Shown here: one piece after another, positions 1 through 64,000 of the stretch
Position numbering within the stretch: the first letter of the stretch is position 1
Layout: the number at the start of each line of letters is the position of its first letter
Assembly: GCA_004335835.1 (NCBI GenBank)
Contig: RWJK01001388.1
Coordinates: 209,506-273,505, forward strand
Reading direction: 5' to 3'
Length of the DNA stretch: 64,000 nt
Source: Scenedesmus sp. ARA3
Taxonomy: Eukaryota > Chlorophyta > Chlorophyceae > Sphaeropleales > Scenedesmaceae
Program-made: the position numbers and the translations under genes
Notes under the pieces: model-generated
Databases searched by the model: none
What the model was told of the DNA's origin: nothing
Seen by the model: only the letters and a program-made list of their open reading frames with translations

Positions 1-450
1 GTGCCCGCATCCTTCACCGTGCTGTGGGCAATTTTGTGCAACCCCACAGCATGCATTGTGATCACCCCTAGCCTGTCAGGGAGGTCATTTGCTTGACGGC
101 TGTGTATGTTTGTTTTGAAGTAACCTCATCGCGTTCATCATAGTAGTAGGCGTGTGCTGCGGCTGTCCTGTGAGCTGGGACAGTCATCCAGTGACCACTT
201 GAGCGGTGTGTGTGGGTGCTGTGGCGGCCCTGACATGTAACAATCAACAGATTTGCAACCGGCTGCTGGCAGGCGCTGCCAGAGACGTTGAGCACCGTCA
301 AGGCTGCATGATGGTGAGCAGACTCAACAGCGCAGCTAGACCTGCATGCACGCTGTAACTCTTTTTACAAGACATAGACGCTGACATCGTTCAGAAAGCT
401 GCACTCCCCAATGCGCTGCTGACCAGGGGGCCCCCTAGGCGTCTACGCCT
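1..450. other. Non-genic stretch at the left edge
   Basis: No coding region was recognised on either strand. The only visible structure is a short palindrome (cctaggcg/cgcctagg type) near 435-450, directly before the retroposon-like insertion. Confidence 0.4.
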
Positions 451-463
451 AGACCTCCGGAGG

Positions 464-646
464 GGGTGTGGGGGTTCAACTCCTCTGCTTATTTTTTGGT
501 CCGGGAGCTGGGCACCTCCTGTATAGGGGTGTTAGACGTGTCTTGCTGGTGGAGGCATCGCCTTTGTGTCCCCTCCAGTCAGGTTCGCCTGACTGTTGCG
601 TGTGACCAGCCAGTAGGATTTCGTCCCCCCTGGTAACAAAAAAAAA
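464..646 (+). mobile_element. SINE-like retroposon with poly(A) tail and 13-bp target-site duplication
   Basis: The 13-mer agacctccggagg occurs at 451-463 and again at 647-659, exactly flanking a 183-bp segment that ends in an A-run. This is the signature of target-primed reverse transcription. Near its 5' end, ggttcaactcc (473-483) fits the tRNA-type Pol III B box. No A box is visible, so the copy may be 5'-truncated or the B box may be fortuitous. The 3' end (about 609-646) is shared with a second insertion at 32783-32823, which shows it is dispersed. It encodes no protein and would depend on a LINE for movement. Confidence 0.7.
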
Positions 647-751
647 AGACCTCCGGAGGATCATGGCACTCCAAAGAGGCTGCTGCATGGCAGGCAAACC
701 GCATGCATATATGTACATACACACATGCAGGCAAGCTGTCTGCAACACATG

Positions 752-832
752 GTCTCAGCATTGCTTGAAGGTGCGCAGCTGTGCATGACCAGCGTGCATC
801 CTGGCTTTGTCTAGAATTCGTCATTTTACATG
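752..832. repeat. Dispersed repeat, copy 1
   Basis: About 80 bp containing cattgcttgaaggtgcgcag and ctttgtctagaattcgtcat. It recurs in the opposite orientation at about 47065-47150 with a few substitutions and a small insertion. It is non-coding and its family is unknown. Confidence 0.7.
826..830 (-). terminator. Candidate polyadenylation signal TGTAA for the LYR/ApaG gene
   Basis: Minus-strand TGTAA lies about 215 bp downstream of the stop codon at 1045. TGTAA is the established green-algal poly(A) signal. Its use here is inferred. Confidence 0.3.
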
Positions 833-873
833 GTGTGCGGCCTCCCTGCTTAGCGAGTGATGCAGGACAAGCC

Positions 874-954
874 CAGGCCACGCTTGACTGGTACACAGCG
901 CAGGCCACGCTTGACTGGTACACAGCGCAGGCCACGCTTGACTGGTACACAGCG
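874..954. repeat. 27-bp tandem repeat, three identical copies
   Basis: The unit caggccacgcttgactggta followed by cacagcg repeats at 874, 901 and 928 without a mismatch. The period is a multiple of three, so open frames cross it on both strands, but nothing indicates coding. Confidence 0.9.
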
Positions 955-1044
955 CAGCCGCCACCGCATTCATCTTAAATCCAAGTTGATGCGCTACATG
1001 CAACGGGCTCACAACTTGAAGCCTCAGCACAGCATGTGTGCATT

Positions 1045-1880
1045 CTACCGCTTGCCGCTGTCATCATCGCTGCTGCTACTGTCACTCCCTTTGCTACTGC
1101 TGCTTCTGTCCTCCTCCTCGACAGCTGCTGCTGCAGCAGCACCAAACAGCTGCTCCCCTGCTTGGCTTTCAGCACCACTGGCAGCTCGCATCCTAGCAGC
1201 TTCCACAGCTGCAGCTGCTGTTGCAGGCGACTGGAGCTTTATCACCCCTACAGGCACTGCTACCCTCTCTATCTCTAGCTCCTCGGCAGTGGCTGCTCTG
1301 CTCCTGCTGCTGCTGCTGCTGCTGGTAGCGTCTTCCTGTTGCTGCTGTTGTGCCCCAGTGCCAGAACTCTCTGCTGCTGCAGCAGCATCCTCTGCATCCT
1401 CTGCAACCTGCTTCTCCTGCTGCTGCTCAGCCGGCCCCATTAGCGACACCAGCAGGTGCCCCTTCATGCTGCCAGGAGCATCAAACCTTTTTAGCGAGGA
1501 GCAGCTGTAGTACTCAAAACAGGCACCAGGAGGTATCACTGGCTGCTGCCCCACCACCCCATTGTCTGCTGCTAGCTGCACAAAACCTTCTAGCTCACCG
1601 AAGTGACTCTCTATCACCCAGCCGCGCCCTAAAACCTTGATGTCATGCTGCCGGTTGTTAGTGACGCGGATGCGGTACGAGAACCACTGCTCCCTGCTGC
1701 TGCTGCTGCCGCTGCCGCCGACCACGAATCCTGCCGAAGTGAAGGGGTCTGCTCGTGGGTTGAAGCAGCTGGTGGCCTCAACAAGGACCCCCTCTGTATC
1801 GCTGCTGCTGCTGCAGGCTTCCAGGTAGACCTGCTGCGGTAAGGCACGCAGCGCAGCAAAGCCCTGGTCCAGTGGGCTGA

Positions 1881-1911
<31 letters not shown>

Positions 1912-2094
1912 ATGGTTGGTGCGGCCGGGCCGGCCGCGGGGCGCATGGTGATGTTGCTGCTGCTGTGTGGCTGCCTCTGCTGCATTTGGTGTGGGTTGTG
2001 CTTTGAAGTTGTCTCTGATGAGCTGCCTGAGGCCTGCCAGAGTTAGTGGCAGCTGGTGCTCTTGGGGCAAGACTGCATTCGCATAAACGCAAGC

Positions 2095-2131
<37 letters not shown>

Positions 2132-2527
2132 TGAAGCTGACGCTGGTTCAGGATGATAGCTGGACAGTGACTTCACGTGTCCATAGGCTAAGCATGATGA
2201 CACGAGTGATGGAGTTTAATCAAAGCAATCAAACAGGTGAGCACACCTAGAGATCTGCTAGGTAGTCGCTTCACCTCATGGTCTGCTGTGCTGTCGCTGC
2301 TGCTCCTGCTGCTCAACACCCTGCTTCGCACCTGCTAAGCCCGGAACCAGCGTTTCCAGGGTCTCAATTTGATATTGCAGCCCCGGTGTTGCCTTGGAAT
2401 TCCAACTCCCCGGAGCACTGTCCAGTGGTGCACGCAGGCTGATGGCCTGCGTGCCGAAGCGTTCATACTGCTGCCTCGCCTGCCTAAATAACGCCCTATA
2501 CAGGAAAATAGCTGCTTTGTGGCGCAT
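1045..2527 (-). CDS. LYR-like / ApaG (DUF525) domain protein
   Basis: Two exons (2332-2527 and 1045-2072, minus strand) join in phase 1 to give about 407 residues. The N-terminus has LYRALFRQARQ, and after the junction comes LRQLIRDNFK; together these resemble the two halves of a Complex1_LYR fold, normally involved in Fe-S or mitochondrial assembly. A polyHis/polyGln linker follows. Then comes an ApaG domain: YRIRVTNNRQHDIKVLGRGW, a GVVGQQPVIPPG turn, FEYYS and a GSMKGHLLVS strand, all hallmark positions of ApaG/DUF525 (also found in some F-box proteins). The C-terminus is an acidic, Gln/Ala/Ser-rich tail. The acceptor (tgcag at the exon-2 start) is preceded by a (CTG)n tract. The ApaG call is firm; the LYR half is inference. 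Substrate and cellular location are unknown. Confidence 0.75.
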
Positions 2528-3457
2528 CGTATGCTGAGTTGTAATTCTAGCTTGTGTTGGAGCAGTTGTGCTTGTGCTTGTATAGCGTCGTATGAGGAGC
2601 AGGGCGTCCTACACAGCGTGGGAAGCAGCCAAAACGCTGTACACTTCGTCTATAGAGTGCATGTGTACCCGATCATAGGAACTCGGCAGGCAAAACGGTT
2701 GCACAGTACAACCCTAAACACTGGTGGTTAAGGGAAAGCACAACAGATGACAACACTCGATGCTAGCGCAGCACAAGGGCTAGTGCATGAGCGCCAAACT
2801 CCTCAAGCACGTTATGGTTCATGACCACAGCCGATGGAAATCAACTACAACCAGCACAGTCACTTTCGAGTCCCAGTAAGGTGCCGTGCTTGCAGTGGGC
2901 ATGGGCGAGGTTACGTGTGCATACAACCCATCAAATAAGGACAGTGCCAATCGCCCTCAAACCTGCATCGTTGGGCTCATACGGACATCATCACTGTGCT
3001 GTCAACCATGGCAACGCAACGGCAGCAGCAGCATCAACCAGCAACAAGCTGGTGTGCCATAACGTCTATCACAGAACCACAATGACATCAAGCTGCACAC
3101 AAGCAGTTCAAACCTCAGAACAGGCGTGCACACCGCCTTTAAAGGGGCCCCAAACAGCCCACAGCGCCAAGCCGCCTTGCATAGAACAGTTAACGGACAG
3201 TCTGTGATGCAGGCCTGCCCTACATACCCACATAAGAGTATACAGATCTGTACACCTCTAGAGGTACAGCCGTGTCGGCCGCACCCAAAGACAGCACCAC
3301 GCGCCTGGGCATGTCACACCATGAAGCGGTGCTGCACTGCGGCTGCATAACCCCTTGCAATGCAAGACAAGCATGCAGCAACACACCCTAATTAACCATA
3401 CCCTCACTGGTAGTACAACGAGCAGCGTAATACATATACCATGGTTTCTCATAACGC

Positions 3458-3722
3458 CGCCTCACAGCAGCCATAACCACATCATGATGATGACTCGACG
3501 CCTCACAGCAGCCATAACCACATCATGATGATGACTCGACGCCTCACAGCAACCATAACCACATCATGATGATGACTCGACGCCTCACAGCAGCCATAAC
3601 CACATCATGATGATGACTCGACGCCTCACAGCAGCCATAACCACATAATGATGATGACACAACGCCTCACAGCAGCCATAACCACATCATGATGATGACA
3701 CAACGCCTCACAGCAGCCATAA
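3458..3722. repeat. 41-bp tandem repeat, six full copies plus a partial
   Basis: Units begin at 3458, 3499, 3540, 3581, 3622, 3663 and 3704. Each starts cgcctcacagcagccataac and contains catcatgatgatga. A period of 41 shifts frame each time, which argues against coding. Two neighbouring units share a tcg-to-aca change, so the array is evolving by unit duplication. Confidence 0.92.
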
Positions 3723-4420
3723 TCAACCCTTACAGTACACCTGTAGCACACACCGGCGACAATACATGCGCCTTTTTTTCACAACGCCTTACAGCAGCCA
3801 AAGAGGGGCTGGCTTGTAAACAACGACGCACACAAAAACAGCGGACGCATAACCGTTATTTTCTGTCATGCACGGCCAACCCAACACACACCTCAGCACG
3901 CAGAAGTGCCTGCTTGCATGCGTCTGAAAGCAACAACTCTGTCAACAGCAACAACACACAACAAGCAATACAGCAGCACCACTGCAAAGGTTTAACGCCG
4001 ACTGTCAAAGCCCTGACGAGGAAAGCATGGGGTGGGATGCATGCCCTAAACTAAGCCTTCAACCGAACTGTGGAGGTTTCTATTGTGCTGTGCTGCACGT
4101 CACCTGCACACAGGCTGAAGCAGATGCATGGTGCCATGCCTCAGAACGTCAAACAGCCACGTCCTGCAGCCTGCAGCAAATCCTCAAGCCATCGCAGTTG
4201 TGTTGCCACACCCTCAAGCTGCAGTGGCACCATGGCTGCTGTGCTGTTGGCATGCTCCCCATCCATCATGGGTGATTCCGACAATGCAGATGAGTTGTAT
4301 TCAAAAGACCCACTGTCCGAAGCTGACCTGCAGCCCTGCCGTCCTGCAGCCTGCAGGGACACTGCCAAACCTAGCACAATGCGCACGCACAGTCAGCACA
4401 AGTGCAAGCCACCACTGCAG

Positions 4421-4426
4421 CATTAC
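4421..4426 (-). terminator. Candidate polyadenylation signal for the histidine-phosphatase gene
   Basis: Minus-strand TGTAAT lies about 110 bp past the stop at 4535 and fits the green-algal TGTAA signal. Functional use is inferred. Confidence 0.35.
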
Positions 4427-4534
4427 AGCATTGCAGTGCAACAGATGCTGCCCGCTCAATCACACACCAGACTCCCTACAACACATCCCCTGCATAATGC
4501 AGGTTTGCAAAGCCGCGGATGCCACACTGCTGCA

Positions 4535-5804
4535 TCAGCTCTGGCTGTATGCAGCCACATTTGCAGTTGCGTCCTTCAGAGTGCCTGCAGGCGCATAGCC
4601 GGCAGCAGCTGCCGCAGATCCTGAGCCTCCTGCTGCTGCCAGCTTGTCATTCTTGCTGCTTGCAGGCACGGTGTAACGCACTTTGTCGTGTGTCAGGTGT
4701 GAAGTGAGATTGAGTGAGGAAAGCATCACATCGCCGCGCGCATTGCACCTGCATGGACGGGCGCCGGCATGCAGCAATAAGCAATAATACAGTGATGAGG
4801 CCAGCTGAAGCATATTAGTACAACGGAAACAATACACACATGAGGCAGCATGAGGTGCTGCCCTGCATGCTGCATCTCATGCTGCCTCATGTGTATGTTG
4901 TTTCCGTTGTACAAGAGCCTTCTGCCATCAGGGACGCAAACCACATGCCATTGCACTGACAATTGCATTGTACAGCAAAGCCATGCGTCGCAAAGCAGCA
5001 ATGTCCTGCGCAGCTCGCCCTCAGTCCATGCAGGGCACGGCATGCAGACCATATTGACGCGCCAGGAATCCGAGCACACTTCGTCAGCTGCTACAGCGCA
5101 AGCTGCTGTGCAGCATCCCAGGAGCAGCAGCAGCAGCAGCAGCCGCAATTCAGTAGCAGCTGCAATTCAGCAGCAGCCGCAATCAGCAGCAGCATCAGCG
5201 GCGCCCTCACCTGACCATGCAGACCGCTCCATTTGCGACGTCAATGGCCCTGAACTGCCGCGGGGGCAGGCCCAGCGCTGTGCACAGCAGCGCGCGCAGC
5301 AGGCTCTTGTGCGTTATAACAAGGTGGCTGCCGCCCGGCGCCGCCAGCAGGTCTGTTGGTGTTTTGGCGGCGTGCATTTCGCAAGTGTGCGTGTCACAAG
5401 CGTGTGTTTCACAAGCAGTGGCAGACGCAGCGGGTGATAGTCAGCAGCAGCTGCTGCAAAGTGCTGGGGCACAGACGGAGAAGCACGATCGCGGTGTGCA
5501 GCATTCGCGTTGTGCAGAGAGCAGTCAGCATTGCTAGGGTGTGGACTTCATCACATCAGCACACTTCGTGGCTGACATGCAGCAGCAGCAACAGCTGGCC
5601 TAGCTGGTGCTAGCAGCTATCTGCAGTGCAGTACTACCAGTGCTACAAAGACGAGAAAAGAAAGAACACTGAGATACTAGCGCGCCTCACCCTTCCATGC
5701 GGCTCGTGCCTGCCTGAAGGCATCCAGCACAGGGAAGCGGCCGTCCAGCTCGAAGCGTTCCGGCTCGTCACGCCACACCCTGCAGCAGCAGCAGCGGCGG
5801 CGGC

Positions 5805-5850
<46 letters not shown>

Positions 5851-8031
5851 CAGGAGGCTGAGGTCGATGCGGCGGGCGCGCTGCGCTGCATCCAGTTGCA
5901 AGCTATGGCCGTACTGCATATGCTGCATTGCCTGGTTATAGTTGCAGGGGCGGCTTGATGGCTGTGGCTCTTCTGCTCACACACTTGCACAGCTAGATGA
6001 TGCGTGCGCTGCTGCGCAGCCACTGCCAACAGGCAGCTGCATTTGTTTGTGTTCCAGCACAGCACAGCAGGAGGCAGCCGCACCTGTAGAGCTCCGGGTG
6101 GCTGGCGGCAATGTCCACTGCAGGCAGGCAGGCAGCAGCAAAGGTGGCAGCAAGGTGCTGATGGCGCGTATTGCAGGCGAGAGATGAATATGGTGAATTG
6201 TTCTATCAGCAGGTGATCTGGATGCAAGAGCTGACAGCTGCAATAGCGATATAGTAACTATTGCCACGTAAGCTACAGATCAAGCATGCAACCCACAATG
6301 TTGCGAATGTGGCTACAACTGTGACTGACAGGCCAATGTTTCAATGCAAGTGTGTGGCTGCAGGTTGAACAACGTGTGCTCCTCCCTGTGCTCCTGCTGC
6401 TGCTGCTGCCGCTTGTTCGCTGCTGCTGCTGCCATGCCCCCTCACCGTTGCGCTTGCCCTGGAACCATCCCAGGTCCACCTCACTCAAGCTAGGCAGGTA
6501 CTGCGGCTGCTGCACAGGCGCCTGGCCAGCCCACGGCTGCGACAAAGTATGCAGTGTGCAGCGAGGCAAACATGTGGTGAAAGAGTCAGATGCGGCAATG
6601 ACCGAGAGAATATGCGTGGTGTGTGACAGCAACGGCACACAACAGCATGCGGTGACAAACTGCGGTAGGTGAGCCGGTATGGAGATTTAGTTCAGCAAGG
6701 GGGCCACGTATCTGGTGCTGCATCACTGCACTGATGGCCCACAGCCCGTGTACGATGAATGTCACATAGCTGCTGTTGTGGCAACTCGCTGTTGTACTAT
6801 TACGTGCTGCAAGCGGGCGCGCAGCCGCTGTCGTCACAAATCAGCATGGTGCATTCACTGACAAGCTGCAGCTCAGGTGAGCAGCCTCACCTGCCACACG
6901 ATCTCTGTGGTCTGGCGAGCACGCGTGTGGGGGCTTGAGAAGCAGCTGCAGCGCATGCAGGAAGCAGAGCAGAGCAGAGCAAGATGGCAGTCAGGTTGCT
7001 GGCAAGCGCGCTGACAAACACACTTGGCAGGCCTGACAGAGCACGCTGCTGCAGCTGCATCTTGCAGGAGCTGTTAGTTGCTGGGCAGTCGCAGCTGCCA
7101 ATGCTGCTGCTGCTGCGGTGCTTGCGCTTGTAACATGCCTCATGTCTGAGACGGCCGGGGCTGCGTGCGCCATGCTGCTGTTGCTGCTGCTGCTGTGCAT
7201 ATGTTTGGTCAACATATGTTTGGTCAACAACGCACCTGACAAACTCCACGTGCTGCAATGCCTCTCTTGCCAGCACTGCTTGCGCCCTGCCTGTCTCTGT
7301 CAGCTCCGACTCGTTCGTGTTGCCCTGCAGGAAAAGGCGGGAAAAACCCCGCATGAATCATCCACACCGCTGCAGGACGCCAGGAGCAAGGAACGCCATC
7401 ACTTGCTGCCTGAACAAACTAGCTTTTTGTGGTGCAACATCCAACCGGCATTGCAACTGCGAGACACGCAGTGTGGTGGCTCCACGCTACAAGCTTCAGT
7501 ACCCTGCTTGCTGCTGCAGCAAGCCACAGCTGTGTGGCGCTTGCTCACCTGGATTCGGCTCTGCTCGTTCCAGGTGCTGTGTCCATGCCTTACAAACACA
7601 AACACCTTGGGCTCAGACACCTGTGGGGCCTTGATCGCTTGCAGGAACTCATCTGCCAGGGCCTGGTTCAAGCCTTCCCAGGTGCTTGCACTGGGGCCCA
7701 GGCCGTGTCCGTGCAAGTGCCTGTTGTTGTTTGAATGACGTTTGACTGCACGCCTACTTGCCCTTGCCGGGAAGTGAACAGGCAGCAGGCACAGGTGCTG
7801 CTGCAGTGGCCTGTCCCTGCTGCTGCAGCTAGGACGTTGACCTGCATGGTTGGCCCGTCCTTGAAGCATCATGTTGGAGTGCAAGTTCAGCGCCAAGAGT
7901 GTTGCAGCTGGTGGCTTGCGAACACCAGCGTCAAAGACAGCAACGGAATCACTTGCGAAACCTCCAACCAGTTTCACAGCGCACGGAGTACAACAGTTCG
8001 GAGTTAAGCTATCATGACTTGTTTTCAACAA
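4535..8031 (-). CDS. Histidine phosphatase superfamily protein, phosphoglycerate-mutase-like (plant 2-carboxyarabinitol-1-phosphatase type)
   Basis: Eight exons (7549-8031, 7236-7324, 6891-6945, 6446-6536, 6084-6117, 5691-5779, 5211-5352, 4535-4748) join with consistent phase. Exon 1 ends with VFVFVRHGHSTWNEQSRIQ, the catalytic RHG motif with the phospho-accepting His. Exon 2 gives SELTETGRAQA and exon 3 CFSSPHTRARQTTEIVWQ, the second conserved Arg region. Exon 4 gives YLPSLSEVDLGWFQG, exons 5-6 HPELYR/VWRDEPERFELDG and exon 7 HLVITHKSLLRALL, holding the second catalytic His. Exon 8 matches the family's C-terminal hydrophobic segment. Plant relatives dephosphorylate sugar phosphates, including a Rubisco inhibitor, in the plastid. 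The specific substrate here is unknown. The start (8031, or an internal Met about 54 codons later) and the presence of a transit peptide are uncertain. Confidence 0.88.
4818..4912. repeat. Inverted repeat (37-bp arms, 21-nt loop) inside the last intron of the phosphatase gene
   Basis: Arm 4818-4854 (begins gtacaacggaaacaat) is the reverse complement of 4876-4912 with two mismatches. It lies wholly within the intron between exons 7 and 8 (4749-5210), so the primary transcript can fold into a long hairpin. It could be a small foldback element or a small-RNA precursor. Confidence 0.85.
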
Positions 8032-8736
8032 TGATCGTGTTTGTGCACAGTGTTCTAAGGTACCGTAGAGTGTCTTTGTTCATGGTCCCAGAAACATTGT
8101 CATTGAGGTCACCCGGTCAGAATGCAGAACCCACATCGTTGCTGAACGTAACGGTGTTGCTGTGCACGTGTAATACCGATGCAGTTACGTTAGCAGGCAG
8201 CAGCACCAGGATCAGCAGTTGCAGCACACTGCAAGCCACCTTGGAATCCAGTGGTGCAGACAGGTGACAGCAACCTACAGCGGTGGCCCTTGCATTGGCT
8301 CAGCATGTTGAGACAGCTGAAAACAGCAACATACGCCAGTCCTACACTAGCTATACCTGTGAACCACCTACATAGGGCGCACTGCACCAGCCAAAGACAG
8401 GCGCAGTGGCTCACCAGAAGCAGCAAGAGCAGCACAGGTGAGCCGTTAAAACTGCACACCAGCAATTGCTAGCATGACGCTGCCATAGGCACCATGCCAG
8501 GTGCTTTTAATACCCACACCTTCGGCAATTTCTTGATACTAAAATAATAAATCATTGCATGCCACCTGGCGAGCTGGCTGCGGGATGCCATGCCATCTGG
8601 CGGGCATGCCATCTGCCTGGAGCACATGCCTACCCAAACTGCTGCCACATGAGCTCTGAGGCACCATAAACAGCAGTGACTAATGCTTGGTCGTCACCAA
8701 TGATAAAGCCAGTGCAGGCCAGGCATTGCAGCAGCA
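8032..8736. other. Intergenic region between divergent phosphatase and methyltransferase-fusion genes
   Basis: It holds the presumed promoters of both genes. No clear TATA box or coding region was recognised. An A/T-rich stretch near 8535-8555 (actaaaataataaatcatt) stands out from the GC-rich surroundings. Confidence 0.4.
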
Positions 8737-8865
8737 ATGCATGCCACCATCAGCCTCATCTTGCGCCAGACATGCATGCAGCAAGCTGCTGAACAAGAGC
8801 TCAATCACAATGGTGTTCTGCCACGCGCTGATACGCCTGCAGATGCAGATGTGCCAAAGCAGCAG

Positions 8866-8901
<36 letters not shown>

Positions 8902-11900
8902 GAGCAAGATCCACAGCAGCAGCTGCAGCAGCTGGTGGAGCCGCAACTTGATGCCAGCAAGCGGCGGCAGCTGGAGGATGAGCTGCGGGACCCTAAGAAC
9001 TTCCTGGAGTGAGTGCGCGCTGCTGCTGCTGCTGCTGCTGCTGCACACATGCAATTCAATGCAATGCAGTACAAAACCTTTCTCGGAGTTTCTGGCACGC
9101 AAGTGAATGCGTTGCCGTGCAAAGATTTCATTTCTGGCTCTGCTGGAAGCACCCATGCTCCGGTAACTCGGTAACGTGATCTCAACAATACAACAACACC
9201 ATTCTGCCCTGGGTGCAGGTACTTCCTGCCCCGCCCGTTGCGGCTCGCCTTTTTCGGCTTCTCAGCTGCCTCCACTTTTGTGGCAGCACTCATCTCAGCG
9301 GCGCAGCTGATACAGGTGCGGCTGGCAGCATGTGACCTGCTGCAGGCTGCTGCTGTTGCTGCTGCCCGCCACAAAACCCTTGTGCAATCGTTTATTATGT
9401 AACCCTGCCGAACATAGCTGGTAGTAACCTGCATCACCTGTGAATTGGTCAATGTCCAGTCCCTGAACACCGCCCGCTGCCTTCCATCGCTCCATCATCT
9501 GTGACATGCTGCAGGAGCCTGCACTGCAGGCAGCAGCGACCGGCGGTGCTCAGAACCTGGTCATAAACGTGATTGGGCTGCTGGTGTTTGGCTGCCTGTT
9601 CTACGCTGACTCAGCGGCTGGTGAGGCCCGTGTGGAGCAGCGGCGGCAGCTGCGGCAGGCGCAGATCAAGTCTGGCGACAGGGAGGTGTTCAGGGATGAG
9701 CAGGGGCAGACGATGTCTCGGCTAAAGGAGGTGAGAGTGCGAGGCAGGTAGTATGCGTGTTAAAATAAAAGGGCTGGCTTCTGCAGCAACTGCGATGTTC
9801 TTGATCCATTGCACCGTCACTGAGGGGCGAGGGAGGTGTTCAGGGATGAGCAGGGGCAGACAATCTCGCGATTGAAGGAGGTGAGGGTGCGACGCAATGG
9901 TATGCATGATAGAAAAAACAGATAGGCTTCTGCAGCAAGTGCAGTTTTGTTGGTCTGCTGCAATGTAACGGCCGAAGAAGGGGAGGGTGCAGGGCACGCA
10001 AAACATATGAGAACTGACTGTCATGTGGTGTTTGCCAGGCGCTGTGGTTGGCATGCTGCGCAACACGCAAGCTGCCAACTGCATACAAGCTGCCAACTGC
10101 ACTGAAGCTGCACCGCGCGGCGCGGCTGCAACACCAATCAATGGTGGCATCATCCTTTTGCAACAGATTTACTACGGTAGTTATGTATATAAATCGCAGG
10201 TGGATGACGACTAGATTTTGCGGCGGCTGGGCGCTGGGGCAAGCGTGCCGGCATGCCCTTCCTGGGGCACAAAAAGATTTCATAAAATGACAGTACTGTC
10301 ATTACTAGTAATAGGTGTGGTAATCCTGCAGATGGATGACGACTGGATTGCGCGGCGGCTGGAGCGCTGGGGCAGGCGTGACGGCATGCCCTTCCTGGGG
10401 CCCAAAAACATTACACAATAATGACAGTAATAGGTGTCATAATCTTGCAGGTGGATGACGACTGGATAGCACGGCGGCTGGAGCGCTGGGGCAAGCGTGA
10501 CGGCATGCCCTTCCTGGGGCCCAAGAAGGCCGCCATCATTCAGCAGCTGCTGCAGCAGCACCAGCCGCAGCTGGCGGTGGAGGTCGGCACGATGGCGGGC
10601 TACAGCGCGATCAAGATCGCACAGGTTTGTGGGCGAACATAATGGAGCAGCGCTCCCTTTTCGCCGCTTTCATGGGCCGCGGAGCGGAGCGGAGATGTGG
10701 TTATTGCTTTCACATCATTGGTGATGTGTTTATGAGGTCGGTGGGCGTGCTTGAGGTGTTTTAGACAGACTTTGAGGGTGCCAACCTCAGATCATGAGCT
10801 GTCAGCGCAGCCGGTCATGAAACCACCACCACGGCGGGCTACAGCGCGATCAAGATCGCAAAAGTCGGTGGGCTTGGTAGACTCGTGTTTTTTTGAGAAT
10901 TTTTTTGGATGCGAGCCTCAGGCCATGGCCTGTGTGCACTGCTGGTAGTCACGCTATGAGCGGCGTGCTCAACAGAGATGGCAGATTGGCTGGTTGCAAA
11001 CGACTATGGCTTGGCTTTTTAGGTTCATCAACCCCACCTTGCTCCTGCCGGCTTGGCACTGATGCATCTGGTGCTGCGGGCCGCCAGTCTGCGGATGCAG
11101 TGACCTCGTTGACAAACACAGCAACTCGGCCTTCACCTCTGTGGCTGCAGCAGTGACCCCATGCTGCACTGCAAGTTGTGCATGCAGGTGCTGCCGTCGG
11201 GGTGCGTGGCTGGTGAGCATCAAGAAGGACCTGAGCTGGCTGCTGGTGGCAGCACATTGATGCATCGACATGGTTCAATAATCAAATGCTTGCATGCACG
11301 ATGGAATGCCTATGTCAACCTCGCGCAGGTGCTTTCACCCGGCGGGCGGCTGGTGAGCATAGAGAAGGACCTGAGCTGGCTGCTGGTGGCAGCGCATTGG
11401 CCGTTCAACATGTTGCAAATGCTCCAATGCTTACAAGCACAATGGGATCCTTATATCCATGTCATGCAGGTGCTTCCACCCGGCGGGCGGCTGGTGAGCA
11501 TAGAGAAGGACCTGAGCTGGCTGCTGGTGGCGAAGCGCTTCCTGTGGCAGGCCAGCCAGGGGGAGGCCAACAAGCAGCGCAGCACACCACTCGGCAGCAC
11601 GGTGAGAATGATCAGCGGAAGGTTATTTTGGTAGATGTGCAAAGGAAACCCCAGTTGAATGCCATCTAGACGTTAATGTTCTCACTCCACAGCTTTATAT
11701 GGGGCAGACCAGCCGAGTGGAAGTGAACAAACAGCGCAGCACACCACTCGGCAGCACGGTGAGGCTGGTCCTGGCACTGCCTGATGAAGCTCAAAGAGTT
11801 GCTGAACCGCATAGCATGCGACTGTTTGTGTCCCAACCAAGTTGCAAGGCAGCTTATCACGGTTGCGCGCTGACTCAGCGTGTTGGTGTTGGTGCAGCTG

Positions 11901-12549
11901 AAGGTGCGCGGCTGGTACAGCAGGGAGCAGCAGGCTCTGTACAGCACGAGCATGGGGGCGACACGCGTGCTGCCATGGGTGCCAAGCCCACCGGCAGCTC
12001 ATGTTGCACCTGTTTCTGGTTCCACCTGCGCAGGCAGTCGAGGGACCTGCAGCTGCAGCGCAACACGCACCTTGACTGCTTGCCATCCGCTGTGTGCTGC
12101 TGTTGCTGCATGCTGCTGCTGGCTGGGGCGCTGCAGGTTGATGTGTGGTGGGGAGATGCTGTCAGCAAGCTGCCAGAGGTTGCCTCCAAGTATGGCAGGC
12201 CGATTGACTTCCTGCTGCTGGATGGCACCCCAAAGGAGACCCTGGCGTACCTGCAGGCAGCAGAGCAGCACCTGTCACCAGGCGCAATGGTGGTTGCAGA
12301 CAATGCAGGTACGCACAGCAAGCTCATGCGTAAGCATAGCCAAGCTAAGATGGTGCCAGGACCCACATGTAACTATCCTCTCTCTCATAGCCAATGGTAG
12401 GTTGCCCTTCGAGCACCCGTGAAGTACACTCTGCGTGACAAAGCCAGCCCCAAGCCATCATCATTAACATCATCATCATCATCACGTCGCCAACCATGCT
12501 ATGTGGACGCTGCTGTAGCTGCATTGTTCAGGCAAAGAGCTGGTGTCAC

Positions 12550-12582
<33 letters not shown>

Positions 12583-12726
12583 GAAGGTGTGTTTGCCGAG
12601 GGTGGCATGAAGCCCTACCTGCAGTACGTGCGCGGCAGCAGCAGCTACAGCAGCCGCTACATTGCCACCACGCTGGAATGGAGGGATGATGTGGAGGATG
12701 GCCTGGAGGTGTCCACGCGACTGTGA
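8737..12726 (+). CDS. DUF3493-like membrane domain fused to a class I SAM-dependent O-methyltransferase
   Basis: Seven exons (8737-9008, 9219-9315, 9515-9730, 10451-10624, 11470-11601, 12137-12308, 12587-12726) join in phase to 400 residues. A polyGln linker leads to ELRDPKNFLEYFLPRPLR and two hydrophobic segments (LAFFGFSAASTFVAALI; LVINVIGLLVFGCLFY). These resemble the DUF3493 region of chloroplast LPA3-type photosystem II assembly factors. The C-terminal half is a Methyltransf_3-type enzyme: AVEVGTMAGYSAIKIAQ (SAM motif I), RLVSIEKDLSWL (acidic ribose-binding residue), FLLLDGTPKE and GAMVVADNAG. Plastid membrane location is inferred. The start codon is tentative because no transit peptide is evident before the polyGln. 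Introns 3-5 are filled with partial copies of adjacent exons. The last acceptor is AAG, preceded by (CTG)n. The methyl acceptor is unknown. Confidence 0.8.
9831..9880 (+). repeat. Echo of the 3' edge of methyltransferase-fusion exon 3
   Basis: This repeats the last 50 bases of exon 3 plus the GTGAGNGTGCG donor 150 bp further on. Four codons differ: three silently (one by two bases, CTA to TTG) and one Met to Ile. Confidence 0.85.
10200..10404 (+). repeat. Two echoes of the 5' edge of exon 4
   Basis: Copies at 10200-10270 and 10332-10404 precede the working exon at 10451. The first is decayed (Trp codon to TAG). The second is open, with two silent changes, Lys to Arg and an initial GTG to ATG. 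Both keep a cag acceptor, and spacing is about 120-130 bp. Confidence 0.88.
10831..10860 (+). repeat. Echo of the 3' edge of exon 4
   Basis: acggcgggctacagcgcgat and the following bases repeat the exon-4 end (GYSAIKIA), but the donor is altered (caaaagtcgg for cacaggtttg). It appears degenerate. Confidence 0.75.
11188..11390 (+). repeat. Two echoes of the 5' edge of exon 5
   Basis: Copies at 11188-11255 and 11329-11390 precede the working exon at 11470, spaced about 141 bp apart and each preceded by gcag. The second is nearly identical (Pro to Ser only). The first carries a frameshift near its start. Confidence 0.88.
11709..11758 (+). repeat. Echo of the 3' edge of exon 5 with its donor
   Basis: It ends acaccactcggcagcacg|gtgag, the same as exon 5 at 11601. 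The upstream part is diverged. Confidence 0.8.
12347..12390 (+). repeat. Dispersed intronic repeat, copy 1
   Basis: The core gatggtgccaggacccacat followed by gtaactatc lies in the sixth intron of the methyltransferase-fusion gene. Related copies occur at 27164-27206 (inverted) and 47501-47537, each also inside an intron of a different gene. Confidence 0.7.
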
Positions 12727-12980
12727 ACTTCACCCTGAGGCGTTCGTGCGGCTGTAAACTTCACATCACGAACTTGTGGTGGGATGATGTGGAGAATGGC
12801 CCGGAGGTGTTCCACGCGGCTGTGAACTTCACCCTGAGGTGTTCGAGTGGCTGTAAACGATCCAATGTGAACTTGTGGCTGGCAATGTGCAGGAAGGAGA
12901 TGCCTAAATGTGTCCACGTCGCTGTGAAGTTCACCCTCAGGTGTTTGTGTGGGCTGCGCTACAGCTTTGAATTCACAGTG
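12680..12980 (+). repeat. Threefold tandem duplication of the gene end and 3' UTR
   Basis: A unit of roughly 105-110 bp containing gatgatgtggaggatggcc, the stop region and ctgtgaacttcaccctgagg begins near 12683, 12783 and 12890. Divergence grows along the array. Confidence 0.8.
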
Positions 12981-15212
12981 TTCACTTGTGACGGCAAACT
13001 GAGGCGTAGCGGGCGATGTCCTTGCGTGTAACACTGATCAAGCCATAGCCTATGGCATGTCTCTGTGTGTGAAACTTCGGGCCCCGTACAGTGTTTCACA
13101 CACAGTCATGTCTATGGCTTGATGGGTAACACGATGATGATGTCTGTGTACACTGTAGGAGGGCGTGTGCAGTGCAAGCCCGGGCCCGACGACGGTCGGC
13201 AACTGTCGCAGCATTGCCTTGCTGCAAAGACTAGAGGCACTCGGACACGCGCCACTGCGGCAGATGTGCCCTGTTCGACCTTGCAGCAACCAGCATAGGG
13301 AAGCAGCTAGTGATCCTGTACTTTCATTGCTGTGCCGTGACTGTAACGGCAGCACGTCTGACTGCAATGCAAGGCTGTTCGGCTTGGGGTAACAGGTTTG
13401 CAGCAAAGTATTCCTGTGTAAGTTTGCTGCCCTGCTGTACTTTTTGTTTAGTCCAGGCTGGCAGCTTCGCTGTAATGGAGGCAAAGACAGCAAGTAATTG
13501 GAGTGCTTGGTTACACAGTTGGCGCCCGTAGGACAGCCAACATGAGCGTCAACAACTGATCCAGGGCATCAGTCAGCACCGGCGTCAACACCTCATGCCA
13601 CAACAGGCGCTGCGCCGAGTGCACGAGCGCTGTGTGGCATGCAGCAATTGTGGAGATGAGCACAGCACATACCATGCACCAAATGCAGCTCATTGGAGCT
13701 CTCTGGCAGCAGCACATGGCAGCGGTGCTGCAAACAATGACCATAAACCAAGCTCGACCGGCGGGAGTGGGCAAACGAGGCTGTACCTAGTAGCACAGCG
13801 CATCGCAGCCGTAACTCAAAGCCTGCATTGCTGCAGCCGCCGCCGAGAGGATGACTTGCATTGCATGCAAGCATCCTGCCTTGCTTGTTTTTCAACCTCT
13901 CTCTCCTGAAACTGGACACTCAAGATGCCTACAGTGCATGCAAAAAGGACATGAGGCCACAGAACAGCACCACAAGTGAGTGCTGCCTGGCCAATCCATA
14001 TGCATTACCGTCAGGCGTTGAGCCCTGCACTTTGCAATGCAGGCTCGCAGTGCACAGACAACTCTGACACCTCAGCTAATGCACTCTTCCTCTGCACGAC
14101 AGCGTCAACAGTAGATCACAAGAGAGTGCCATGCAACCAATGTGTGCAAAAGAGGCTTCCATTGGTGTCACAACAGCCAGCATCAGAGGTGTCTATCGTT
14201 CTTGCTGCAGCGGCGGCTGGCGGCAGTAAGCCAGCCATACCCGCATGCCAGATAGCAGCAATGCACACATAGCCATTGGTGGCAGCAAGCATGTTGGCTG
14301 CACCAAATAAAAAGAGCATGTGCGCTGAAACATGCATGAGCTGCACGTGTGGGACACACACACACAAAGGTGCATGCTTAGGAGCAGCACCTGTGCTTCC
14401 CTCAGCTATTGTGTTGATAGTATGCTTCAAGCAGCTTCAAGCAGGCAATTGCAGTCATTGCCTACCTAGCTATACAAGCGACATGGCCCCTGATTCTTCT
14501 TCATATGCAGCAGCTGATGAGTGCTTTGAGGTGGGGCTGCAGCTGGCACTGCTACAACGACGCGGCAATGCTGCAAAAGCAACCTCGACCCCATGACTGC
14601 AGCAGTACAGCGCAGCACCAACACCAATTCTCCACCTGTGAAATGAACACCACCTGAGGCCAACAACCAATGACAACAAGCTCTTGCAACCAATAACAAC
14701 AGCCCACCAGGCAAGAAAGAACAAGCTGCTCTGCTCTGCATGCAGGATGAGGTTTGCCTGACAAGTGTCGACTGGCTGCGATGCAATGACATAACACCAA
14801 CTCCCTGCGTTGCTGCCAAGTTAATATGCACACTCTACGCAAATTGGTTTTAGCCACCAACTCCCACACAGGGCCAGGCAGCAGCTGGCCTGCATGTTAC
14901 TGCAGCACCAGGGCCACCAAAAGTTGTGTTTCTTCAAAATGGTGCATGACGCACCCAAGCAGTGCTGCCCTAACCCTCGAGCTAACTGACACCCAATGGG
15001 GAGAGACACTGATACATGTACGTACAAGCGCAGCGCTGAGTTGCAGCTGCTGCACACCAACCCCACGGCACCCAGCAAATAAGCAACACACGGCCTGCCT
15101 CCAACGACTACCCTACACACACCCCTGCACTGCCTTTTGCCTGGCTGCCGTTTGCATCACCGGCTGCCTGTTGCAGCCAATTTCATGGCCAGATCACCAG
15201 ATCACAGGCAGC
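12727..15212. other. Intergenic region between convergent genes
   Basis: Apart from the 3' duplications and the hairpin at 13037-13122, no gene, RNA or recognisable repeat was found. Confidence 0.45.
13037..13122. repeat. Interrupted inverted repeat
   Basis: atcaagccatag and ctgtgtgtgaaac on the left pair with gtttcacacacag and ctatggcttgat on the right. A short extra segment bulges in the left arm, and the loop is about 17 nt. It may be a foldback element or a transcript-end hairpin. Confidence 0.75.
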
Positions 15213-16922
15213 TTACAGCGCCTTGCGGTGGCCGAAGTCGTACCACGCAGCAGGGCGGCCGTCTTGGCTCCTGCGGAAGCCTGCTGGGGGCTTCTGGCCT
15301 GCGGTGGCCTTCTTCCAGCTTGGCACACGGGCCCACTTCTGGGGCCGGTGCCAGCAGGGCACATCACGCCAGGTGGTGGCCACCACCCCCCACTTGGTGT
15401 CACTCAGCTTCTCAAAGGCCCCTGTTGCAAGCAATAAGATAGGGAGGATGAGCCGGGAGGGAGAGCAGCAGCAGCAGGATGCAAAGAGAGAGTCAGTGAC
15501 TGTGTGTTGTGGATATAGCAAGATGAGGGCAGTTGCTGCCGAAAGTGCAGATTGCATGGCATGGAGTTCCTGCTGCTGCTGCAGTTGCTGCTTGAGTCGT
15601 GTCGGGCGTTGCTGGCATGCAAACAGCAGCCTTGCAGGAGGCGCGATTGAGCAGCTGTCACACAAATGAAGCGTGCCAGCTGCTGGGGTTGACTTCCACC
15701 AGTGCTGTCTTTGCCAAAAGCTGGATCGCACGCACTGACAGCTGAACAAACAGATGGTTCATGCCCGTAGCAGCGGACTTTTGCAACAACCATTTGAATG
15801 CTGTTACAGAAACAAGGCCATGCCACTCACAGATGCTCAGGTCCAGGTGGTACATGTCTCCGCAGCACCAGCGCTTGTTGCTGTGGTAGTTGTTGGGGTA
15901 GTGGCAGGGGCAGGTGTCGGTGACCATGACAACCACAGATGCTGACTCATCCCAGCACACGCTGCTGCGCTCCAGGTACTGGCCATAGCCGTCACGGAAG
16001 TTCATGTTCTTGCACTTGACCTCCTTGCACTTTCTGCGCAGCAACAGGTAAGCAGCAGCAGCAGGTATATTGAGCAGCAGGCGGATCGGCTGCAGGCACT
16101 AGCAGTTGTACCGCCAGAACTGCTGCTGTGGCAACATACCTCTGCCTGATCAAGCTCGGCTGCACAGATCTTCACAGCAACTGACGAGACGTACACCAAG
16201 ATGAATTTAACGTTTTAATGAATGTCGCTCACCCGCAAGATCCCTTGTAGTCGGGGGCAATGTCGCTGATGGCCACAACATCCCACCCTGCAAGGCAGCA
16301 AAAGAAACAGGAGCAACGTCAGCATACGCAGCAGCTAAACAGACGAGCATTTGTGTATAATGCTGAAATTACAGGCCCTAGGCGGAGATGCGTAGGGCTG
16401 CACGATGATCTGGCTATTGACCCTGGGCACTCACCGGTGGCCCTGCGGTAGTCTAGGTAGCCGAACATGCAGGAGCCCTTGTGGATGCTCCATGCGTCAG
16501 TGCCTGCAGCAGTTAGCAAAACGGTTGGCAGGCAGCCGGGTCAGCGTAGTGTAGGGTGGCAGGGTCCACTTAGCGCCACGAGCCACCACTGAGCAGAACT
16601 GGGGGTTACTGGCCAAGATCGCTGTCGATAGGAATGATACATGCACGTTTGTTTAGATCTGCAAGCCGAGCAGGGCTGATGCTGCGTGGTTGTGGTGACT
16701 GCTTCTATGTCACCCAAACACTGGTGAAGCCAGGAAGAGCAGGCCAGGCCGGATGGCTGGTCCAGCAGCTGCAAAATTGTTCTGATCAGCCCTTTGCTGC
16801 TCACCGTAGAATGTTGCACGGCCTGTCTGCCAGCTGCCGAAGTTGGCTGAGGCACAGCCCGCAAGGGCAAGCACCAGCACAGATCCAAGCAGCGTTGCTG
16901 CAGCTGATCCTTGCGAAACCAT
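15213..16922 (-). CDS. Secreted expansin-like protein (double-psi beta-barrel domain only)
   Basis: Five exons (16805-16922, 16435-16503, 16233-16287, 15831-16033, 15213-15421) keep phase and give about 217 residues. The first 26 residues form a signal peptide (hydrophobic LLGSVLVLALAGCASA before NFGSW). The mature protein matches expansin domain 1: TGRATFYG, GSCMFGY, ISDIAPDYKGSCGKCKEVKC, FRDGYG, ASVVVMVTDTCPCHYP, SNKRWCCGDMYHLDLS and AFEKLSDTKWGVVAT. The Asp of the expansin HFD motif is kept as HLD. The C-terminal CBM63 domain of plant expansins is absent and replaced by about 35 basic residues. A wall-loosening role is inferred. A Met 17 codons upstream in the same frame is a possible alternative start. 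Confidence 0.88.
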
Positions 16923-19529
16923 TGGGATGTGATGATGTATGGGCAACAATAGAAGTAGCCCGTTGTTTGTCAAGCAGCGCTTGAGCAGGAGTGGGAGTTT
17001 TGTATTGGTGAGCGAGTAAGGAAGCAGTTGATTTGCTGAACGAGCAGCGGAGACGGTATATGTTCGACGCAGCGCGAGCTACTGACGTAGTGGTAGATAT
17101 CAAGTAGGCTTGGGAGTGTCACTTCAGCAGCCCTGCCCGTCTGTCGGTCAGACATGGCACCTCCTGGGCCATTGCAGACAGCGATCTACGCCCGCACCGC
17201 ACCAAAGTATAAAGTTTGGATGTTCAATCCTTACTTGCATGCACGATCAAAGGTCCCGGCAAGCTGTGCTGTGCTGCAGTCAACGCCACCGAGCGAGTGA
17301 TTCTACTACTGCCCATGTGGCTGTCTGACAGCACGATTACACGACACGCATACTCTCAGCATCAACATATGAGCTTTTGCTACGCGTCTTCGTGTTTTCT
17401 GTAAAAACGTACCCGGTCGTTTGGTGGTTGGCTGGGAGCAGTACAGTCAGTCGGTTGCACCCCGCGAGCAGCCGTGCACGGTTCTACCTTAACGCAGTAC
17501 GAAAGAGTTAACAGCACTAGCATACTCATATAACGCAAGGGCGCCCTGGTAGGGGACTGACAGACCAGAAGCAGCCAGGTGACTCTGTGCCTAACTTGGC
17601 AATCAGGGTTGCTGCCAGTGCCAGCAGGCCCCTGTTAAGGGAGCTTCCAGTCGGTGCACAGTGCAGGGATCGTCGCTTACTGCAAGACGAGTAAATCTGT
17701 CTGCTGCTTTGATCTGTACTTAAAAGTTTGAGCAATGTGTGATAGCACAGGCGTGGCGAATGCCAGTACACTTGCATACACAGTATGCTGTACAACATGT
17801 TCAACATCAGCAATGTGGTGAACTCTCAAAGCAGGCTGCTGTAAATAGGACGATTCTGCTGTGGCAGACGTGCAGTCGGGTGGATGCTGGGACTGCTGCC
17901 ACTCAGTAGCATGCAGACAATGCGGTTCCTGCTCACTTCTGTTGCTCTTGCAGCCGCGTGACTGCCGCAATCACTGTGGCAGTGCTGGCTCATGGCGCAC
18001 ACAATATCAACCACTCTGTCAATAGACTGCCTCAACATCCCCGAGCCAGGAAGATAATAATGGGAGTACAATTACCCTACAGTAGCATCGCTACCCTACG
18101 ACAGCTTACAACAGCAGTGGCTGCAATCGCTGCTACTAGCCTGCTGCAACTAGCCAGCATGAGCAGTAGTGCCATCAAGACAGCAGCATTACGCCTTCTA
18201 CTACACACAGTATATGTCGGCTGGCAGCCAGTCGTGATACGCAGCGGCTGCAACAGTGGACAGTGGACAAGCCATGTGGCATCCTGGCAATGCGCGACCA
18301 CGTGGCAACCCGCTAACCTGCCAGCCTGCTTGTTTATATGCAAGCAGTTGTCTGGGCTGCCCTAGGCACAGCTGACTCAACCGACCCGGTACTGGGTGCA
18401 CTGCTGCCACAGCTGCAAAGTTGCTGACAAGGCACCCCATGGTGTCTCATTCTCCAGAGCTGCATGCCTGACAACATGCCATGATGCTTGCGCGCCCAGC
18501 CATTATGTACATTAAGTGCTGACGGCACCAATGCTCTGGCTTGGCTGGTCACATGTTCACAACGGTATGCAGCCTGAGCGCAGCAAGCAGCGGAACAAGT
18601 TTGGAGGGGTGTGTGCCAGACTGAACAGCTGCTGGCGCCAAGCTCCTTGGTCCAATATGACAGTTTTAGTTTGGTGCATGCATTGCAGGCTTGCAGTCGT
18701 GCTGATGTATCAGCGTCGCTGCACAGCCAGCAGCTGATCATGGCCGCAATCAGCAGTGCAGCCTGCATCCTGCCTTACAGAAGGGTAGCATGACCAGGTT
18801 AGCCCCGATTGGGCACAGAGGCAATCGGTCCTGTCAGCGCCGCACAGTGGCACGGCCGCAGGCTGGCAGCTTGCCCCATGTCCAGTCTGAAGCCGCTCTT
18901 GCAAACAGTTTTTGCTTAGTTTAACAGTTACTTTGAGTTTGAAACCGTTATGGCCGCGCAGTGGAAACTACTGCGATTAGCCAGAGAGGTTGCTCTCAGG
19001 CTGTCTATGTGTACTGCGCAGTACTGCCGGCATTGCCTTTGACAGCACACAAAGGCAGAAGCGGCACAAAACCGGCAACCCCTATGATAATAGCAGTTGA
19101 CAACGCGCCACGGCAGTCAAAGATTGCGGATTTGCCCCATTATCTGCTATCTCAGAGATACTTCTCAAAATGTCCAGGCACTGCCTGGCAGGAACTCTGG
19201 AGTTGCTGCAAACACGCAGTGGCAGCGACCTGCAGTCCTTGGGCCCCGCAGCTACACCATGCCCACTCTGAACCCGCTGTTTTAAAACCGCAGCTGCTTG
19301 CGCTTCTGCTCTGCTGCAAAGAGGGTTCTCTCACTCGAGAGCACTGCGAAACTTTGCTAGCAGCATAGTCAGGCAGCATGCACATGAGATGTTTCAGCCT
19401 GCGCCACGTATTAAACAATGAAACATATCAGCTGAGCAGTTCGCTGGAAGGTCCCAATGTAGCACAGACGCAGCACACTTCCGAATCTCGCCGGCATCCC
19501 GGCGTTCTGAAATAGGCGGAAACTACAAG
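16923..19529. other. Intergenic region between the divergent expansin-like and SNF2 genes
   Basis: It should contain both promoters. No coding region, tRNA or repeat was recognised. Open frames here lack protein-like composition. Confidence 0.45.
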
Positions 19530-19849
19530 ATGGACTTGCAGCATATTATGCAGCGCATGCTAGCTGCGCGGGCCCAGGCGGGCGCTACGGTAAGTGGACA
19601 CGCAGGGCAGCAGTAGCAGCAGGACTTGGGGAGCTGCGTGGTTTCTGTGGCATCGCTCACAAAAGGTTTCTGCTCACTGTCACCAGGGTGATCAACAGCA
19701 GCAAGGTGGCCTGGGGCAGCCTGCAGGGTTTGGCAGTGGGCTGCTGCTGGGCGCACAACAGCAGCAGCAGCAGCTCCTAGGCATGCAACTACAGCAGCAG
19801 CAGCAGCAGCAGCAGCCTCTGGCACTGCAGAACGCTGCGCTCAGTGAGC

Positions 19850-19894
<45 letters not shown>

Positions 19895-20579
19895 TGCCTG
19901 CATGGGGCGGCCTGCAGCAAGCAGGTAAGGCGCTCACAGGCTGGAGCAGCAGTCTCAGCAGGCAGCGATCGCACTGGCTGTAACTGAGCTTGTTTGTTGA
20001 GCATGACAGGCTCAGCGTTGCATGTGCAACAATGCTGCTGCTGCTGCTGTACAATAGTGGTACACTGTGGTTCACTGCAGTCCAAACAGCTGTCATGTCT
20101 AGTGCAAGCTGCACGCGAGCTTGTTCGACAGGCTTCTGCTCACCCGACAGTGCACACGCAAGCGGCCACTAACACTGTTGCAGCACAGAGCAAGCTTTTT
20201 GTTGTTTGCAGTGTGCACACTGTCATTGGGAGCATACTTCTCCGGACATATGTTGCCTGCAAGTTTAATCATGCACACCATCACAGCATGCATGCATTAC
20301 GTTAGGATCCCTCCCTGCACACGACACACAGTGGTAAAGTTGCATCTCTCAGTTTGCGTTCCTACGATGGCACCTGTTGCACTGTATTGTATGCCGCCAC
20401 CCACCCACAGCTGTCGCCTCTACAGCGCAAATGATGCCACCAGTCAGTCAGCAACCAGAGCAGCAGCAGCAGCAGCAGCAGCAGATGCAGATGCAGATGC
20501 ACATGTTGGGGCAGATGGGCACAGCAGCAGCTGCTGCTGGCAATGCAAACGGCAGCATGCACCAAGATGACCTTGGCCT

Positions 20580-20611
<32 letters not shown>

Positions 20612-20720
20612 TGTCAGGCTTGACTCCTGCAGGCGTTGCAGAGCTGCTGGGTGAGGCGGGGGAGGAGCAGCGCTCAGCGCTGCACCTGGCAGATGTGCTG
20701 CCAGCCGGCAGCGATGCACC

Positions 20721-20753
<33 letters not shown>

Positions 20754-20975
20754 CGGCTTGCTAGATCCAGCAGCAGCAGCAGCAGCAGCAGCAGGGCAAG
20801 CTGCGCGGCGGCAGCGGATGCTGGAGCTGCTACGCAGCATGCCTCCCGAGCAGCAGCAGCAGTTCCTGCAGCAGCTGCGGCGGCGCTACCAGCAGCAGCA
20901 GCAGCAGCAGATGGGGCTGCAGCAGCTGCCAAACCCACACGAGATGCTGCTAGGCATGCAGGCCTCTGCGCCTCT

Positions 20976-21007
<32 letters not shown>

Positions 21008-21272
21008 CAGCAGGTCCTGGCGAGCTGCAGGGTGCCTTGAGCTTTCCAGGCATGGCTAGCCTGCAGCAGCAGCAGCAGCAGCAGCAGCAGTTGGCAGGCA
21101 AGCGCTCCTTTGGTTTTATGAGCACGGGCGGCTATGATGCAGCAGCAGCAGCAGCTGGCGGCGGCTTGCAGCAGCAGCAGCAGCCGCAGCAGCCAAACCG
21201 ATCGCTTCTGGAGCAGACGCACATGCTGCGCATGCAGCAGCGGCAGCAGGCAGCCATGACGGCCGCAGCGCT

Positions 21273-21305
<33 letters not shown>

Positions 21306-22294
21306 ACTGCAGCAGCAGCAGTCTTTGCAGCAGCAGCAGCAGCAGCCGTTGAACAACAGCAGGACCATCAGCACTGGCGCTGTGCTTGCGCCGCAGATCA
21401 ACAGCAGCAGCGACATGATGGATGTGAACAAACTCTTTCCTGAGTCAGTTGCTGAGTACAGCAGACAGCAGCACCAAGGCACACTGACCTCATCTCTGCA
21501 GCAGCAGTTCCCTGCAGGGTTAGAGCAGTCCTTCCTGCAGCAGCAGCAGCGGCTGCTGCAGCAGCTGCAGCAGATGAAGCAGCAGCAGCTCGCGCAGGGC
21601 GGCCTCACTGCAGAGCAGCAGGAGGCAGTGAGGGCCATGTTGCAGCAGCGGCAGCTGCTGGAGATGCAGCTGCAGCAGTTTGCAGGCAACACAGCAGCAG
21701 CAGCAGCGTCGAGGCGGCGGCTGCTGCCTGCGTCGCTTGGCGGCGGCGCTGCTGCTGCTGCTGCTGCTGGGCTGGGAGCGCCTGGTAGGCTCGGGGTGTT
21801 TGACGGCAGCACTGCTGCTGCTGCTGCTGGGTTAGGCGGCATGCCAAGCCCTGAGCAGCTGTTGCGCTGGCAGCAGCAGCAGCAGGCGGCTGCCAGGGCC
21901 AGGGAGCAAGAGGCGTCAGCGCACCAGCATTCGGCATCTCAGCAGCAGCGCATGTCAGGTGCGCTAGGCGGCAGCAGCAGCAGCAGGACTGGTTCATGCA
22001 GTTTGTACTGCTTGGTCACTGCACATGCTCATGCACCTGCATGCTGTTGGGGCGGCTGTGAACTGACAGTTTTGGGCATGGTAAATGCACAACTGCGCAC
22101 ATGCAAGCAATGCTGGTCCAGAAGCCCCCGGCTGTGCATGTCCAACGCGGCCTCCCTGCCATTGCTCCAGTCATCCTGCAGCTGGTCTATCAGCTCGTTA
22201 CTGCTGTATAACTGCGTAAGTGCCTGCCGTGTTTGTTGCATTGCATTGCACTAACACACCTGCTGCTGCCGCACTGCTGCTGCCGCACTGCCGC

Positions 22295-22344
<50 letters not shown>

Positions 22345-25039
22345 AGGCCCCGAGGCGTCTGCTGCGCTGAAGGCGGTGATGGAGGTGCTGGACATGAGCG
22401 GGCAGGACGAGGCGGAGCCGCCAGAGGTGAGGCTGTACTGTTGTTACAAGTGTTATGACAAGATCTGGTGATGGGTTGGTGATGGAGCTCCTCGACATGA
22501 GCGTGCAGAGGAGGCGGAGCTGCCACAGGTGAGGAGACCATTACATACATTAGCAAAACAAGTAGTTGAATTGTAACAAGATATGGATGGGTTGGTGATT
22601 GAGGTGCTTGACATGAGTGGGCAGGATGAGGCGGAGCCGCTAGAGGTGCGGAGACCTCTTTTGACTGATTCAAGCCTTGCAAGCAGAGATGTAACAAGTT
22701 ATTCAAGGAATGATGATCGGTTGGTGATGGAGGTGCTGAACAGGAGCGGGCAGGATGAGGCGGAGCCGCCAGAGGTGCGGAGGGGCTGTTGTTAACAGTG
22801 TTATCGTTGATGTGTGGTTGCGTGCTCCAGGCTTGCTGCCACCAGCAGCTAGGCCTGGCGTGGATGCAGCCCAGCCTTTGCAAACCCCAACCTTCAACCG
22901 GTGAACCCTCTGCTGCTGTTATTACACCGCAGAGCTCGCTGCTGGTGCCCATGCTGCGCAACCAGAAGCTGGCCCTGGCCTGGATGTGCCGCCTGCAATC
23001 CACACAACCTGCCTGCTAAACCCAGCCGCTGAGCCCTGCACCTGCTGTTTTCCTCACCAACGCAGAGCTCGCTGCTGCTGCCCTTGCTGGCACAGCTGCC
23101 CTTGGCCTGCCTGCACTCCAGCCTGTGTAACCCTGATGCTCACCCCTCTGCTGCTGTTGCTCAACCCTCTGCTGCTGTTGTTACATCGCAGAGCTCGCTG
23201 CTAGTGCCGATGCTGCGCCACCAGAAGCTGGCCCTGGCATGGATGTGCCGCCTGCAAGCCACCCTAAACCCCTAAAGTTCAAACCCACCTCTGAAGCCTG
23301 TTGCTACTGCTGTTTTGCGCGCAGAGCTCGCTGCTAGTGCCGATGCTGCGCCACCAGAAGCTGGCCCTGGCATGGATGTGCCGCATGCAAGCCACCCCAA
23401 ACATGTGATCATCACACCCCACCTCTAAAGCCTGTTGCTGCTGCTATACTTTGCGCAGAGCTCGCTGCTTGTGCCAATGCTGCGCCACCAGAAGCTGGCC
23501 CTGGCCTGGATGTGCCGCCGCGAGGCCAGCCGGCGTGTGAGTGGCGGCATCCTGGCTGACGACCAAGGCCTTGGGAAGACAGTCACTACAATTGGCCTCA
23601 TCCTGGCACACCCCAGGGGAGGCGACTACCTGCAGGTGCGTCGTTTGGGTTAAAAGATAGCTGCCTTTTGTTGCCATGTGCAGGTGCATGGGTTTTTATG
23701 TGACCAAAAGTGTTGCCCAATGACAGCACTGTTCAAACGCGCAGTTGGCTCCATGTTTTTACGGAATAGCAACAATACATGTGTGTATCACTGCTGCTGC
23801 TGCTGCTGCTGCTCCTGCTGCTGCAGGACATCAAGCAAGAGGGCGACAGTGATGAGGAGTTGGAGGCGCTCATGGCAGCAGCAGGCGCAGCAACCGGCAG
23901 CAGGGCGGCAGCAGCAGCAGCAGCAGCGGGCGCTGGTGCAGTGAGCAGCAAACCTGAGGTGCGGCTGATCCCTGGTGGTGAAACTTGTGGTTGCTTTGTT
24001 GGACAACCCCACTCATCTCTGTTGTAGTAGCAGTGAAGCTGGTGCAATGTGCTGTCAAGCCTGTGCAGTGTGCTGAGTGGTGGTGATCTGTCGGCCAGCA
24101 ACGACGTGTCATTTGCTGAACGCACTTATTGTACCTCTGTTACAACAGGTATCTCTCAAGCATGTAACATATCTGTTAAACTATAACTTATCGTGGGTTT
24201 TAAATGTGCCGCAGGTGGTGGACTTGTTGGAGAGCGATGATGAGGGTCCGGCTGCAGCAGCAGCCAGGCAGCAGCACAGCATGCACAGCAGCGCTACCGC
24301 TGCTGCCGCAGCTGCGGTGCATGCCCTGCCGTTTGCTGAGCATGCAAGCAAGCGCCAGCGGCTCGACGACAGCAGCAACCCAGCAGTAGCAGCAGCAGCA
24401 GCAGCAGCGCAGGGTGATGTGACCGTCATTAGTAGCAGCAGCAGCAGCGATGACGAAGGCGGCGACGGCGGCAGCAGCAGCAGCAGCGGCAGTGACATCC
24501 TCTGCATGTCTGAGCTGCAGGCATCAGCAGCAGACCCCCAGCAGCAGCAGCAGCACGGCAGCAAGCTGCTACCAGCCTCTGCTGCTGCTGCTGCAGCAGC
24601 AGCAGCAACGGCAGCAGCAGTGGCGCGTTTCAGCAGTGTGGCTGGGGAGGCTGCTGCTGCTGCTGCTGCCAGGAAGGCTGCTGACGAGGCAGTAGCAGCG
24701 CTGACAGGTCAGCAGCCTGGGGAGCCGCTGCAAACCTTGGACATAGATGTGACAGGGCTGAGGGGCGGCGTGCTGTCGCGGCTGTGCCAGCAGCAGCAGC
24801 AGCAGCAGCAGGGCCAGCCAGAGGAGCCTGCAGTAGAGCAGGACGTTGCAGGTAGTGCAGATGGCGGTGCTACCTCGCCTGCTGAAAAGCAGGAGCAAGC
24901 ACCACCACAGCAGCAGCAGCAGCCTGACCAGCAGATGCAGGTGCAGGCAGATGCTAGCCAGCCGCTGCAGCTGCAGCAGCAGCAGCAGCAGCCGGACATT
25001 GAACAGCTGCAGGAACAGCCAGAGCAAGCCATGGACGTT

Positions 25040-25084
<45 letters not shown>

Positions 25085-25709
25085 GATCTGGGACAGGAGC
25101 AGCCGCCACAGCAACAAATAGAGCAGCAAGACACAGAGAAACTCGAGCAGCAGCAGGACGGCGACAGGCAGGCGCAGCAGCAGCAGCAGCAGCAGTCAGG
25201 TGATGACCTGGACCAGCTGGTGCAAGTGATCTGGGAACAGATGGAAGACAAACAGGCAGAGCAGCAGCAGCAGCAGCCGGCGGTAGGCGATCAGGACTCA
25301 TCACAGCAGAGGCTGGTGGAGCAACTGCTGGATAACATATTGCAGGAAGATGAGCAGCAGCAGCAGCAGCAGCGCTCCGGATCAGTGCCAGTAGAGCAGT
25401 CAGAGCAGCAAGCGCTACAGCAGCAGCAGCAGCCCCAGCAGCAGCTGCAGATGCAGCAGCCACCACAGCCGGCGCAGCAGCAGCAGCAGCAGCAGCCTGC
25501 TGGCACCTCTGGCTGGAGCATCAGCCGCGGAAGCTTAGCAGACTTGGAGGGCGGTGCACCAGCAGCAGCAGCAGCAGCAGCAGCCAGCGGCACAGCAACG
25601 CCGATCAAAGCCGAGCCGCAGCAGCAGCAGCAGGCCACAGACGACAGCAGTGATGAGGGCGATGTGCAGATCATCAGCACTCCTGCAAAGCCCACACACA
25701 TCAAGCTTG

Positions 25710-25752
<43 letters not shown>

Positions 25753-28700
25753 AAATCACGCTGTCGGCCTGCTGGCGGCTAAACCGCCGCTGGCTGGCGG
25801 CGCTAAACCCCACCACAAGTCCAGCAAGGCGGCGCTGGCGGCGGCGAACAAGGCAGCAGCAGTAGAGGCTGCTGAGCGCAGCATGGTGCCTGGGGGTACG
25901 CTGGTGGTGTGTCCCACCAGTTTGTTGCACCAGTGGGCGAGGGAGTTGAGGCACAAAGTGCACCCAGCTGCTGGCTGCGAGGTGCACGTCTACCACGCCA
26001 AGGTGCGGCAAGCGGATGATTGTTGTGATAAAATGAATAACACAAAGAATGCTTAGTGCAGCAGCACCCGCTGCACTTGCGCGCACACTCCACACTCCTC
26101 TTCCTCCACCTCCCTCTCCTGATGCACTAATGTGCATGTTCCTCTTCGTGCATGTTCCTCGTCATAGCAGTGCGATCGAAACCCTTTCTTCTGCATTGCT
26201 TAACCTGACCCTGCTACAGGACAAGGCAGTGTCACTCAAGGCCTCACCCCTTTCACTGTAGTGCTCACCATCTACGGCACCGTGGCACAAGAAGCACTCC
26301 TCAAAACCCTCAAGTCACCAGCGCTAAACCCTGCTGCTGCCTGCTTAAACCTGAACCCTGCTGCAGGACAAGGCGGTGTCACCCGAAGGCCTCACCCCCT
26401 TCACAGTTGTGCTCACCACCTACGGCACCATGGCACAAGAAGCACCCCTAAAAGACCGCCAAGCCACCAAAAGCAAAAAAGCCGCCGCCGCAGCAGCAGC
26501 AGCCGCTGACAGCGATCCGCTGCAGGATGCCACAGCTGCTGCTGCTGCTGCTGCCAGCAGCAGCAAGGCCGGCAGCGGCAGCGGCAGCAGGGCCGGCACG
26601 GTGCATGCTGCTGCCGGGGGTCCGCTGTTTGCTGTGATGTGGCACCGGGTTGTGCTTGATGAGGCGCAGAGCATCAAGAACGCAAGCACGCTGGCTGCGC
26701 ACGCGGCGTGGAGCCTGCACGCGCGCCACCGCTGGTGCCTCAGCGGCACGCCCATTCAAAACAGCGTGGACGACCTGTTCAGCTACTTTAAGTGAGTCTT
26801 TTGGCTCGATTGTTGGCTGGAATGCAGTTGTTTCTGCGCTTTGTTTTGGGGTTTTCGTGGGAAACAAGGTACGGCAGAAATCAGGTGGTGCTTGATGAGG
26901 CGCAGAGCATCAAGAATGCAAGCACACTGGCTGCGCATGCGGCGTGGAGCCTGCACGCGCGCCACCGCTGGTGCCTCAGCTTCACGCCCATCCAGAACAG
27001 CGTGGACGACCTGTTCAGCTACTTCAAGTAGGTTCAGAATTGTTTCTGATGTTGATTTTGTCGTCATTTGCAGTCGTGCTGGGGCTGCCCTTGACGCAGA
27101 AAGAGTGACAGAATGCTGTTCTTGCGGCATGTGTTGAACACAGTCGCAGGTATTCTGCCCAGGCAGTGAGAGGGAATAGTTACATGTAGGTCCTGGCACC
27201 ATCTTGGATGGTATGAGCCACAACAGGTTGAACACATGGTCTGAGACCAAAAAGGAGACCAGAAAGGAGAGTGAGCACCGTCTCTTGCCCAGGCAGTGAA
27301 TGCCTCGTTCAGCAGCCACCATGGTGGGTCAATGGCCTGTTGCTGCCTGTCTCCCGACTGGCATGCCTGCTGCTGTTGCTGCTGCCAGGTTCTTGCGGCG
27401 GTTGAAAGGAAAAAAGTGTGCTGCAGCCGTGCCAATGTCGTTGATTCATGGTTCTTCCATTCGGTCACTGAAGTCATTGGTTTGCCCCACTCCTCTTCTG
27501 CAGCTGCTGCCGCCGTACTCTGCACCTTGCTGCTCCTGCCACCTCGCTCTCAACGCTGCTCTGCTGCTGCTGCCGCAGGTTCCTGCGCTACGAGCCCTTC
27601 AACCACCCCAAGGCCTTCAAGACGCACATCAAGGAGGAGATAGCACACAACCCGGCCAAGGGCTTCCGCAAGCTGCAGGCACTGCTGCGCGCTGTGCTGC
27701 TGCGCCGCACCAAAGGCAGCACCATTGGGGGCCAGCCCATCATTGCGCTGCCTGAGCGGCGGCAGCAGCTGCTGAAGATCGAGTTCAGCCGGGATGAGGC
27801 TGCGTTCTACAAGCAGGTGCATCTTAGGCTGGCAGGGTTAGAGGTTACGCGGGCACTTGGGATTTCAGGGTTATCAGCTGTTGCCTGATGCATGATGTGT
27901 GGCTGCTGAAGTGCAAGGTCAGCAGGGATGCGGCCGCATTCTACAAGCAGGTGCGGTTTAGGCTGTTTGCACAGTTGATCCCAGCAACTATTGGGGGTTG
28001 GGTTTCAGGGATTTAGGCTGTTGCCTGGTGCGCCATTAAGCTGCTGAGCAGGAGCGAGGCTGCGTTCTACAAGCAGGTGGGTGGGTGGGGGGGGTGCGGG
28101 TTTGAACTGTTGGGTTGATAACCATGGTCTGTGGTAGTTCAAGTGCCACTTGGGGTTGAAAACAGCCATACCTGGTGTATGTTTACTGGTTGTGCCTTGT
28201 GGTTGTGCTGCCTTTGTACTGCATGTGTATTTCCTCCGGCAAGTGGAGGCTGAGGCAGTTGAGTCTCTGCGCAAGATGCAGGACGAGGCAGAGGAGGTCC
28301 CTGCAGGCGGTACAAGCCGCTTCTCTGCCTGTGTACTGCCTGTTTACTGCCTGTGTCCTGCCTCCCGCAGGTCTGGCTGCTGCTGCTGCCGCTGCCGCTG
28401 CCGCTGCTGCTGCTGCTGCGCTAGATGCAGGACAAGGCAGACTTGGCCTGTGCGGGCGGTACATGCATTGCCGCCCTTTTTTGCTGATCCTGTGTACTGT
28501 ATTTGTACTGCCTGTGTATTGCCCCCCACAGGTGGAGGCTGAGGCAGTTGAGTCGCTGCGCAAGATGCAGGACCAGGCAGAGGAGGTCCCTGCAGGCGGT
28601 ACAAGCCGCGGCGGCCGGCAGTACATCAACATGCTGTACCAGCTGCTGCGGTTACGCCAGGCCTGCAACCACCCTTGGCTAGTGCGGGGAGCCCCAGGAA

Positions 28701-31453
28701 GCATCCCCGGAGCAGCAGCAGGATTAGTTATACAAGGTAGCCGCGGCAGGGGCAGCAGCAGCAGCAGCAGTGTGAGTGCTGCAGAGGTTGCGGCGGTACG
28801 CAAGCTGGCTCCAGATACTCAGGCGGCACTGCTGCAGGCACTACAGGGCTGCAGCAGCATGTGTGGTGTGTGTGGAGACGTACCGGAGGATCCGAGTGTC
28901 ACCCGCTGCTGCCATTTGTACTGCCGGCAGTGTCTTGCGGCGCGGCTGGAGGGTTCTGCGGGCGGTGACGTGGCAGGCGAGGGTTTAGGGATGGGCCTGG
29001 GGTTAGGGTTTAGCTGCCTGGTGTGCGGCAGTGGGGTGCGGCCGGGAGATGCGTACCGGGGAGTGGCTGTAGAGGCTGCTGCAGCGGGTGACAGCGGCGG
29101 CAGTGCTGCTGCTGCTGCTGGAGGGAAGGGTGGAGGCAGGGGTGGTGGTGCAAGGGGCAAGTCGCCAGCAGCAGCAATGGATCAAGCCTGGAAGAGCAGC
29201 ACCAAGGTTGATAAGGTGCTGCAGCTGCTGAGGGAGATCCAGCAGCGCAACCAAGGCATTGCAGCAGCAAGCGCGCAGGCGGCAGCAGCAGCGGCGGCTG
29301 CCGCAGCGCGCGCGGCGCCGCTGGCAGCTCGCAGCAAGACCGATGCATTGCTGCTGGCACGCATGCGGCGCAGCCGCTCCCCGGGGCTAGGCGCTGCTGC
29401 TGCTGCTGCTGCTGCTGCGCCGGCGGCTGCTGCTGCTGCAGCGAGCAAGGGGAAGCCAAAGGCTGCTGCTGCTGCGGCGGCGGCTGGTGCTGCTGCAGGT
29501 GCTGCTGCTGCCGGTGCTGCTGGTGCTGCTGCTGGGCAAGCTGGGCAGCCGCGGCCTGAGAAGGTCATCGTGTTCAGCCAGGTGAGATGTGCAAGCAGAG
29601 TGGCTTATTAGACCTGCCAGCAGTGCTATTACATTATCTGTGTAAGGCTGCTGCCCTCACAGAAAGCAGTTGGTTGTTGGTTGTGCTGGTCGAGTAGCTG
29701 CATGCTGCTCAGTTTGGCATACGCTGCATTGTTGCTGCCAGTCATGGCAACAGATGCGCTCACACGCTTGCACCCAACCAGCTCCTTGTACTAAGCTGCT
29801 GCTGCTGCTGCTATTGCTGCTGCTGCAGTGGACTGGCATGCTGGACCTGCTGGAGGTGCCGCTGCGCAAGGCCGGGCTGGGCTTCAGGCGGCTGGACGGC
29901 ACAATGACTGTGGCGGCCCGCGAGCGCGCCATCGCGGATTTTGAATCCTGCGTCGAAGTCATGGCACTCATTGTGGTGGGTTCAAATGGTTGCACGTGCA
30001 CGTGGGTGGGGTTTGAGGAGGCGCAGCAGCGCATTGTGCTGCAGCCCAGGCAGCATTTGAACGGCCGTGTGGTGGCCACGCTTCATGTGTGCAGCACGTG
30101 GGTGCTGCTGGTCCTGTGCTGCTGAACCGGTGCTGCAGCTCACATGCTGCTGCTGCTGCTGCTGCTGCTGTACCACAGAGCCTCACAGCGGCTGCCCTGG
30201 GCCTGAACCTGACTGTGGCCAACCACGTGGTGCTGCTGCTGACTGTGTGTCTGCTCGACATGTGCTGCTGGCTGTGCTGTTGTTCAAACACTTTGCAGAG
30301 CCTCAAGGCTGCTGCGCTGGGCCTGAACCTGACTGTGGCCAACCACGTGGTGCTGCTTGACCTGTGGTGGAACCCCACCACTGAGGAGCAGGCCATTGAC
30401 AGGGCACACCGCATTGGGCAGACGCGGCCAGTGCAGGTGGGCACTGTTATCAAAGACTGTGTATGCAACAGTGTGTGACTGTTTGAAAGCACGCATGCAG
30501 TGGTGGTGAGCAGCAAGCCAACTGAAAACTGCGCACGCCGTATCGGCAAACGCGTAGGTTAATGGTGGGTTTGAGGTTTCGTTGAATGTGCAGCAGTTGA
30601 TGTTTGTCTGCTTGGAACCCCACCACTGAGGAGCAGGCCATAGACAGGGCGCACCGCATCGGGCAGACACGCCCCGTGCAGGTGGGCGGTGCAGAAGTTC
30701 TTCGTGCATGTTCCACAGCACACATGCAGTTGTGGTGCGCAGCGAGCCACCTGAAGACTGCGCACACCGCATTGAGCAGATGCTCCTGGTGCAGATGGGG
30801 GGAGGCGGGGATGTGTGGATGTGGTGGAGGTGAATTTAGTTGCGCTGGTTGGTCTCTTATGCATGAGGTGGTGTGCAGCATGACGTGCTGCAGCACCCCC
30901 TCACTCAGGTCAGCCTGGGTATGGTGGCACTGCTGCTCATGATGCCCTTCCTGCTTCCGCCGCTGCCGCTGCTGCTGCCGCTGCTGCTGCTGCTGCTGCT
31001 GCCAGGTGACGCGCATCACCATACCCGGCACAGTCGAGGAGCGCATCCTGGAGCTGCAGGTGCGGCTGTGGCTGGATGCGTTACATTTCAGATGTAACAA
31101 ACAAAGTAACATCAAAGTAACAGTGCCGCAGGGCTCAGCAGCCAGGTGCTGGCAAAGTATTCGAGCATATGCTGCACGCCATGCTGCAAGAGCCGTGTCA
31201 CCATGCAAACTTCGCTGGTGCTAGCGGCTAATGCTTTAGGGGCAGAGGCATTGAGAATGCGCCACCATAGATGAAAGCTACGTTGAAATGTTACTCGTTT
31301 GTTAGTTGTGTTCATGCTTGCACCGCATCCCTGCAGGAGAAGAAGCGCGCCATTGTGGATGCTGCACTGGCGGAGGGCGCTGACGCCAGCGCGGCAGCCA
31401 ACAGGCTGACCATGGACGACCTCTTCTTCCTGTTTGGCGGCAGCGGCAGCTGA
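19530..31453 (+). CDS. SNF2-family ATPase with RING finger (plant FRG/CHR27-28, RAD5/RAD16-like)
   Basis: Fourteen exons (19530-19589, 19687-19924, 20411-21958, 22347-22426, 23459-23635, 23827-23958, 24215-26002, 26367-26791, 27579-27816, 28532-29581, 29829-29972, 30299-30436, 31006-31059, 31337-31453) stay in phase for about 2,062 residues. Residues 1-640 are almost all polyGln/polyAla. [12 protein letters not shown] and DDQGLGKT (about 676-683, Walker A) start the ATPase lobe. A Gln-rich insert of about 620 residues separates this from motif Ia ([11 protein letters not shown]). Then come [12 protein letters not shown] (motif II), SGTPIQN (motif III), a C3HC4-type RING (CGVCGD...CHLYCRQC...CLVCG, about 1672-1720) and EKVIVFSQ. 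The last helicase motifs are [15 protein letters not shown] and [18 protein letters not shown]. Expected role: chromatin remodelling or ubiquitin ligation in the nucleus. Eight exons have echo copies in flanking introns. The exon-11 donor could instead be three bases later. Confidence 0.9.
22478..22774 (+). repeat. Three echoes of the 3' edge of SNF2 exon 4
   Basis: Copies at about 22478-22528, 22594-22645 and 22722-22774 repeat [17 protein letters not shown] with the following GTGAGG/GTGCGG donor. The first is frameshifted. The second has three silent changes plus Met to Ile and Pro to Leu. The third has one silent change plus Asp to Asn and Met to Arg. Confidence 0.9.
22933..23385 (+). repeat. 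Four echoes of the 5' edge of SNF2 exon 5
   Basis: Copies at 22933-22991, about 23066-23110, 23192-23251 and 23325-23384 precede the working exon at 23459. Each keeps an AG acceptor. The copies at 23192 and 23325 encode exactly [20 protein letters not shown] with only silent differences; 22933 has one replacement (His to Asn); 23066 is decayed. All stop matching after MCR, before Walker A. Confidence 0.92.
26220..26310 (+). repeat. Echo of the 5' edge of SNF2 exon 8
   Basis: This resembles the exon-8 start ([17 protein letters not shown]) but has a one-base deletion creating a frameshift. It is preceded by a ctacag acceptor. Confidence 0.85.
26885..27030 (+). repeat. Open echo of the 3' half of SNF2 exon 8 (motif II to motif III)
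   Basis: The copy spans [12 protein letters not shown] to DDLFSYFK and is bounded by a tcag acceptor-like and an aagtagg donor-like site. Of seven codons changed in this stretch, six are silent. The seventh changes motif III SGT to SFT (GGC to TTC). Confidence 0.92.
27164..27206 (-). repeat. Dispersed intronic repeat, copy 2 (inverted)
   Basis: The reverse complement of the 12347-12390 core lies in SNF2 intron 8. The match extends from aagatggtgccaggacc to the CT-rich 3' part. Confidence 0.7.
27918..28076 (+). repeat. Two short echoes of the 3' edge of SNF2 exon 9
   Basis: About 27918-27950 and 28050-28076 repeat gcgttctacaagcag with the GT donor (EAAFYKQ). They end in GTGCGG and GTGGGT. 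Confidence 0.8.
28243..28320 (+). repeat. Echo of the 5' edge of SNF2 exon 10
   Basis: It repeats [22 protein letters not shown] plus a few residues, with one silent change and Gln to Glu relative to the exon at 28532. Its upstream acceptor is shifted by one base (ggcaag), so splicing to it may be impaired. Confidence 0.88.
30179..30240 (+). repeat. Echo of the 5' edge of SNF2 exon 12
   Basis: It repeats [20 protein letters not shown], preceded by (CTG)n and a ccacag acceptor. There is one replacement (Lys to Thr) and two silent changes. Confidence 0.88.
30614..30681 (+). repeat. Echo of the 3' edge of SNF2 exon 12
   Basis: It repeats [20 protein letters not shown] and the next residues up to the GTGGGC donor. 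All six differing codons are silent relative to the exon ending at 30436. A further degraded fragment lies near 30755-30797. Confidence 0.92.
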
Positions 31454-31499
31454 TGAGTGTCAGTCGTATGGCCGCAGCGGCAGCAACAGCAGCAGCAGC

Positions 31500-31566
31500 A
31501 GCACCAGCAGCCAACAGGTTGACCTTGGACGACATCTTCTTTCTCTTTGGGAGCGACAGCAGCTGA
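31500..31566 (+). repeat. Echo of the terminal SNF2 exon including a stop codon
   Basis: It repeats [21 protein letters not shown] as NRLTLDDIFFLFGSDSS-stop just past the real stop. It keeps the frame and an in-frame TGA. It is followed by (CAG)n. Confidence 0.85.
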
Positions 31567-31744
31567 TGTGTGTGAGTGGCACTCGTATGGCAGCAGCAGC
31601 AGCCGCCACAGCAGCAGCAGCAGCAGCCACAGCAGCAGCAGCAGCAGCAGCAGCGGCAGCCAACAGAATGGCAATTACCGCTTGCTCCTGTCTTTCTGTG
31701 TGATGGCAGCAACAGCAGCTAGGCGCACCAACGGCCTGTGTGTT

Positions 31745-31749
31745 TGTAA
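31745..31749 (+). terminator. Candidate polyadenylation signal TGTAA for the SNF2 gene
   Basis: TGTAA lies about 290 bp downstream of the SNF2 stop and beyond the terminal-exon echo. Use is inferred. Confidence 0.3.
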
Positions 31750-32782
31750 CTTGTGTGTACCTGGTGGCAAAAGAGACAGATGCTTACCTTCAAGGCACTG
31801 TGAATGATAGACTGCTGCAGGTGGTTTGGTTGCGCTCGGGAACGTGCAGCTGCAGCTGGTATGGCAAGCTGAGCGCACATCAGCTCTTTGAACTGTTTCT
31901 GTTGTGCTGCTGATGTGAGCTGTAGTCAGACACAGTTATGTAGCTGCTAGTGTGTGTGGGTTGGTGTGCTGTGGGTTGTGCTGTGTAAGCTTATTCAGTA
32001 CAGGGCAGGTGTGTGACAGCAAGTTGGTCGTTTCTTACAACTGCAGCTGGTTGGCAGGATGGCAAGCAGCCGTCGGAAGATGACGTGCAGCACAGTTGGT
32101 TGAAGCTCGCACAGTCTTTGGCGGGCGTATTTGATGGAATGGACGATTGTGTTTCACCATGTGGTTTAGCAGTATGTGGTGTAGTAGGATGTATTGCTGT
32201 GAGCACCAGCAGCATTGCTTGCACAGGTGTCTTGCAGTGTCCACAATTGGTTGTACATACACGCATGGTAGCGCTGACTGCAACAGCCTTTCTACGCCTA
32301 AGTGCTTGCTGCAGCAGCACCTGTTACCGGTGGGTTGTTAGTGCTGGTTGGTTGTGGCTAAGCAGGTGACTAGTGTGTGCAGCAGACGCAATGCCACTGC
32401 ACAGCAGCAGGCACGGTGGTCGACCCGCATTTTAATAGTACTGCACTTGTTGCCAAGCGCACATTGGCGTATGCATGTATGCTTGCGTGGAGCTAGGGAG
32501 ATGCTCTTGTTATGCCTATGGCTGTTACTGCCACAGGCAGTGCTCTGGCTAAAGCGTTGCCAAGGTGGCAAGGTATGGCAGCTTTGTGCGTGTGGGTTGT
32601 TTTAGATCAACCAGTCTTTTTCGTCCACCACCCTTTCAGGCAGACCTTGGCGCCAGCCTGCCAGGGTCACCCATGGTTGTTGTTGGAGTACATGTGCATC
32701 AAGCAGGACATGCTGCAGCTGACGGAAGCGACCTGGATGGTTGCCCAATGAGCCTGTCATTGGCTCGAAAACGGGCTGTGTT

Positions 32783-32823
32783 AGCGAGCCAGTAGGATTC
32801 CGTCCCCCCTGGTAACCAAAAAA
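32783..32823 (+). mobile_element. 5'-truncated SINE-like retroposon with 15-bp target-site duplication
   Basis: aaaacgggctgtgtt occurs at 32768-32782 and again at 32824-32838 around a 41-bp insert. The insert is agccagtaggattccgtccc and onward, ending in poly(A). It matches the 3' end of the element at 464-646 with one substitution and one indel. The TSD and shared 3' end indicate reverse-transcribed insertion. Confidence 0.82.
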
Positions 32824-34443
32824 AAAACGGGCTGTGTTCCCGTCGTGGTTTGACGTTCACGGTTTTGCTTGGTTGGGTTGGCGGCTGTGTGCGTGGCATT
32901 GCTAGTCGCTGCTGGCTTGTTGCCGTGCATGCGCCTGCGTGCGCTGCGTGTCTTGCTGGCGGTTTGCACTGGTGTCGCATTGCGATGCATGTGGCACATG
33001 TGATGAAACAAGATCCGAAGTATCCTGGACGAATGATAAACGTCAAATATGTCTAGACATATGCCCGGGATGTTGAACAGCTGATGCCACCTTGCAAGCC
33101 TTGTACAGCCAGCTGCTGTGCTGTGCTGCCGCCACAGTTTTGCAGACACAGAAATGCAACGCTCGCAGCGTAGCCAGATCGCGGCTAATTTGCAAGGTTA
33201 CAAATGGGGCTTCTCCACACCCTTTCACCGCCGTCTGTTTCCAGCCCCCTACTAGGGAGGGAGTCCCTCCACCCTCACTGAGCTACGCTCGCTGGTCACG
33301 GCTGAACGGGAACAGCAACGAGGACGAAGTTACTTGGGTGACCTTGCGCCCATGGAGCCAGTAACGAGCACATGGGGCAGTGCAAGCATCTCCCTAATGT
33401 CGAGGCAGAACATAGTAAAAGACCACCAGCTTGACCACTAGTACAGCCTGATCATCTCTGTGAGCTCTCCTGCTGGAGGAAGCCGATGCGTACGAGCAGC
33501 ACAAGCAGCACCTCCAGTGCCCGGATGCAAATGCCTGGAGGGCCCTGATCAAAAACCCCACAGCTTTTAAACATCGTGACACATACACAGCAGCAAATGT
33601 CCCCCCACCCAGAAAAGTGTGCTCATGCAGTGAGCACCAGGCATACAAATACCCCAAAACCTGCGATGCCACGAGAACGCCTGTCGCACTGCGGCGTGCC
33701 AGGGCATATGTTCACAGGAAATATGCACCCAAGCTATGCAATGTGCATGCTGTGGGTAACCAGAGCTCACACCAGCACCAGTACTCCAATGTATGGATGA
33801 TTGACAGGGCAGCAAGCTGTTGCGGCAAAGTGTGTAGAAGATAGCATGGTATCACACCTGTGCTTGTGCCAACCTTGTGCCAGTGTCACTGTGCCATAGA
33901 GGATCTACATGGTTGTAAATACACGTACCAGATGCAGAAGAACTTTGCCCAGAAAAACAATTGCGCAGGCCTTGCCTGCGCTTCTTGAAGAGCCCACTGC
34001 ATGATGCGTGCGCTGCACCTAGCGCATGCATTGTTCAATCAAAATCCTGCCTCTGTTTGAACTCACAGCTGTGCCAAATAATCTGATCAGTGGGCTCTGA
34101 TCACTGCTATAATCTACACACAATGCAAAGCCACCACGCGCAGTTCTTCCAGCATAACCCCCTCTGCTGCTGCACTGAACCTCCCTGCAATACCCAAACG
34201 TGTCCCTCAGACTGCCACCACCCCTCGGCGTTGCTGAAATGCTCAATCGAGCCACCGCCGCAACCCCACGACAACGCAGCAAGCGTAATGCATGGGCCAA
34301 CCCCGCAGTGCCGCGCAACTCCCGTGCCTCTCATCACTCCACCTTGCATGCACCTCACCATGCAGCACACCCTCGTACGGTTCACGTGCAGCCACCTCAG
34401 CTGAGGTGCCTAGCTGCAGCCGAACCCAGCACCCCATCCCAGC

Positions 34444-37400
34444 TCACTGTGCCTTGATTGCCACGCCGCCTGCAGCTGCGCTGTACACCTGGCGCGCCCT
34501 AATTACGCTCATGAGGTGGCAGAGGCCCAGCAGGGCCAGGCACAGGCAGTAGGCGTGGAAAGCTTGCTCGCCGCTGCCAAATGCTGCGGGGCTCAGCACC
34601 ACTGCCACAGTGATACCTACCTGGGGCAGCACCCTGCAACACAGCAACAACAGCGGCAGCAACAGCGCAGGAGGAAGATCAGCAAACTTTGCAGTGCTGG
34701 ACGAGCTAGGCGGACGCTGACGGCGCAGTCAGCTAAGTGTGCCTTGGGTTGCGTTGTAGCAGCTCTTCTAGCAACACGACCTGCCGGATTTGCACAGCAG
34801 CAGGAACTGTTGAACATGCGCAGATTTGCACAGCGCTGCGACACCCACCTGAGCAGTGGAAACGTCAGGCGCTCCGTCAGCAGCAGGGAGCGCCTCATCA
34901 CACTGCCAGCCCTGCCACCTGGGGCAGCTGCCAGCAGGTCCAGCACCTCCCCAGCAGCAGCAGGCACACCGGCAGCCTCGCAGATCAGCGCTGCAGCCAG
35001 CAGGCCCACCTGCAGTGATGTATCGACAGTGCAGCAACAGCAGGGCACAGCTATGGTATCAGTATGCCACGTTACAGTACAGCAGTGATTGTGACTAAAC
35101 CGCCTGGTCAACGCTGCCACCTCTGCAACACTTGGGCACAGCCATCGCCCAGGAAAGTACAGTACACATGCCAGTGCACAACACATTCATCATCTGCCAA
35201 AGCAAACAAACAATACCAAGGCGGCTAGAACAATAAGCCAGTCCGCCCACCTGGCTGCCCTTGTAGCTGGCCACGCTGTACACCAGCAGCAGCAGCGTGT
35301 ACTGCAGCAGCGCCAGCAGCTGCCCAGCCTGGTGCGCCGCCCTCGACCGCACCAGCAGCCACAGCCGGAACGCATAGTAGCCGGCAGCAGCACACGTCAG
35401 CAGCGTCGCCAGCTGCTGCACGTTGGCATCAGCAATCAGGCTGCCGATCGCGCTGCCGCCCAGGATGCTGTTAGCAATGAGTTTGACTGGCGTGACAACT
35501 GCAGGCCCAGCGCTGGTCAGCAGCTGCACTGCTGCGGCTGGCAGCGGCAGCGAGCGCGGCAGCAGCTCCAGCGGGTGTGACAGCAGCAGCAGCACCGCAG
35601 CTGCGGATGCTGCCGCGGAGAACGCCAGCTGGCACAGCAGCGAGCAGCAGCAGGCGCGCTGCAGCGGGCTGAGGCTGTTGTAGCGCTTGCTGGTCCAGCT
35701 GCCCAGCAGGCAGGCGATGCTGTGTAGCGCTGCAAACAGTGTTGATGTAATGGGCATCACCCACAGGATGGGCTGGCGCTGCACGATCATGCCGGCCAGC
35801 AGGAAGTAGACCGCCAGCAGCACCTGCAGCAACAACATCCAGGTTGCGGGAAACAAAGAGCAGGCGCGTGAGGGCAAGCGTGCGGTGATGACCACGGCTG
35901 CATATGCAGCAGGTCCAATATGCATTCACTGCACGTTATGCTGCCGCTGCATGAGCAAGCCTCAGTCGTGCCGCCAACCAATCTTGTGCAGCCCACCTGT
36001 GTGATGGAGTCCGACGGCAGCTGCTGCTGCAGCTCCTGCTTGACCCACGCCACGCTGCTGCCAGCCACATCACCCACAGCCACTGCCGCCATTGCACGCG
36101 CCCGCGCAACTGTGCCGGCGTGGCTGGCTGCTGCTGCTGCTGGGCGCTTCTCCCAGGTCACGTGGAAGTCGTGGATGTACTTGGCGTCAAACGCGGCCTC
36201 GCAGTACGCAAAGTAGAAGTCGTACTGCGCAGCAGGACAGATTGAACACAAAGGGCAGAATCAGCTCACTGCCGGAACAAAGCAGCGTGCGTGCCTCTGG
36301 TACCAACCCTTGTACAGCCAGTGATTTGCCGGCCCTGCCGCAGCTGCCTGACGATGCCAATGCCGCAGCAGAGCCCTAATAACCTTGAGCCAGAACTTGT
36401 GGCAGCCTGCCACCCCAAAGGGTTGTGAGACCTGAGCAACCACACTTTTTACACACATGTCGTACAGCAGCACGCTGCTCACCTTGAGCCAGAACTTGTC
36501 GCTGTAGCCCAGCGCCAGCACGTCGCGCCTGCGCTTGCCCCAGGCCTCGCGCCATGCGCGAAGCGTGATGGCATAGTCGGGCCCAATGTCGCGCACAGCT
36601 GTGACTGCCAGGTCGGTGCCGCGCGCTGCCTCTACCATGGCACCCATGCTGGGCAGGTGGCCACCTGTGTGGCAAGTAGGACGTGCACAGTGATGAGTGT
36701 CGTGCAGGTGCAGCACATGGAGCAAGGTGAGGCAGCAAGGCTGGTGGCGGTTCTGATAGCACCTGGCATAATTTGGCAGTCACACACAGCATTGTCTCCG
36801 TTCTGGATGATGCCTCTGCTCCGCGCACGGCCACCGCTTCATGCCTGCCAGTCATGCACCAAACAAAAGCATGATGCAAATGAGCTGCGATGCTGCAGCA
36901 AGGAGTGCGCAGTCACCTGGGAAGATGTGCTCGCGGATGAAGTCGCTCTCCCTGCAGTACTTCTCATAGCGCTCGTCAGGCTGCGCAATCACCTGCGGTA
37001 CACATGCGTTCACAGCAAGCAGACCCAAGAAGTCAAGATACTGCTTGGTTTAACATTCTTCATACTAAACGCCCACCAAGTGACTAGGACAAGATCTGAT
37101 GCTTGAAAGTTGACACGCAGCACTGAGCATTACTGCAGCTGCTTCATTTAGACAGCACGTGGCAGCACACCAAGAGCTGCACGCCCGTGGCCAGTTCCTT
37201 GATTCACCGCCTGTACATCTGGCAGCACAGCTGCTTGCAAACGCACCTGGATCACTGCCTTGCCCCCTGGCTTGAGTGCAGCGTTGATGGTGGCAAAGTA
37301 GCTGACCAGGTGCTCATGGCCCACAGCCTCAATCATCTCAATGGACACCACCTTGTCATAGCTGCCCAAGTTGGGGCAGTCCCTGCAGCAGCAATAGCAC

Positions 37401-40400
37401 AGACGGTTGTGACATGTTAGTCAATTGCCTGCACGGATACGCATGACCAACAGCCGCGGCTACTGCTTGCATCAACGAGCTGTTCACACAACTAGGCATA
37501 GACCAAAGCACAGAGCTCTGGAAGTGCCTGCTGCTGCTCTGCTTCAGGCAAAACAAGAAACACAGCCTCAACAAGGTCACCAGCCGCACCTGTAGTCGCA
37601 GAAGAGCAGCGTGACCTTGTCGCTGAGCCCTGCTGCTGCCACGCGCGCGGTTGCCTCAGCCAGCTGCTCCTTGCTCAGTGTGAGGCCAGTCACCCTGCAC
37701 AGCCGCACACAAAAACATGAGGCTGTCAGGAGCATGAAAATTGCAGCAGCACAGCGCCGCAGGGTGTTGCAGAATCTGCATGTTGCCCTGTTGGCGGACA
37801 TCTACCACCACCACCTGTAACATATCAGGAGTTGCCAACTTGCCGAGCTGACGCTGGTCTGTCCATTTGTCCTGCTGCTGCTCCTGCTGCGCACCTGCAA
37901 CCGCGGGTGGATGCTGCGCGCATCGCAAAGCTGCCCCAGCCGCATCCGATCTCCAGCACGTGATCGCTGGGCTGCAGGTCGGCGGCTGCGATGACTGCGT
38001 CCAGCTTGGCCATCTGTGCTGCCTTCAGGTCGCCCTGCTGCTCCTGTAGGAGATAATGCAGGCACAAACAAAACAGCAGCGTGTGAGGAAGTTTGTCAAA
38101 CAAGGAGAAGACTGCTGCGGGACGCACCCCCAAACCTACAGCAGCATCCAGCACAGTTGAGCTAGTGTTGGCAGCAGGAGCTGCTGCTTATGCGCTATAC
38201 TGAGCTGCTGGCATGATGTAACAAGACAGCAGCAGCTGCAAACTGGGGGAATGCTGTATAGCACACGACATCTGCGTCAGAACAGCTTTGTCTCTTCTGC
38301 ATCAATACGCCTCTGCACCGCAACAGTGACTGCCATGCTTGCATGCCGCTGTGCTGTGTGCGCCGCACCTGTGTGTGCACGCCCGCGCTGTAAGTCATGC
38401 TCTCATCCAGGAACGTGGCGTACATGGCATTGCCAGCGTCGTAGTGCTCCTCAATGTTCTTGCGCGATCCTGTACAGAGTATGCAGCAGCATACAGAAGC
38501 AACACGGTCAGCAGCCTGCTGGCAAAGATGGTGAAAAGCACGGCAACGATCGCAAGGCGCTGAGTAAACTCTTTTGTGGTTGGCAACGCCAGCACGCCCC
38601 CAGCCCGGCCCGCCTAGCCATCTCACCCTCGCGCGTGTTGCTGCGCCGCGCGTGTGCTGCCGCCAGCAGCTTCTCGTTGGCCCACTGCGCCAGGCCCAGC
38701 ATGCCCTTCTGGCCTTCTAGGTTGCGTGCGTTGGCCACCATGAGCGCCATGAATGAGCCCAGGTCATCCACCAGGTAGTCGCCATCCATGTAGGCCTCGC
38801 CCAGGCCCACGTCGGTGCGCTGCACCACCTGCAGTGGAAAACAGCAACATGAAATGGAGCCAACAAGTGGCGAAGGTGCAAAGGAAGGCAGGCGGGTTAC
38901 GCATTACTTGTGCACTAGTCGCCCCCTGCACAACCCGCACAACCATCCAGGCAGGCGTAAAGGAGATGACCAATGGTATATCTACGTGTTTCTGCATGCC
39001 GTACTTTACTGTTGTATAACCTACAAAGGACTGCCGCCTTCAATTTGGCATTTGCGTGTGTTGGAGAGCGCTGTACTCACCTTCCTGAACATGTCCATGC
39101 GCAGCACGCGCACTGTGGCGCTCCTCGGCGGCAGCCCGCGCCATTCCTCGCCTGCACAGCCACAGGCAGAGCCCCACAATGTCAGCAGCAGCTCGCCAAG
39201 CACCAACACAGTGCGTGTGCGAGCTTGCAGAACAGGCGAGCTTAGGTCTCAACACGCAACACTGCACATAGCGATGCACAGCTGTGCATGCGTTGATTCA
39301 AACAGACCCGGAAAAAATTACACACCTGCAGGCACTGGCGCTGGCACGGTGTGCTCAGCGCCGCCGTAGTGGCGCTCCTCGCCATTGGGCAGGATGAGCC
39401 GCAGCTGGCCCTGGCTGACAGCAGCGCGTCCAAACCTGCACCCAGACACAACAGCAGCAGCAGGTCAGGAAGTTGGGTCGCAATTAGTCGGCAACGTCGA
39501 GCAGCACAACGCTGCAATGCATCTGAGGGACGCTAACAACCAGCAAGAGGCCTTTAAGAGCAGCAATCCTTCATAAATCAAGCAGTGCTGGCGCTGCTGC
39601 TCCAGTTAACCGCGCCTGCAGCCGCTGCTGTCCTGCAAGCATCCTTATCACACGCAACAGCCACATCACAAGCCGCTGTCCACAGACCTGTCGAACAGGG
39701 CCAGCCACAGCATGTCTGTCAGGCCCATCTTTGGGCTTGTTGCGATGCCACTGCCCCAGGGCACCTCTGCACCCAACAGCCGCGCAGCAGCCACGCCGGC
39801 CTTGATGCCGTCCTCGTGGAAGCCATAGGAGGCCCAGGCCCCGGCAAAGAACACGCCGCCGGTGCCCTGGATTGCTGGCAGGCGCGCCTGCGCCGCGTAG
39901 GACTCATAGCTGCAGAAGATTTGCAGGGATTGCAGGAGGAAAAGTGTGGGTTTGTGGTTGTCAGCTGCAGAGTAGCCAACTCCATGGAACGTTGATGACA
40001 AACAACATTGAAGGATGCAGAGTCATTTAGTGCTAACATAGCAGCAAAGTTGCAATTTGACTGCAGATAGCGCCTCTCCACCCATTGAAATACACGTGTG
40101 TACCCTCAGCAGCAGCTGCAGCTGTTTTCACGAAGTGCGGGATTCATGGCCTCAGAACACCAGCACACCTGTACACAGGGTGCGCCAGCTGCAGCTTGCG
40201 GATTATGGTGTTTGCTGCAGGAGGTTGGGGCGGGTTCAGTGTCGCAAACATCTCCGGCGCCTCTGCTGGCAGGTGCTGCAGGCGGTTGAGCCAGTAGCTG
40301 ACAGTGACGGCAGCCTCGTCAGAAGTGCCAGTGCTGCCCTGCAAGCACGCACGCCAGTGCATCCAACCAAGTGCGTCAGTATTGCTGCATGTGTGCAGAA

Positions 40401-43029
40401 CGGGCTGGGATCAACACATGCAGGTGGCAGTACATCTGCAGTGTGTGCCTCACTGTCAGCCAGTACTTCGTCTTGCAGGACTGTTAATGTTACATATGTC
40501 TTTCCTCCCTGTATGGTCACATTCTCACCAGGAAATTCCAGCTGGCCCAAGCCTTCTTGTCCACCGGCATCAGCTGCACATCCGTGTGCAGGTACACGTC
40601 GTTGTTGTTGTAGGGGATGGCAGACAGCACAGCACGCTCCTCCTTGGTGGCTCCCTGCCCCAGGATCTGCAGGCTGATGTCGCTGTGCGTGGCCAGCACG
40701 ACAGCGTCAAATGTCTCCTTCTTGCCTGCAGCTGTGATGAGCGTGACGCTGCCGTTGCTGTTGCGCTGCAGGGAAGATATGGGTGTGCTGGTGCGCACGT
40801 CCGGCAGCTCTGTAGGCAGGCAGCAGACGCAAAAGGGTTCAAGCAGCAGGTCAGGTGCTTGCAGGAGCATGCTGCACCTGCTGTCTTCCTACCATTAACT
40901 GCATGCAAAGATACACAGACCACTGCTGAATGGCTGCCGCTACGCTGCCTACGAACATCAAGGTAGTGCAGGGTTTATGCGGGCCTGCTGGGCCAACAGC
41001 TGCTGACCTGCCAGCACTTTGTCAACGTAGGTCTTGCTGCGGCCCTTCACCACGCGCCAGCAGGGCCGCTGCACCAGGTCCAGCAGGTGGTGGTTCACCC
41101 AGAAGCGCACCAGCATCTGCACAGGAAAGGCCAGCACCTGCAGGCGGCAGCAGAGAATGGCGCAGAAAGACAGCCATGACAGGTACGTGGGCATGCTATG
41201 TGGGCCAACAACTACAGCAGGTCATGAGTCAGCACACCAGCGTCACTGCTGTCTATTGCTTGTAGTTTACTTGCTGCCAGCCTTGCTTGCCACTGCTCCT
41301 GTTGCTCCTGCCAGCGTCCCCTGCTACTGCTGCAAGCCGCACCAGGCTTGCGTGCAGTCCAAGATAAACTCAGCCCCGCACAGCTACTGCGGCATGTTCT
41401 CACCGTTGCGTTTGGCACGCTCCACACTGCCGCGCACATGGGCAGCACGTAGTTGTTCTTGAAGGACTCGCTGTAGCCCTGCTCCTGCAAGTACTGCCCC
41501 AGGGTCACGCCCTTGAACACATGCGCCTGCGCAGGGTCCAGCACCTGGCAACAGCAGCGGAAGCACAACCGGCAGACAACTCAATACCATGCAGCAGGCA
41601 ACGCTTCAGCATACTGTGCAAGAGGGGCACAGCATAAGCTATAGTACACCCTGGCTTGAGCAACTTTGCTGCCTGCCCTTGCTGATCCATTGCTTGACTG
41701 TGTCACAAAGCCACTGCTGTCCTGCAGGCCGCAAGGTGTCCTGCAAGCGTGGCGTGATTTGGCATGCGTCCACTGCCAGCCAGCAGCTGTCCTGCAAGCC
41801 GCGCCCTGCACTGCATGCCGAGCCCTGTCCTGCAAGCTGCTCTGCACTGCTGCCTCACCTTTGGCGCCTCGCGGCCGAAGCGGATGACGTCGTAGATCAT
41901 GCGCAGGAAGCTGGGGCTGAGCAGGTTGCGCTTCTGCACAAAGATGGTGCTCAGGTCGTGGCTGGCCCACTCCAGCTTGCCTCCATCCATTGAGAGGCTG
42001 AAAGACATCTCAGAGGGCTCAGTGTCAACATCAAGGGCCTCCAGGAAGCCCACAAGGTTGGGGTAGGTGGTGAGGTTGTAGACCTGCAGGAGAGCGGGAT
42101 GCAGTTGTGATGCGACAGTGCAGAAAAAGATGCAGGTGGAAGGTGGGGAGAGAGTATACAGCAGATGTGTCGCGGCGGCGAGGAGCTTGGAGTGCTTGGT
42201 GCACACAGTGGGCAGCTAGAACTGCTTTGAGCAGTGTGCAGAAAGTCTCCCAAGAGCAAGGGTGCATGCAAGCTGGTGTGTGCATGGGTATTCTGGTGCG
42301 AAGCACCAGCACTGTTGTTCTGGGTGTGCAAGTTAGGGTTGTTGGGGGCAGGGTGCATGTGCTACAAGCACAAGGTAGATATGTCAACTGCTGCTGTGAA
42401 ATTGCAGTGTCTGGGTGCACCGCGTGTGCCTGATGCTGCCCTGCTCAGATGATGCAAGGAAACTGGCATCTGCTGCTGTGACGTACTGCACGACGCCTGT
42501 GCTAGTCTGCTCCCTTGACAACGTGGCTTGCCGAACCCTACCAAACTAATTTCTTGCTGTAAGCTGTTGACAAAGGTTACTATTTGCTTGACCAACCAGC
42601 AACAGCTGCAACTGGCTGGCGGGTGACATGATGCACAGGCTCTGGTCACTGCTGCCTGCCACTGCTGCTCCTTAGATGTTCCAATCAGCAGCGGCGACAC
42701 AACCAGCTGCATGTTCCGCACCTGAAACCCGAGATCAACTGGCCATTGACCAGTGCTGTCGGTCAGCGTGTGACCACCGCATGAAGGCTCGGCCTCGAAC
42801 AGGGTCACCTTTGCACCGCTCCTGCACACGCACAAAAACAAACACCTTAAATCAAAAGAAAGGTATATCTCTTGGCGAATAATTATTTGATCAGGAACGC
42901 TAAGCGAGGCTGTAAAGCAGGCTCGACAATCCAAACTCCCCCAAACTCCTCCTACCTGTGCAGCAGCCACGCGCTGCTAAGACCGGTGATGCCGCTTCCA
43001 ACCACGGCGATGCGTTTGCCTGTAGCCAT
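34444..43029 (-). CDS. FAD-dependent oxidoreductase / cyclopropane-fatty-acyl-phospholipid synthase with C-terminal membrane domain
   Basis: Twenty-one exons, all phase-consistent, give about 1,208 residues. Exon boundaries on the minus strand are 42956-43029, 42722-42821, 41859-42083, 41404-41544, 41008-41137, 40529-40809, 40169-40338, 39688-39909, 39326-39435, 39081-39151, 38627-38828, 38369-38469, 37895-38043, 37590-37694, 37247-37382, 36917-36992, 36483-36664, 35997-36224, 35251-35823, 34849-35009 and 34444-34633. Residues 1-485 are the amine-oxidase-like FAD module (IAVVGSGITGLSSA; GGVFFAGAWASYGFHEDG). Residues about 560-840 are the SAM-dependent synthase (EHYDAGNAMY, LEIGCGWGS, VVSIEMIEAVGHEH, YFAYCEAAFDAKYIHDF). 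It adds a methylene bridge to unsaturated acyl chains of phospholipids. The first two modules match plant enzymes of about 870 residues. The last 308 residues are hydrophobic and polytopic, which is unusual. Confidence 0.92.
36383..36404 (-). repeat. Short echo of the 3' edge of cyclopropane-synthase exon 17
   Basis: cttgagccagaacttgt repeats the exon-17 end (KFWLK) about 100 bp into the following intron. It reads His-Lys-Phe-Trp-Leu-Lys before a GTTATT donor. Confidence 0.7.
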
Positions 43030-44837
43030 TGCTGCAGGCCAAGTGCGGTGCCTGAATATGCTACTTTGCAGCCACACACCACACAGCAGCACCTCAGCAA
43101 GTGCTGTTGGCTGTCAGCACCGCTGGCATAGTATATAAGCAGCACGTCACTGTACGTGTTTGCTTTGTTGCAGCAGGTGCACTAGAACAGCATGGTATGT
43201 GCCTGTTACAACCCTGACACCTGCGCCCTGCAGCCTGAACCTCACTGTTCAAATATGTATGCCCACAGCAGTTCAAGTACCCCACAGCAACAGCCCCGCC
43301 GTTTACACTGACATTCACGCAACTGTCAAAAACTTCTGTATCACCACATACATAGCACACATGGCTGCAGGTACACATTGCCTCCTCAAAGGAAGCAGCC
43401 GATGTGTCAGAATGACAGGCAGCAGTGCTGCTGCCATGCTTTGCCAGCGCCAGGCCAGAAGCAGCTAACCCAGAGCTAACACCAATGGTCAAGCCCTATA
43501 CACTCCAAAACACAGCAGAGTCTGAAGATGATTCATGAGCAGCAGCACGGGTTGCTGCTGCAACCCAAGTAAGGTAGCAAGCGCAGCACAACACTGCAGA
43601 TGCCTCTGTGCAGGCATCCCAACGATATGATACAGCAGAAAACCATACGCTGCTGCTACATTGACTCAGACAGTGCAACGAGGCGCGCATGCTTGATGCG
43701 GTGAGTGCAGTCAACAGCATAACCGACGTACACAGACAAACAACCCTAGTGCAAGGAAACGTACAACCATTGGCACCGCTTTGAGCGGTATTTCGTGTGT
43801 GTTATCAACCAAAACATGCTGGCTGCAACAACTGCTGTGCATCAGCTGTTGCAAGCGCAAGCAGCGAACACATTCAGGCCTGCAACAACAGCTGCCCACA
43901 CTATACACTAGCAGGCGCTGCAGGAGTTTCAGGTTGCTGTATGCATGTAGCATTGTTGTGTACCACAAATTGAGACACACAGCAAAGAGCATGATCAAAT
44001 GACGATTGGTTTGCGCAAAAGAACCTGCCTTGCACCTTGCACCCTGTCAATGCCACTGCCAGAAGAGCCGAGCTCAGCACCTTCTTGCTTACTCTGCTGT
44101 GAGAGTGCATAGCTTGTAAAGCACGAGAGACTCTGAGAGTCTGCATGCAACTGTGCAAGTGCCAGGATTGGTTCTGAGACAGCACTCGGCATGCGCACCA
44201 AACCTACTGCAACACCCAAGCATCTTGATGGCTCCAGGAGACCACCCAGAGCTGCTAACGCTCGAGTAAACATGCGACCTGGTTGATTTGACCGGCATAA
44301 TGCTGGAGTTTAGCATGAGTCATGACTGCAGGTGTATCGTCAACATTCACAACTGCGCATGGTGGCCACACAGAAGCGTCCCACAGCTGATCCCTCTATA
44401 AACCAGCTGAACAATGCTTTGCACGCTGCGAGCACAGCCGACAGCAGTAGCCATACCATGGCAACAGTAGCACTGTATCTGACACGCTGTTGCTGCGTAA
44501 AAAGCAGCACGGCTGCTACAGCAGCACACCTCCTGCCTATTAGTGATCAGCCCAGTAATAATCCCCCTGGCTCTACTGCAGCGCAGCTGCCAACGGCTAG
44601 CAGCAGCAGCAGAGCAAACATGTACAGTTTTGACTTCACTGATGACCGCAGTCGGCTGCCAGAAGCAGTGGCACAGCATCTACGGTCTCGCAACAGCCAC
44701 AGCCCTGCAGACGCCTGTCCACAACGCCTAGAAGCAGTAGCGGAACATGTACAAGTTTGCAACAGCATGGCCCAGCACAGAAAGCTGTGCACAGCCACTA
44801 GAAGCAGCAGCAACACTCTCACAGCTGGCTCTGCCAA
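43030..44837. other. Intergenic region
   Basis: Apart from the TATA-like box, nothing coding was recognised. Near 44729-44765 there is a copy of the transporter's final coding segment (tagcggaacatgtacaagtt), an echo of its 3' end. Confidence 0.45.
43131..43139 (-). promoter_or_regulatory. TATA-like box upstream of the cyclopropane-synthase gene
   Basis: Minus-strand ttatatac lies about 100 bp before the ATG at 43029, in otherwise GC-rich sequence. Position and sequence fit a core promoter; function is inferred. Confidence 0.4.
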
Positions 44838-45978
44838 CTAAAAACAGTAGCGGAACATGTACAGGTTTGCGATGGCCACTGTGGCGATGGTGACAGGTAT
44901 GCCCACACGCATCCAGCCCAGGAAGCTCATGGGAAAGCCCTGGCGCTCCAGGACTGAGTGGCAGCAGCAGCAGCAGGCGGCAGCAGGCGGCAGCATAGCC
45001 GGCAGCACAGAGGGCAGCGCAAGGGCGTCAAAACGTGCTGGACACACCGTCAAAGCAAGCGGTGGGCTACACATCACGAGCTGTGCAACATTGAGGTGCG
45101 AACTGCAAGGAGTGAGGCCGTACAGGGTGCCGCTCACTTGTGGCAGTGACGATGTTGGCACTGGCGCCGATGAGTGTGGCGTTGCCTCCAAAGCACGCAC
45201 CAAACGCGAGCGCCCACGCCAGTGTCTGCAGCACACAGGAGCAGCAGGTGTGAATCACAGCTCCAGCCGCCTCGTTGGCTCGCTTTGACGCACATAAGGC
45301 ATGTGCCGGGCAACAGCTGCGCGTGCAGTGTGCGGCGCAGACAAGTTTCATTGCGCGCACATACGCTGTGCCTGCTGCTCAGATGCATGCACAGGATGTT
45401 GATGCAGCTGCACTTAGTGTGCAAGCACTTGGCTCACTTGAATGTTCAGGCCCAGCCCAGATGAAGCCAAGAAGTCGATAACAGGCACCATCCTGCAAGA
45501 CAACATGACACAAGTAGTGTCGGCACAGTGTATAGCATAATGGCAAACACTCAACAGGCGATGGCAGCAAGCACATAGAAGCAGCACGTGCTATGCAATT
45601 GATCATGCGGGACCTGGCACAACGTCTTGATGTAAGCTGCACAGCTGAGCTTGGTTCACAATCATGTTGCCGTAGCTGTTCAACTGCAGGGTGCGGCCTC
45701 CACTGCTGCTCACGTGATGGTGTATGGAATGTTGTCCTGCAAGCAGCAAACACAGCAAGGCAGACAGCAGCGTTGGTTCAGCAGCAGTGTGGCTAAGTGG
45801 TGTCAGCCTGCAGCACAGCTTGTAGAGCCTCCCAGAGCTGCGTGGTGGGGTACCGGGTACCACATCAGCAGCAGGATAAACCCAAAGCACACAATTGACA
45901 AGCCAAAAGCAGGGGCGCTTGGGTCAGGTCAAGCTGTATCTTGCTGCTGCTGTTGCTGATGTGACAAGCCTAGCAATG

Positions 45979-46029
<51 letters not shown>

Positions 46030-49000
46030 ACCAGGATGCCACTGATGAACGCGCTGGCCCACAGCAGGATCTGCACCGCCACCAGCGTGCGCTGCTGCTG
46101 CTATGTCCGTCAGAAACAAAATCCTGCTGCTGCTGTTGCTGCTGCTGCTCACCAGGATGCCACTAATAAAGGCGCTGGCCCACAGCAGGATCTGCACCGC
46201 CACCAGCGTACGCTGCTGCGCTGGCGCTGCTGCTACTATGTCCGTCAGAAACTAAATCCCACTGTTGCTGCTGCTGCTGCTGCTCACCAGGATGCCACTA
46301 ATAAATGCGCTGGCCCACAGCAGGATCTGCACCGCCACCAGCGTGCGCTGCTGCGCTGGTGCTGCGCGTATGATGGCCTCCAGCCAGCCGCCGATCATGT
46401 CGATCATACCGATCTCAGCCGCACACTCGACCATGACAAACTGCGCCGCAAAGAACAGCAGCATGTCCCACTCCACGCTCTGCAGGGGCGGCAGGGTTGG
46501 GATTCGCAGAAGGGGCAGCAGTGGTAGACAGCAGTGAACAAACATATGGTTTGAGGTGTTGCTGCGGGGCACTGGGCACCACGACGCACAAGCATGCATG
46601 CGCCTGGTACAGCGTAGCGCCAAATGTCAACAGCCAGCTGCTAATGAACATCTGCACCATGTCAGCGCATGGCACCTTCCACACGACCTAAAATCAATGC
46701 TGATTTTGCCAAGCAAGCATTGAAAAGCATAGCCCTGAGCAATGCTTGGATGATCTGTTGCTGCTCACGTGCATGATCTCCTCCACGTCTAGCCTGCTGG
46801 TAATGATGCACAGGATGGACGCGCCGATGATGGCAAACCTGCAAGAGCAGCAGCAGCAGCAACAGCAGCAACGCGCCATATTTTCTGAGGAACAAACCAA
46901 AAGTGCGGAGCTACATATTGTGCCCATGTGCATGACAGGCTGAACTGCGCGTGCCAGGTTGCATGTTCAGCTAGGAACACACTTCTTGCAGCACTGCTCA
47001 CAGCACCGCATAATCGGATCAACCACAGCCAATGCTCGAGTCAAGCACATACACCACGAACATGTCACATGCAAAATGACGAATTCTAGACAAAGCCAGG
47101 ATCGCAAAGGACGCTGGTCATGCACAGCTGCATACCTTTAAGCAATGCTGAGCAATGCTGACATGCATCGTGCAGCAGAGCCTGCTGATGAGCACTCATA
47201 CAAAGCTGAGCTGCTGCTGCTGCTGATGGTCACTTGCATGCTCTGCAGGCTCTCACCATGCTGGGTCCAGGTGGTGCAGCGGGTGCAGCAGGAAGCCCAG
47301 CAGCACCACAACCATCACGTAGCCTGCAGCACACAGCACGCGCAGGCCACAGTTGCAGCCAGGGTTAGGGTTTTAGGGTTGTTGGAACCTACACCTAAAC
47401 CCTAAAGCCGGCAGGCCTGTCAGCACAACACCTCTGAGAGACAGGCACAGGGACCAGGTGCAGCTGGTTTGCCGCGGAGGAGCGAGCACGAGCAATGCAA
47501 TGATGGTGCCAGGACCCACGTGCAACCTCCTCTATGCAGTGTTCTAGCAGTACGCATCAGCAGACCCGCGTCTGACTTGGCCATGCCCATCCCTAGAAAA
47601 ACCGTCAAGGAATCAGGCTATGATTGAAGGAAGGTATTTTGTACACTGGAACATATGGATCTGGGGTGCCAGCAACGTCGCACCTGACGTTGCCATGACA
47701 TCACACTCAAGTAAAGCAGTAAAAGCTGGCGAGCATGCTGTGCAAACAATTAAGTTCTGCGTGAAATGAGCATGTGGGTTGTGCAGTGCCAGCAGTGCCG
47801 CACCTGACTTGGCCATGAATTCTCACTCAAGTAAAGCAGTAAAAGCTGGCGAGCATGCTGTGCAAAGGATGAGGCTCTGTGTACAATGAGCATGTGGATT
47901 CTGGGGTGCCAGTAGCGCCGCACCTGACTTGGCCATGCCGATCCCACTTGAAGCGTCAAAAAATCAGGCTACGTATGATTGAAGGAAGGTCTTTGTACAC
48001 TGGAACATATGGCTGCGGGTGCCAGCAGCGCCGCACCTGACTTGGCCATGAGGTCCCACTCAACTACAGCTTTGAAGACATAGGACAATGCTGTACAAAG
48101 GAAGGGGTTATGCATACAAATGGCGTATGTTTTTAGTGCCATCAGCGCCGCACCTGACTTGGCCATGAGGTCCCAGTCTGTGACCCTGTACTGTCCCACA
48201 GTGGACAGCACCTTGCTGTAGTCGGGGATGGGCCCCAGCAGCTCCTTGCGGTACAGCCACAGGATCAGCGCAGCAGCGGGCACACTGGCGGCAATCACAC
48301 CTGCATGCACATCACACGTAACAGGTCACACATTGCCTGATATGATGCCAGCAGGGGGGTGTGCAGGGTTGCATCTAGCATTACGGGCAGCATCGTGAGA
48401 GGGGCAGCGGGGGAGCAAGCTAATCACGGGGCAGCCACAGCACAAAGCCCCACCCCATCCCCCTGATTCGCCTTTCAAGCTACTCCTCAAACCCTCTCAC
48501 CTGGTGCCAGGATGAAGTCCACGAAGCCCAGGTAGCGCTGCACAGCTGCAGGCTTGCGCTTGTACCCCAAAACCATCCCGGCCCCACCTCAATTTGCGTG
48601 AAACTACACCGTAAACCGCCTCACCTGGCGCCAGGTGCAGGATGAAGTCCACGAAGCCCAGGTAGCGCTGCACAGCTGCAGGCCTCCTGTAAACCCTACA
48701 CCTGACCCACAACCCCCTGGTTTGCCTATAGCTACGCCCCAAGCCCTCTCACCTGGCGCCAGGTGCAGGTTGAAGTCCACGAAGCCCAGGTAGCGCTGCA
48801 CAGCTGCAGGCTTGCGCTTGTACCCAAAACCATCCCGGCCCCACCTCAATTTGCGTGAAACTACACCCCTAACCCTCCCACCTGGTGCAAGGTGCAGGAT
48901 GAAGTCCACAAAGCCCAGGTAGCGCTGCACAGCTGCAGGCCTCCTGTGTGCCCTGTAAACCCTCAACCCGACCCATAAACCCATGATTTTCCTGAACGCT

Positions 49001-52000
49001 ACCCGTCAAACCCTCCTCACCTGGGGCCAGGTGCAGGATGAAGTCCACGAAGCCCAGGTAGCGCTGCAGCGCGGTGCCGATGATGATGTTGGGCGGGTCA
49101 CCCACCATGGTGGCGGTGCCGCCTGCAGACGATTCAAAACACAACATGATAATGAGCATTACCAATCAAGAGAAACAGAAGACGCACACCAACCTTGCTA
49201 CTAATACAGAGCTCTGTAAGTGACAGGGAAGGCATACGCAAGCAACAGGCACGCAGAGGCAGCCGCACCAACGTGCCGCATAGGTGGTGGAACATTATCT
49301 CCTGCAGCAGATGCGCTGGCGGCTGCCGTACAATGCATATGACGTCATTCTAGCATGAACCTGCTGTGCCCACTGTGTTGACTCACCAATGTTGCTCATC
49401 AGCACCTGCAGCAACAGAGATGCAGCGCACAGCAGCAGGCGCAAGTGTGTCAGCACTGGAAACCACTGTAGAGGTTTACACAGGCGCGCATGCACAGGCA
49501 GCACAATCCTGCATTGCTGCAATGCTGCACCCTCATGCAGCACCCATACGGCATGTGTTAGGCACCTCCCGCAGCACTCCTGCAGCGCAGCGCCTGAACA
49601 GACCATACACCAGCCAGGCGCAGCTACCCTGCTTGTCCACCGTACATGCAAACATCAGTGACATGTCATAGCTCAAACTCAACAAGATGCCATGTCGTCA
49701 CCTGTGCCATGAGCATGGGGCGAGGGTCCCTGCCGTTTGCTGTCTTCATCATGCTGATGGTGATGGGGCCCATCAGCAGCATGGTGGTCACGTTGTCCAG
49801 GAAGGCAGACACGCAGGCTGCAGCAGCAAACAGAATAAAAGACAGATACACAAACAAACCTGTCAGTCACTTGCTGCCTGAGGAGTGTGTGGGTGAGGAT
49901 GCTGCCAGCAGGCCCACACTTGGCATCAGCGCTCTGCAGAGGACTGCCCCGGCCTACAACCGCCAATCGCATCACCTGGATGCAGCACCTGCTGCTGCTG
50001 GTGCTGCTGCTGCTGTGTACCTGTGATGTACATCATGAGCAAGCTCAGCAGCCGATTCTCTTTCCCCTGCCGCCGCTCCTGGCCCTGCTGCTGCTGCTGC
50101 TGCTGCCGCTGCTGCTGCCGCGGTCACCTGTGATGTACATCATGAGCACGCTCAGCAGCCACATCTTGCCCCTGCTGGCCTTGAGTGTGGCGGCGCACAG
50201 CACCTCAAAGAGCCCCGTGTCCTTGAGCTTGCCCACCAGGATCATCATGCCAAACAGCAGGCCCAGCGTTGACTCATCCAGAAACTCTGTCACCTACAAA
50301 GTATGTGATGCAAACGAAAGGCAGCTGAATGAGCTTGTTCAACCAATTCATCATGCCAAACAGCAGGCCCAGCGTTGATTCGTCAAAGAACTCTGTCACC
50401 TGTGGTAGCGGCAATACAACAGCAGCAGCTGAGTCAGCAGATGCCATGTGTCCTTGAGCTTGCCCACCAGGATCATCATGCCAAACAGCAGGCCCAGCGT
50501 TGACTCATCCAGAAACTCCGTCACCTGTGACACAGCACAAGGGTGTGCAAATGAAAGGCAGCTGAGTGAGCTTGCCCACCAGGATCATCATGCCAAACAG
50601 CAGGCCCAGCGTGGACTCATCCAGGAACTCCGTCACCTGCAAAGTGTGTTATGCAAACGAAAGGCAGCTGAATGAGCTTGTTCAATCAATTCATCATGCC
50701 AAACAGCCCTAGAGTTGACTCATCCAGGAACTCCGTCACCTGCAGCATAGCACACGGGGTAATGCCAGACGCTGCAACAGACGTACATGCTGGTGGATGT
50801 GGGTGACAGAGTACATCATGCCAAACAGCAAGCCCAGCGTAGACACGTCCAGGAACTCCGTCAGCTGTAGCGCAGTGCATAATCAGTTACACCCACGCAA
50901 CCAGCCGCAGCTGAGTCAGAGGATGCATTCGCTGACAGGTGCAGGGGTGATGACACAAGTAGCGACATGCGGCACCACACGTGCTGAACTGAGAAATGCT
51001 GCAGTCTCTATGTCCAGCGGAGCTACATCACTGCAGCTGAGCTGCCTTGTTACTGCACTCTTTTTTGCCATTGCCTTGCCCGCAACGCCCCGTTGCGGGC
51101 AAGGCAACGGCAAGGAAGAGTGCAGCAACAAGGCAGCTCAGCTACAGTGATGTAGCGTCACTGATGACATAGAGATTGCATTGTGGTGCTGCAGCAGCCA
51201 CCTGAGGTTCTAACACTCCCACAGCTCAAAGGCACCCCAGCCGCGCTCACCTTGGCCAGGCTAGGCGTCATGTTGCACCACAGCAGCAGGCTCATCATGG
51301 CAAAGGCAGCCACGAAAGCGCACCACATGCGGTGCACCTGCAAGCCATTACACAGCAATGCACTGTCAGCAAGCTCTCCCAGCCATCTGTGAGTGATTAG
51401 CATGGAATCAAGCTGTCTGACGAGCACATACATACACAGACACATCCTTTGGATGTACAGCACCGTGTGACAGCAAGCGGGAAACAACACAGCAGTGTCA
51501 ATCAATGCTGCTGTGGCGCCTGCGCGGTTGCCACCATGCACACTGCCCCCAACAAACAGGGAACAGCTGATGATCATGAAGATGAAAGCTGTGAAGAAGC
51601 ACAGTCATCTTCTTGTGTATTTTTATTTCAGCTTTCAATGCCTTCAGCGCGTCACCTTTTCCGTGGCGATGGCCACCAGCATACCCAGCAGTATGGCCAG
51701 CGCCAGCCAGTTCTTGGCATAGCCCAGCTTGCCGATCTCGCTGAAGTGCAGCTCCACAGCCACCTGCAGCAGCAGCAGCAGCAGCAGCAGCGGCAGAGCA
51801 GCGGAATTAGGAGCTATGGGCCGGGCATCAATAACACTGCAATTACAGCACAGCTTAAATCCTGGCACGAGAGCTTGACGGATACTGGCGCACACATGGG
51901 CAGCAGGATGGCACAAGCCCATGCCGCTGCAGAGACAGCCACACAGACCATAAAGGTTCACACAACTGAGCACGAACGTGGCACACAGCAGTTGCCGCCC

Positions 52001-54120
52001 TCACCTGGCCTGGCCTGTTGAGCGACAGCACCAGGAAGTTTTCAGCAGACAGACCACAACATACACATCACTGTGCACACAGGCACTACATAGCAGTCCA
52101 TCAGCAGTTGCCGCCGTCACCTGGCCTGGTGTGTTGAGTGACAGCACCAGGAAGTTCTCCTGCCCTTCCTCAAAAGCATCGCTCAAGCTGCTGGTAGTGA
52201 TAGCAGCATTGCACTTGACCGCCTGCCCCTCTTTGAGATTACAAGTCACGGCCTGGCTCACAGAGTGGAAGCCATATGCAGCCGGCGACAGCACTGCATT
52301 TGGCAGCGCCTCTATGCTCGGTGCTGCGGCGGCTGCAACGGCGGCTGCTTTCGTGGTGTTGCGCTGCATGATCTGCATTGTGAGCTGTGGGGGAGCTGAG
52401 GGCTCGGGGCCGCCAGGGGGTGCTGCTGCTGCCAGCACGCGGCGTGGGTGGCTGAGCTGCTGCTTCATGAGCTGCTTTAGGTGCAGCGCCTGCAAAGCTG
52501 CTGGGTCCTGCGACGCCAGGAACAAACAACAGTACAGAAGATTATGCGGTATGCTCTAGGGCAGATGATCAACTGGCGAGGCGGTGACTCCTGCCATGTA
52601 AGTGTTGGTGACAAACTGGTGTTACAACCATGTGTTGGCTCGCTGCCATCGGACTTGAGTGTCGTCCCAGAAGCTAGGGGCGCACCCGCGCCGCCAGGCC
52701 CCTTCAGCAGCCAATCAGCACTTTCCTGTAGAACCTGCTGCAACTGCTGCTCATCATGCTGCAACACATCACCATGCCATGCAAGGTACACAGGCAGCAC
52801 TGCAGCAACACAGCAACACATGCTGCGTGCACACACGAGGCTGTGCTGCAGAGCTGCAGAGCTGCAGCATAGCAAACATGCAACAGCTTCCTCACCAGCC
52901 TGTAGCCAGAAGCTCCTCACCCACCTTAAGTGTGCGGCCCGCCGCTGCTGCTGCTGCTGTGCCCCCCACCCCAGCGGCAAACAGCGGCTCCAGCAGTGCA
53001 GCAGTGTGCTGGCTGACTGCGTCTGCTGCTGCACCAAGCAGGCCCCTGCGCCTGCGCCTGTGGCCGCCGCTGCTGTCGCCTGCTGCTCCATGCCAGGGTG
53101 CCGCAATGTTTGCTATGTACAGGTACTTGCTGCGCGCACACGGTGGGCACCAGGCAGGCAGGGCAACACCAACAGCAGAAAGCCAGGTGTGCAGTGAGCT
53201 ATGGGGCCATGTGCACACGCAGTTCCGCTGCTGTCACTGCAGATGCTGGGAAGCGCACAGACACGGTCTGTGCCCTTGCTGTGAAAGCCGCTGTCATGGC
53301 AACCAGAAAGCTACTGCGGCTGTCCTTGAGCAACTCAGCTGCCTGCATCGCCGGCACAGCCACCCCCTGCACTTCAGCGCACTACTAAACCTCACATTGG
53401 TGCGCTGCCCAGCGGCACAAAGTAGGGCTCCGCGCTGTTGACTGCGTGCACGTGCTCCAGCGGCTCCGCCACGTGCAGCCTGCTCTTGCCCAGCAGGACT
53501 ACTGTGAGCACGCCGCCGCACAGCAGCAGCACCCACAGGTTGCGCAGCAGCGCCTTAGCCGGGCTGATGTGCTTGGCGGGGTGTGCCAGGTGGTTGTGCT
53601 CCAGGTCATCCAGCCGCTGTTGAAACACAAAGTGATATTTGTTTTGAAGTGAGTGAGTTGGGTGAAGAGGTGCTTGCAGGAAACAGGGAACAGTGGGATA
53701 GAAGAACAACATGAGCCACTATCACAGCCACTGCTGAGTTGCCTGCTGCTTCGACAAGCACAAAGCAGCTGTTCAAACGAGCACAGAGGCGACGGACATG
53801 ACTATTGCTGTTCTAGTGCCGTGAGCTGCAGGTGCCGTCTGCTGACACATGCTGCAGCCTCTCACCAGCTCTATGAGCTCCTCTGCTCTGTGCGATAGCA
53901 CTGCATGGTGCGGCATAGTGCCGCATGTGCCGCCTGGCACGTTGTCTGTGGCATTGCTTGCCGTTTCAATGCTACGCCGGGCCTTCTGTTGTGCTAGAGC
54001 TCTGTGGTGCTGCTCATGTGTGTATGTGTCAGAGCGCACGCTGCTGCAGACGCTGGTGCGACCCAGGGAAGGTGCTGCAGTCCCGGTATCCTTGCTCAAG
54101 GCATCCGCTCCGTCGGACAT
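44838..54120 (-). CDS. Ion transporter superfamily protein, OCA2/P-protein-like (ArsB/NhaD, citrate-transporter-like)
   Basis: Eighteen phase-consistent exons give about 807 residues. On the minus strand they are 53866-54120, 53396-53616, 52925-53129, 52121-52507, 51656-51763, 51251-51337, 50128-50293, 49702-49817, 49387-49405, 49021-49122, 48154-48300, 47257-47323, 46769-46838, 46288-46479, 45714-45736, 45438-45492, 45138-45225 and 44838-44953. The layout is that of P protein: a hydrophilic N-terminus, one membrane segment ([17 protein letters not shown]), a long soluble loop, then about a dozen membrane spans. Signature motifs are [53 protein letters not shown] (23-nt microexon 45714-45736) and [14 protein letters not shown]. 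The transported ion and membrane are unknown. A protein-like stretch at about 52640-52758 may be an extra exon, but no in-phase donor was found. Six introns contain exon echoes. Confidence 0.88.
46027..46245 (-). repeat. Two echoes of the 3' edge of the transporter's DNIPYT-preceding exon
   Basis: Copies at about 46027-46115 and 46151-46245 repeat [19 protein letters not shown] with the GTGAGCAGC donor of the exon ending at 46288. Both remain open across the match. Confidence 0.9.
47065..47150. repeat. Dispersed repeat, copy 2
   Basis: The reverse complement of the segment at 752-832 (atgacgaattctagacaaag, gctggtcatgcacagctgc) lies in a transporter intron. Confidence 0.7.
47361..47406. repeat. 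Short interstitial telomere-like tract
   Basis: agggttagggttttagggtt is followed about 15 bp later by the opposite-strand form cctaaaccctaaa. The unit matches plant/algal TTTAGGG and TTTTAGGG telomere repeats, but there are only two to three units per side. Confidence 0.4.
47501..47537 (+). repeat. Dispersed intronic repeat, copy 3
   Basis: gatggtgccaggacccacgt, related to 12347-12390, lies in a transporter intron. Confidence 0.6.
47567..48060 (-). repeat. Five echoes of the 3' edge of transporter exon 11
   Basis: Copies end near 47571, 47684, 47804, 47924 and 48037 at roughly 115-bp intervals. They repeat LMAKSG (ctgacttggccatgaggtcc on the plus strand) and the GTGCGG donor of the exon ending at 48154. 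The units carry surrounding intron sequence, so whole exon-edge-plus-intron units were duplicated. Confidence 0.9.
48504..48935 (-). repeat. Four echoes of the 3' edge of transporter exon 10
   Basis: Units of about 120-130 bp repeat [16 protein letters not shown] with donors like that at 49021. Each also has a tgcag acceptor at its 5' side, so each looks like a 40-50-nt cassette exon. Differences are mostly silent. One copy has Ile to Asn and one an in-frame loss of His-Leu. Confidence 0.93.
50019..50050 (-). repeat. Echo of the 3' edge of transporter exon 7
   Basis: ctgtgatgtacatcatgagc repeats the exon end at 50128 (SVLMMYIT) with its donor, about 110 bp further into the intron. Confidence 0.8.
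50347..50864 (-). repeat. Five echoes of the 5' edge of transporter exon 7
   Basis: Copies at 50347-50399, 50449-50524, 50566-50636, 50691-50739 and 50811-50864 repeat [17 protein letters not shown]. The two longest extend through ILVGKLK. All keep an AG acceptor and lack a donor. Most differences are silent. The 50691 copy has lost one Leu codon in frame; the 50811 copy has Val to Leu and Glu to Val. Confidence 0.93.
51000..51180. repeat. Near-perfect 181-bp hairpin (about 88-bp arms, 3-nt loop) in a transporter intron
   Basis: The arms run from 51000 and 51180 to the centre at 51087/51091 (ccgcaacg/cgttgcgg). There is one small bulge near 51015 and a handful of mismatches. The hairpin lies in the intron 50294-51250. 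It could be a foldback/MITE element or a long small-RNA precursor. Confidence 0.92.
52003..52041 (-). repeat. Echo of the 3' edge of transporter exon 4
   Basis: cacctggcctggcctgttga repeats the end of the exon at 52121 ([10 protein letters not shown]) with its donor, about 120 bp further on. Confidence 0.85.
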
Positions 54121-54530
54121 GGCTTCAACCGTGCAATGGCAGCAGCAAGAGCGTCCAATGTCCGGCTGTGGTGGCTGCTGCTGTCACGTGAAACTGTTGG
54201 CACTCGAATGTTTGGCAACTAAGCACTCTTGCGCTCTGGTACATTTAGCAGGTGTTGATGGCAACGAGGCGCTTGAGGAGCTTCAATTGTGCGAGCTTCA
54301 CCATCGCGAAAGCTAGGTTTCCGGATGACAGTGACACCCATGTTTTGAAACTTTTTGTCCTTGATCAGGAACAATGATGCGACATTCTTTCTTAGCATGG
54401 GTTCCTTTGTTTTTTGCTAGGTTAGCAAGGTGAAGGTCGCGACAGATTTGAAGTGTCTTTGTGCAACTTCTTGGTGCTGCCCACAATGTTCAAAGACATG
54501 CTTCAACCATTCAAAAGGCTGAATTAGCGC
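54121..54530. promoter_or_regulatory. Shared upstream region of divergent transporter and WD40-like genes
   Basis: Only about 410 bp separate the two start codons, so the promoters must lie here or overlap 5' UTRs. No TATA box is clear. An A/T-rich patch (ccttgatcaggaacaatgat, near 54359-54378) is visible. Confidence 0.35.
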
Positions 54531-57500
54531 ATGATTGCCGCCATACAGCGCATGCAGCCTCAGCATGGCCCTGCAGGGCAAGCAGCAGCAGAGGGGAGCA
54601 GCATGCTTCAGCAGTATGCTCCACAGCCTGGAGACAGCACCATGGACATCATTCGTAAACAGCAAACGCTGCTTGCTTTACGACAGGTAAGTCTGCTGTA
54701 GTTTCTGTTGCTGATGCTGACTTCTGCATGCACAGGCTCGCTTTCCTGCAAGCGTGCTTCCGCCAGCACCTGCTGCACCTGCACGTTCCTTCCACTGCTT
54801 CATTGTTGCCGTTGTATATTTGCTTTGCCTGTTGCAGATGTACTACGAGTGGATGGCCAAAGCAGAGAGCAATGGCTTGCAGGGCACAGCAGGTCTGCTG
54901 CAGCCTGTTGCATCATGCCTGCCTATGTGCAGCAGCCAGCACGAGCTGCAGCAGCAGCTACAACAGCAGGCGCATGATCAGCCTCGCGATGCCCAGCTTA
55001 GACAGCAGCAGCAGCAGCAGCTACAACAAGAGCAGACACATCAACTGCAACATCATCAAGATGTGGAGGAGGTGGAGCAGCTGCCTGCTGTCCACGCCCG
55101 GCTGCAGCCTCTGCATCAACACGCGCAACTGCCCAAGCAGCAGCAGCAGCGCCAGCAGCAGCCAGAGCTAGATGCGCAGGAACAAGATCAGCAGGACCAA
55201 CAGCAGCAGCAGCAGCAGCCATGCAAGCTGGCAGGTGACAGGGCCCTGCTGTCTCGCTTGCTAGGCCCTGCTGGCACTGCCGCCCTGGCAGCAGCTGGCC
55301 GGCTAGGCCACAAGCAGCAGCAGCAGCAGTTGGTCATTCCTGAGCAGCATGTGCAACCGCCACGTGGCCAGGCTCTGCTCCTCAGCCCAACAGCACCGGC
55401 CCAAAGCAAGCCGCTGGGTGGTCTACGCCAGCAGCAGCAGCAGCAGCCGTTGCACCAGCAGCAGGGCCGCAAGCGGCGCCACGACCCTCAGCAGCTTCAG
55501 CAGCAGATCCTGCAAGAGCAGCAGCAGCAGCAACCATGGCAGCAGCAGCTGCATGACCAGTCCCTCTTAGATGCTCAGTCGCAGGCACCAGCAGGCAACA
55601 TCAATTTGCAGCTGTTACAACGCCCTGCAGCTGGACCCAGCAGCGCTGACCTGGCAGCTGCAGGAAACAGCAATGCTAGTGGGCAGGGTTCAGGGGCCCA
55701 GGTAAACCCCAGCGCTGGTGCTGACCTGGCGCTTGCAGGAAGCTGCGGCAGGCACACCACACGTCTGCCGCCAGTGCCTGCAGGGCAGCAGCTGTTCAGC
55801 CCACGCACAGGAGCGGCTGTGACCAGGCTGTGTGAGGCCAGCTGCCCAGCAGGTGACAGCTGGCAGCAGCAGCAGCAGCAGCACTGGGAGTCACAGCAGC
55901 ACTGGCATTCGCCACAGCAGCAGCGGCAGCGGCAGCAGCAGGGTGAAGAGGTTGATGTTGTGCAGCCCACACCCACCCAGCTGCCCAGGGAAGCAGCTGC
56001 TGCTGATTGCCAGGCAGGATCGTCAGACAAAGCTGCAGGAGCAGCAGCAGCAGCAGCGGTGCAAGAGCGCCAGGAACAGGCAAGCCTGCTTCCTGCAGTC
56101 GCACCGCTGCATACCAGCCCCCCACTGAAACAGCTGCAGCAGCAGCAGCATGTTGAAGATGCCTGTACAGCAGTGAGTGAGCAGGCAGAGGTGGTTGCAG
56201 CAACACCCCTAGCAGACAGCAAGAGCACAGGGCAGCAGCAGGCAGCCACGCCACTCAGCCATGGCCAGCTGGGGTCGGTGGTTGCTGAGTCACCAGCTGT
56301 GCCTGACTCCGCATGTGCAGATGACGCAGCCAAGCAGCAGCAGCAGCAGGAGCAACTGCAACTGCTGCAGCATGTGTCGAAGCAGCTTTTTGTGGAGGAC
56401 GGATGTGATAGGGCCCCCAAGGCGGCTGCCGCTGACAGATTTCAGCAGCAGCAGCAGCAGCAGCAGCAGCGGGAAATGCCAGCAGATGGTGGTGCCTGCT
56501 TCAGCAGCAGCAAGGTGTTGTGGCTCCGCAGGGGCAAGCAGCAGCAGAGGGTTCGCTCGCTGCACGTTGGGCAGCCGATTGTCAGCATGTCATCGTGCCA
56601 GGGGCAGTGTATCGTGGCAATGCAACAAAGCAGCAGCAGCAGCAAATGCTACGAGCTGCTGCAGCTGCATGTGCAGCATCAAGCGCAGCTCCCACAGCAG
56701 CGGCAACACCAGCAGCAGCAGAGACAGCGGCAAGCGCTCAGCAGCGCTGGCGATGAGGTTTGTGTGTCGCTAGAAGGCATGGCAGCCTTGGTTGCTCCAG
56801 GGCCTGCTGCCGCCGCTGCTGCAGCAGCGCTTGACTTGGCTGCTGCCTTTAAAGTGCTGCCCAGCAAGCCATGGGCTGGTCAGCATGATGCAGGGCTGCA
56901 GCAGCTTCAAGAGTATGAACAGCAGCAGCAGCAGCAGCAGCAGGGCATCCTGTTGGCGGTAGCTTTGCCTCTAGAAGTGCAGGGCCTCAGCAGCATCAGC
57001 AACAGCACAAGCAGCGAACCATCCACACCTGCTGGCGCAGCAGCTGCGGCGGCTGCAGTTGTGGGTGTAGCTGCTGCTGATCGTGCGCGCAGTGCGTCGC
57101 CTGCCGCAGCTGCAGGTGGCAGCAGTACTCCTGGCTTGCCTAGATCGGCAGGGGCAGCAGTGGGTGGCAGGACGCTGCGGTCCCTCTCACACAGTGTCAG
57201 CGCAGGCAAGAGGAAGGGCCTCGCTGCAGCGGCAGCAGCAGCTGGAGGGGCAGCAGCAGCAGCAGCTGACGCAGGGATAAAGCACGGTGTGAACATTTAC
57301 CGCCTGCTCCCGTCAGCAGCAGCAGCACCAGCAGGAGACCCTAGCAAGTCCAGCATACGCACGCTGAGGCAGGAGTTACAGCAGCAGCAGCAGCAGCAGC
57401 AGGCTGGTCCAGTGCTGGTGCAGAGCCTGCACACCAGCCATGCTGTGAGCTGCCTGGCGGTGTCCCAGGAGGCTCATTGCTTGGCGGCTGCAGGCGCTGC

Positions 57501-58820
57501 AGGCTTTGCTTGCGTGTGGCCGCTGCTGAATCAGCACAGCCACACCCAGCAGCAGCATGGACTAGGCCGTCATGCCGAATGTACTGCAGCTGGAGCGCAT
57601 CAGCAGCAGCAGCAGCAGGTGGTTGATGCTGAGGGTGTGGTAGTGCTGCCTGCAGCCAGCTACCGCAGCTTCCTGTTCCCTAGCATCAGCCAGCTGTGCT
57701 TCGTGCTGCAGCCAGGTGAGGAGGGTGGTAACGAGGTGCATGTATGTAGCTGTGTGGTTGCTAGTAGCAAGGGCACCAGCAGCTTTGACAAGACTACTGT
57801 TCACAAAGGACTCATCTTCAGGATGGCGTACTGCATGTCATTTTTGCATGTCATGTGTGCAGCTGTGTGTCGCTCACAAGCTGACCAGCCAGCAATCCCG
57901 AGCTGCTGTGCAGAGATGCATGCACTGCAATGAGTGACGGCCGTCCTGCTGCTCAATGTGCAGGTGTCTCCACAAGCACCAGCAAGCAGCGGCAGGCTGG
58001 CAGCAGCGGCAGCAGCAGCTTGCTGCAGGACCCTCGCCTGCGTATACTGCTCGTGGGCTGCTGCAGCCAAGGCTCAGTTGCTGTGTGGGATGTGCAGCTG
58101 CAGCAGCAGATCATGGCGGTGCACTCGCCAGACCTTGTGCTAGCAGGGCTGCTGCCAGTGCAGCAGCCTGTAGGACCCATGCTGGCAGCTGCACGCATGC
58201 CCAGCAGCAGCAGCAGCAGCGTTGACAAGCAGCTGCAGCAGCCGCCGCTGCTGCTGGCGCTGGTTGCGTCCAGGGATAGCACTGCCACGCCACCAGCAGC
58301 GCTAGCAAAGGCGGCGAGCAGGCTTGGTAGCTCTACGCTTGGCGGCCAGCTAGGTGCAGCAGCAGCAGGTCGCCAGCAGCAGCAGCAGCAGCCAAAGTTA
58401 GAGCTGAGACCAGTGCTGTTGCAGCAGCCAGGCATCCTGATACCCGGAGCTCCTGTCCTTGCCCCAGCAGCATCAGCAGTGGGTGGCGGGAGTGGCTTGC
58501 ACAACCACACACATCAGCAGCAGCAGCAGCCGCAGCAGGGTGTATGTGCAGCAGCAGTTGTAGGCACGCTGGCTGCTGCAGTTGGCCCTGGTGGCTTTGT
58601 GCATGTCTGGGACGTGCTCAGCGGCAGCAGCTTGATGTCATCCCAGGCAGCAGCACCAGGAGCTTACCGCAGCAGCAGCAGGACTGGGTCGTATTCAGCA
58701 GTAGAGCTTGTGGAGTTGAGCAGCAGCAGCAGCAGCAGTGAGCAGGAGCGTGGTGCTGCTGCTGGCTGCGTGGTGCTGCTGGGGTCTGCAGATGGCGTGC
58801 TGACGTTTGCACTTGTCTGA
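54531..58820 (+). CDS. Glutamine-rich WD40-like protein
   Basis: Three exons (54531-54686, 54838-57715, 57964-58820) join in phase for about 1,296 residues. The start ATG follows an in-frame stop. The N-terminus (DIIRKQQTLLALRQMYYEWM) is a short helical region. Residues about 80-880 are dominated by polyGln with Ala/Ser/Pro. The C-terminal third contains WD40-like blades: VSCLAVSQEAHCLAAAG/FACVWPL, RILLVGCCSQGSVAVWDVQL, AAAVGPGGFVHVWDVLSG and a last strand VLLGSADGVLTFAL. WD40 domains act as protein-interaction platforms. No partner can be named, and the blade count is uncertain because polyGln and polySer loops interrupt them. Confidence 0.75.
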
Positions 58821-59355
58821 CGTGCTAGAGCATGTGCATGCCGCTGGGGCGTGCTAGTGCACCACACAAGAGGCGTGCGAACATGCGCAGCTGTGTAGAG
58901 AGTTGCAGGGAAGCGCACTTTCACCTGTTGTTTGCAGACTGTGGTTTTGTGCAATTGAGGTTCACACAACTCGACAATTTCAGCAAGCTCCTGGCTGCTG
59001 CTCTGCCCGGCACGTCCGACATTGCAAACCTTGGACGGTGTAAGCCCCCATGCTTTCCTCATTACAAATGCGCATGCGTGTCTGCCAGCCCGTTGCCCCT
59101 CAATATAAGGCCGGACGCCTTGCTGCTGAGCAGCCTGTAACAAAACACACAAAGCCACCAACACGTTGCTCAGCTAGCAGCTGCAGCAGCTGCTACTTCA
59201 AACCACAAGTCCAGATAACCTGCGCTGCAGCTACAGCAGCAGCTGCAGCTACAGCAGCAGCTGCAGCTACAGCAGCAGCTGCCGGTGCGGCACCACTCCA
59301 AATCCCGCCACGTCTCCAGCTGCGACTGGCACCGACCTTCTCACTCGACTATCAG
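58821..59355. other. Short intergenic region between convergent genes, possibly overlapping 3' UTRs
   Basis: Plus-strand TGTAA at 59136-59140 would serve the WD40-like gene and minus-strand TGTAA at 59062-59066 the RBM42-like gene, so the two 3' ends may overlap by tens of bases. It also contains the 18-bp repeat at 59225-59278. Confidence 0.4.
59225..59278. repeat. 18-bp tandem repeat, three copies
   Basis: The unit ctgcagctacagcagcag is repeated three times without change at 59225, 59243 and 59261. Confidence 0.9.
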
Positions 59356-60693
59356 TCAGGGATTCCGCAGGATCGGGATGTGGTACTTCGCCTTAGGCCC
59401 CGCAGGCCCCGTGCGCTGCGCCTTTGCTGCACCACCACCACCGCCACCACCACCAGGCCCCTCCTTTCTCTTGCCTCCCCCTCCTCCTCCGCCGCCGCCT
59501 TTGTTACCTCGGTCCTGCCAGGTGCTTCGGCTGAGCTTGCAGGGCCGGTTGCCGATGTACTTGCCGTTCATCTCTTTGAGGGCCTTTGCAAAGTCGTTGC
59601 CGTCCAGCAGCGACACAATGCCGAAGCCCTTGCTCTTGTTGGTGCGCTTGTCGCGGATGATCTGCGGCAGCAGCAGCAGCAGCACAATAGGGGCAGCGCA
59701 GCGGTGTGGGGTGGGGCTTTGGACAAGCGCACAATGCAGCGCCAGGTGCCAAAGCACTTGATCGTTCCTGGTGCATTTTTGCAGATCATCTGCGGCAGCA
59801 GCCGCGGCGGCAGCGGCCGATGTGAACTCTGCGCGTATAACCAAGCACACAACAACTGCAAGCGGATGTCCAAATCGCGACACCTGCGGAACACATGCAC
59901 ACAAAGGAACACACCGGCACGTGCGGCGGCTGAAAGAGAAACAAGCGCGCAGCGCCACCCCTTCACCTGTGCTTCTGCAAATACAAACGAAGGGCACCGC
60001 TTGAAGGCCTTGCCCTGATGGCTCGTCGTTGTTATCCAAAGCCCACACACCAACAATGATGCAGCAATACAGATCAGGCCACTCACCTTGGCCTTTGCAA
60101 AGAAAGGATACCGCTACAAAGGCCGTCCCCAAGGCCTTCAGATTGACCTCATTGCCCATGTTCCCATCATGTTCCTAGCCACGCGTTACAGCTGAAAGGC
60201 ACCTAAGACAAAGAGCCACCGCACCCACCTTTGCCTTGGCAAATGAGGGATAGCGCTGGAAGGCTTTTCCCAGCGCCTCATCGTTGACCTCATTGCCCAG
60301 GTCACCCACGAAAATGCGGAAGTCATTGTCCGGCCACTCGCTCAGCGTGGGGTCCACCCAGCGCCTGCCAGCAGCCTCGCGCAGCACCACCTGCAGCAGC
60401 GGCAGCAGCAGCAGCAGCAGCAGCAGTGGCGGCAGTGGCGGCAGCAGCAGCAGGATGTGGCAGGAGTGACGAGAATGTCCAGATCATCAGAGAGTGACCT
60501 GCCGCCAGGCTGCTGCAACATTGTGTCACACAATGACGCAGCACATGCGTCCAAGGGTTCACAACACACGCTGCCTCCCCTGCACCGACTGAAGCCTCAT
60601 TGCAAACATACGGAGCGCCTCATCAGCAGCGTATCAGGAGCCCCAGTAAGGGCCGCTGCTGATGAGCAGCGTTGCCGCCACATGCTGCCATCC

Positions 60694-60734
<41 letters not shown>

Positions 60735-61386
60735 GCTGCTGCTGCTGCCGCTGCTGCAGGTGGTGCTGCTCAAAGCTGCTGGCAGGCGCTGGGTGGACAA
60801 CACATCGCACATCGCGCACCTTCTTACTGCTGCCGGCGCCGCCGCCGGTCGCTTTGCCGCCCTTTCCATCCGCCTGCTTCTGCTGCATCAGCTCCTCCTT
60901 CAGCTTGCGCAGCGTCTCGGCATCTGCAGGGGCACTGCCTGCTGCTGCTGCTCCGTGCTGCTGCTGCTGCATTGGTGGAGGCGGGAAGCGGCCATCCATA
61001 CCACCTCCCATGCCCCCTGGGTGGTGCATGTGGTCTGGCGGCCCTCCCCAGCCGCCGGGGCCGCCGTGCTGCTGCTGCTGCTGCTGCTGCGGATAGCCGC
61101 CGTAGCCTGCTGGGTGCTGCGGCATGCCATAACCTGATACAGATAATAGATAAAACAGAGGGAAAAGGCGCTTTTCAAGGCTTATTGAGACGTGATGGGG
61201 CTACAGTCGCGGCTACGGTGACAAAAAGTACGCCTGTGATTTGAAGTTTGCTTTTTGAGTCCGTGCAGAGTGTGTGGGGCTACAGGGCCCTACCTCTGTG
61301 GTGGCGCTGACAGTTGTCGGCCGCTGTTGCTGATGTTGCCTACCAAAAACACAACCCCACATTCCTTCACCTACACCCGGAGCACA

Positions 61387-61427
<41 letters not shown>

Positions 61428-62169
61428 GCTCTACATGACAAAAACATATCACGTACTCTAAGAAGCCGTGCCTCAGCGGTAACCCCTGCAACTGCATGCC
61501 ATGCAAGACAGCCCTTCGTGGCCTTAGTGACAACTTCAGTGCAATCTCACAAACACTGCATGCCGCCTGCTTTATACAACAATTCCAATGCACTCACCAG
61601 GCGGGGGCCCTCCATGCTGCTGCTGGCCCATGTACTGCTGCTGCTGGTAGCCACCCATACCTCCTGCTGCTGCTGCTGCTGCTGCAGCAGAGGGGCCGCC
61701 ATAGCCACCTCCACCCGGTGCTGGCGGCAGCTGCACCGGCGGTGGCTGCAGCACCGGTGGCGGCACTAGCGGCGGCGGCGCTGCTGCTGCTGCTGGGGGC
61801 GGCCGTAGCGGCGGCGGTGCTAGTGGTGCTGCTGCAGGCTGGTGTGCTTGGCTGTCCACCTGCAGCAGTATGCAGGCAGCAGGACGGTGACGTTTGTGGT
61901 TGACTATCGGATGGCAAAGTCCATGCTGAGCAGTGCTGCTAACAGCAGATTGTAATCAAGCAAGAAACGAAACCATCTAGTGTGAGCACAGGATAACTAT
62001 CGTGTTATCATCGTACCTGTGCCACAGGAGGGGGTAGCACTGGTGGAGGTGCTAGGGGAGGAGGTGCTGCTGCTGCATCGTCTGCTGCTGCTGTCTCCGC
62101 TGCCACCGCCTGCTCCACGCTCTTGAGCTCGGCTGCAAAGCGAGCGAACTCTTCGTCTAGGTCAGCCAT
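59356..62169 (-). CDS. RBM42-like RNA-binding protein (single C-terminal RRM)
   Basis: Five exons (62017-62169, 61598-61859, 60820-61133, 60229-60390, 59356-59661) join in phase to 398 residues. The N-terminus MADLDEEFARFAAEL is followed by a Pro/Ala/Gly-rich region (PPPLAPPPV; GGYPQQ; GGPGGWGG) and a helix (LRKLKEELMQQKQ). The RRM contains RNP2 (FRIFVGDLG), NEVNDEALGKAFQRYPSFAKAK, RNP1 (KSKGFGIVSL), EMNGKYIGNRPCKL and STWQDR. These are the diagnostic block order and spacing of RBM42. The C-terminus is a polyGly stretch ending HIPILRNP. RBM42 proteins act in pre-mRNA handling in the nucleus. Introns 3 and 4 carry echoes of exon 4, one of them inverted. Confidence 0.9.
59780..60167 (-). repeat. 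Echoes flanking RBM42-like exons 4 and 5
   Basis: About 60084-60167 and 59965-60020 repeat the 3' edge of exon 4 (NEVNDEALGKAFQRYPSFAKAK) with decay. About 59780-59805 repeats the 5' edge of exon 5 (gatcatctgcggcagcag on the plus strand). All lie inside intron 4. Confidence 0.8.
60760..60802 (+). repeat. Inverted echo of the RBM42-like exon-4 5' edge
   Basis: gtggtgctgctcaaagctgc tggcaggcgctgggtgga on the plus strand matches the minus-strand sense sequence of exon 4 from 60390 down. It includes the preceding CTG tract and cag acceptor. It therefore lies inverted in intron 3 and can pair with exon 4 in the transcript. Confidence 0.85.
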
Positions 62170-62813
62170 GCTGCTGCTGTAGCTTAAACTATTCCCAAAG
62201 AGGAAAAGCCCTGCCCTGGACAGCAGCTACGAAGCCTCGCCCTGTCACACGCTGTGAGCCTGCTGTCGATCAATACTGTTTCAATACGTACGGTGCTGTG
62301 GTATCAACAAACATTTTCGACACGATCGTGAGGTAGACAGGCTTTGGTTGTGTTCTGGCTTGAGCAGCAGCAGCAGTGTGCCTAAAGACTTCTGGTGCTT
62401 ACAGCAACAGCCGCAACAAATTGCGAGTCTGGTCATCTGTCACACCACAGGCACCTTGACGGAGTCAGGGTGAGTCTGTACAGCAGGGTTTGCCCAACAA
62501 CATAACGCACAGGTGACTGTCATAACACTCAGGCTGTTGCTGTGTGCACTACTAGCTCGGTCGAACATGTGAACCTCGATCACGAGTTCAAAATATGAAT
62601 ATGTGGAACCTTATCATATGTTCAATCTGAACTAACGAACACATATCGTGTTCTCGTTTTCCCTGCAGCTGCACTGGGCGTATTGCAGCCTCATTATCAA
62701 GCTCTGCTTGGCGAACCCTGCTGTTCTCGGCGCTGCAACGGGCTCAACAACAGGACCCTGTGATCACAATTTGCTTTCAACTCAGGTGCAGGCGATAAAG
62801 AAGCAGCAGTGCC
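62170..62813. promoter_or_regulatory. Shared upstream region of divergent RBM42-like and zinc-cluster genes
   Basis: 645 bp separate the start codons. The A/T-rich segment around 62590-62650 contrasts with surrounding GC-rich DNA. No TATA box is certain. Confidence 0.35.
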
Positions 62814-64000
62814 ATGGAGGAGGAGCAGCAAGAGCAGCAAGAGCAGCAGTTTCCCCACCAGTATGACTCATTCTTTGAACAGTATCAGATGGACCAGGTG
62901 GAGCAGTGCTTTGCTGGAGTACACGCTTACCACCAGCAGCATGCGCAGCCACAGCAGCGGCGGCGAGCAGCATCTGTATCAGGCACAAGGCGCAAGCGTG
63001 CTGATGCTGGTGTTCCCAGGGGCCCTAGGAGTGGTACAGCCACACAGGGCAGCCAACAGCAGCTGCAGCCATCTGAGGGGGATGATGAGGTTCCACCCAT
63101 GGCAGCAGAGCAGCAGTCTGCTGACTCTGATGCCCAGCAGCTGCATCCTCCAACAGTATTCCAGGAGCTAGCACAGAAGCTGCAGGAGGTGGAGCAGCTG
63201 CTGCAGTGTGTGACTGCAGATCATGCTGCACAGCGAGGTGCAGAGGCACCAGCTGCAGAGTGGCGGCGACGTAAGGAGAGCTGGTTCAGGCAGCATCGCG
63301 AGGCAGCGCCCGCAAACGCAGCCATCGTGCTGTCACAGCAGGCAGCGCCACCTGATGAAAGCACATGCTGCGTGTGCCAAAACACATGTCGCTGTACGAT
63401 CAGGTGAGCCCCTCATGCTGTTCGGCCATCATCTTGCACACCATACGCTCCTTCCACAAGCAGCTGCAGTTCTCAATTTGTATGTGCTGCTTCTGCAGGT
63501 GCCTCAGCTGCCAGCCTGGCAGTGGTATGCTGCTGTGCGACGCCTGCGACACGCAACAGCATCAACGAGCCCACATGCACGACAGGCAGCAGTTTGTCAG
63601 TGCAGGATACTGGCAGGACCTACCACGTGTCGACAGCAGCGCTGGTGAGTGGGGTGCATGCAACAGATGATGCGCTCTCAAGTTATGCCCCTGCTCATTC
63701 TTGTTGTGTTGTTGCCACTGCAGGGTACTTTGACGTGAAGCCGAGCAGGTGCACCAAGTGCGGCAACAGTGACTGCTTTGATCCGGTGCCGCAGCAGGTG
63801 CAGAACCTCAACTACATCACAACAGGTGGGGCACTCAACAGCTTGCAGGCTTAACGATTGTGTACTGCACTGCAACAGCAACCCCCATTTCCATTCTTGC
63901 CATAGCATATCGATGTGGCGTAGGCGCCTGGCGCTGCATGGCTGTGACTCAGCACAGAGCCTGAGCTGCGCAGCAGTAAACGCAGCCATGCCAGCCACAC
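62814..64000 (+). CDS. N-terminal part of a Cys/His zinc-cluster protein, possibly KDZ-transposase-like (cut by window end)
   Basis: Three exons are visible (62814-63403, 63499-63644, 63724-63825), all in phase; the gene runs past the window. ATG is in a gccATGG context. The N-terminus is Gln/Glu-rich (MEEEQQEQQEQQFPHQYDSF) with a basic RRKRA patch and a helix (FQELAQKLQEVEQLL). Then follow CCVCQNTCRCTIRCLSC, GMLLCDACDTQQHQRAHMHD and CTKCGNSDCF. The spacing C-x2-C, C-x2-C, H-x3-H resembles CxC cysteine clusters found before Kyakuja-Dileera-Zisupton transposases, which are common in green algae. A B-box-like zinc finger is the alternative. No catalytic domain is visible in the window. Confidence 0.5.

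Follow-up and report, generated by a model that had tools for sequence, protein, structure and literature searches.

Introns of Scenedesmus sp. ARA3 contain tandem copies of the edges of their neighboring exons. These copies, termed echoes here, are genuine, occur across the genome and far exceed what chance would give. The most likely reading, which we hold with fair but not high confidence, is that small tandem duplications across exon edges lengthen existing introns, that the echoes are spliced out, and that the coding halves of exon and echo stay alike through constraint and probable exchange. "The window" below is the whole stretch of 64,000 nucleotides that was analyzed and in which a preliminary description had first noted such copies.

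Tandem arrays at predicted exon edges

Self-comparison of the window with a low-complexity filter gave 46 forward repeat pairs, 44 of which were spaced 98-571 bp apart, and three inverted pairs, every one more than 14 kb apart. TRF detected nine of these arrays, with periods of 99-150. The window and 25 other 10-kb stretches, which were drawn from large contigs and not at random, held 99 local tandem arrays in 304 kb. The arrays also occur elsewhere in the genome, as the preliminary description had proposed to check, since 17 of the first 20 sampled stretches contained them. Block shuffling of these 20 stretches left no pairs, and one local inverted pair was found in them. The five stretches added later (L035-L039) contributed five arrays in total. 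Naive extrapolation to 87 Mb from this non-random sample of large contigs gives roughly 28,000 arrays. Rfam returned no match, Pfam yielded few identifications for ten ORFs, and genome searches with kinesin and ABC were of no help in counting echoes.

Gene models came from a stricter gene finder, which replaced a self-trained one that had drifted to many tiny exons; it labelled several echoes as exons. An echo scoring at least 36 was present at 102 of 406 predicted junctions, compared with 5 of 1049 mismatched controls. Of the 99 arrays, 71 linked a predicted exon at one end with an intron at the other, against a mean of 30.0 and a maximum of 45 in 2000 circular shifts, which gave 34.1 intron-only and 8.6 exon-only arrays where 10 and 2 were observed. 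Spacing was unimodal, with 94 of 114 spacings below 200 bp (mean 130, SD 20) and 18 more at 200-300 bp. In the youngest arrays whole units are duplicated in tandem, and in the examples checked similarity spans the junction: for example, 148 bp at a period of 148 in L031, 150 bp at 142 in L026 and 190 bp at 138 in L018. Among 104 high-identity pairs, the similar stretch was at most 8 bp shorter than the period in 12. These young, junction-crossing units, and the genome-wide occurrence of the process, support the earlier suggestion that introns here lengthen as exon-intron junctions are duplicated repeatedly. No age gradient toward the exon was seen within the arrays (the nearer copy was younger in 16, the farther in 14, with 2 ties). 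Two sets of copies in the window (12679-12952 and 31394-31627) cover the coding end of a gene with its stop codon, so splicing need not cause duplication.

Echo load varies by gene (Table 1). Three of the five genes first named as carriers do contain echoes. The share of junctions with an echo is 4 of 10 in the methyltransferase fusion, 10 of 19 in the SNF2 region and 21 of 37 in the transporter; the SNF2 and transporter figures include some echoes miscalled as exons. The cyclopropane-synthase fusion has none, and in the RBM42-like gene the single candidate is borderline and falls below the score cut. GC3, intron GC, GC skew and exon number all failed to predict echo load across 35 predicted gene stretches (Spearman P 0.23-0.74).

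Table 1. Exon-edge copies and related features in the window (window coordinates).
Feature	Position	Strand	Details
Methyltransferase fusion, donor-edge array	9680..9955	+	functional exon end 9730; echo edge end 9880
Methyltransferase fusion, acceptor-edge array	10196..10528	+	functional exon start 10451; echo starts 10200, 10332
Methyltransferase fusion, donor-edge array	10588..10873	+	exon end 10624; echo edge end 10863
Methyltransferase fusion, merged arrays	11181..11763	+	acceptor (exon start 11470) and donor (exon end 11601); scored intron-intron by the automatic rule
Methyltransferase fusion, copied predicted coding end and stop region	12679..12952	+	without splice site
SNF2, donor-edge array	22375..22804	+	exon end 22426; three echoes
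SNF2, acceptor-edge array	22838..23519	+	exon start 23459; four script-mapped echoes (one under the later score cut) and one degenerate, by eye
SNF2, acceptor-edge array	26179..26469	+	exon start 26367; one echo
SNF2, donor-edge copy, 144 bp of exon	26648..27029	+	exon end 26791
SNF2, donor-edge array	27768..27965	+	exon end 27816
SNF2, acceptor-edge array	28204..28609	+	exon start 28532; echo starts about 28243 and 28371
SNF2, merged arrays	30117..30772	+	acceptor (exon start 30299) and donor (exon end 30436); automatic typing used echo 30095-30229, miscalled as exon
SNF2, coding end including stop codon, copied downstream of original	31394..31627	+	without splice site
Cyclopropane-synthase fusion gene	33.5-43.5 kb	-	echo at 0 of 26 junctions
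Transporter, donor-edge array	46003..46365	-	exon 46288-46479; echoes 46153-46215, 46032-46094
Transporter, donor-edge array	47558..48178	-	exon 48154-48300
Transporter, donor-edge array	48453..49068	-	exon 49021-49122; four echoes, 124-139 bp apart
Transporter, donor-edge echo	49981..50175	-	last exon base about 50128, read from P0001 and the sequence; echo miscalled as exon by the gene finder; array scored intron-intron
Transporter, acceptor-edge array	50217..50871	-	exon start 50293; five echoes
Transporter, donor-edge array	51986..52159	-	exon 52121-52507
RBM42-like, weak donor-edge echo	60080..60302	-	borderline, score 35

Divergence and exchange between exon and echo

The codon tests covered the window and the first 20 stretches. 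Of 94 arrays, 26 were dropped as not junction-typed, and the 68 that were typed include at least one (window 30117-30772) that was typed on a miscalled echo and retained. The 120 mapped echoes were reduced to 114 by score. Differences between exon and echo at codon positions 1, 2 and 3 numbered 168, 155 and 432, so the silent bias that had been noticed by eye is real by counts. Base composition was considered as its source and rejected, the neutral third-position expectation being 0.32. Synonymous and nonsynonymous counts, a dN/dS-type check, gave a ratio of 0.22, which is too low because 102 multi-change codons were excluded from them; from the position counts the per-site ratio of positions 1 and 2 to position 3 is about 0.37. 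The echoes called broken in the preliminary description are indeed a minority, as 39 of 114 (about a third) are frameshifted or contain a stop codon made by a single change, and 75 show neither defect.

It had also been argued that random decay would not favor silent sites. This is correct only in part, since a constrained exon compared with a free copy yields a silent excess by itself, and a modest remainder is left over. In 33 single-echo arrays the third-position share was 0.55 (95% CI 0.48-0.63), and our own expectation for such a comparison is about 0.42-0.47. Plain neutral decay, in which random tandem duplications occur without exchange and both the silent excess and the drop in similarity at the junction come from exon constraint, indel-prone introns and the detection of only those echoes whose coding half is well kept, is an alternative that we regard as unlikely. 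Several results agree with it. Coding indels in the echoes ignore the frame (46 of 54 shift it), and stop changes stood at 8 to 181 nonsynonymous changes, where about 8.3 would be neutral. Private changes, once polarized, were far less third-biased in the echo (75/80/129) than in the exon (9/5/39). Also, in the 16 youngest pairs (intron divergence below 0.15) the ratio of divergence at positions 1 and 2 to intron divergence was 0.49 (0.23-0.87), which is consistent with the 0.5 of a free copy.

Other results do not fit decay without exchange, beginning with the third-position share given above. In 32 triples the less-changed echo was the more third-biased (15/17/40 vs 66/56/86), which is opposite to its prediction. 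The stepwise drop in similarity at the junction, coding halves being more alike than intronic halves, is accounted for by both readings. Over 41 pairs the ratio of divergence at positions 1 and 2 to intron divergence was 0.35 (0.26-0.47), where a free copy should give at least 0.5; both step and ratio are biased, because old pairs are detectable only with the coding half still alike. Only 60% of the 114 pairs had a clearly related intron flank, judged by the 95% random level, and misalignment inflates the number of intronic gaps (8.4 per 100 in random pairs). Nearly unchanged coding halves were found in 10 of the 55 pairs with intron divergence of at least 0.30, the smallest P values being 4e-7 and 7e-6. 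An echo in L034 is identical to its exon at 49 of 49 exonic bases with an intron flank that is 43% different, and the SNF2 echo at 26648..27029 shows 8 differences over the 120 exonic sites compared, with an intron flank about 42% different. The use of sister echoes was given up because only 9 of 70 pairs were available, three of the nine from one array.

A mosaic test of 25 arrays also stands against decay without exchange (Fisher P=0.0006; P<0.05 in 7 of the 25), a modest result from one genome. Mosaic identity tracts between copies, as gene conversion leaves them, were thus found modestly in this one genome; for instance, the nearest echo in an L018 array agrees with its exon over the 3' half and the intron but not over the 5' half. 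It seems that exon and echo recombine, which would partly explain their alike coding halves. A bolder reading, tentative and on balance doubtful, is that the echoes are coding-like through second-order selection: exchange would be so frequent that a harmful change in an echo endangers its exon. If this were true, tens of thousands of non-coding exon-edge copies would evolve in the shadow of protein constraint while introns grow.

Splicing of the echoes

Echoes are half-exons, with one splice site of near-full strength and none at the far edge above the control level. The splice site was retained as GT in 66 of 72 and as AG in 42 of 48 echoes, with strengths nearly those of the exon sites (donors 6.34 vs 6.46, acceptors 5.4 vs 6.49). 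At the far edge, scored in 87 of the 114 echoes with 27 unscored, a site scoring above 2 was no more frequent than in controls, at 0.41 vs 0.37 for 51 donor-type and 0.03 vs 0.15 for 36 acceptor-type echoes. Spacing modulo 3 was 34/41/39, with no excess of multiples of three. The ideas of a cassette exon and of a multiple-of-3 spacing were dropped on these two results.

Support for the removal of the echoes by splicing comes from proteins of relatives. P0001 contains each of the seven transporter edge peptides checked once. P0121 has the checked SNF2 edge peptides of predicted exons once each, save one that it lacks, where the echo residues KMQDEAEE occur in one copy and the exon residues KMQDQAEE in none. 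P0131 spans four arrays of the ATP-grasp gene in L018, with single edges and echo-only peptides absent; P0001 and P0121 are annotations, and we infer that P0131 is transcript-derived. The most silent-biased array (L018:8886-9377) is among those with a checked edge that is single. In P0122, from Scenedesmus sp. NREL 46B-D3, one exon-end peptide is present twice, and this, together with the echo residues in P0121, indicates that some protein models may include echoes. Annotators are thus to be warned, because echoes resemble exons to gene finders, as the miscalled echoes and the doubled peptide illustrate.

The preliminary description had offered the alternative that many echoes are used as exons, or were so until recently, and are held by selection on the protein. 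This is very improbable, whatever it gains from the overall silent bias, the 75 intact echoes, the nearly exon-strength splice sites, two L018 units that read through in frame, and the P0122 and P0121 residues. The far edges, the spacing without threes, the frameshifting indels, the neutral stop ratio and the single edges in relatives of the transporter, SNF2 and ATP-grasp proteins all speak against it. For these reasons, namely one-sided sites, spacing, indels and single edges, the echoes are probably intronic and not alternative exons.

The growth of existing introns by duplication across exon edges would then proceed as follows. First, small tandem duplications, typically of 95-175 bp, would continue to arise in the genome. 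Secondly, those straddling an exon edge would be tolerated, because the exon body keeps its original edge, which continues to serve in splicing; the surplus edge and its splice site would stay in the intron and be removed with it. Each event would lengthen the intron by about 130 bp, and repeated events would build arrays. The outermost donor or acceptor would have to be chosen over near-identical nearer ones, which may fit exon definition and poses a splicing puzzle, namely how the spliceosome passes over several near-perfect sites with matching exon sequence. Third, the intronic half of the unit would decay freely, and the coding half would stay alike for longer, partly through purifying selection on its exon partner. 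Lastly, exon and echo probably keep trading sequence, through gene conversion or unequal exchange; such trading would also eliminate echoes that harm the exon when copied into it.

Comparison with known systems

Minisatellites and intragenic repeats form head-to-tail arrays that grow and shrink locally, whereas echo units are bound to exon edges, are long, vary little in length (about 130 bp) and are present at roughly a quarter of the predicted junctions. Tandem or mutually exclusive exons are adjacent coding copies in one gene with splice sites intact, whereas an echo copies only the edge of an exon with one splice site. Differences in intron length between lineages are often ascribed to transposons; stepwise exon-edge duplication is a different, countable route to longer introns, at about a quarter of the tested junctions. 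In one published table, mean intron length is 462 bp in the species from which the window comes (Tetradesmus, probably T. obliquus) and 230-302 bp in the other green algae given there, a difference of about 1.5 to 2 times (PMC5966456).

A review calls Tandem Genomic Duplication the sole intron-gain mechanism shown in vivo; there, as here, local tandem duplication within genes alters intron content, but an AGGT exonic segment is doubled and a new intron arises between the copies (PMC3443670). The echo unit instead extends across an exon edge that was already there, and it is a pre-existing intron that becomes longer. The link to this model drawn in the preliminary description was not borne out, and it is very unlikely that the introns themselves are young duplications of an AGGT-bearing exon segment: mutually similar flanks (score at least 30) do occur in 61 of 325 introns vs 10 of 1356 mismatched controls, and three of the 25 best are offset by 4, 9 and 10 bp, near register at about chance level, but with 70 bp taken on each side and a single best alignment none of the 61 had its two splice sites within 3 bp of the register that the model requires, and the arrays carry existing splice junctions and intron sequence, with two in the window on stop codons.

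Introners likewise change intron content rapidly, with most reports coming from fast-evolving lineages, green algae among them, but one element is dispersed over many genes (PMC9860276), whereas each echo copies its own neighboring exon. In a genome search with one region, window 22300-28700 (6.4 kb), no long relative elsewhere was found among the 40 of 1771 candidates that were scored. Beyond the region itself, this search returned a separate element of ~95 bp and short repeat-like pieces.

Abundance and anatomy of exon-edge echoes

Arrays of echoes, the copies of an exon edge with its splice site within the neighbouring intron, were sought elsewhere in the genome (87.3 Mb in 1567 contigs, with the window at positions 209506-273505 of one contig), a scan that the preliminary description had proposed. 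They were present in 17 of 20 further 10-kb stretches, and block-shuffled sequence of those 20 stretches gave no repeat pairs. Five additional stretches held only 5 arrays. The window and the 25 stretches together contain 99 arrays in 304,076 non-N bases, a count that hinges on the similarity cut-off and is a lower bound for old events. Exons and introns were called with our own gene finder, trained on a hand-made SNF2 model; all counts thus refer to one genome and to gene models in which some echoes are miscalled as exons. One end lay in an exon and the other in an intron in 71 of the 99 arrays, compared with a mean of 30.0 and a maximum of 45 in 2000 circular shifts. Intron-only arrays numbered 10, compared with 34.1 under circular shifts, a deficit due in part to the quicker fading of similarity within introns. 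Of the three window arrays assigned to this class, two are truly exon-edge arrays misread by the typing rule. An echo accompanied 102 of 406 junctions and 5 of 1049 controls. Echo load was unequal (simulation P 0.0002) when 35 predicted stretches were compared, each on a single strand and with three or more junctions tested; one stretch may contain more than one gene.

Self-comparison of the window shows that three of its genes, for the methyltransferase, SNF2 and the transporter, have introns crowded with local forward repeats (period about 100-150 bp); none of the three inverted pairs found is local. Of the five genes previously said to carry echoes, these three do, but the cyclopropane-synthase fusion has none at its 26 junctions and the RBM42-like gene has only one borderline copy. 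The echo-free gene, which from its residues we take to be a fused amine-oxidase-like and cyclopropane-fatty-acid-synthase gene, adjoins echo-rich genes.

Features of the window
Position	Feature	Gene
11181-11763	array typed intron-only, truly exon-edge	
49981-50175	array typed intron-only, truly exon-edge	
12679-12952	array over coding end and stop codon, not splice junction	methyltransferase fusion
31394-31627	array over coding end and stop codon, not splice junction	SNF2
33500-43500	echo-free gene	cyclopropane-synthase fusion
27165-27260	dispersed element, about 95 bp	SNF2 (intron)
12347-12384	piece seemingly related to 27165-27260	
3455-3725	minisatellite, 41-bp unit, 6.5 copies, 97% matches	
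47068-47152 / 754-832	inverted pair, 85 bp, 87% identity, 46 kb between	

The edge type could be assigned in 68 of 94 arrays in the first 21 sequences (40 donor, 28 acceptor). Echoes are spaced 130 bp apart on average (SD 20; the 94 of 114 spacings under 200 bp), and the piece of exon that each one carries measures 64 bp at the median (87 echoes). The splice dinucleotide is retained in 66 of 72 cases for GT and 42 of 48 for AG. Donor scores are 6.34 in echoes and 6.46 at real sites (random intronic GT, -0.65), and the acceptor score of 5.4 in echoes is below the real 6.49 (random intronic AG, 0.62). No second splice site above control was found at the far edge of the echo. Exon-echo identity is 0.88-0.92 on the exon side of the junction, stays at 0.89 across the adjoining 6 bases of intron and drops to 0.71-0.73 further in, relative to 0.61 for random aligned pairs. 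In young arrays, similarity spans the whole unit. Thus, the event is a tandem duplication of DNA, and the step in identity arises later.

Coding status of the echoes

The silent bias noted earlier is present, with 168, 155 and 432 exon-echo differences at codon positions 1, 2 and 3 and a third-position share of 0.32 predicted from composition. However, a constrained exon compared with a free copy would give an estimated share of 0.42-0.47, judging from the exon's own spectrum, and the excess over this in 33 single-echo arrays, whose third-position share is 0.55 (0.48-0.63), is small. Polarised changes at the three positions were 9/5/39 for exon-private and 75/80/129 for echo-private changes, and echoes carry stops and frameshifts at the rates of free sequence.

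The checked exon edges appear once each in relatives' proteins. Seven peptides were found once each in the Tetradesmus obliquus transporter P0001, which matches our transporter model at 88%, a figure that includes one echo standing in for part of an exon and one other exon missed; the rest is nearly identical. The T. obliquus SNF2 protein P0121, 99% identical over the aligned part, contains the SNF2 edge peptides once each, except one that is absent. Together, the two protein matches identify the source as a Tetradesmus, probably T. obliquus. In addition, the four array-bearing edges of an ATP-grasp gene in stretch L018 appear once each in its relative P0131. Because the 629-aa reading frame of P0131 lies on a contig no longer than 2.9 kb, this protein is probably transcript-derived. 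At the L018 array judged most exon-like beforehand (8886-9377), where all four differences between two echoes are silent, P0131 agrees with the exon, and the peptides specific to the echoes are absent from it.

Two observations run counter to this. First, P0121 has the echo's KMQDEAEE, not the exon's KMQDQAEE, where it departs from our SNF2 exon. At this site (window 28204-28609) the exon has Q and the echo E, and both P0121 and P0122, an SNF2 relative from Scenedesmus sp. NREL 46B-D3, have E; either the echo has kept what is probably the older state, or the annotation of P0121 runs through the echo. Secondly, P0122 has VHIYHAK twice in tandem, precisely at the exon end matching window 26002, as if an exon-edge echo of the sister species had been taken in by annotation.

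Probable exchange between exon and echo

Sequence comparison suggests that exon and echo probably exchange sequence, by gene conversion or unequal exchange. Mosaics resembling conversion were found across 25 arrays (Fisher P 0.0006). The ratio of change at positions 1 and 2 to intron change was 0.35 (0.26-0.47) in 41 pairs with alignable introns, where at least 0.5 was expected, and 0.49 (0.23-0.87) in the 16 youngest pairs. Coding halves were nearly unchanged in 10 of 55 pairs with strongly diverged flanks, most clearly in stretch L034 (49 of 49 exonic bases identical). Detection bias acts in the same direction, so exchange is graded as probable only.

Known systems and other repeats

The proposed link to intron gain by tandem duplication finds no support, since none of 61 introns lies within 3 bp of the register which that model demands. 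Introners are dispersed, whereas, in the single region searched, the echoes are not. Among the matches listed, open-licence titles and abstracts held no description of arrays of exon-edge echoes. PMC12899622 reports intron retention in a gene it describes, so echoes within retained introns may reach RNA.

The dispersed element in the SNF2 intron has at least 39 other genome copies among 40 candidates scored, at 86-95% identity and in both orientations. It has no match in Rfam; MITE, SINE and Introner are all candidate identities. The inverted pair is probably a further dispersed element.
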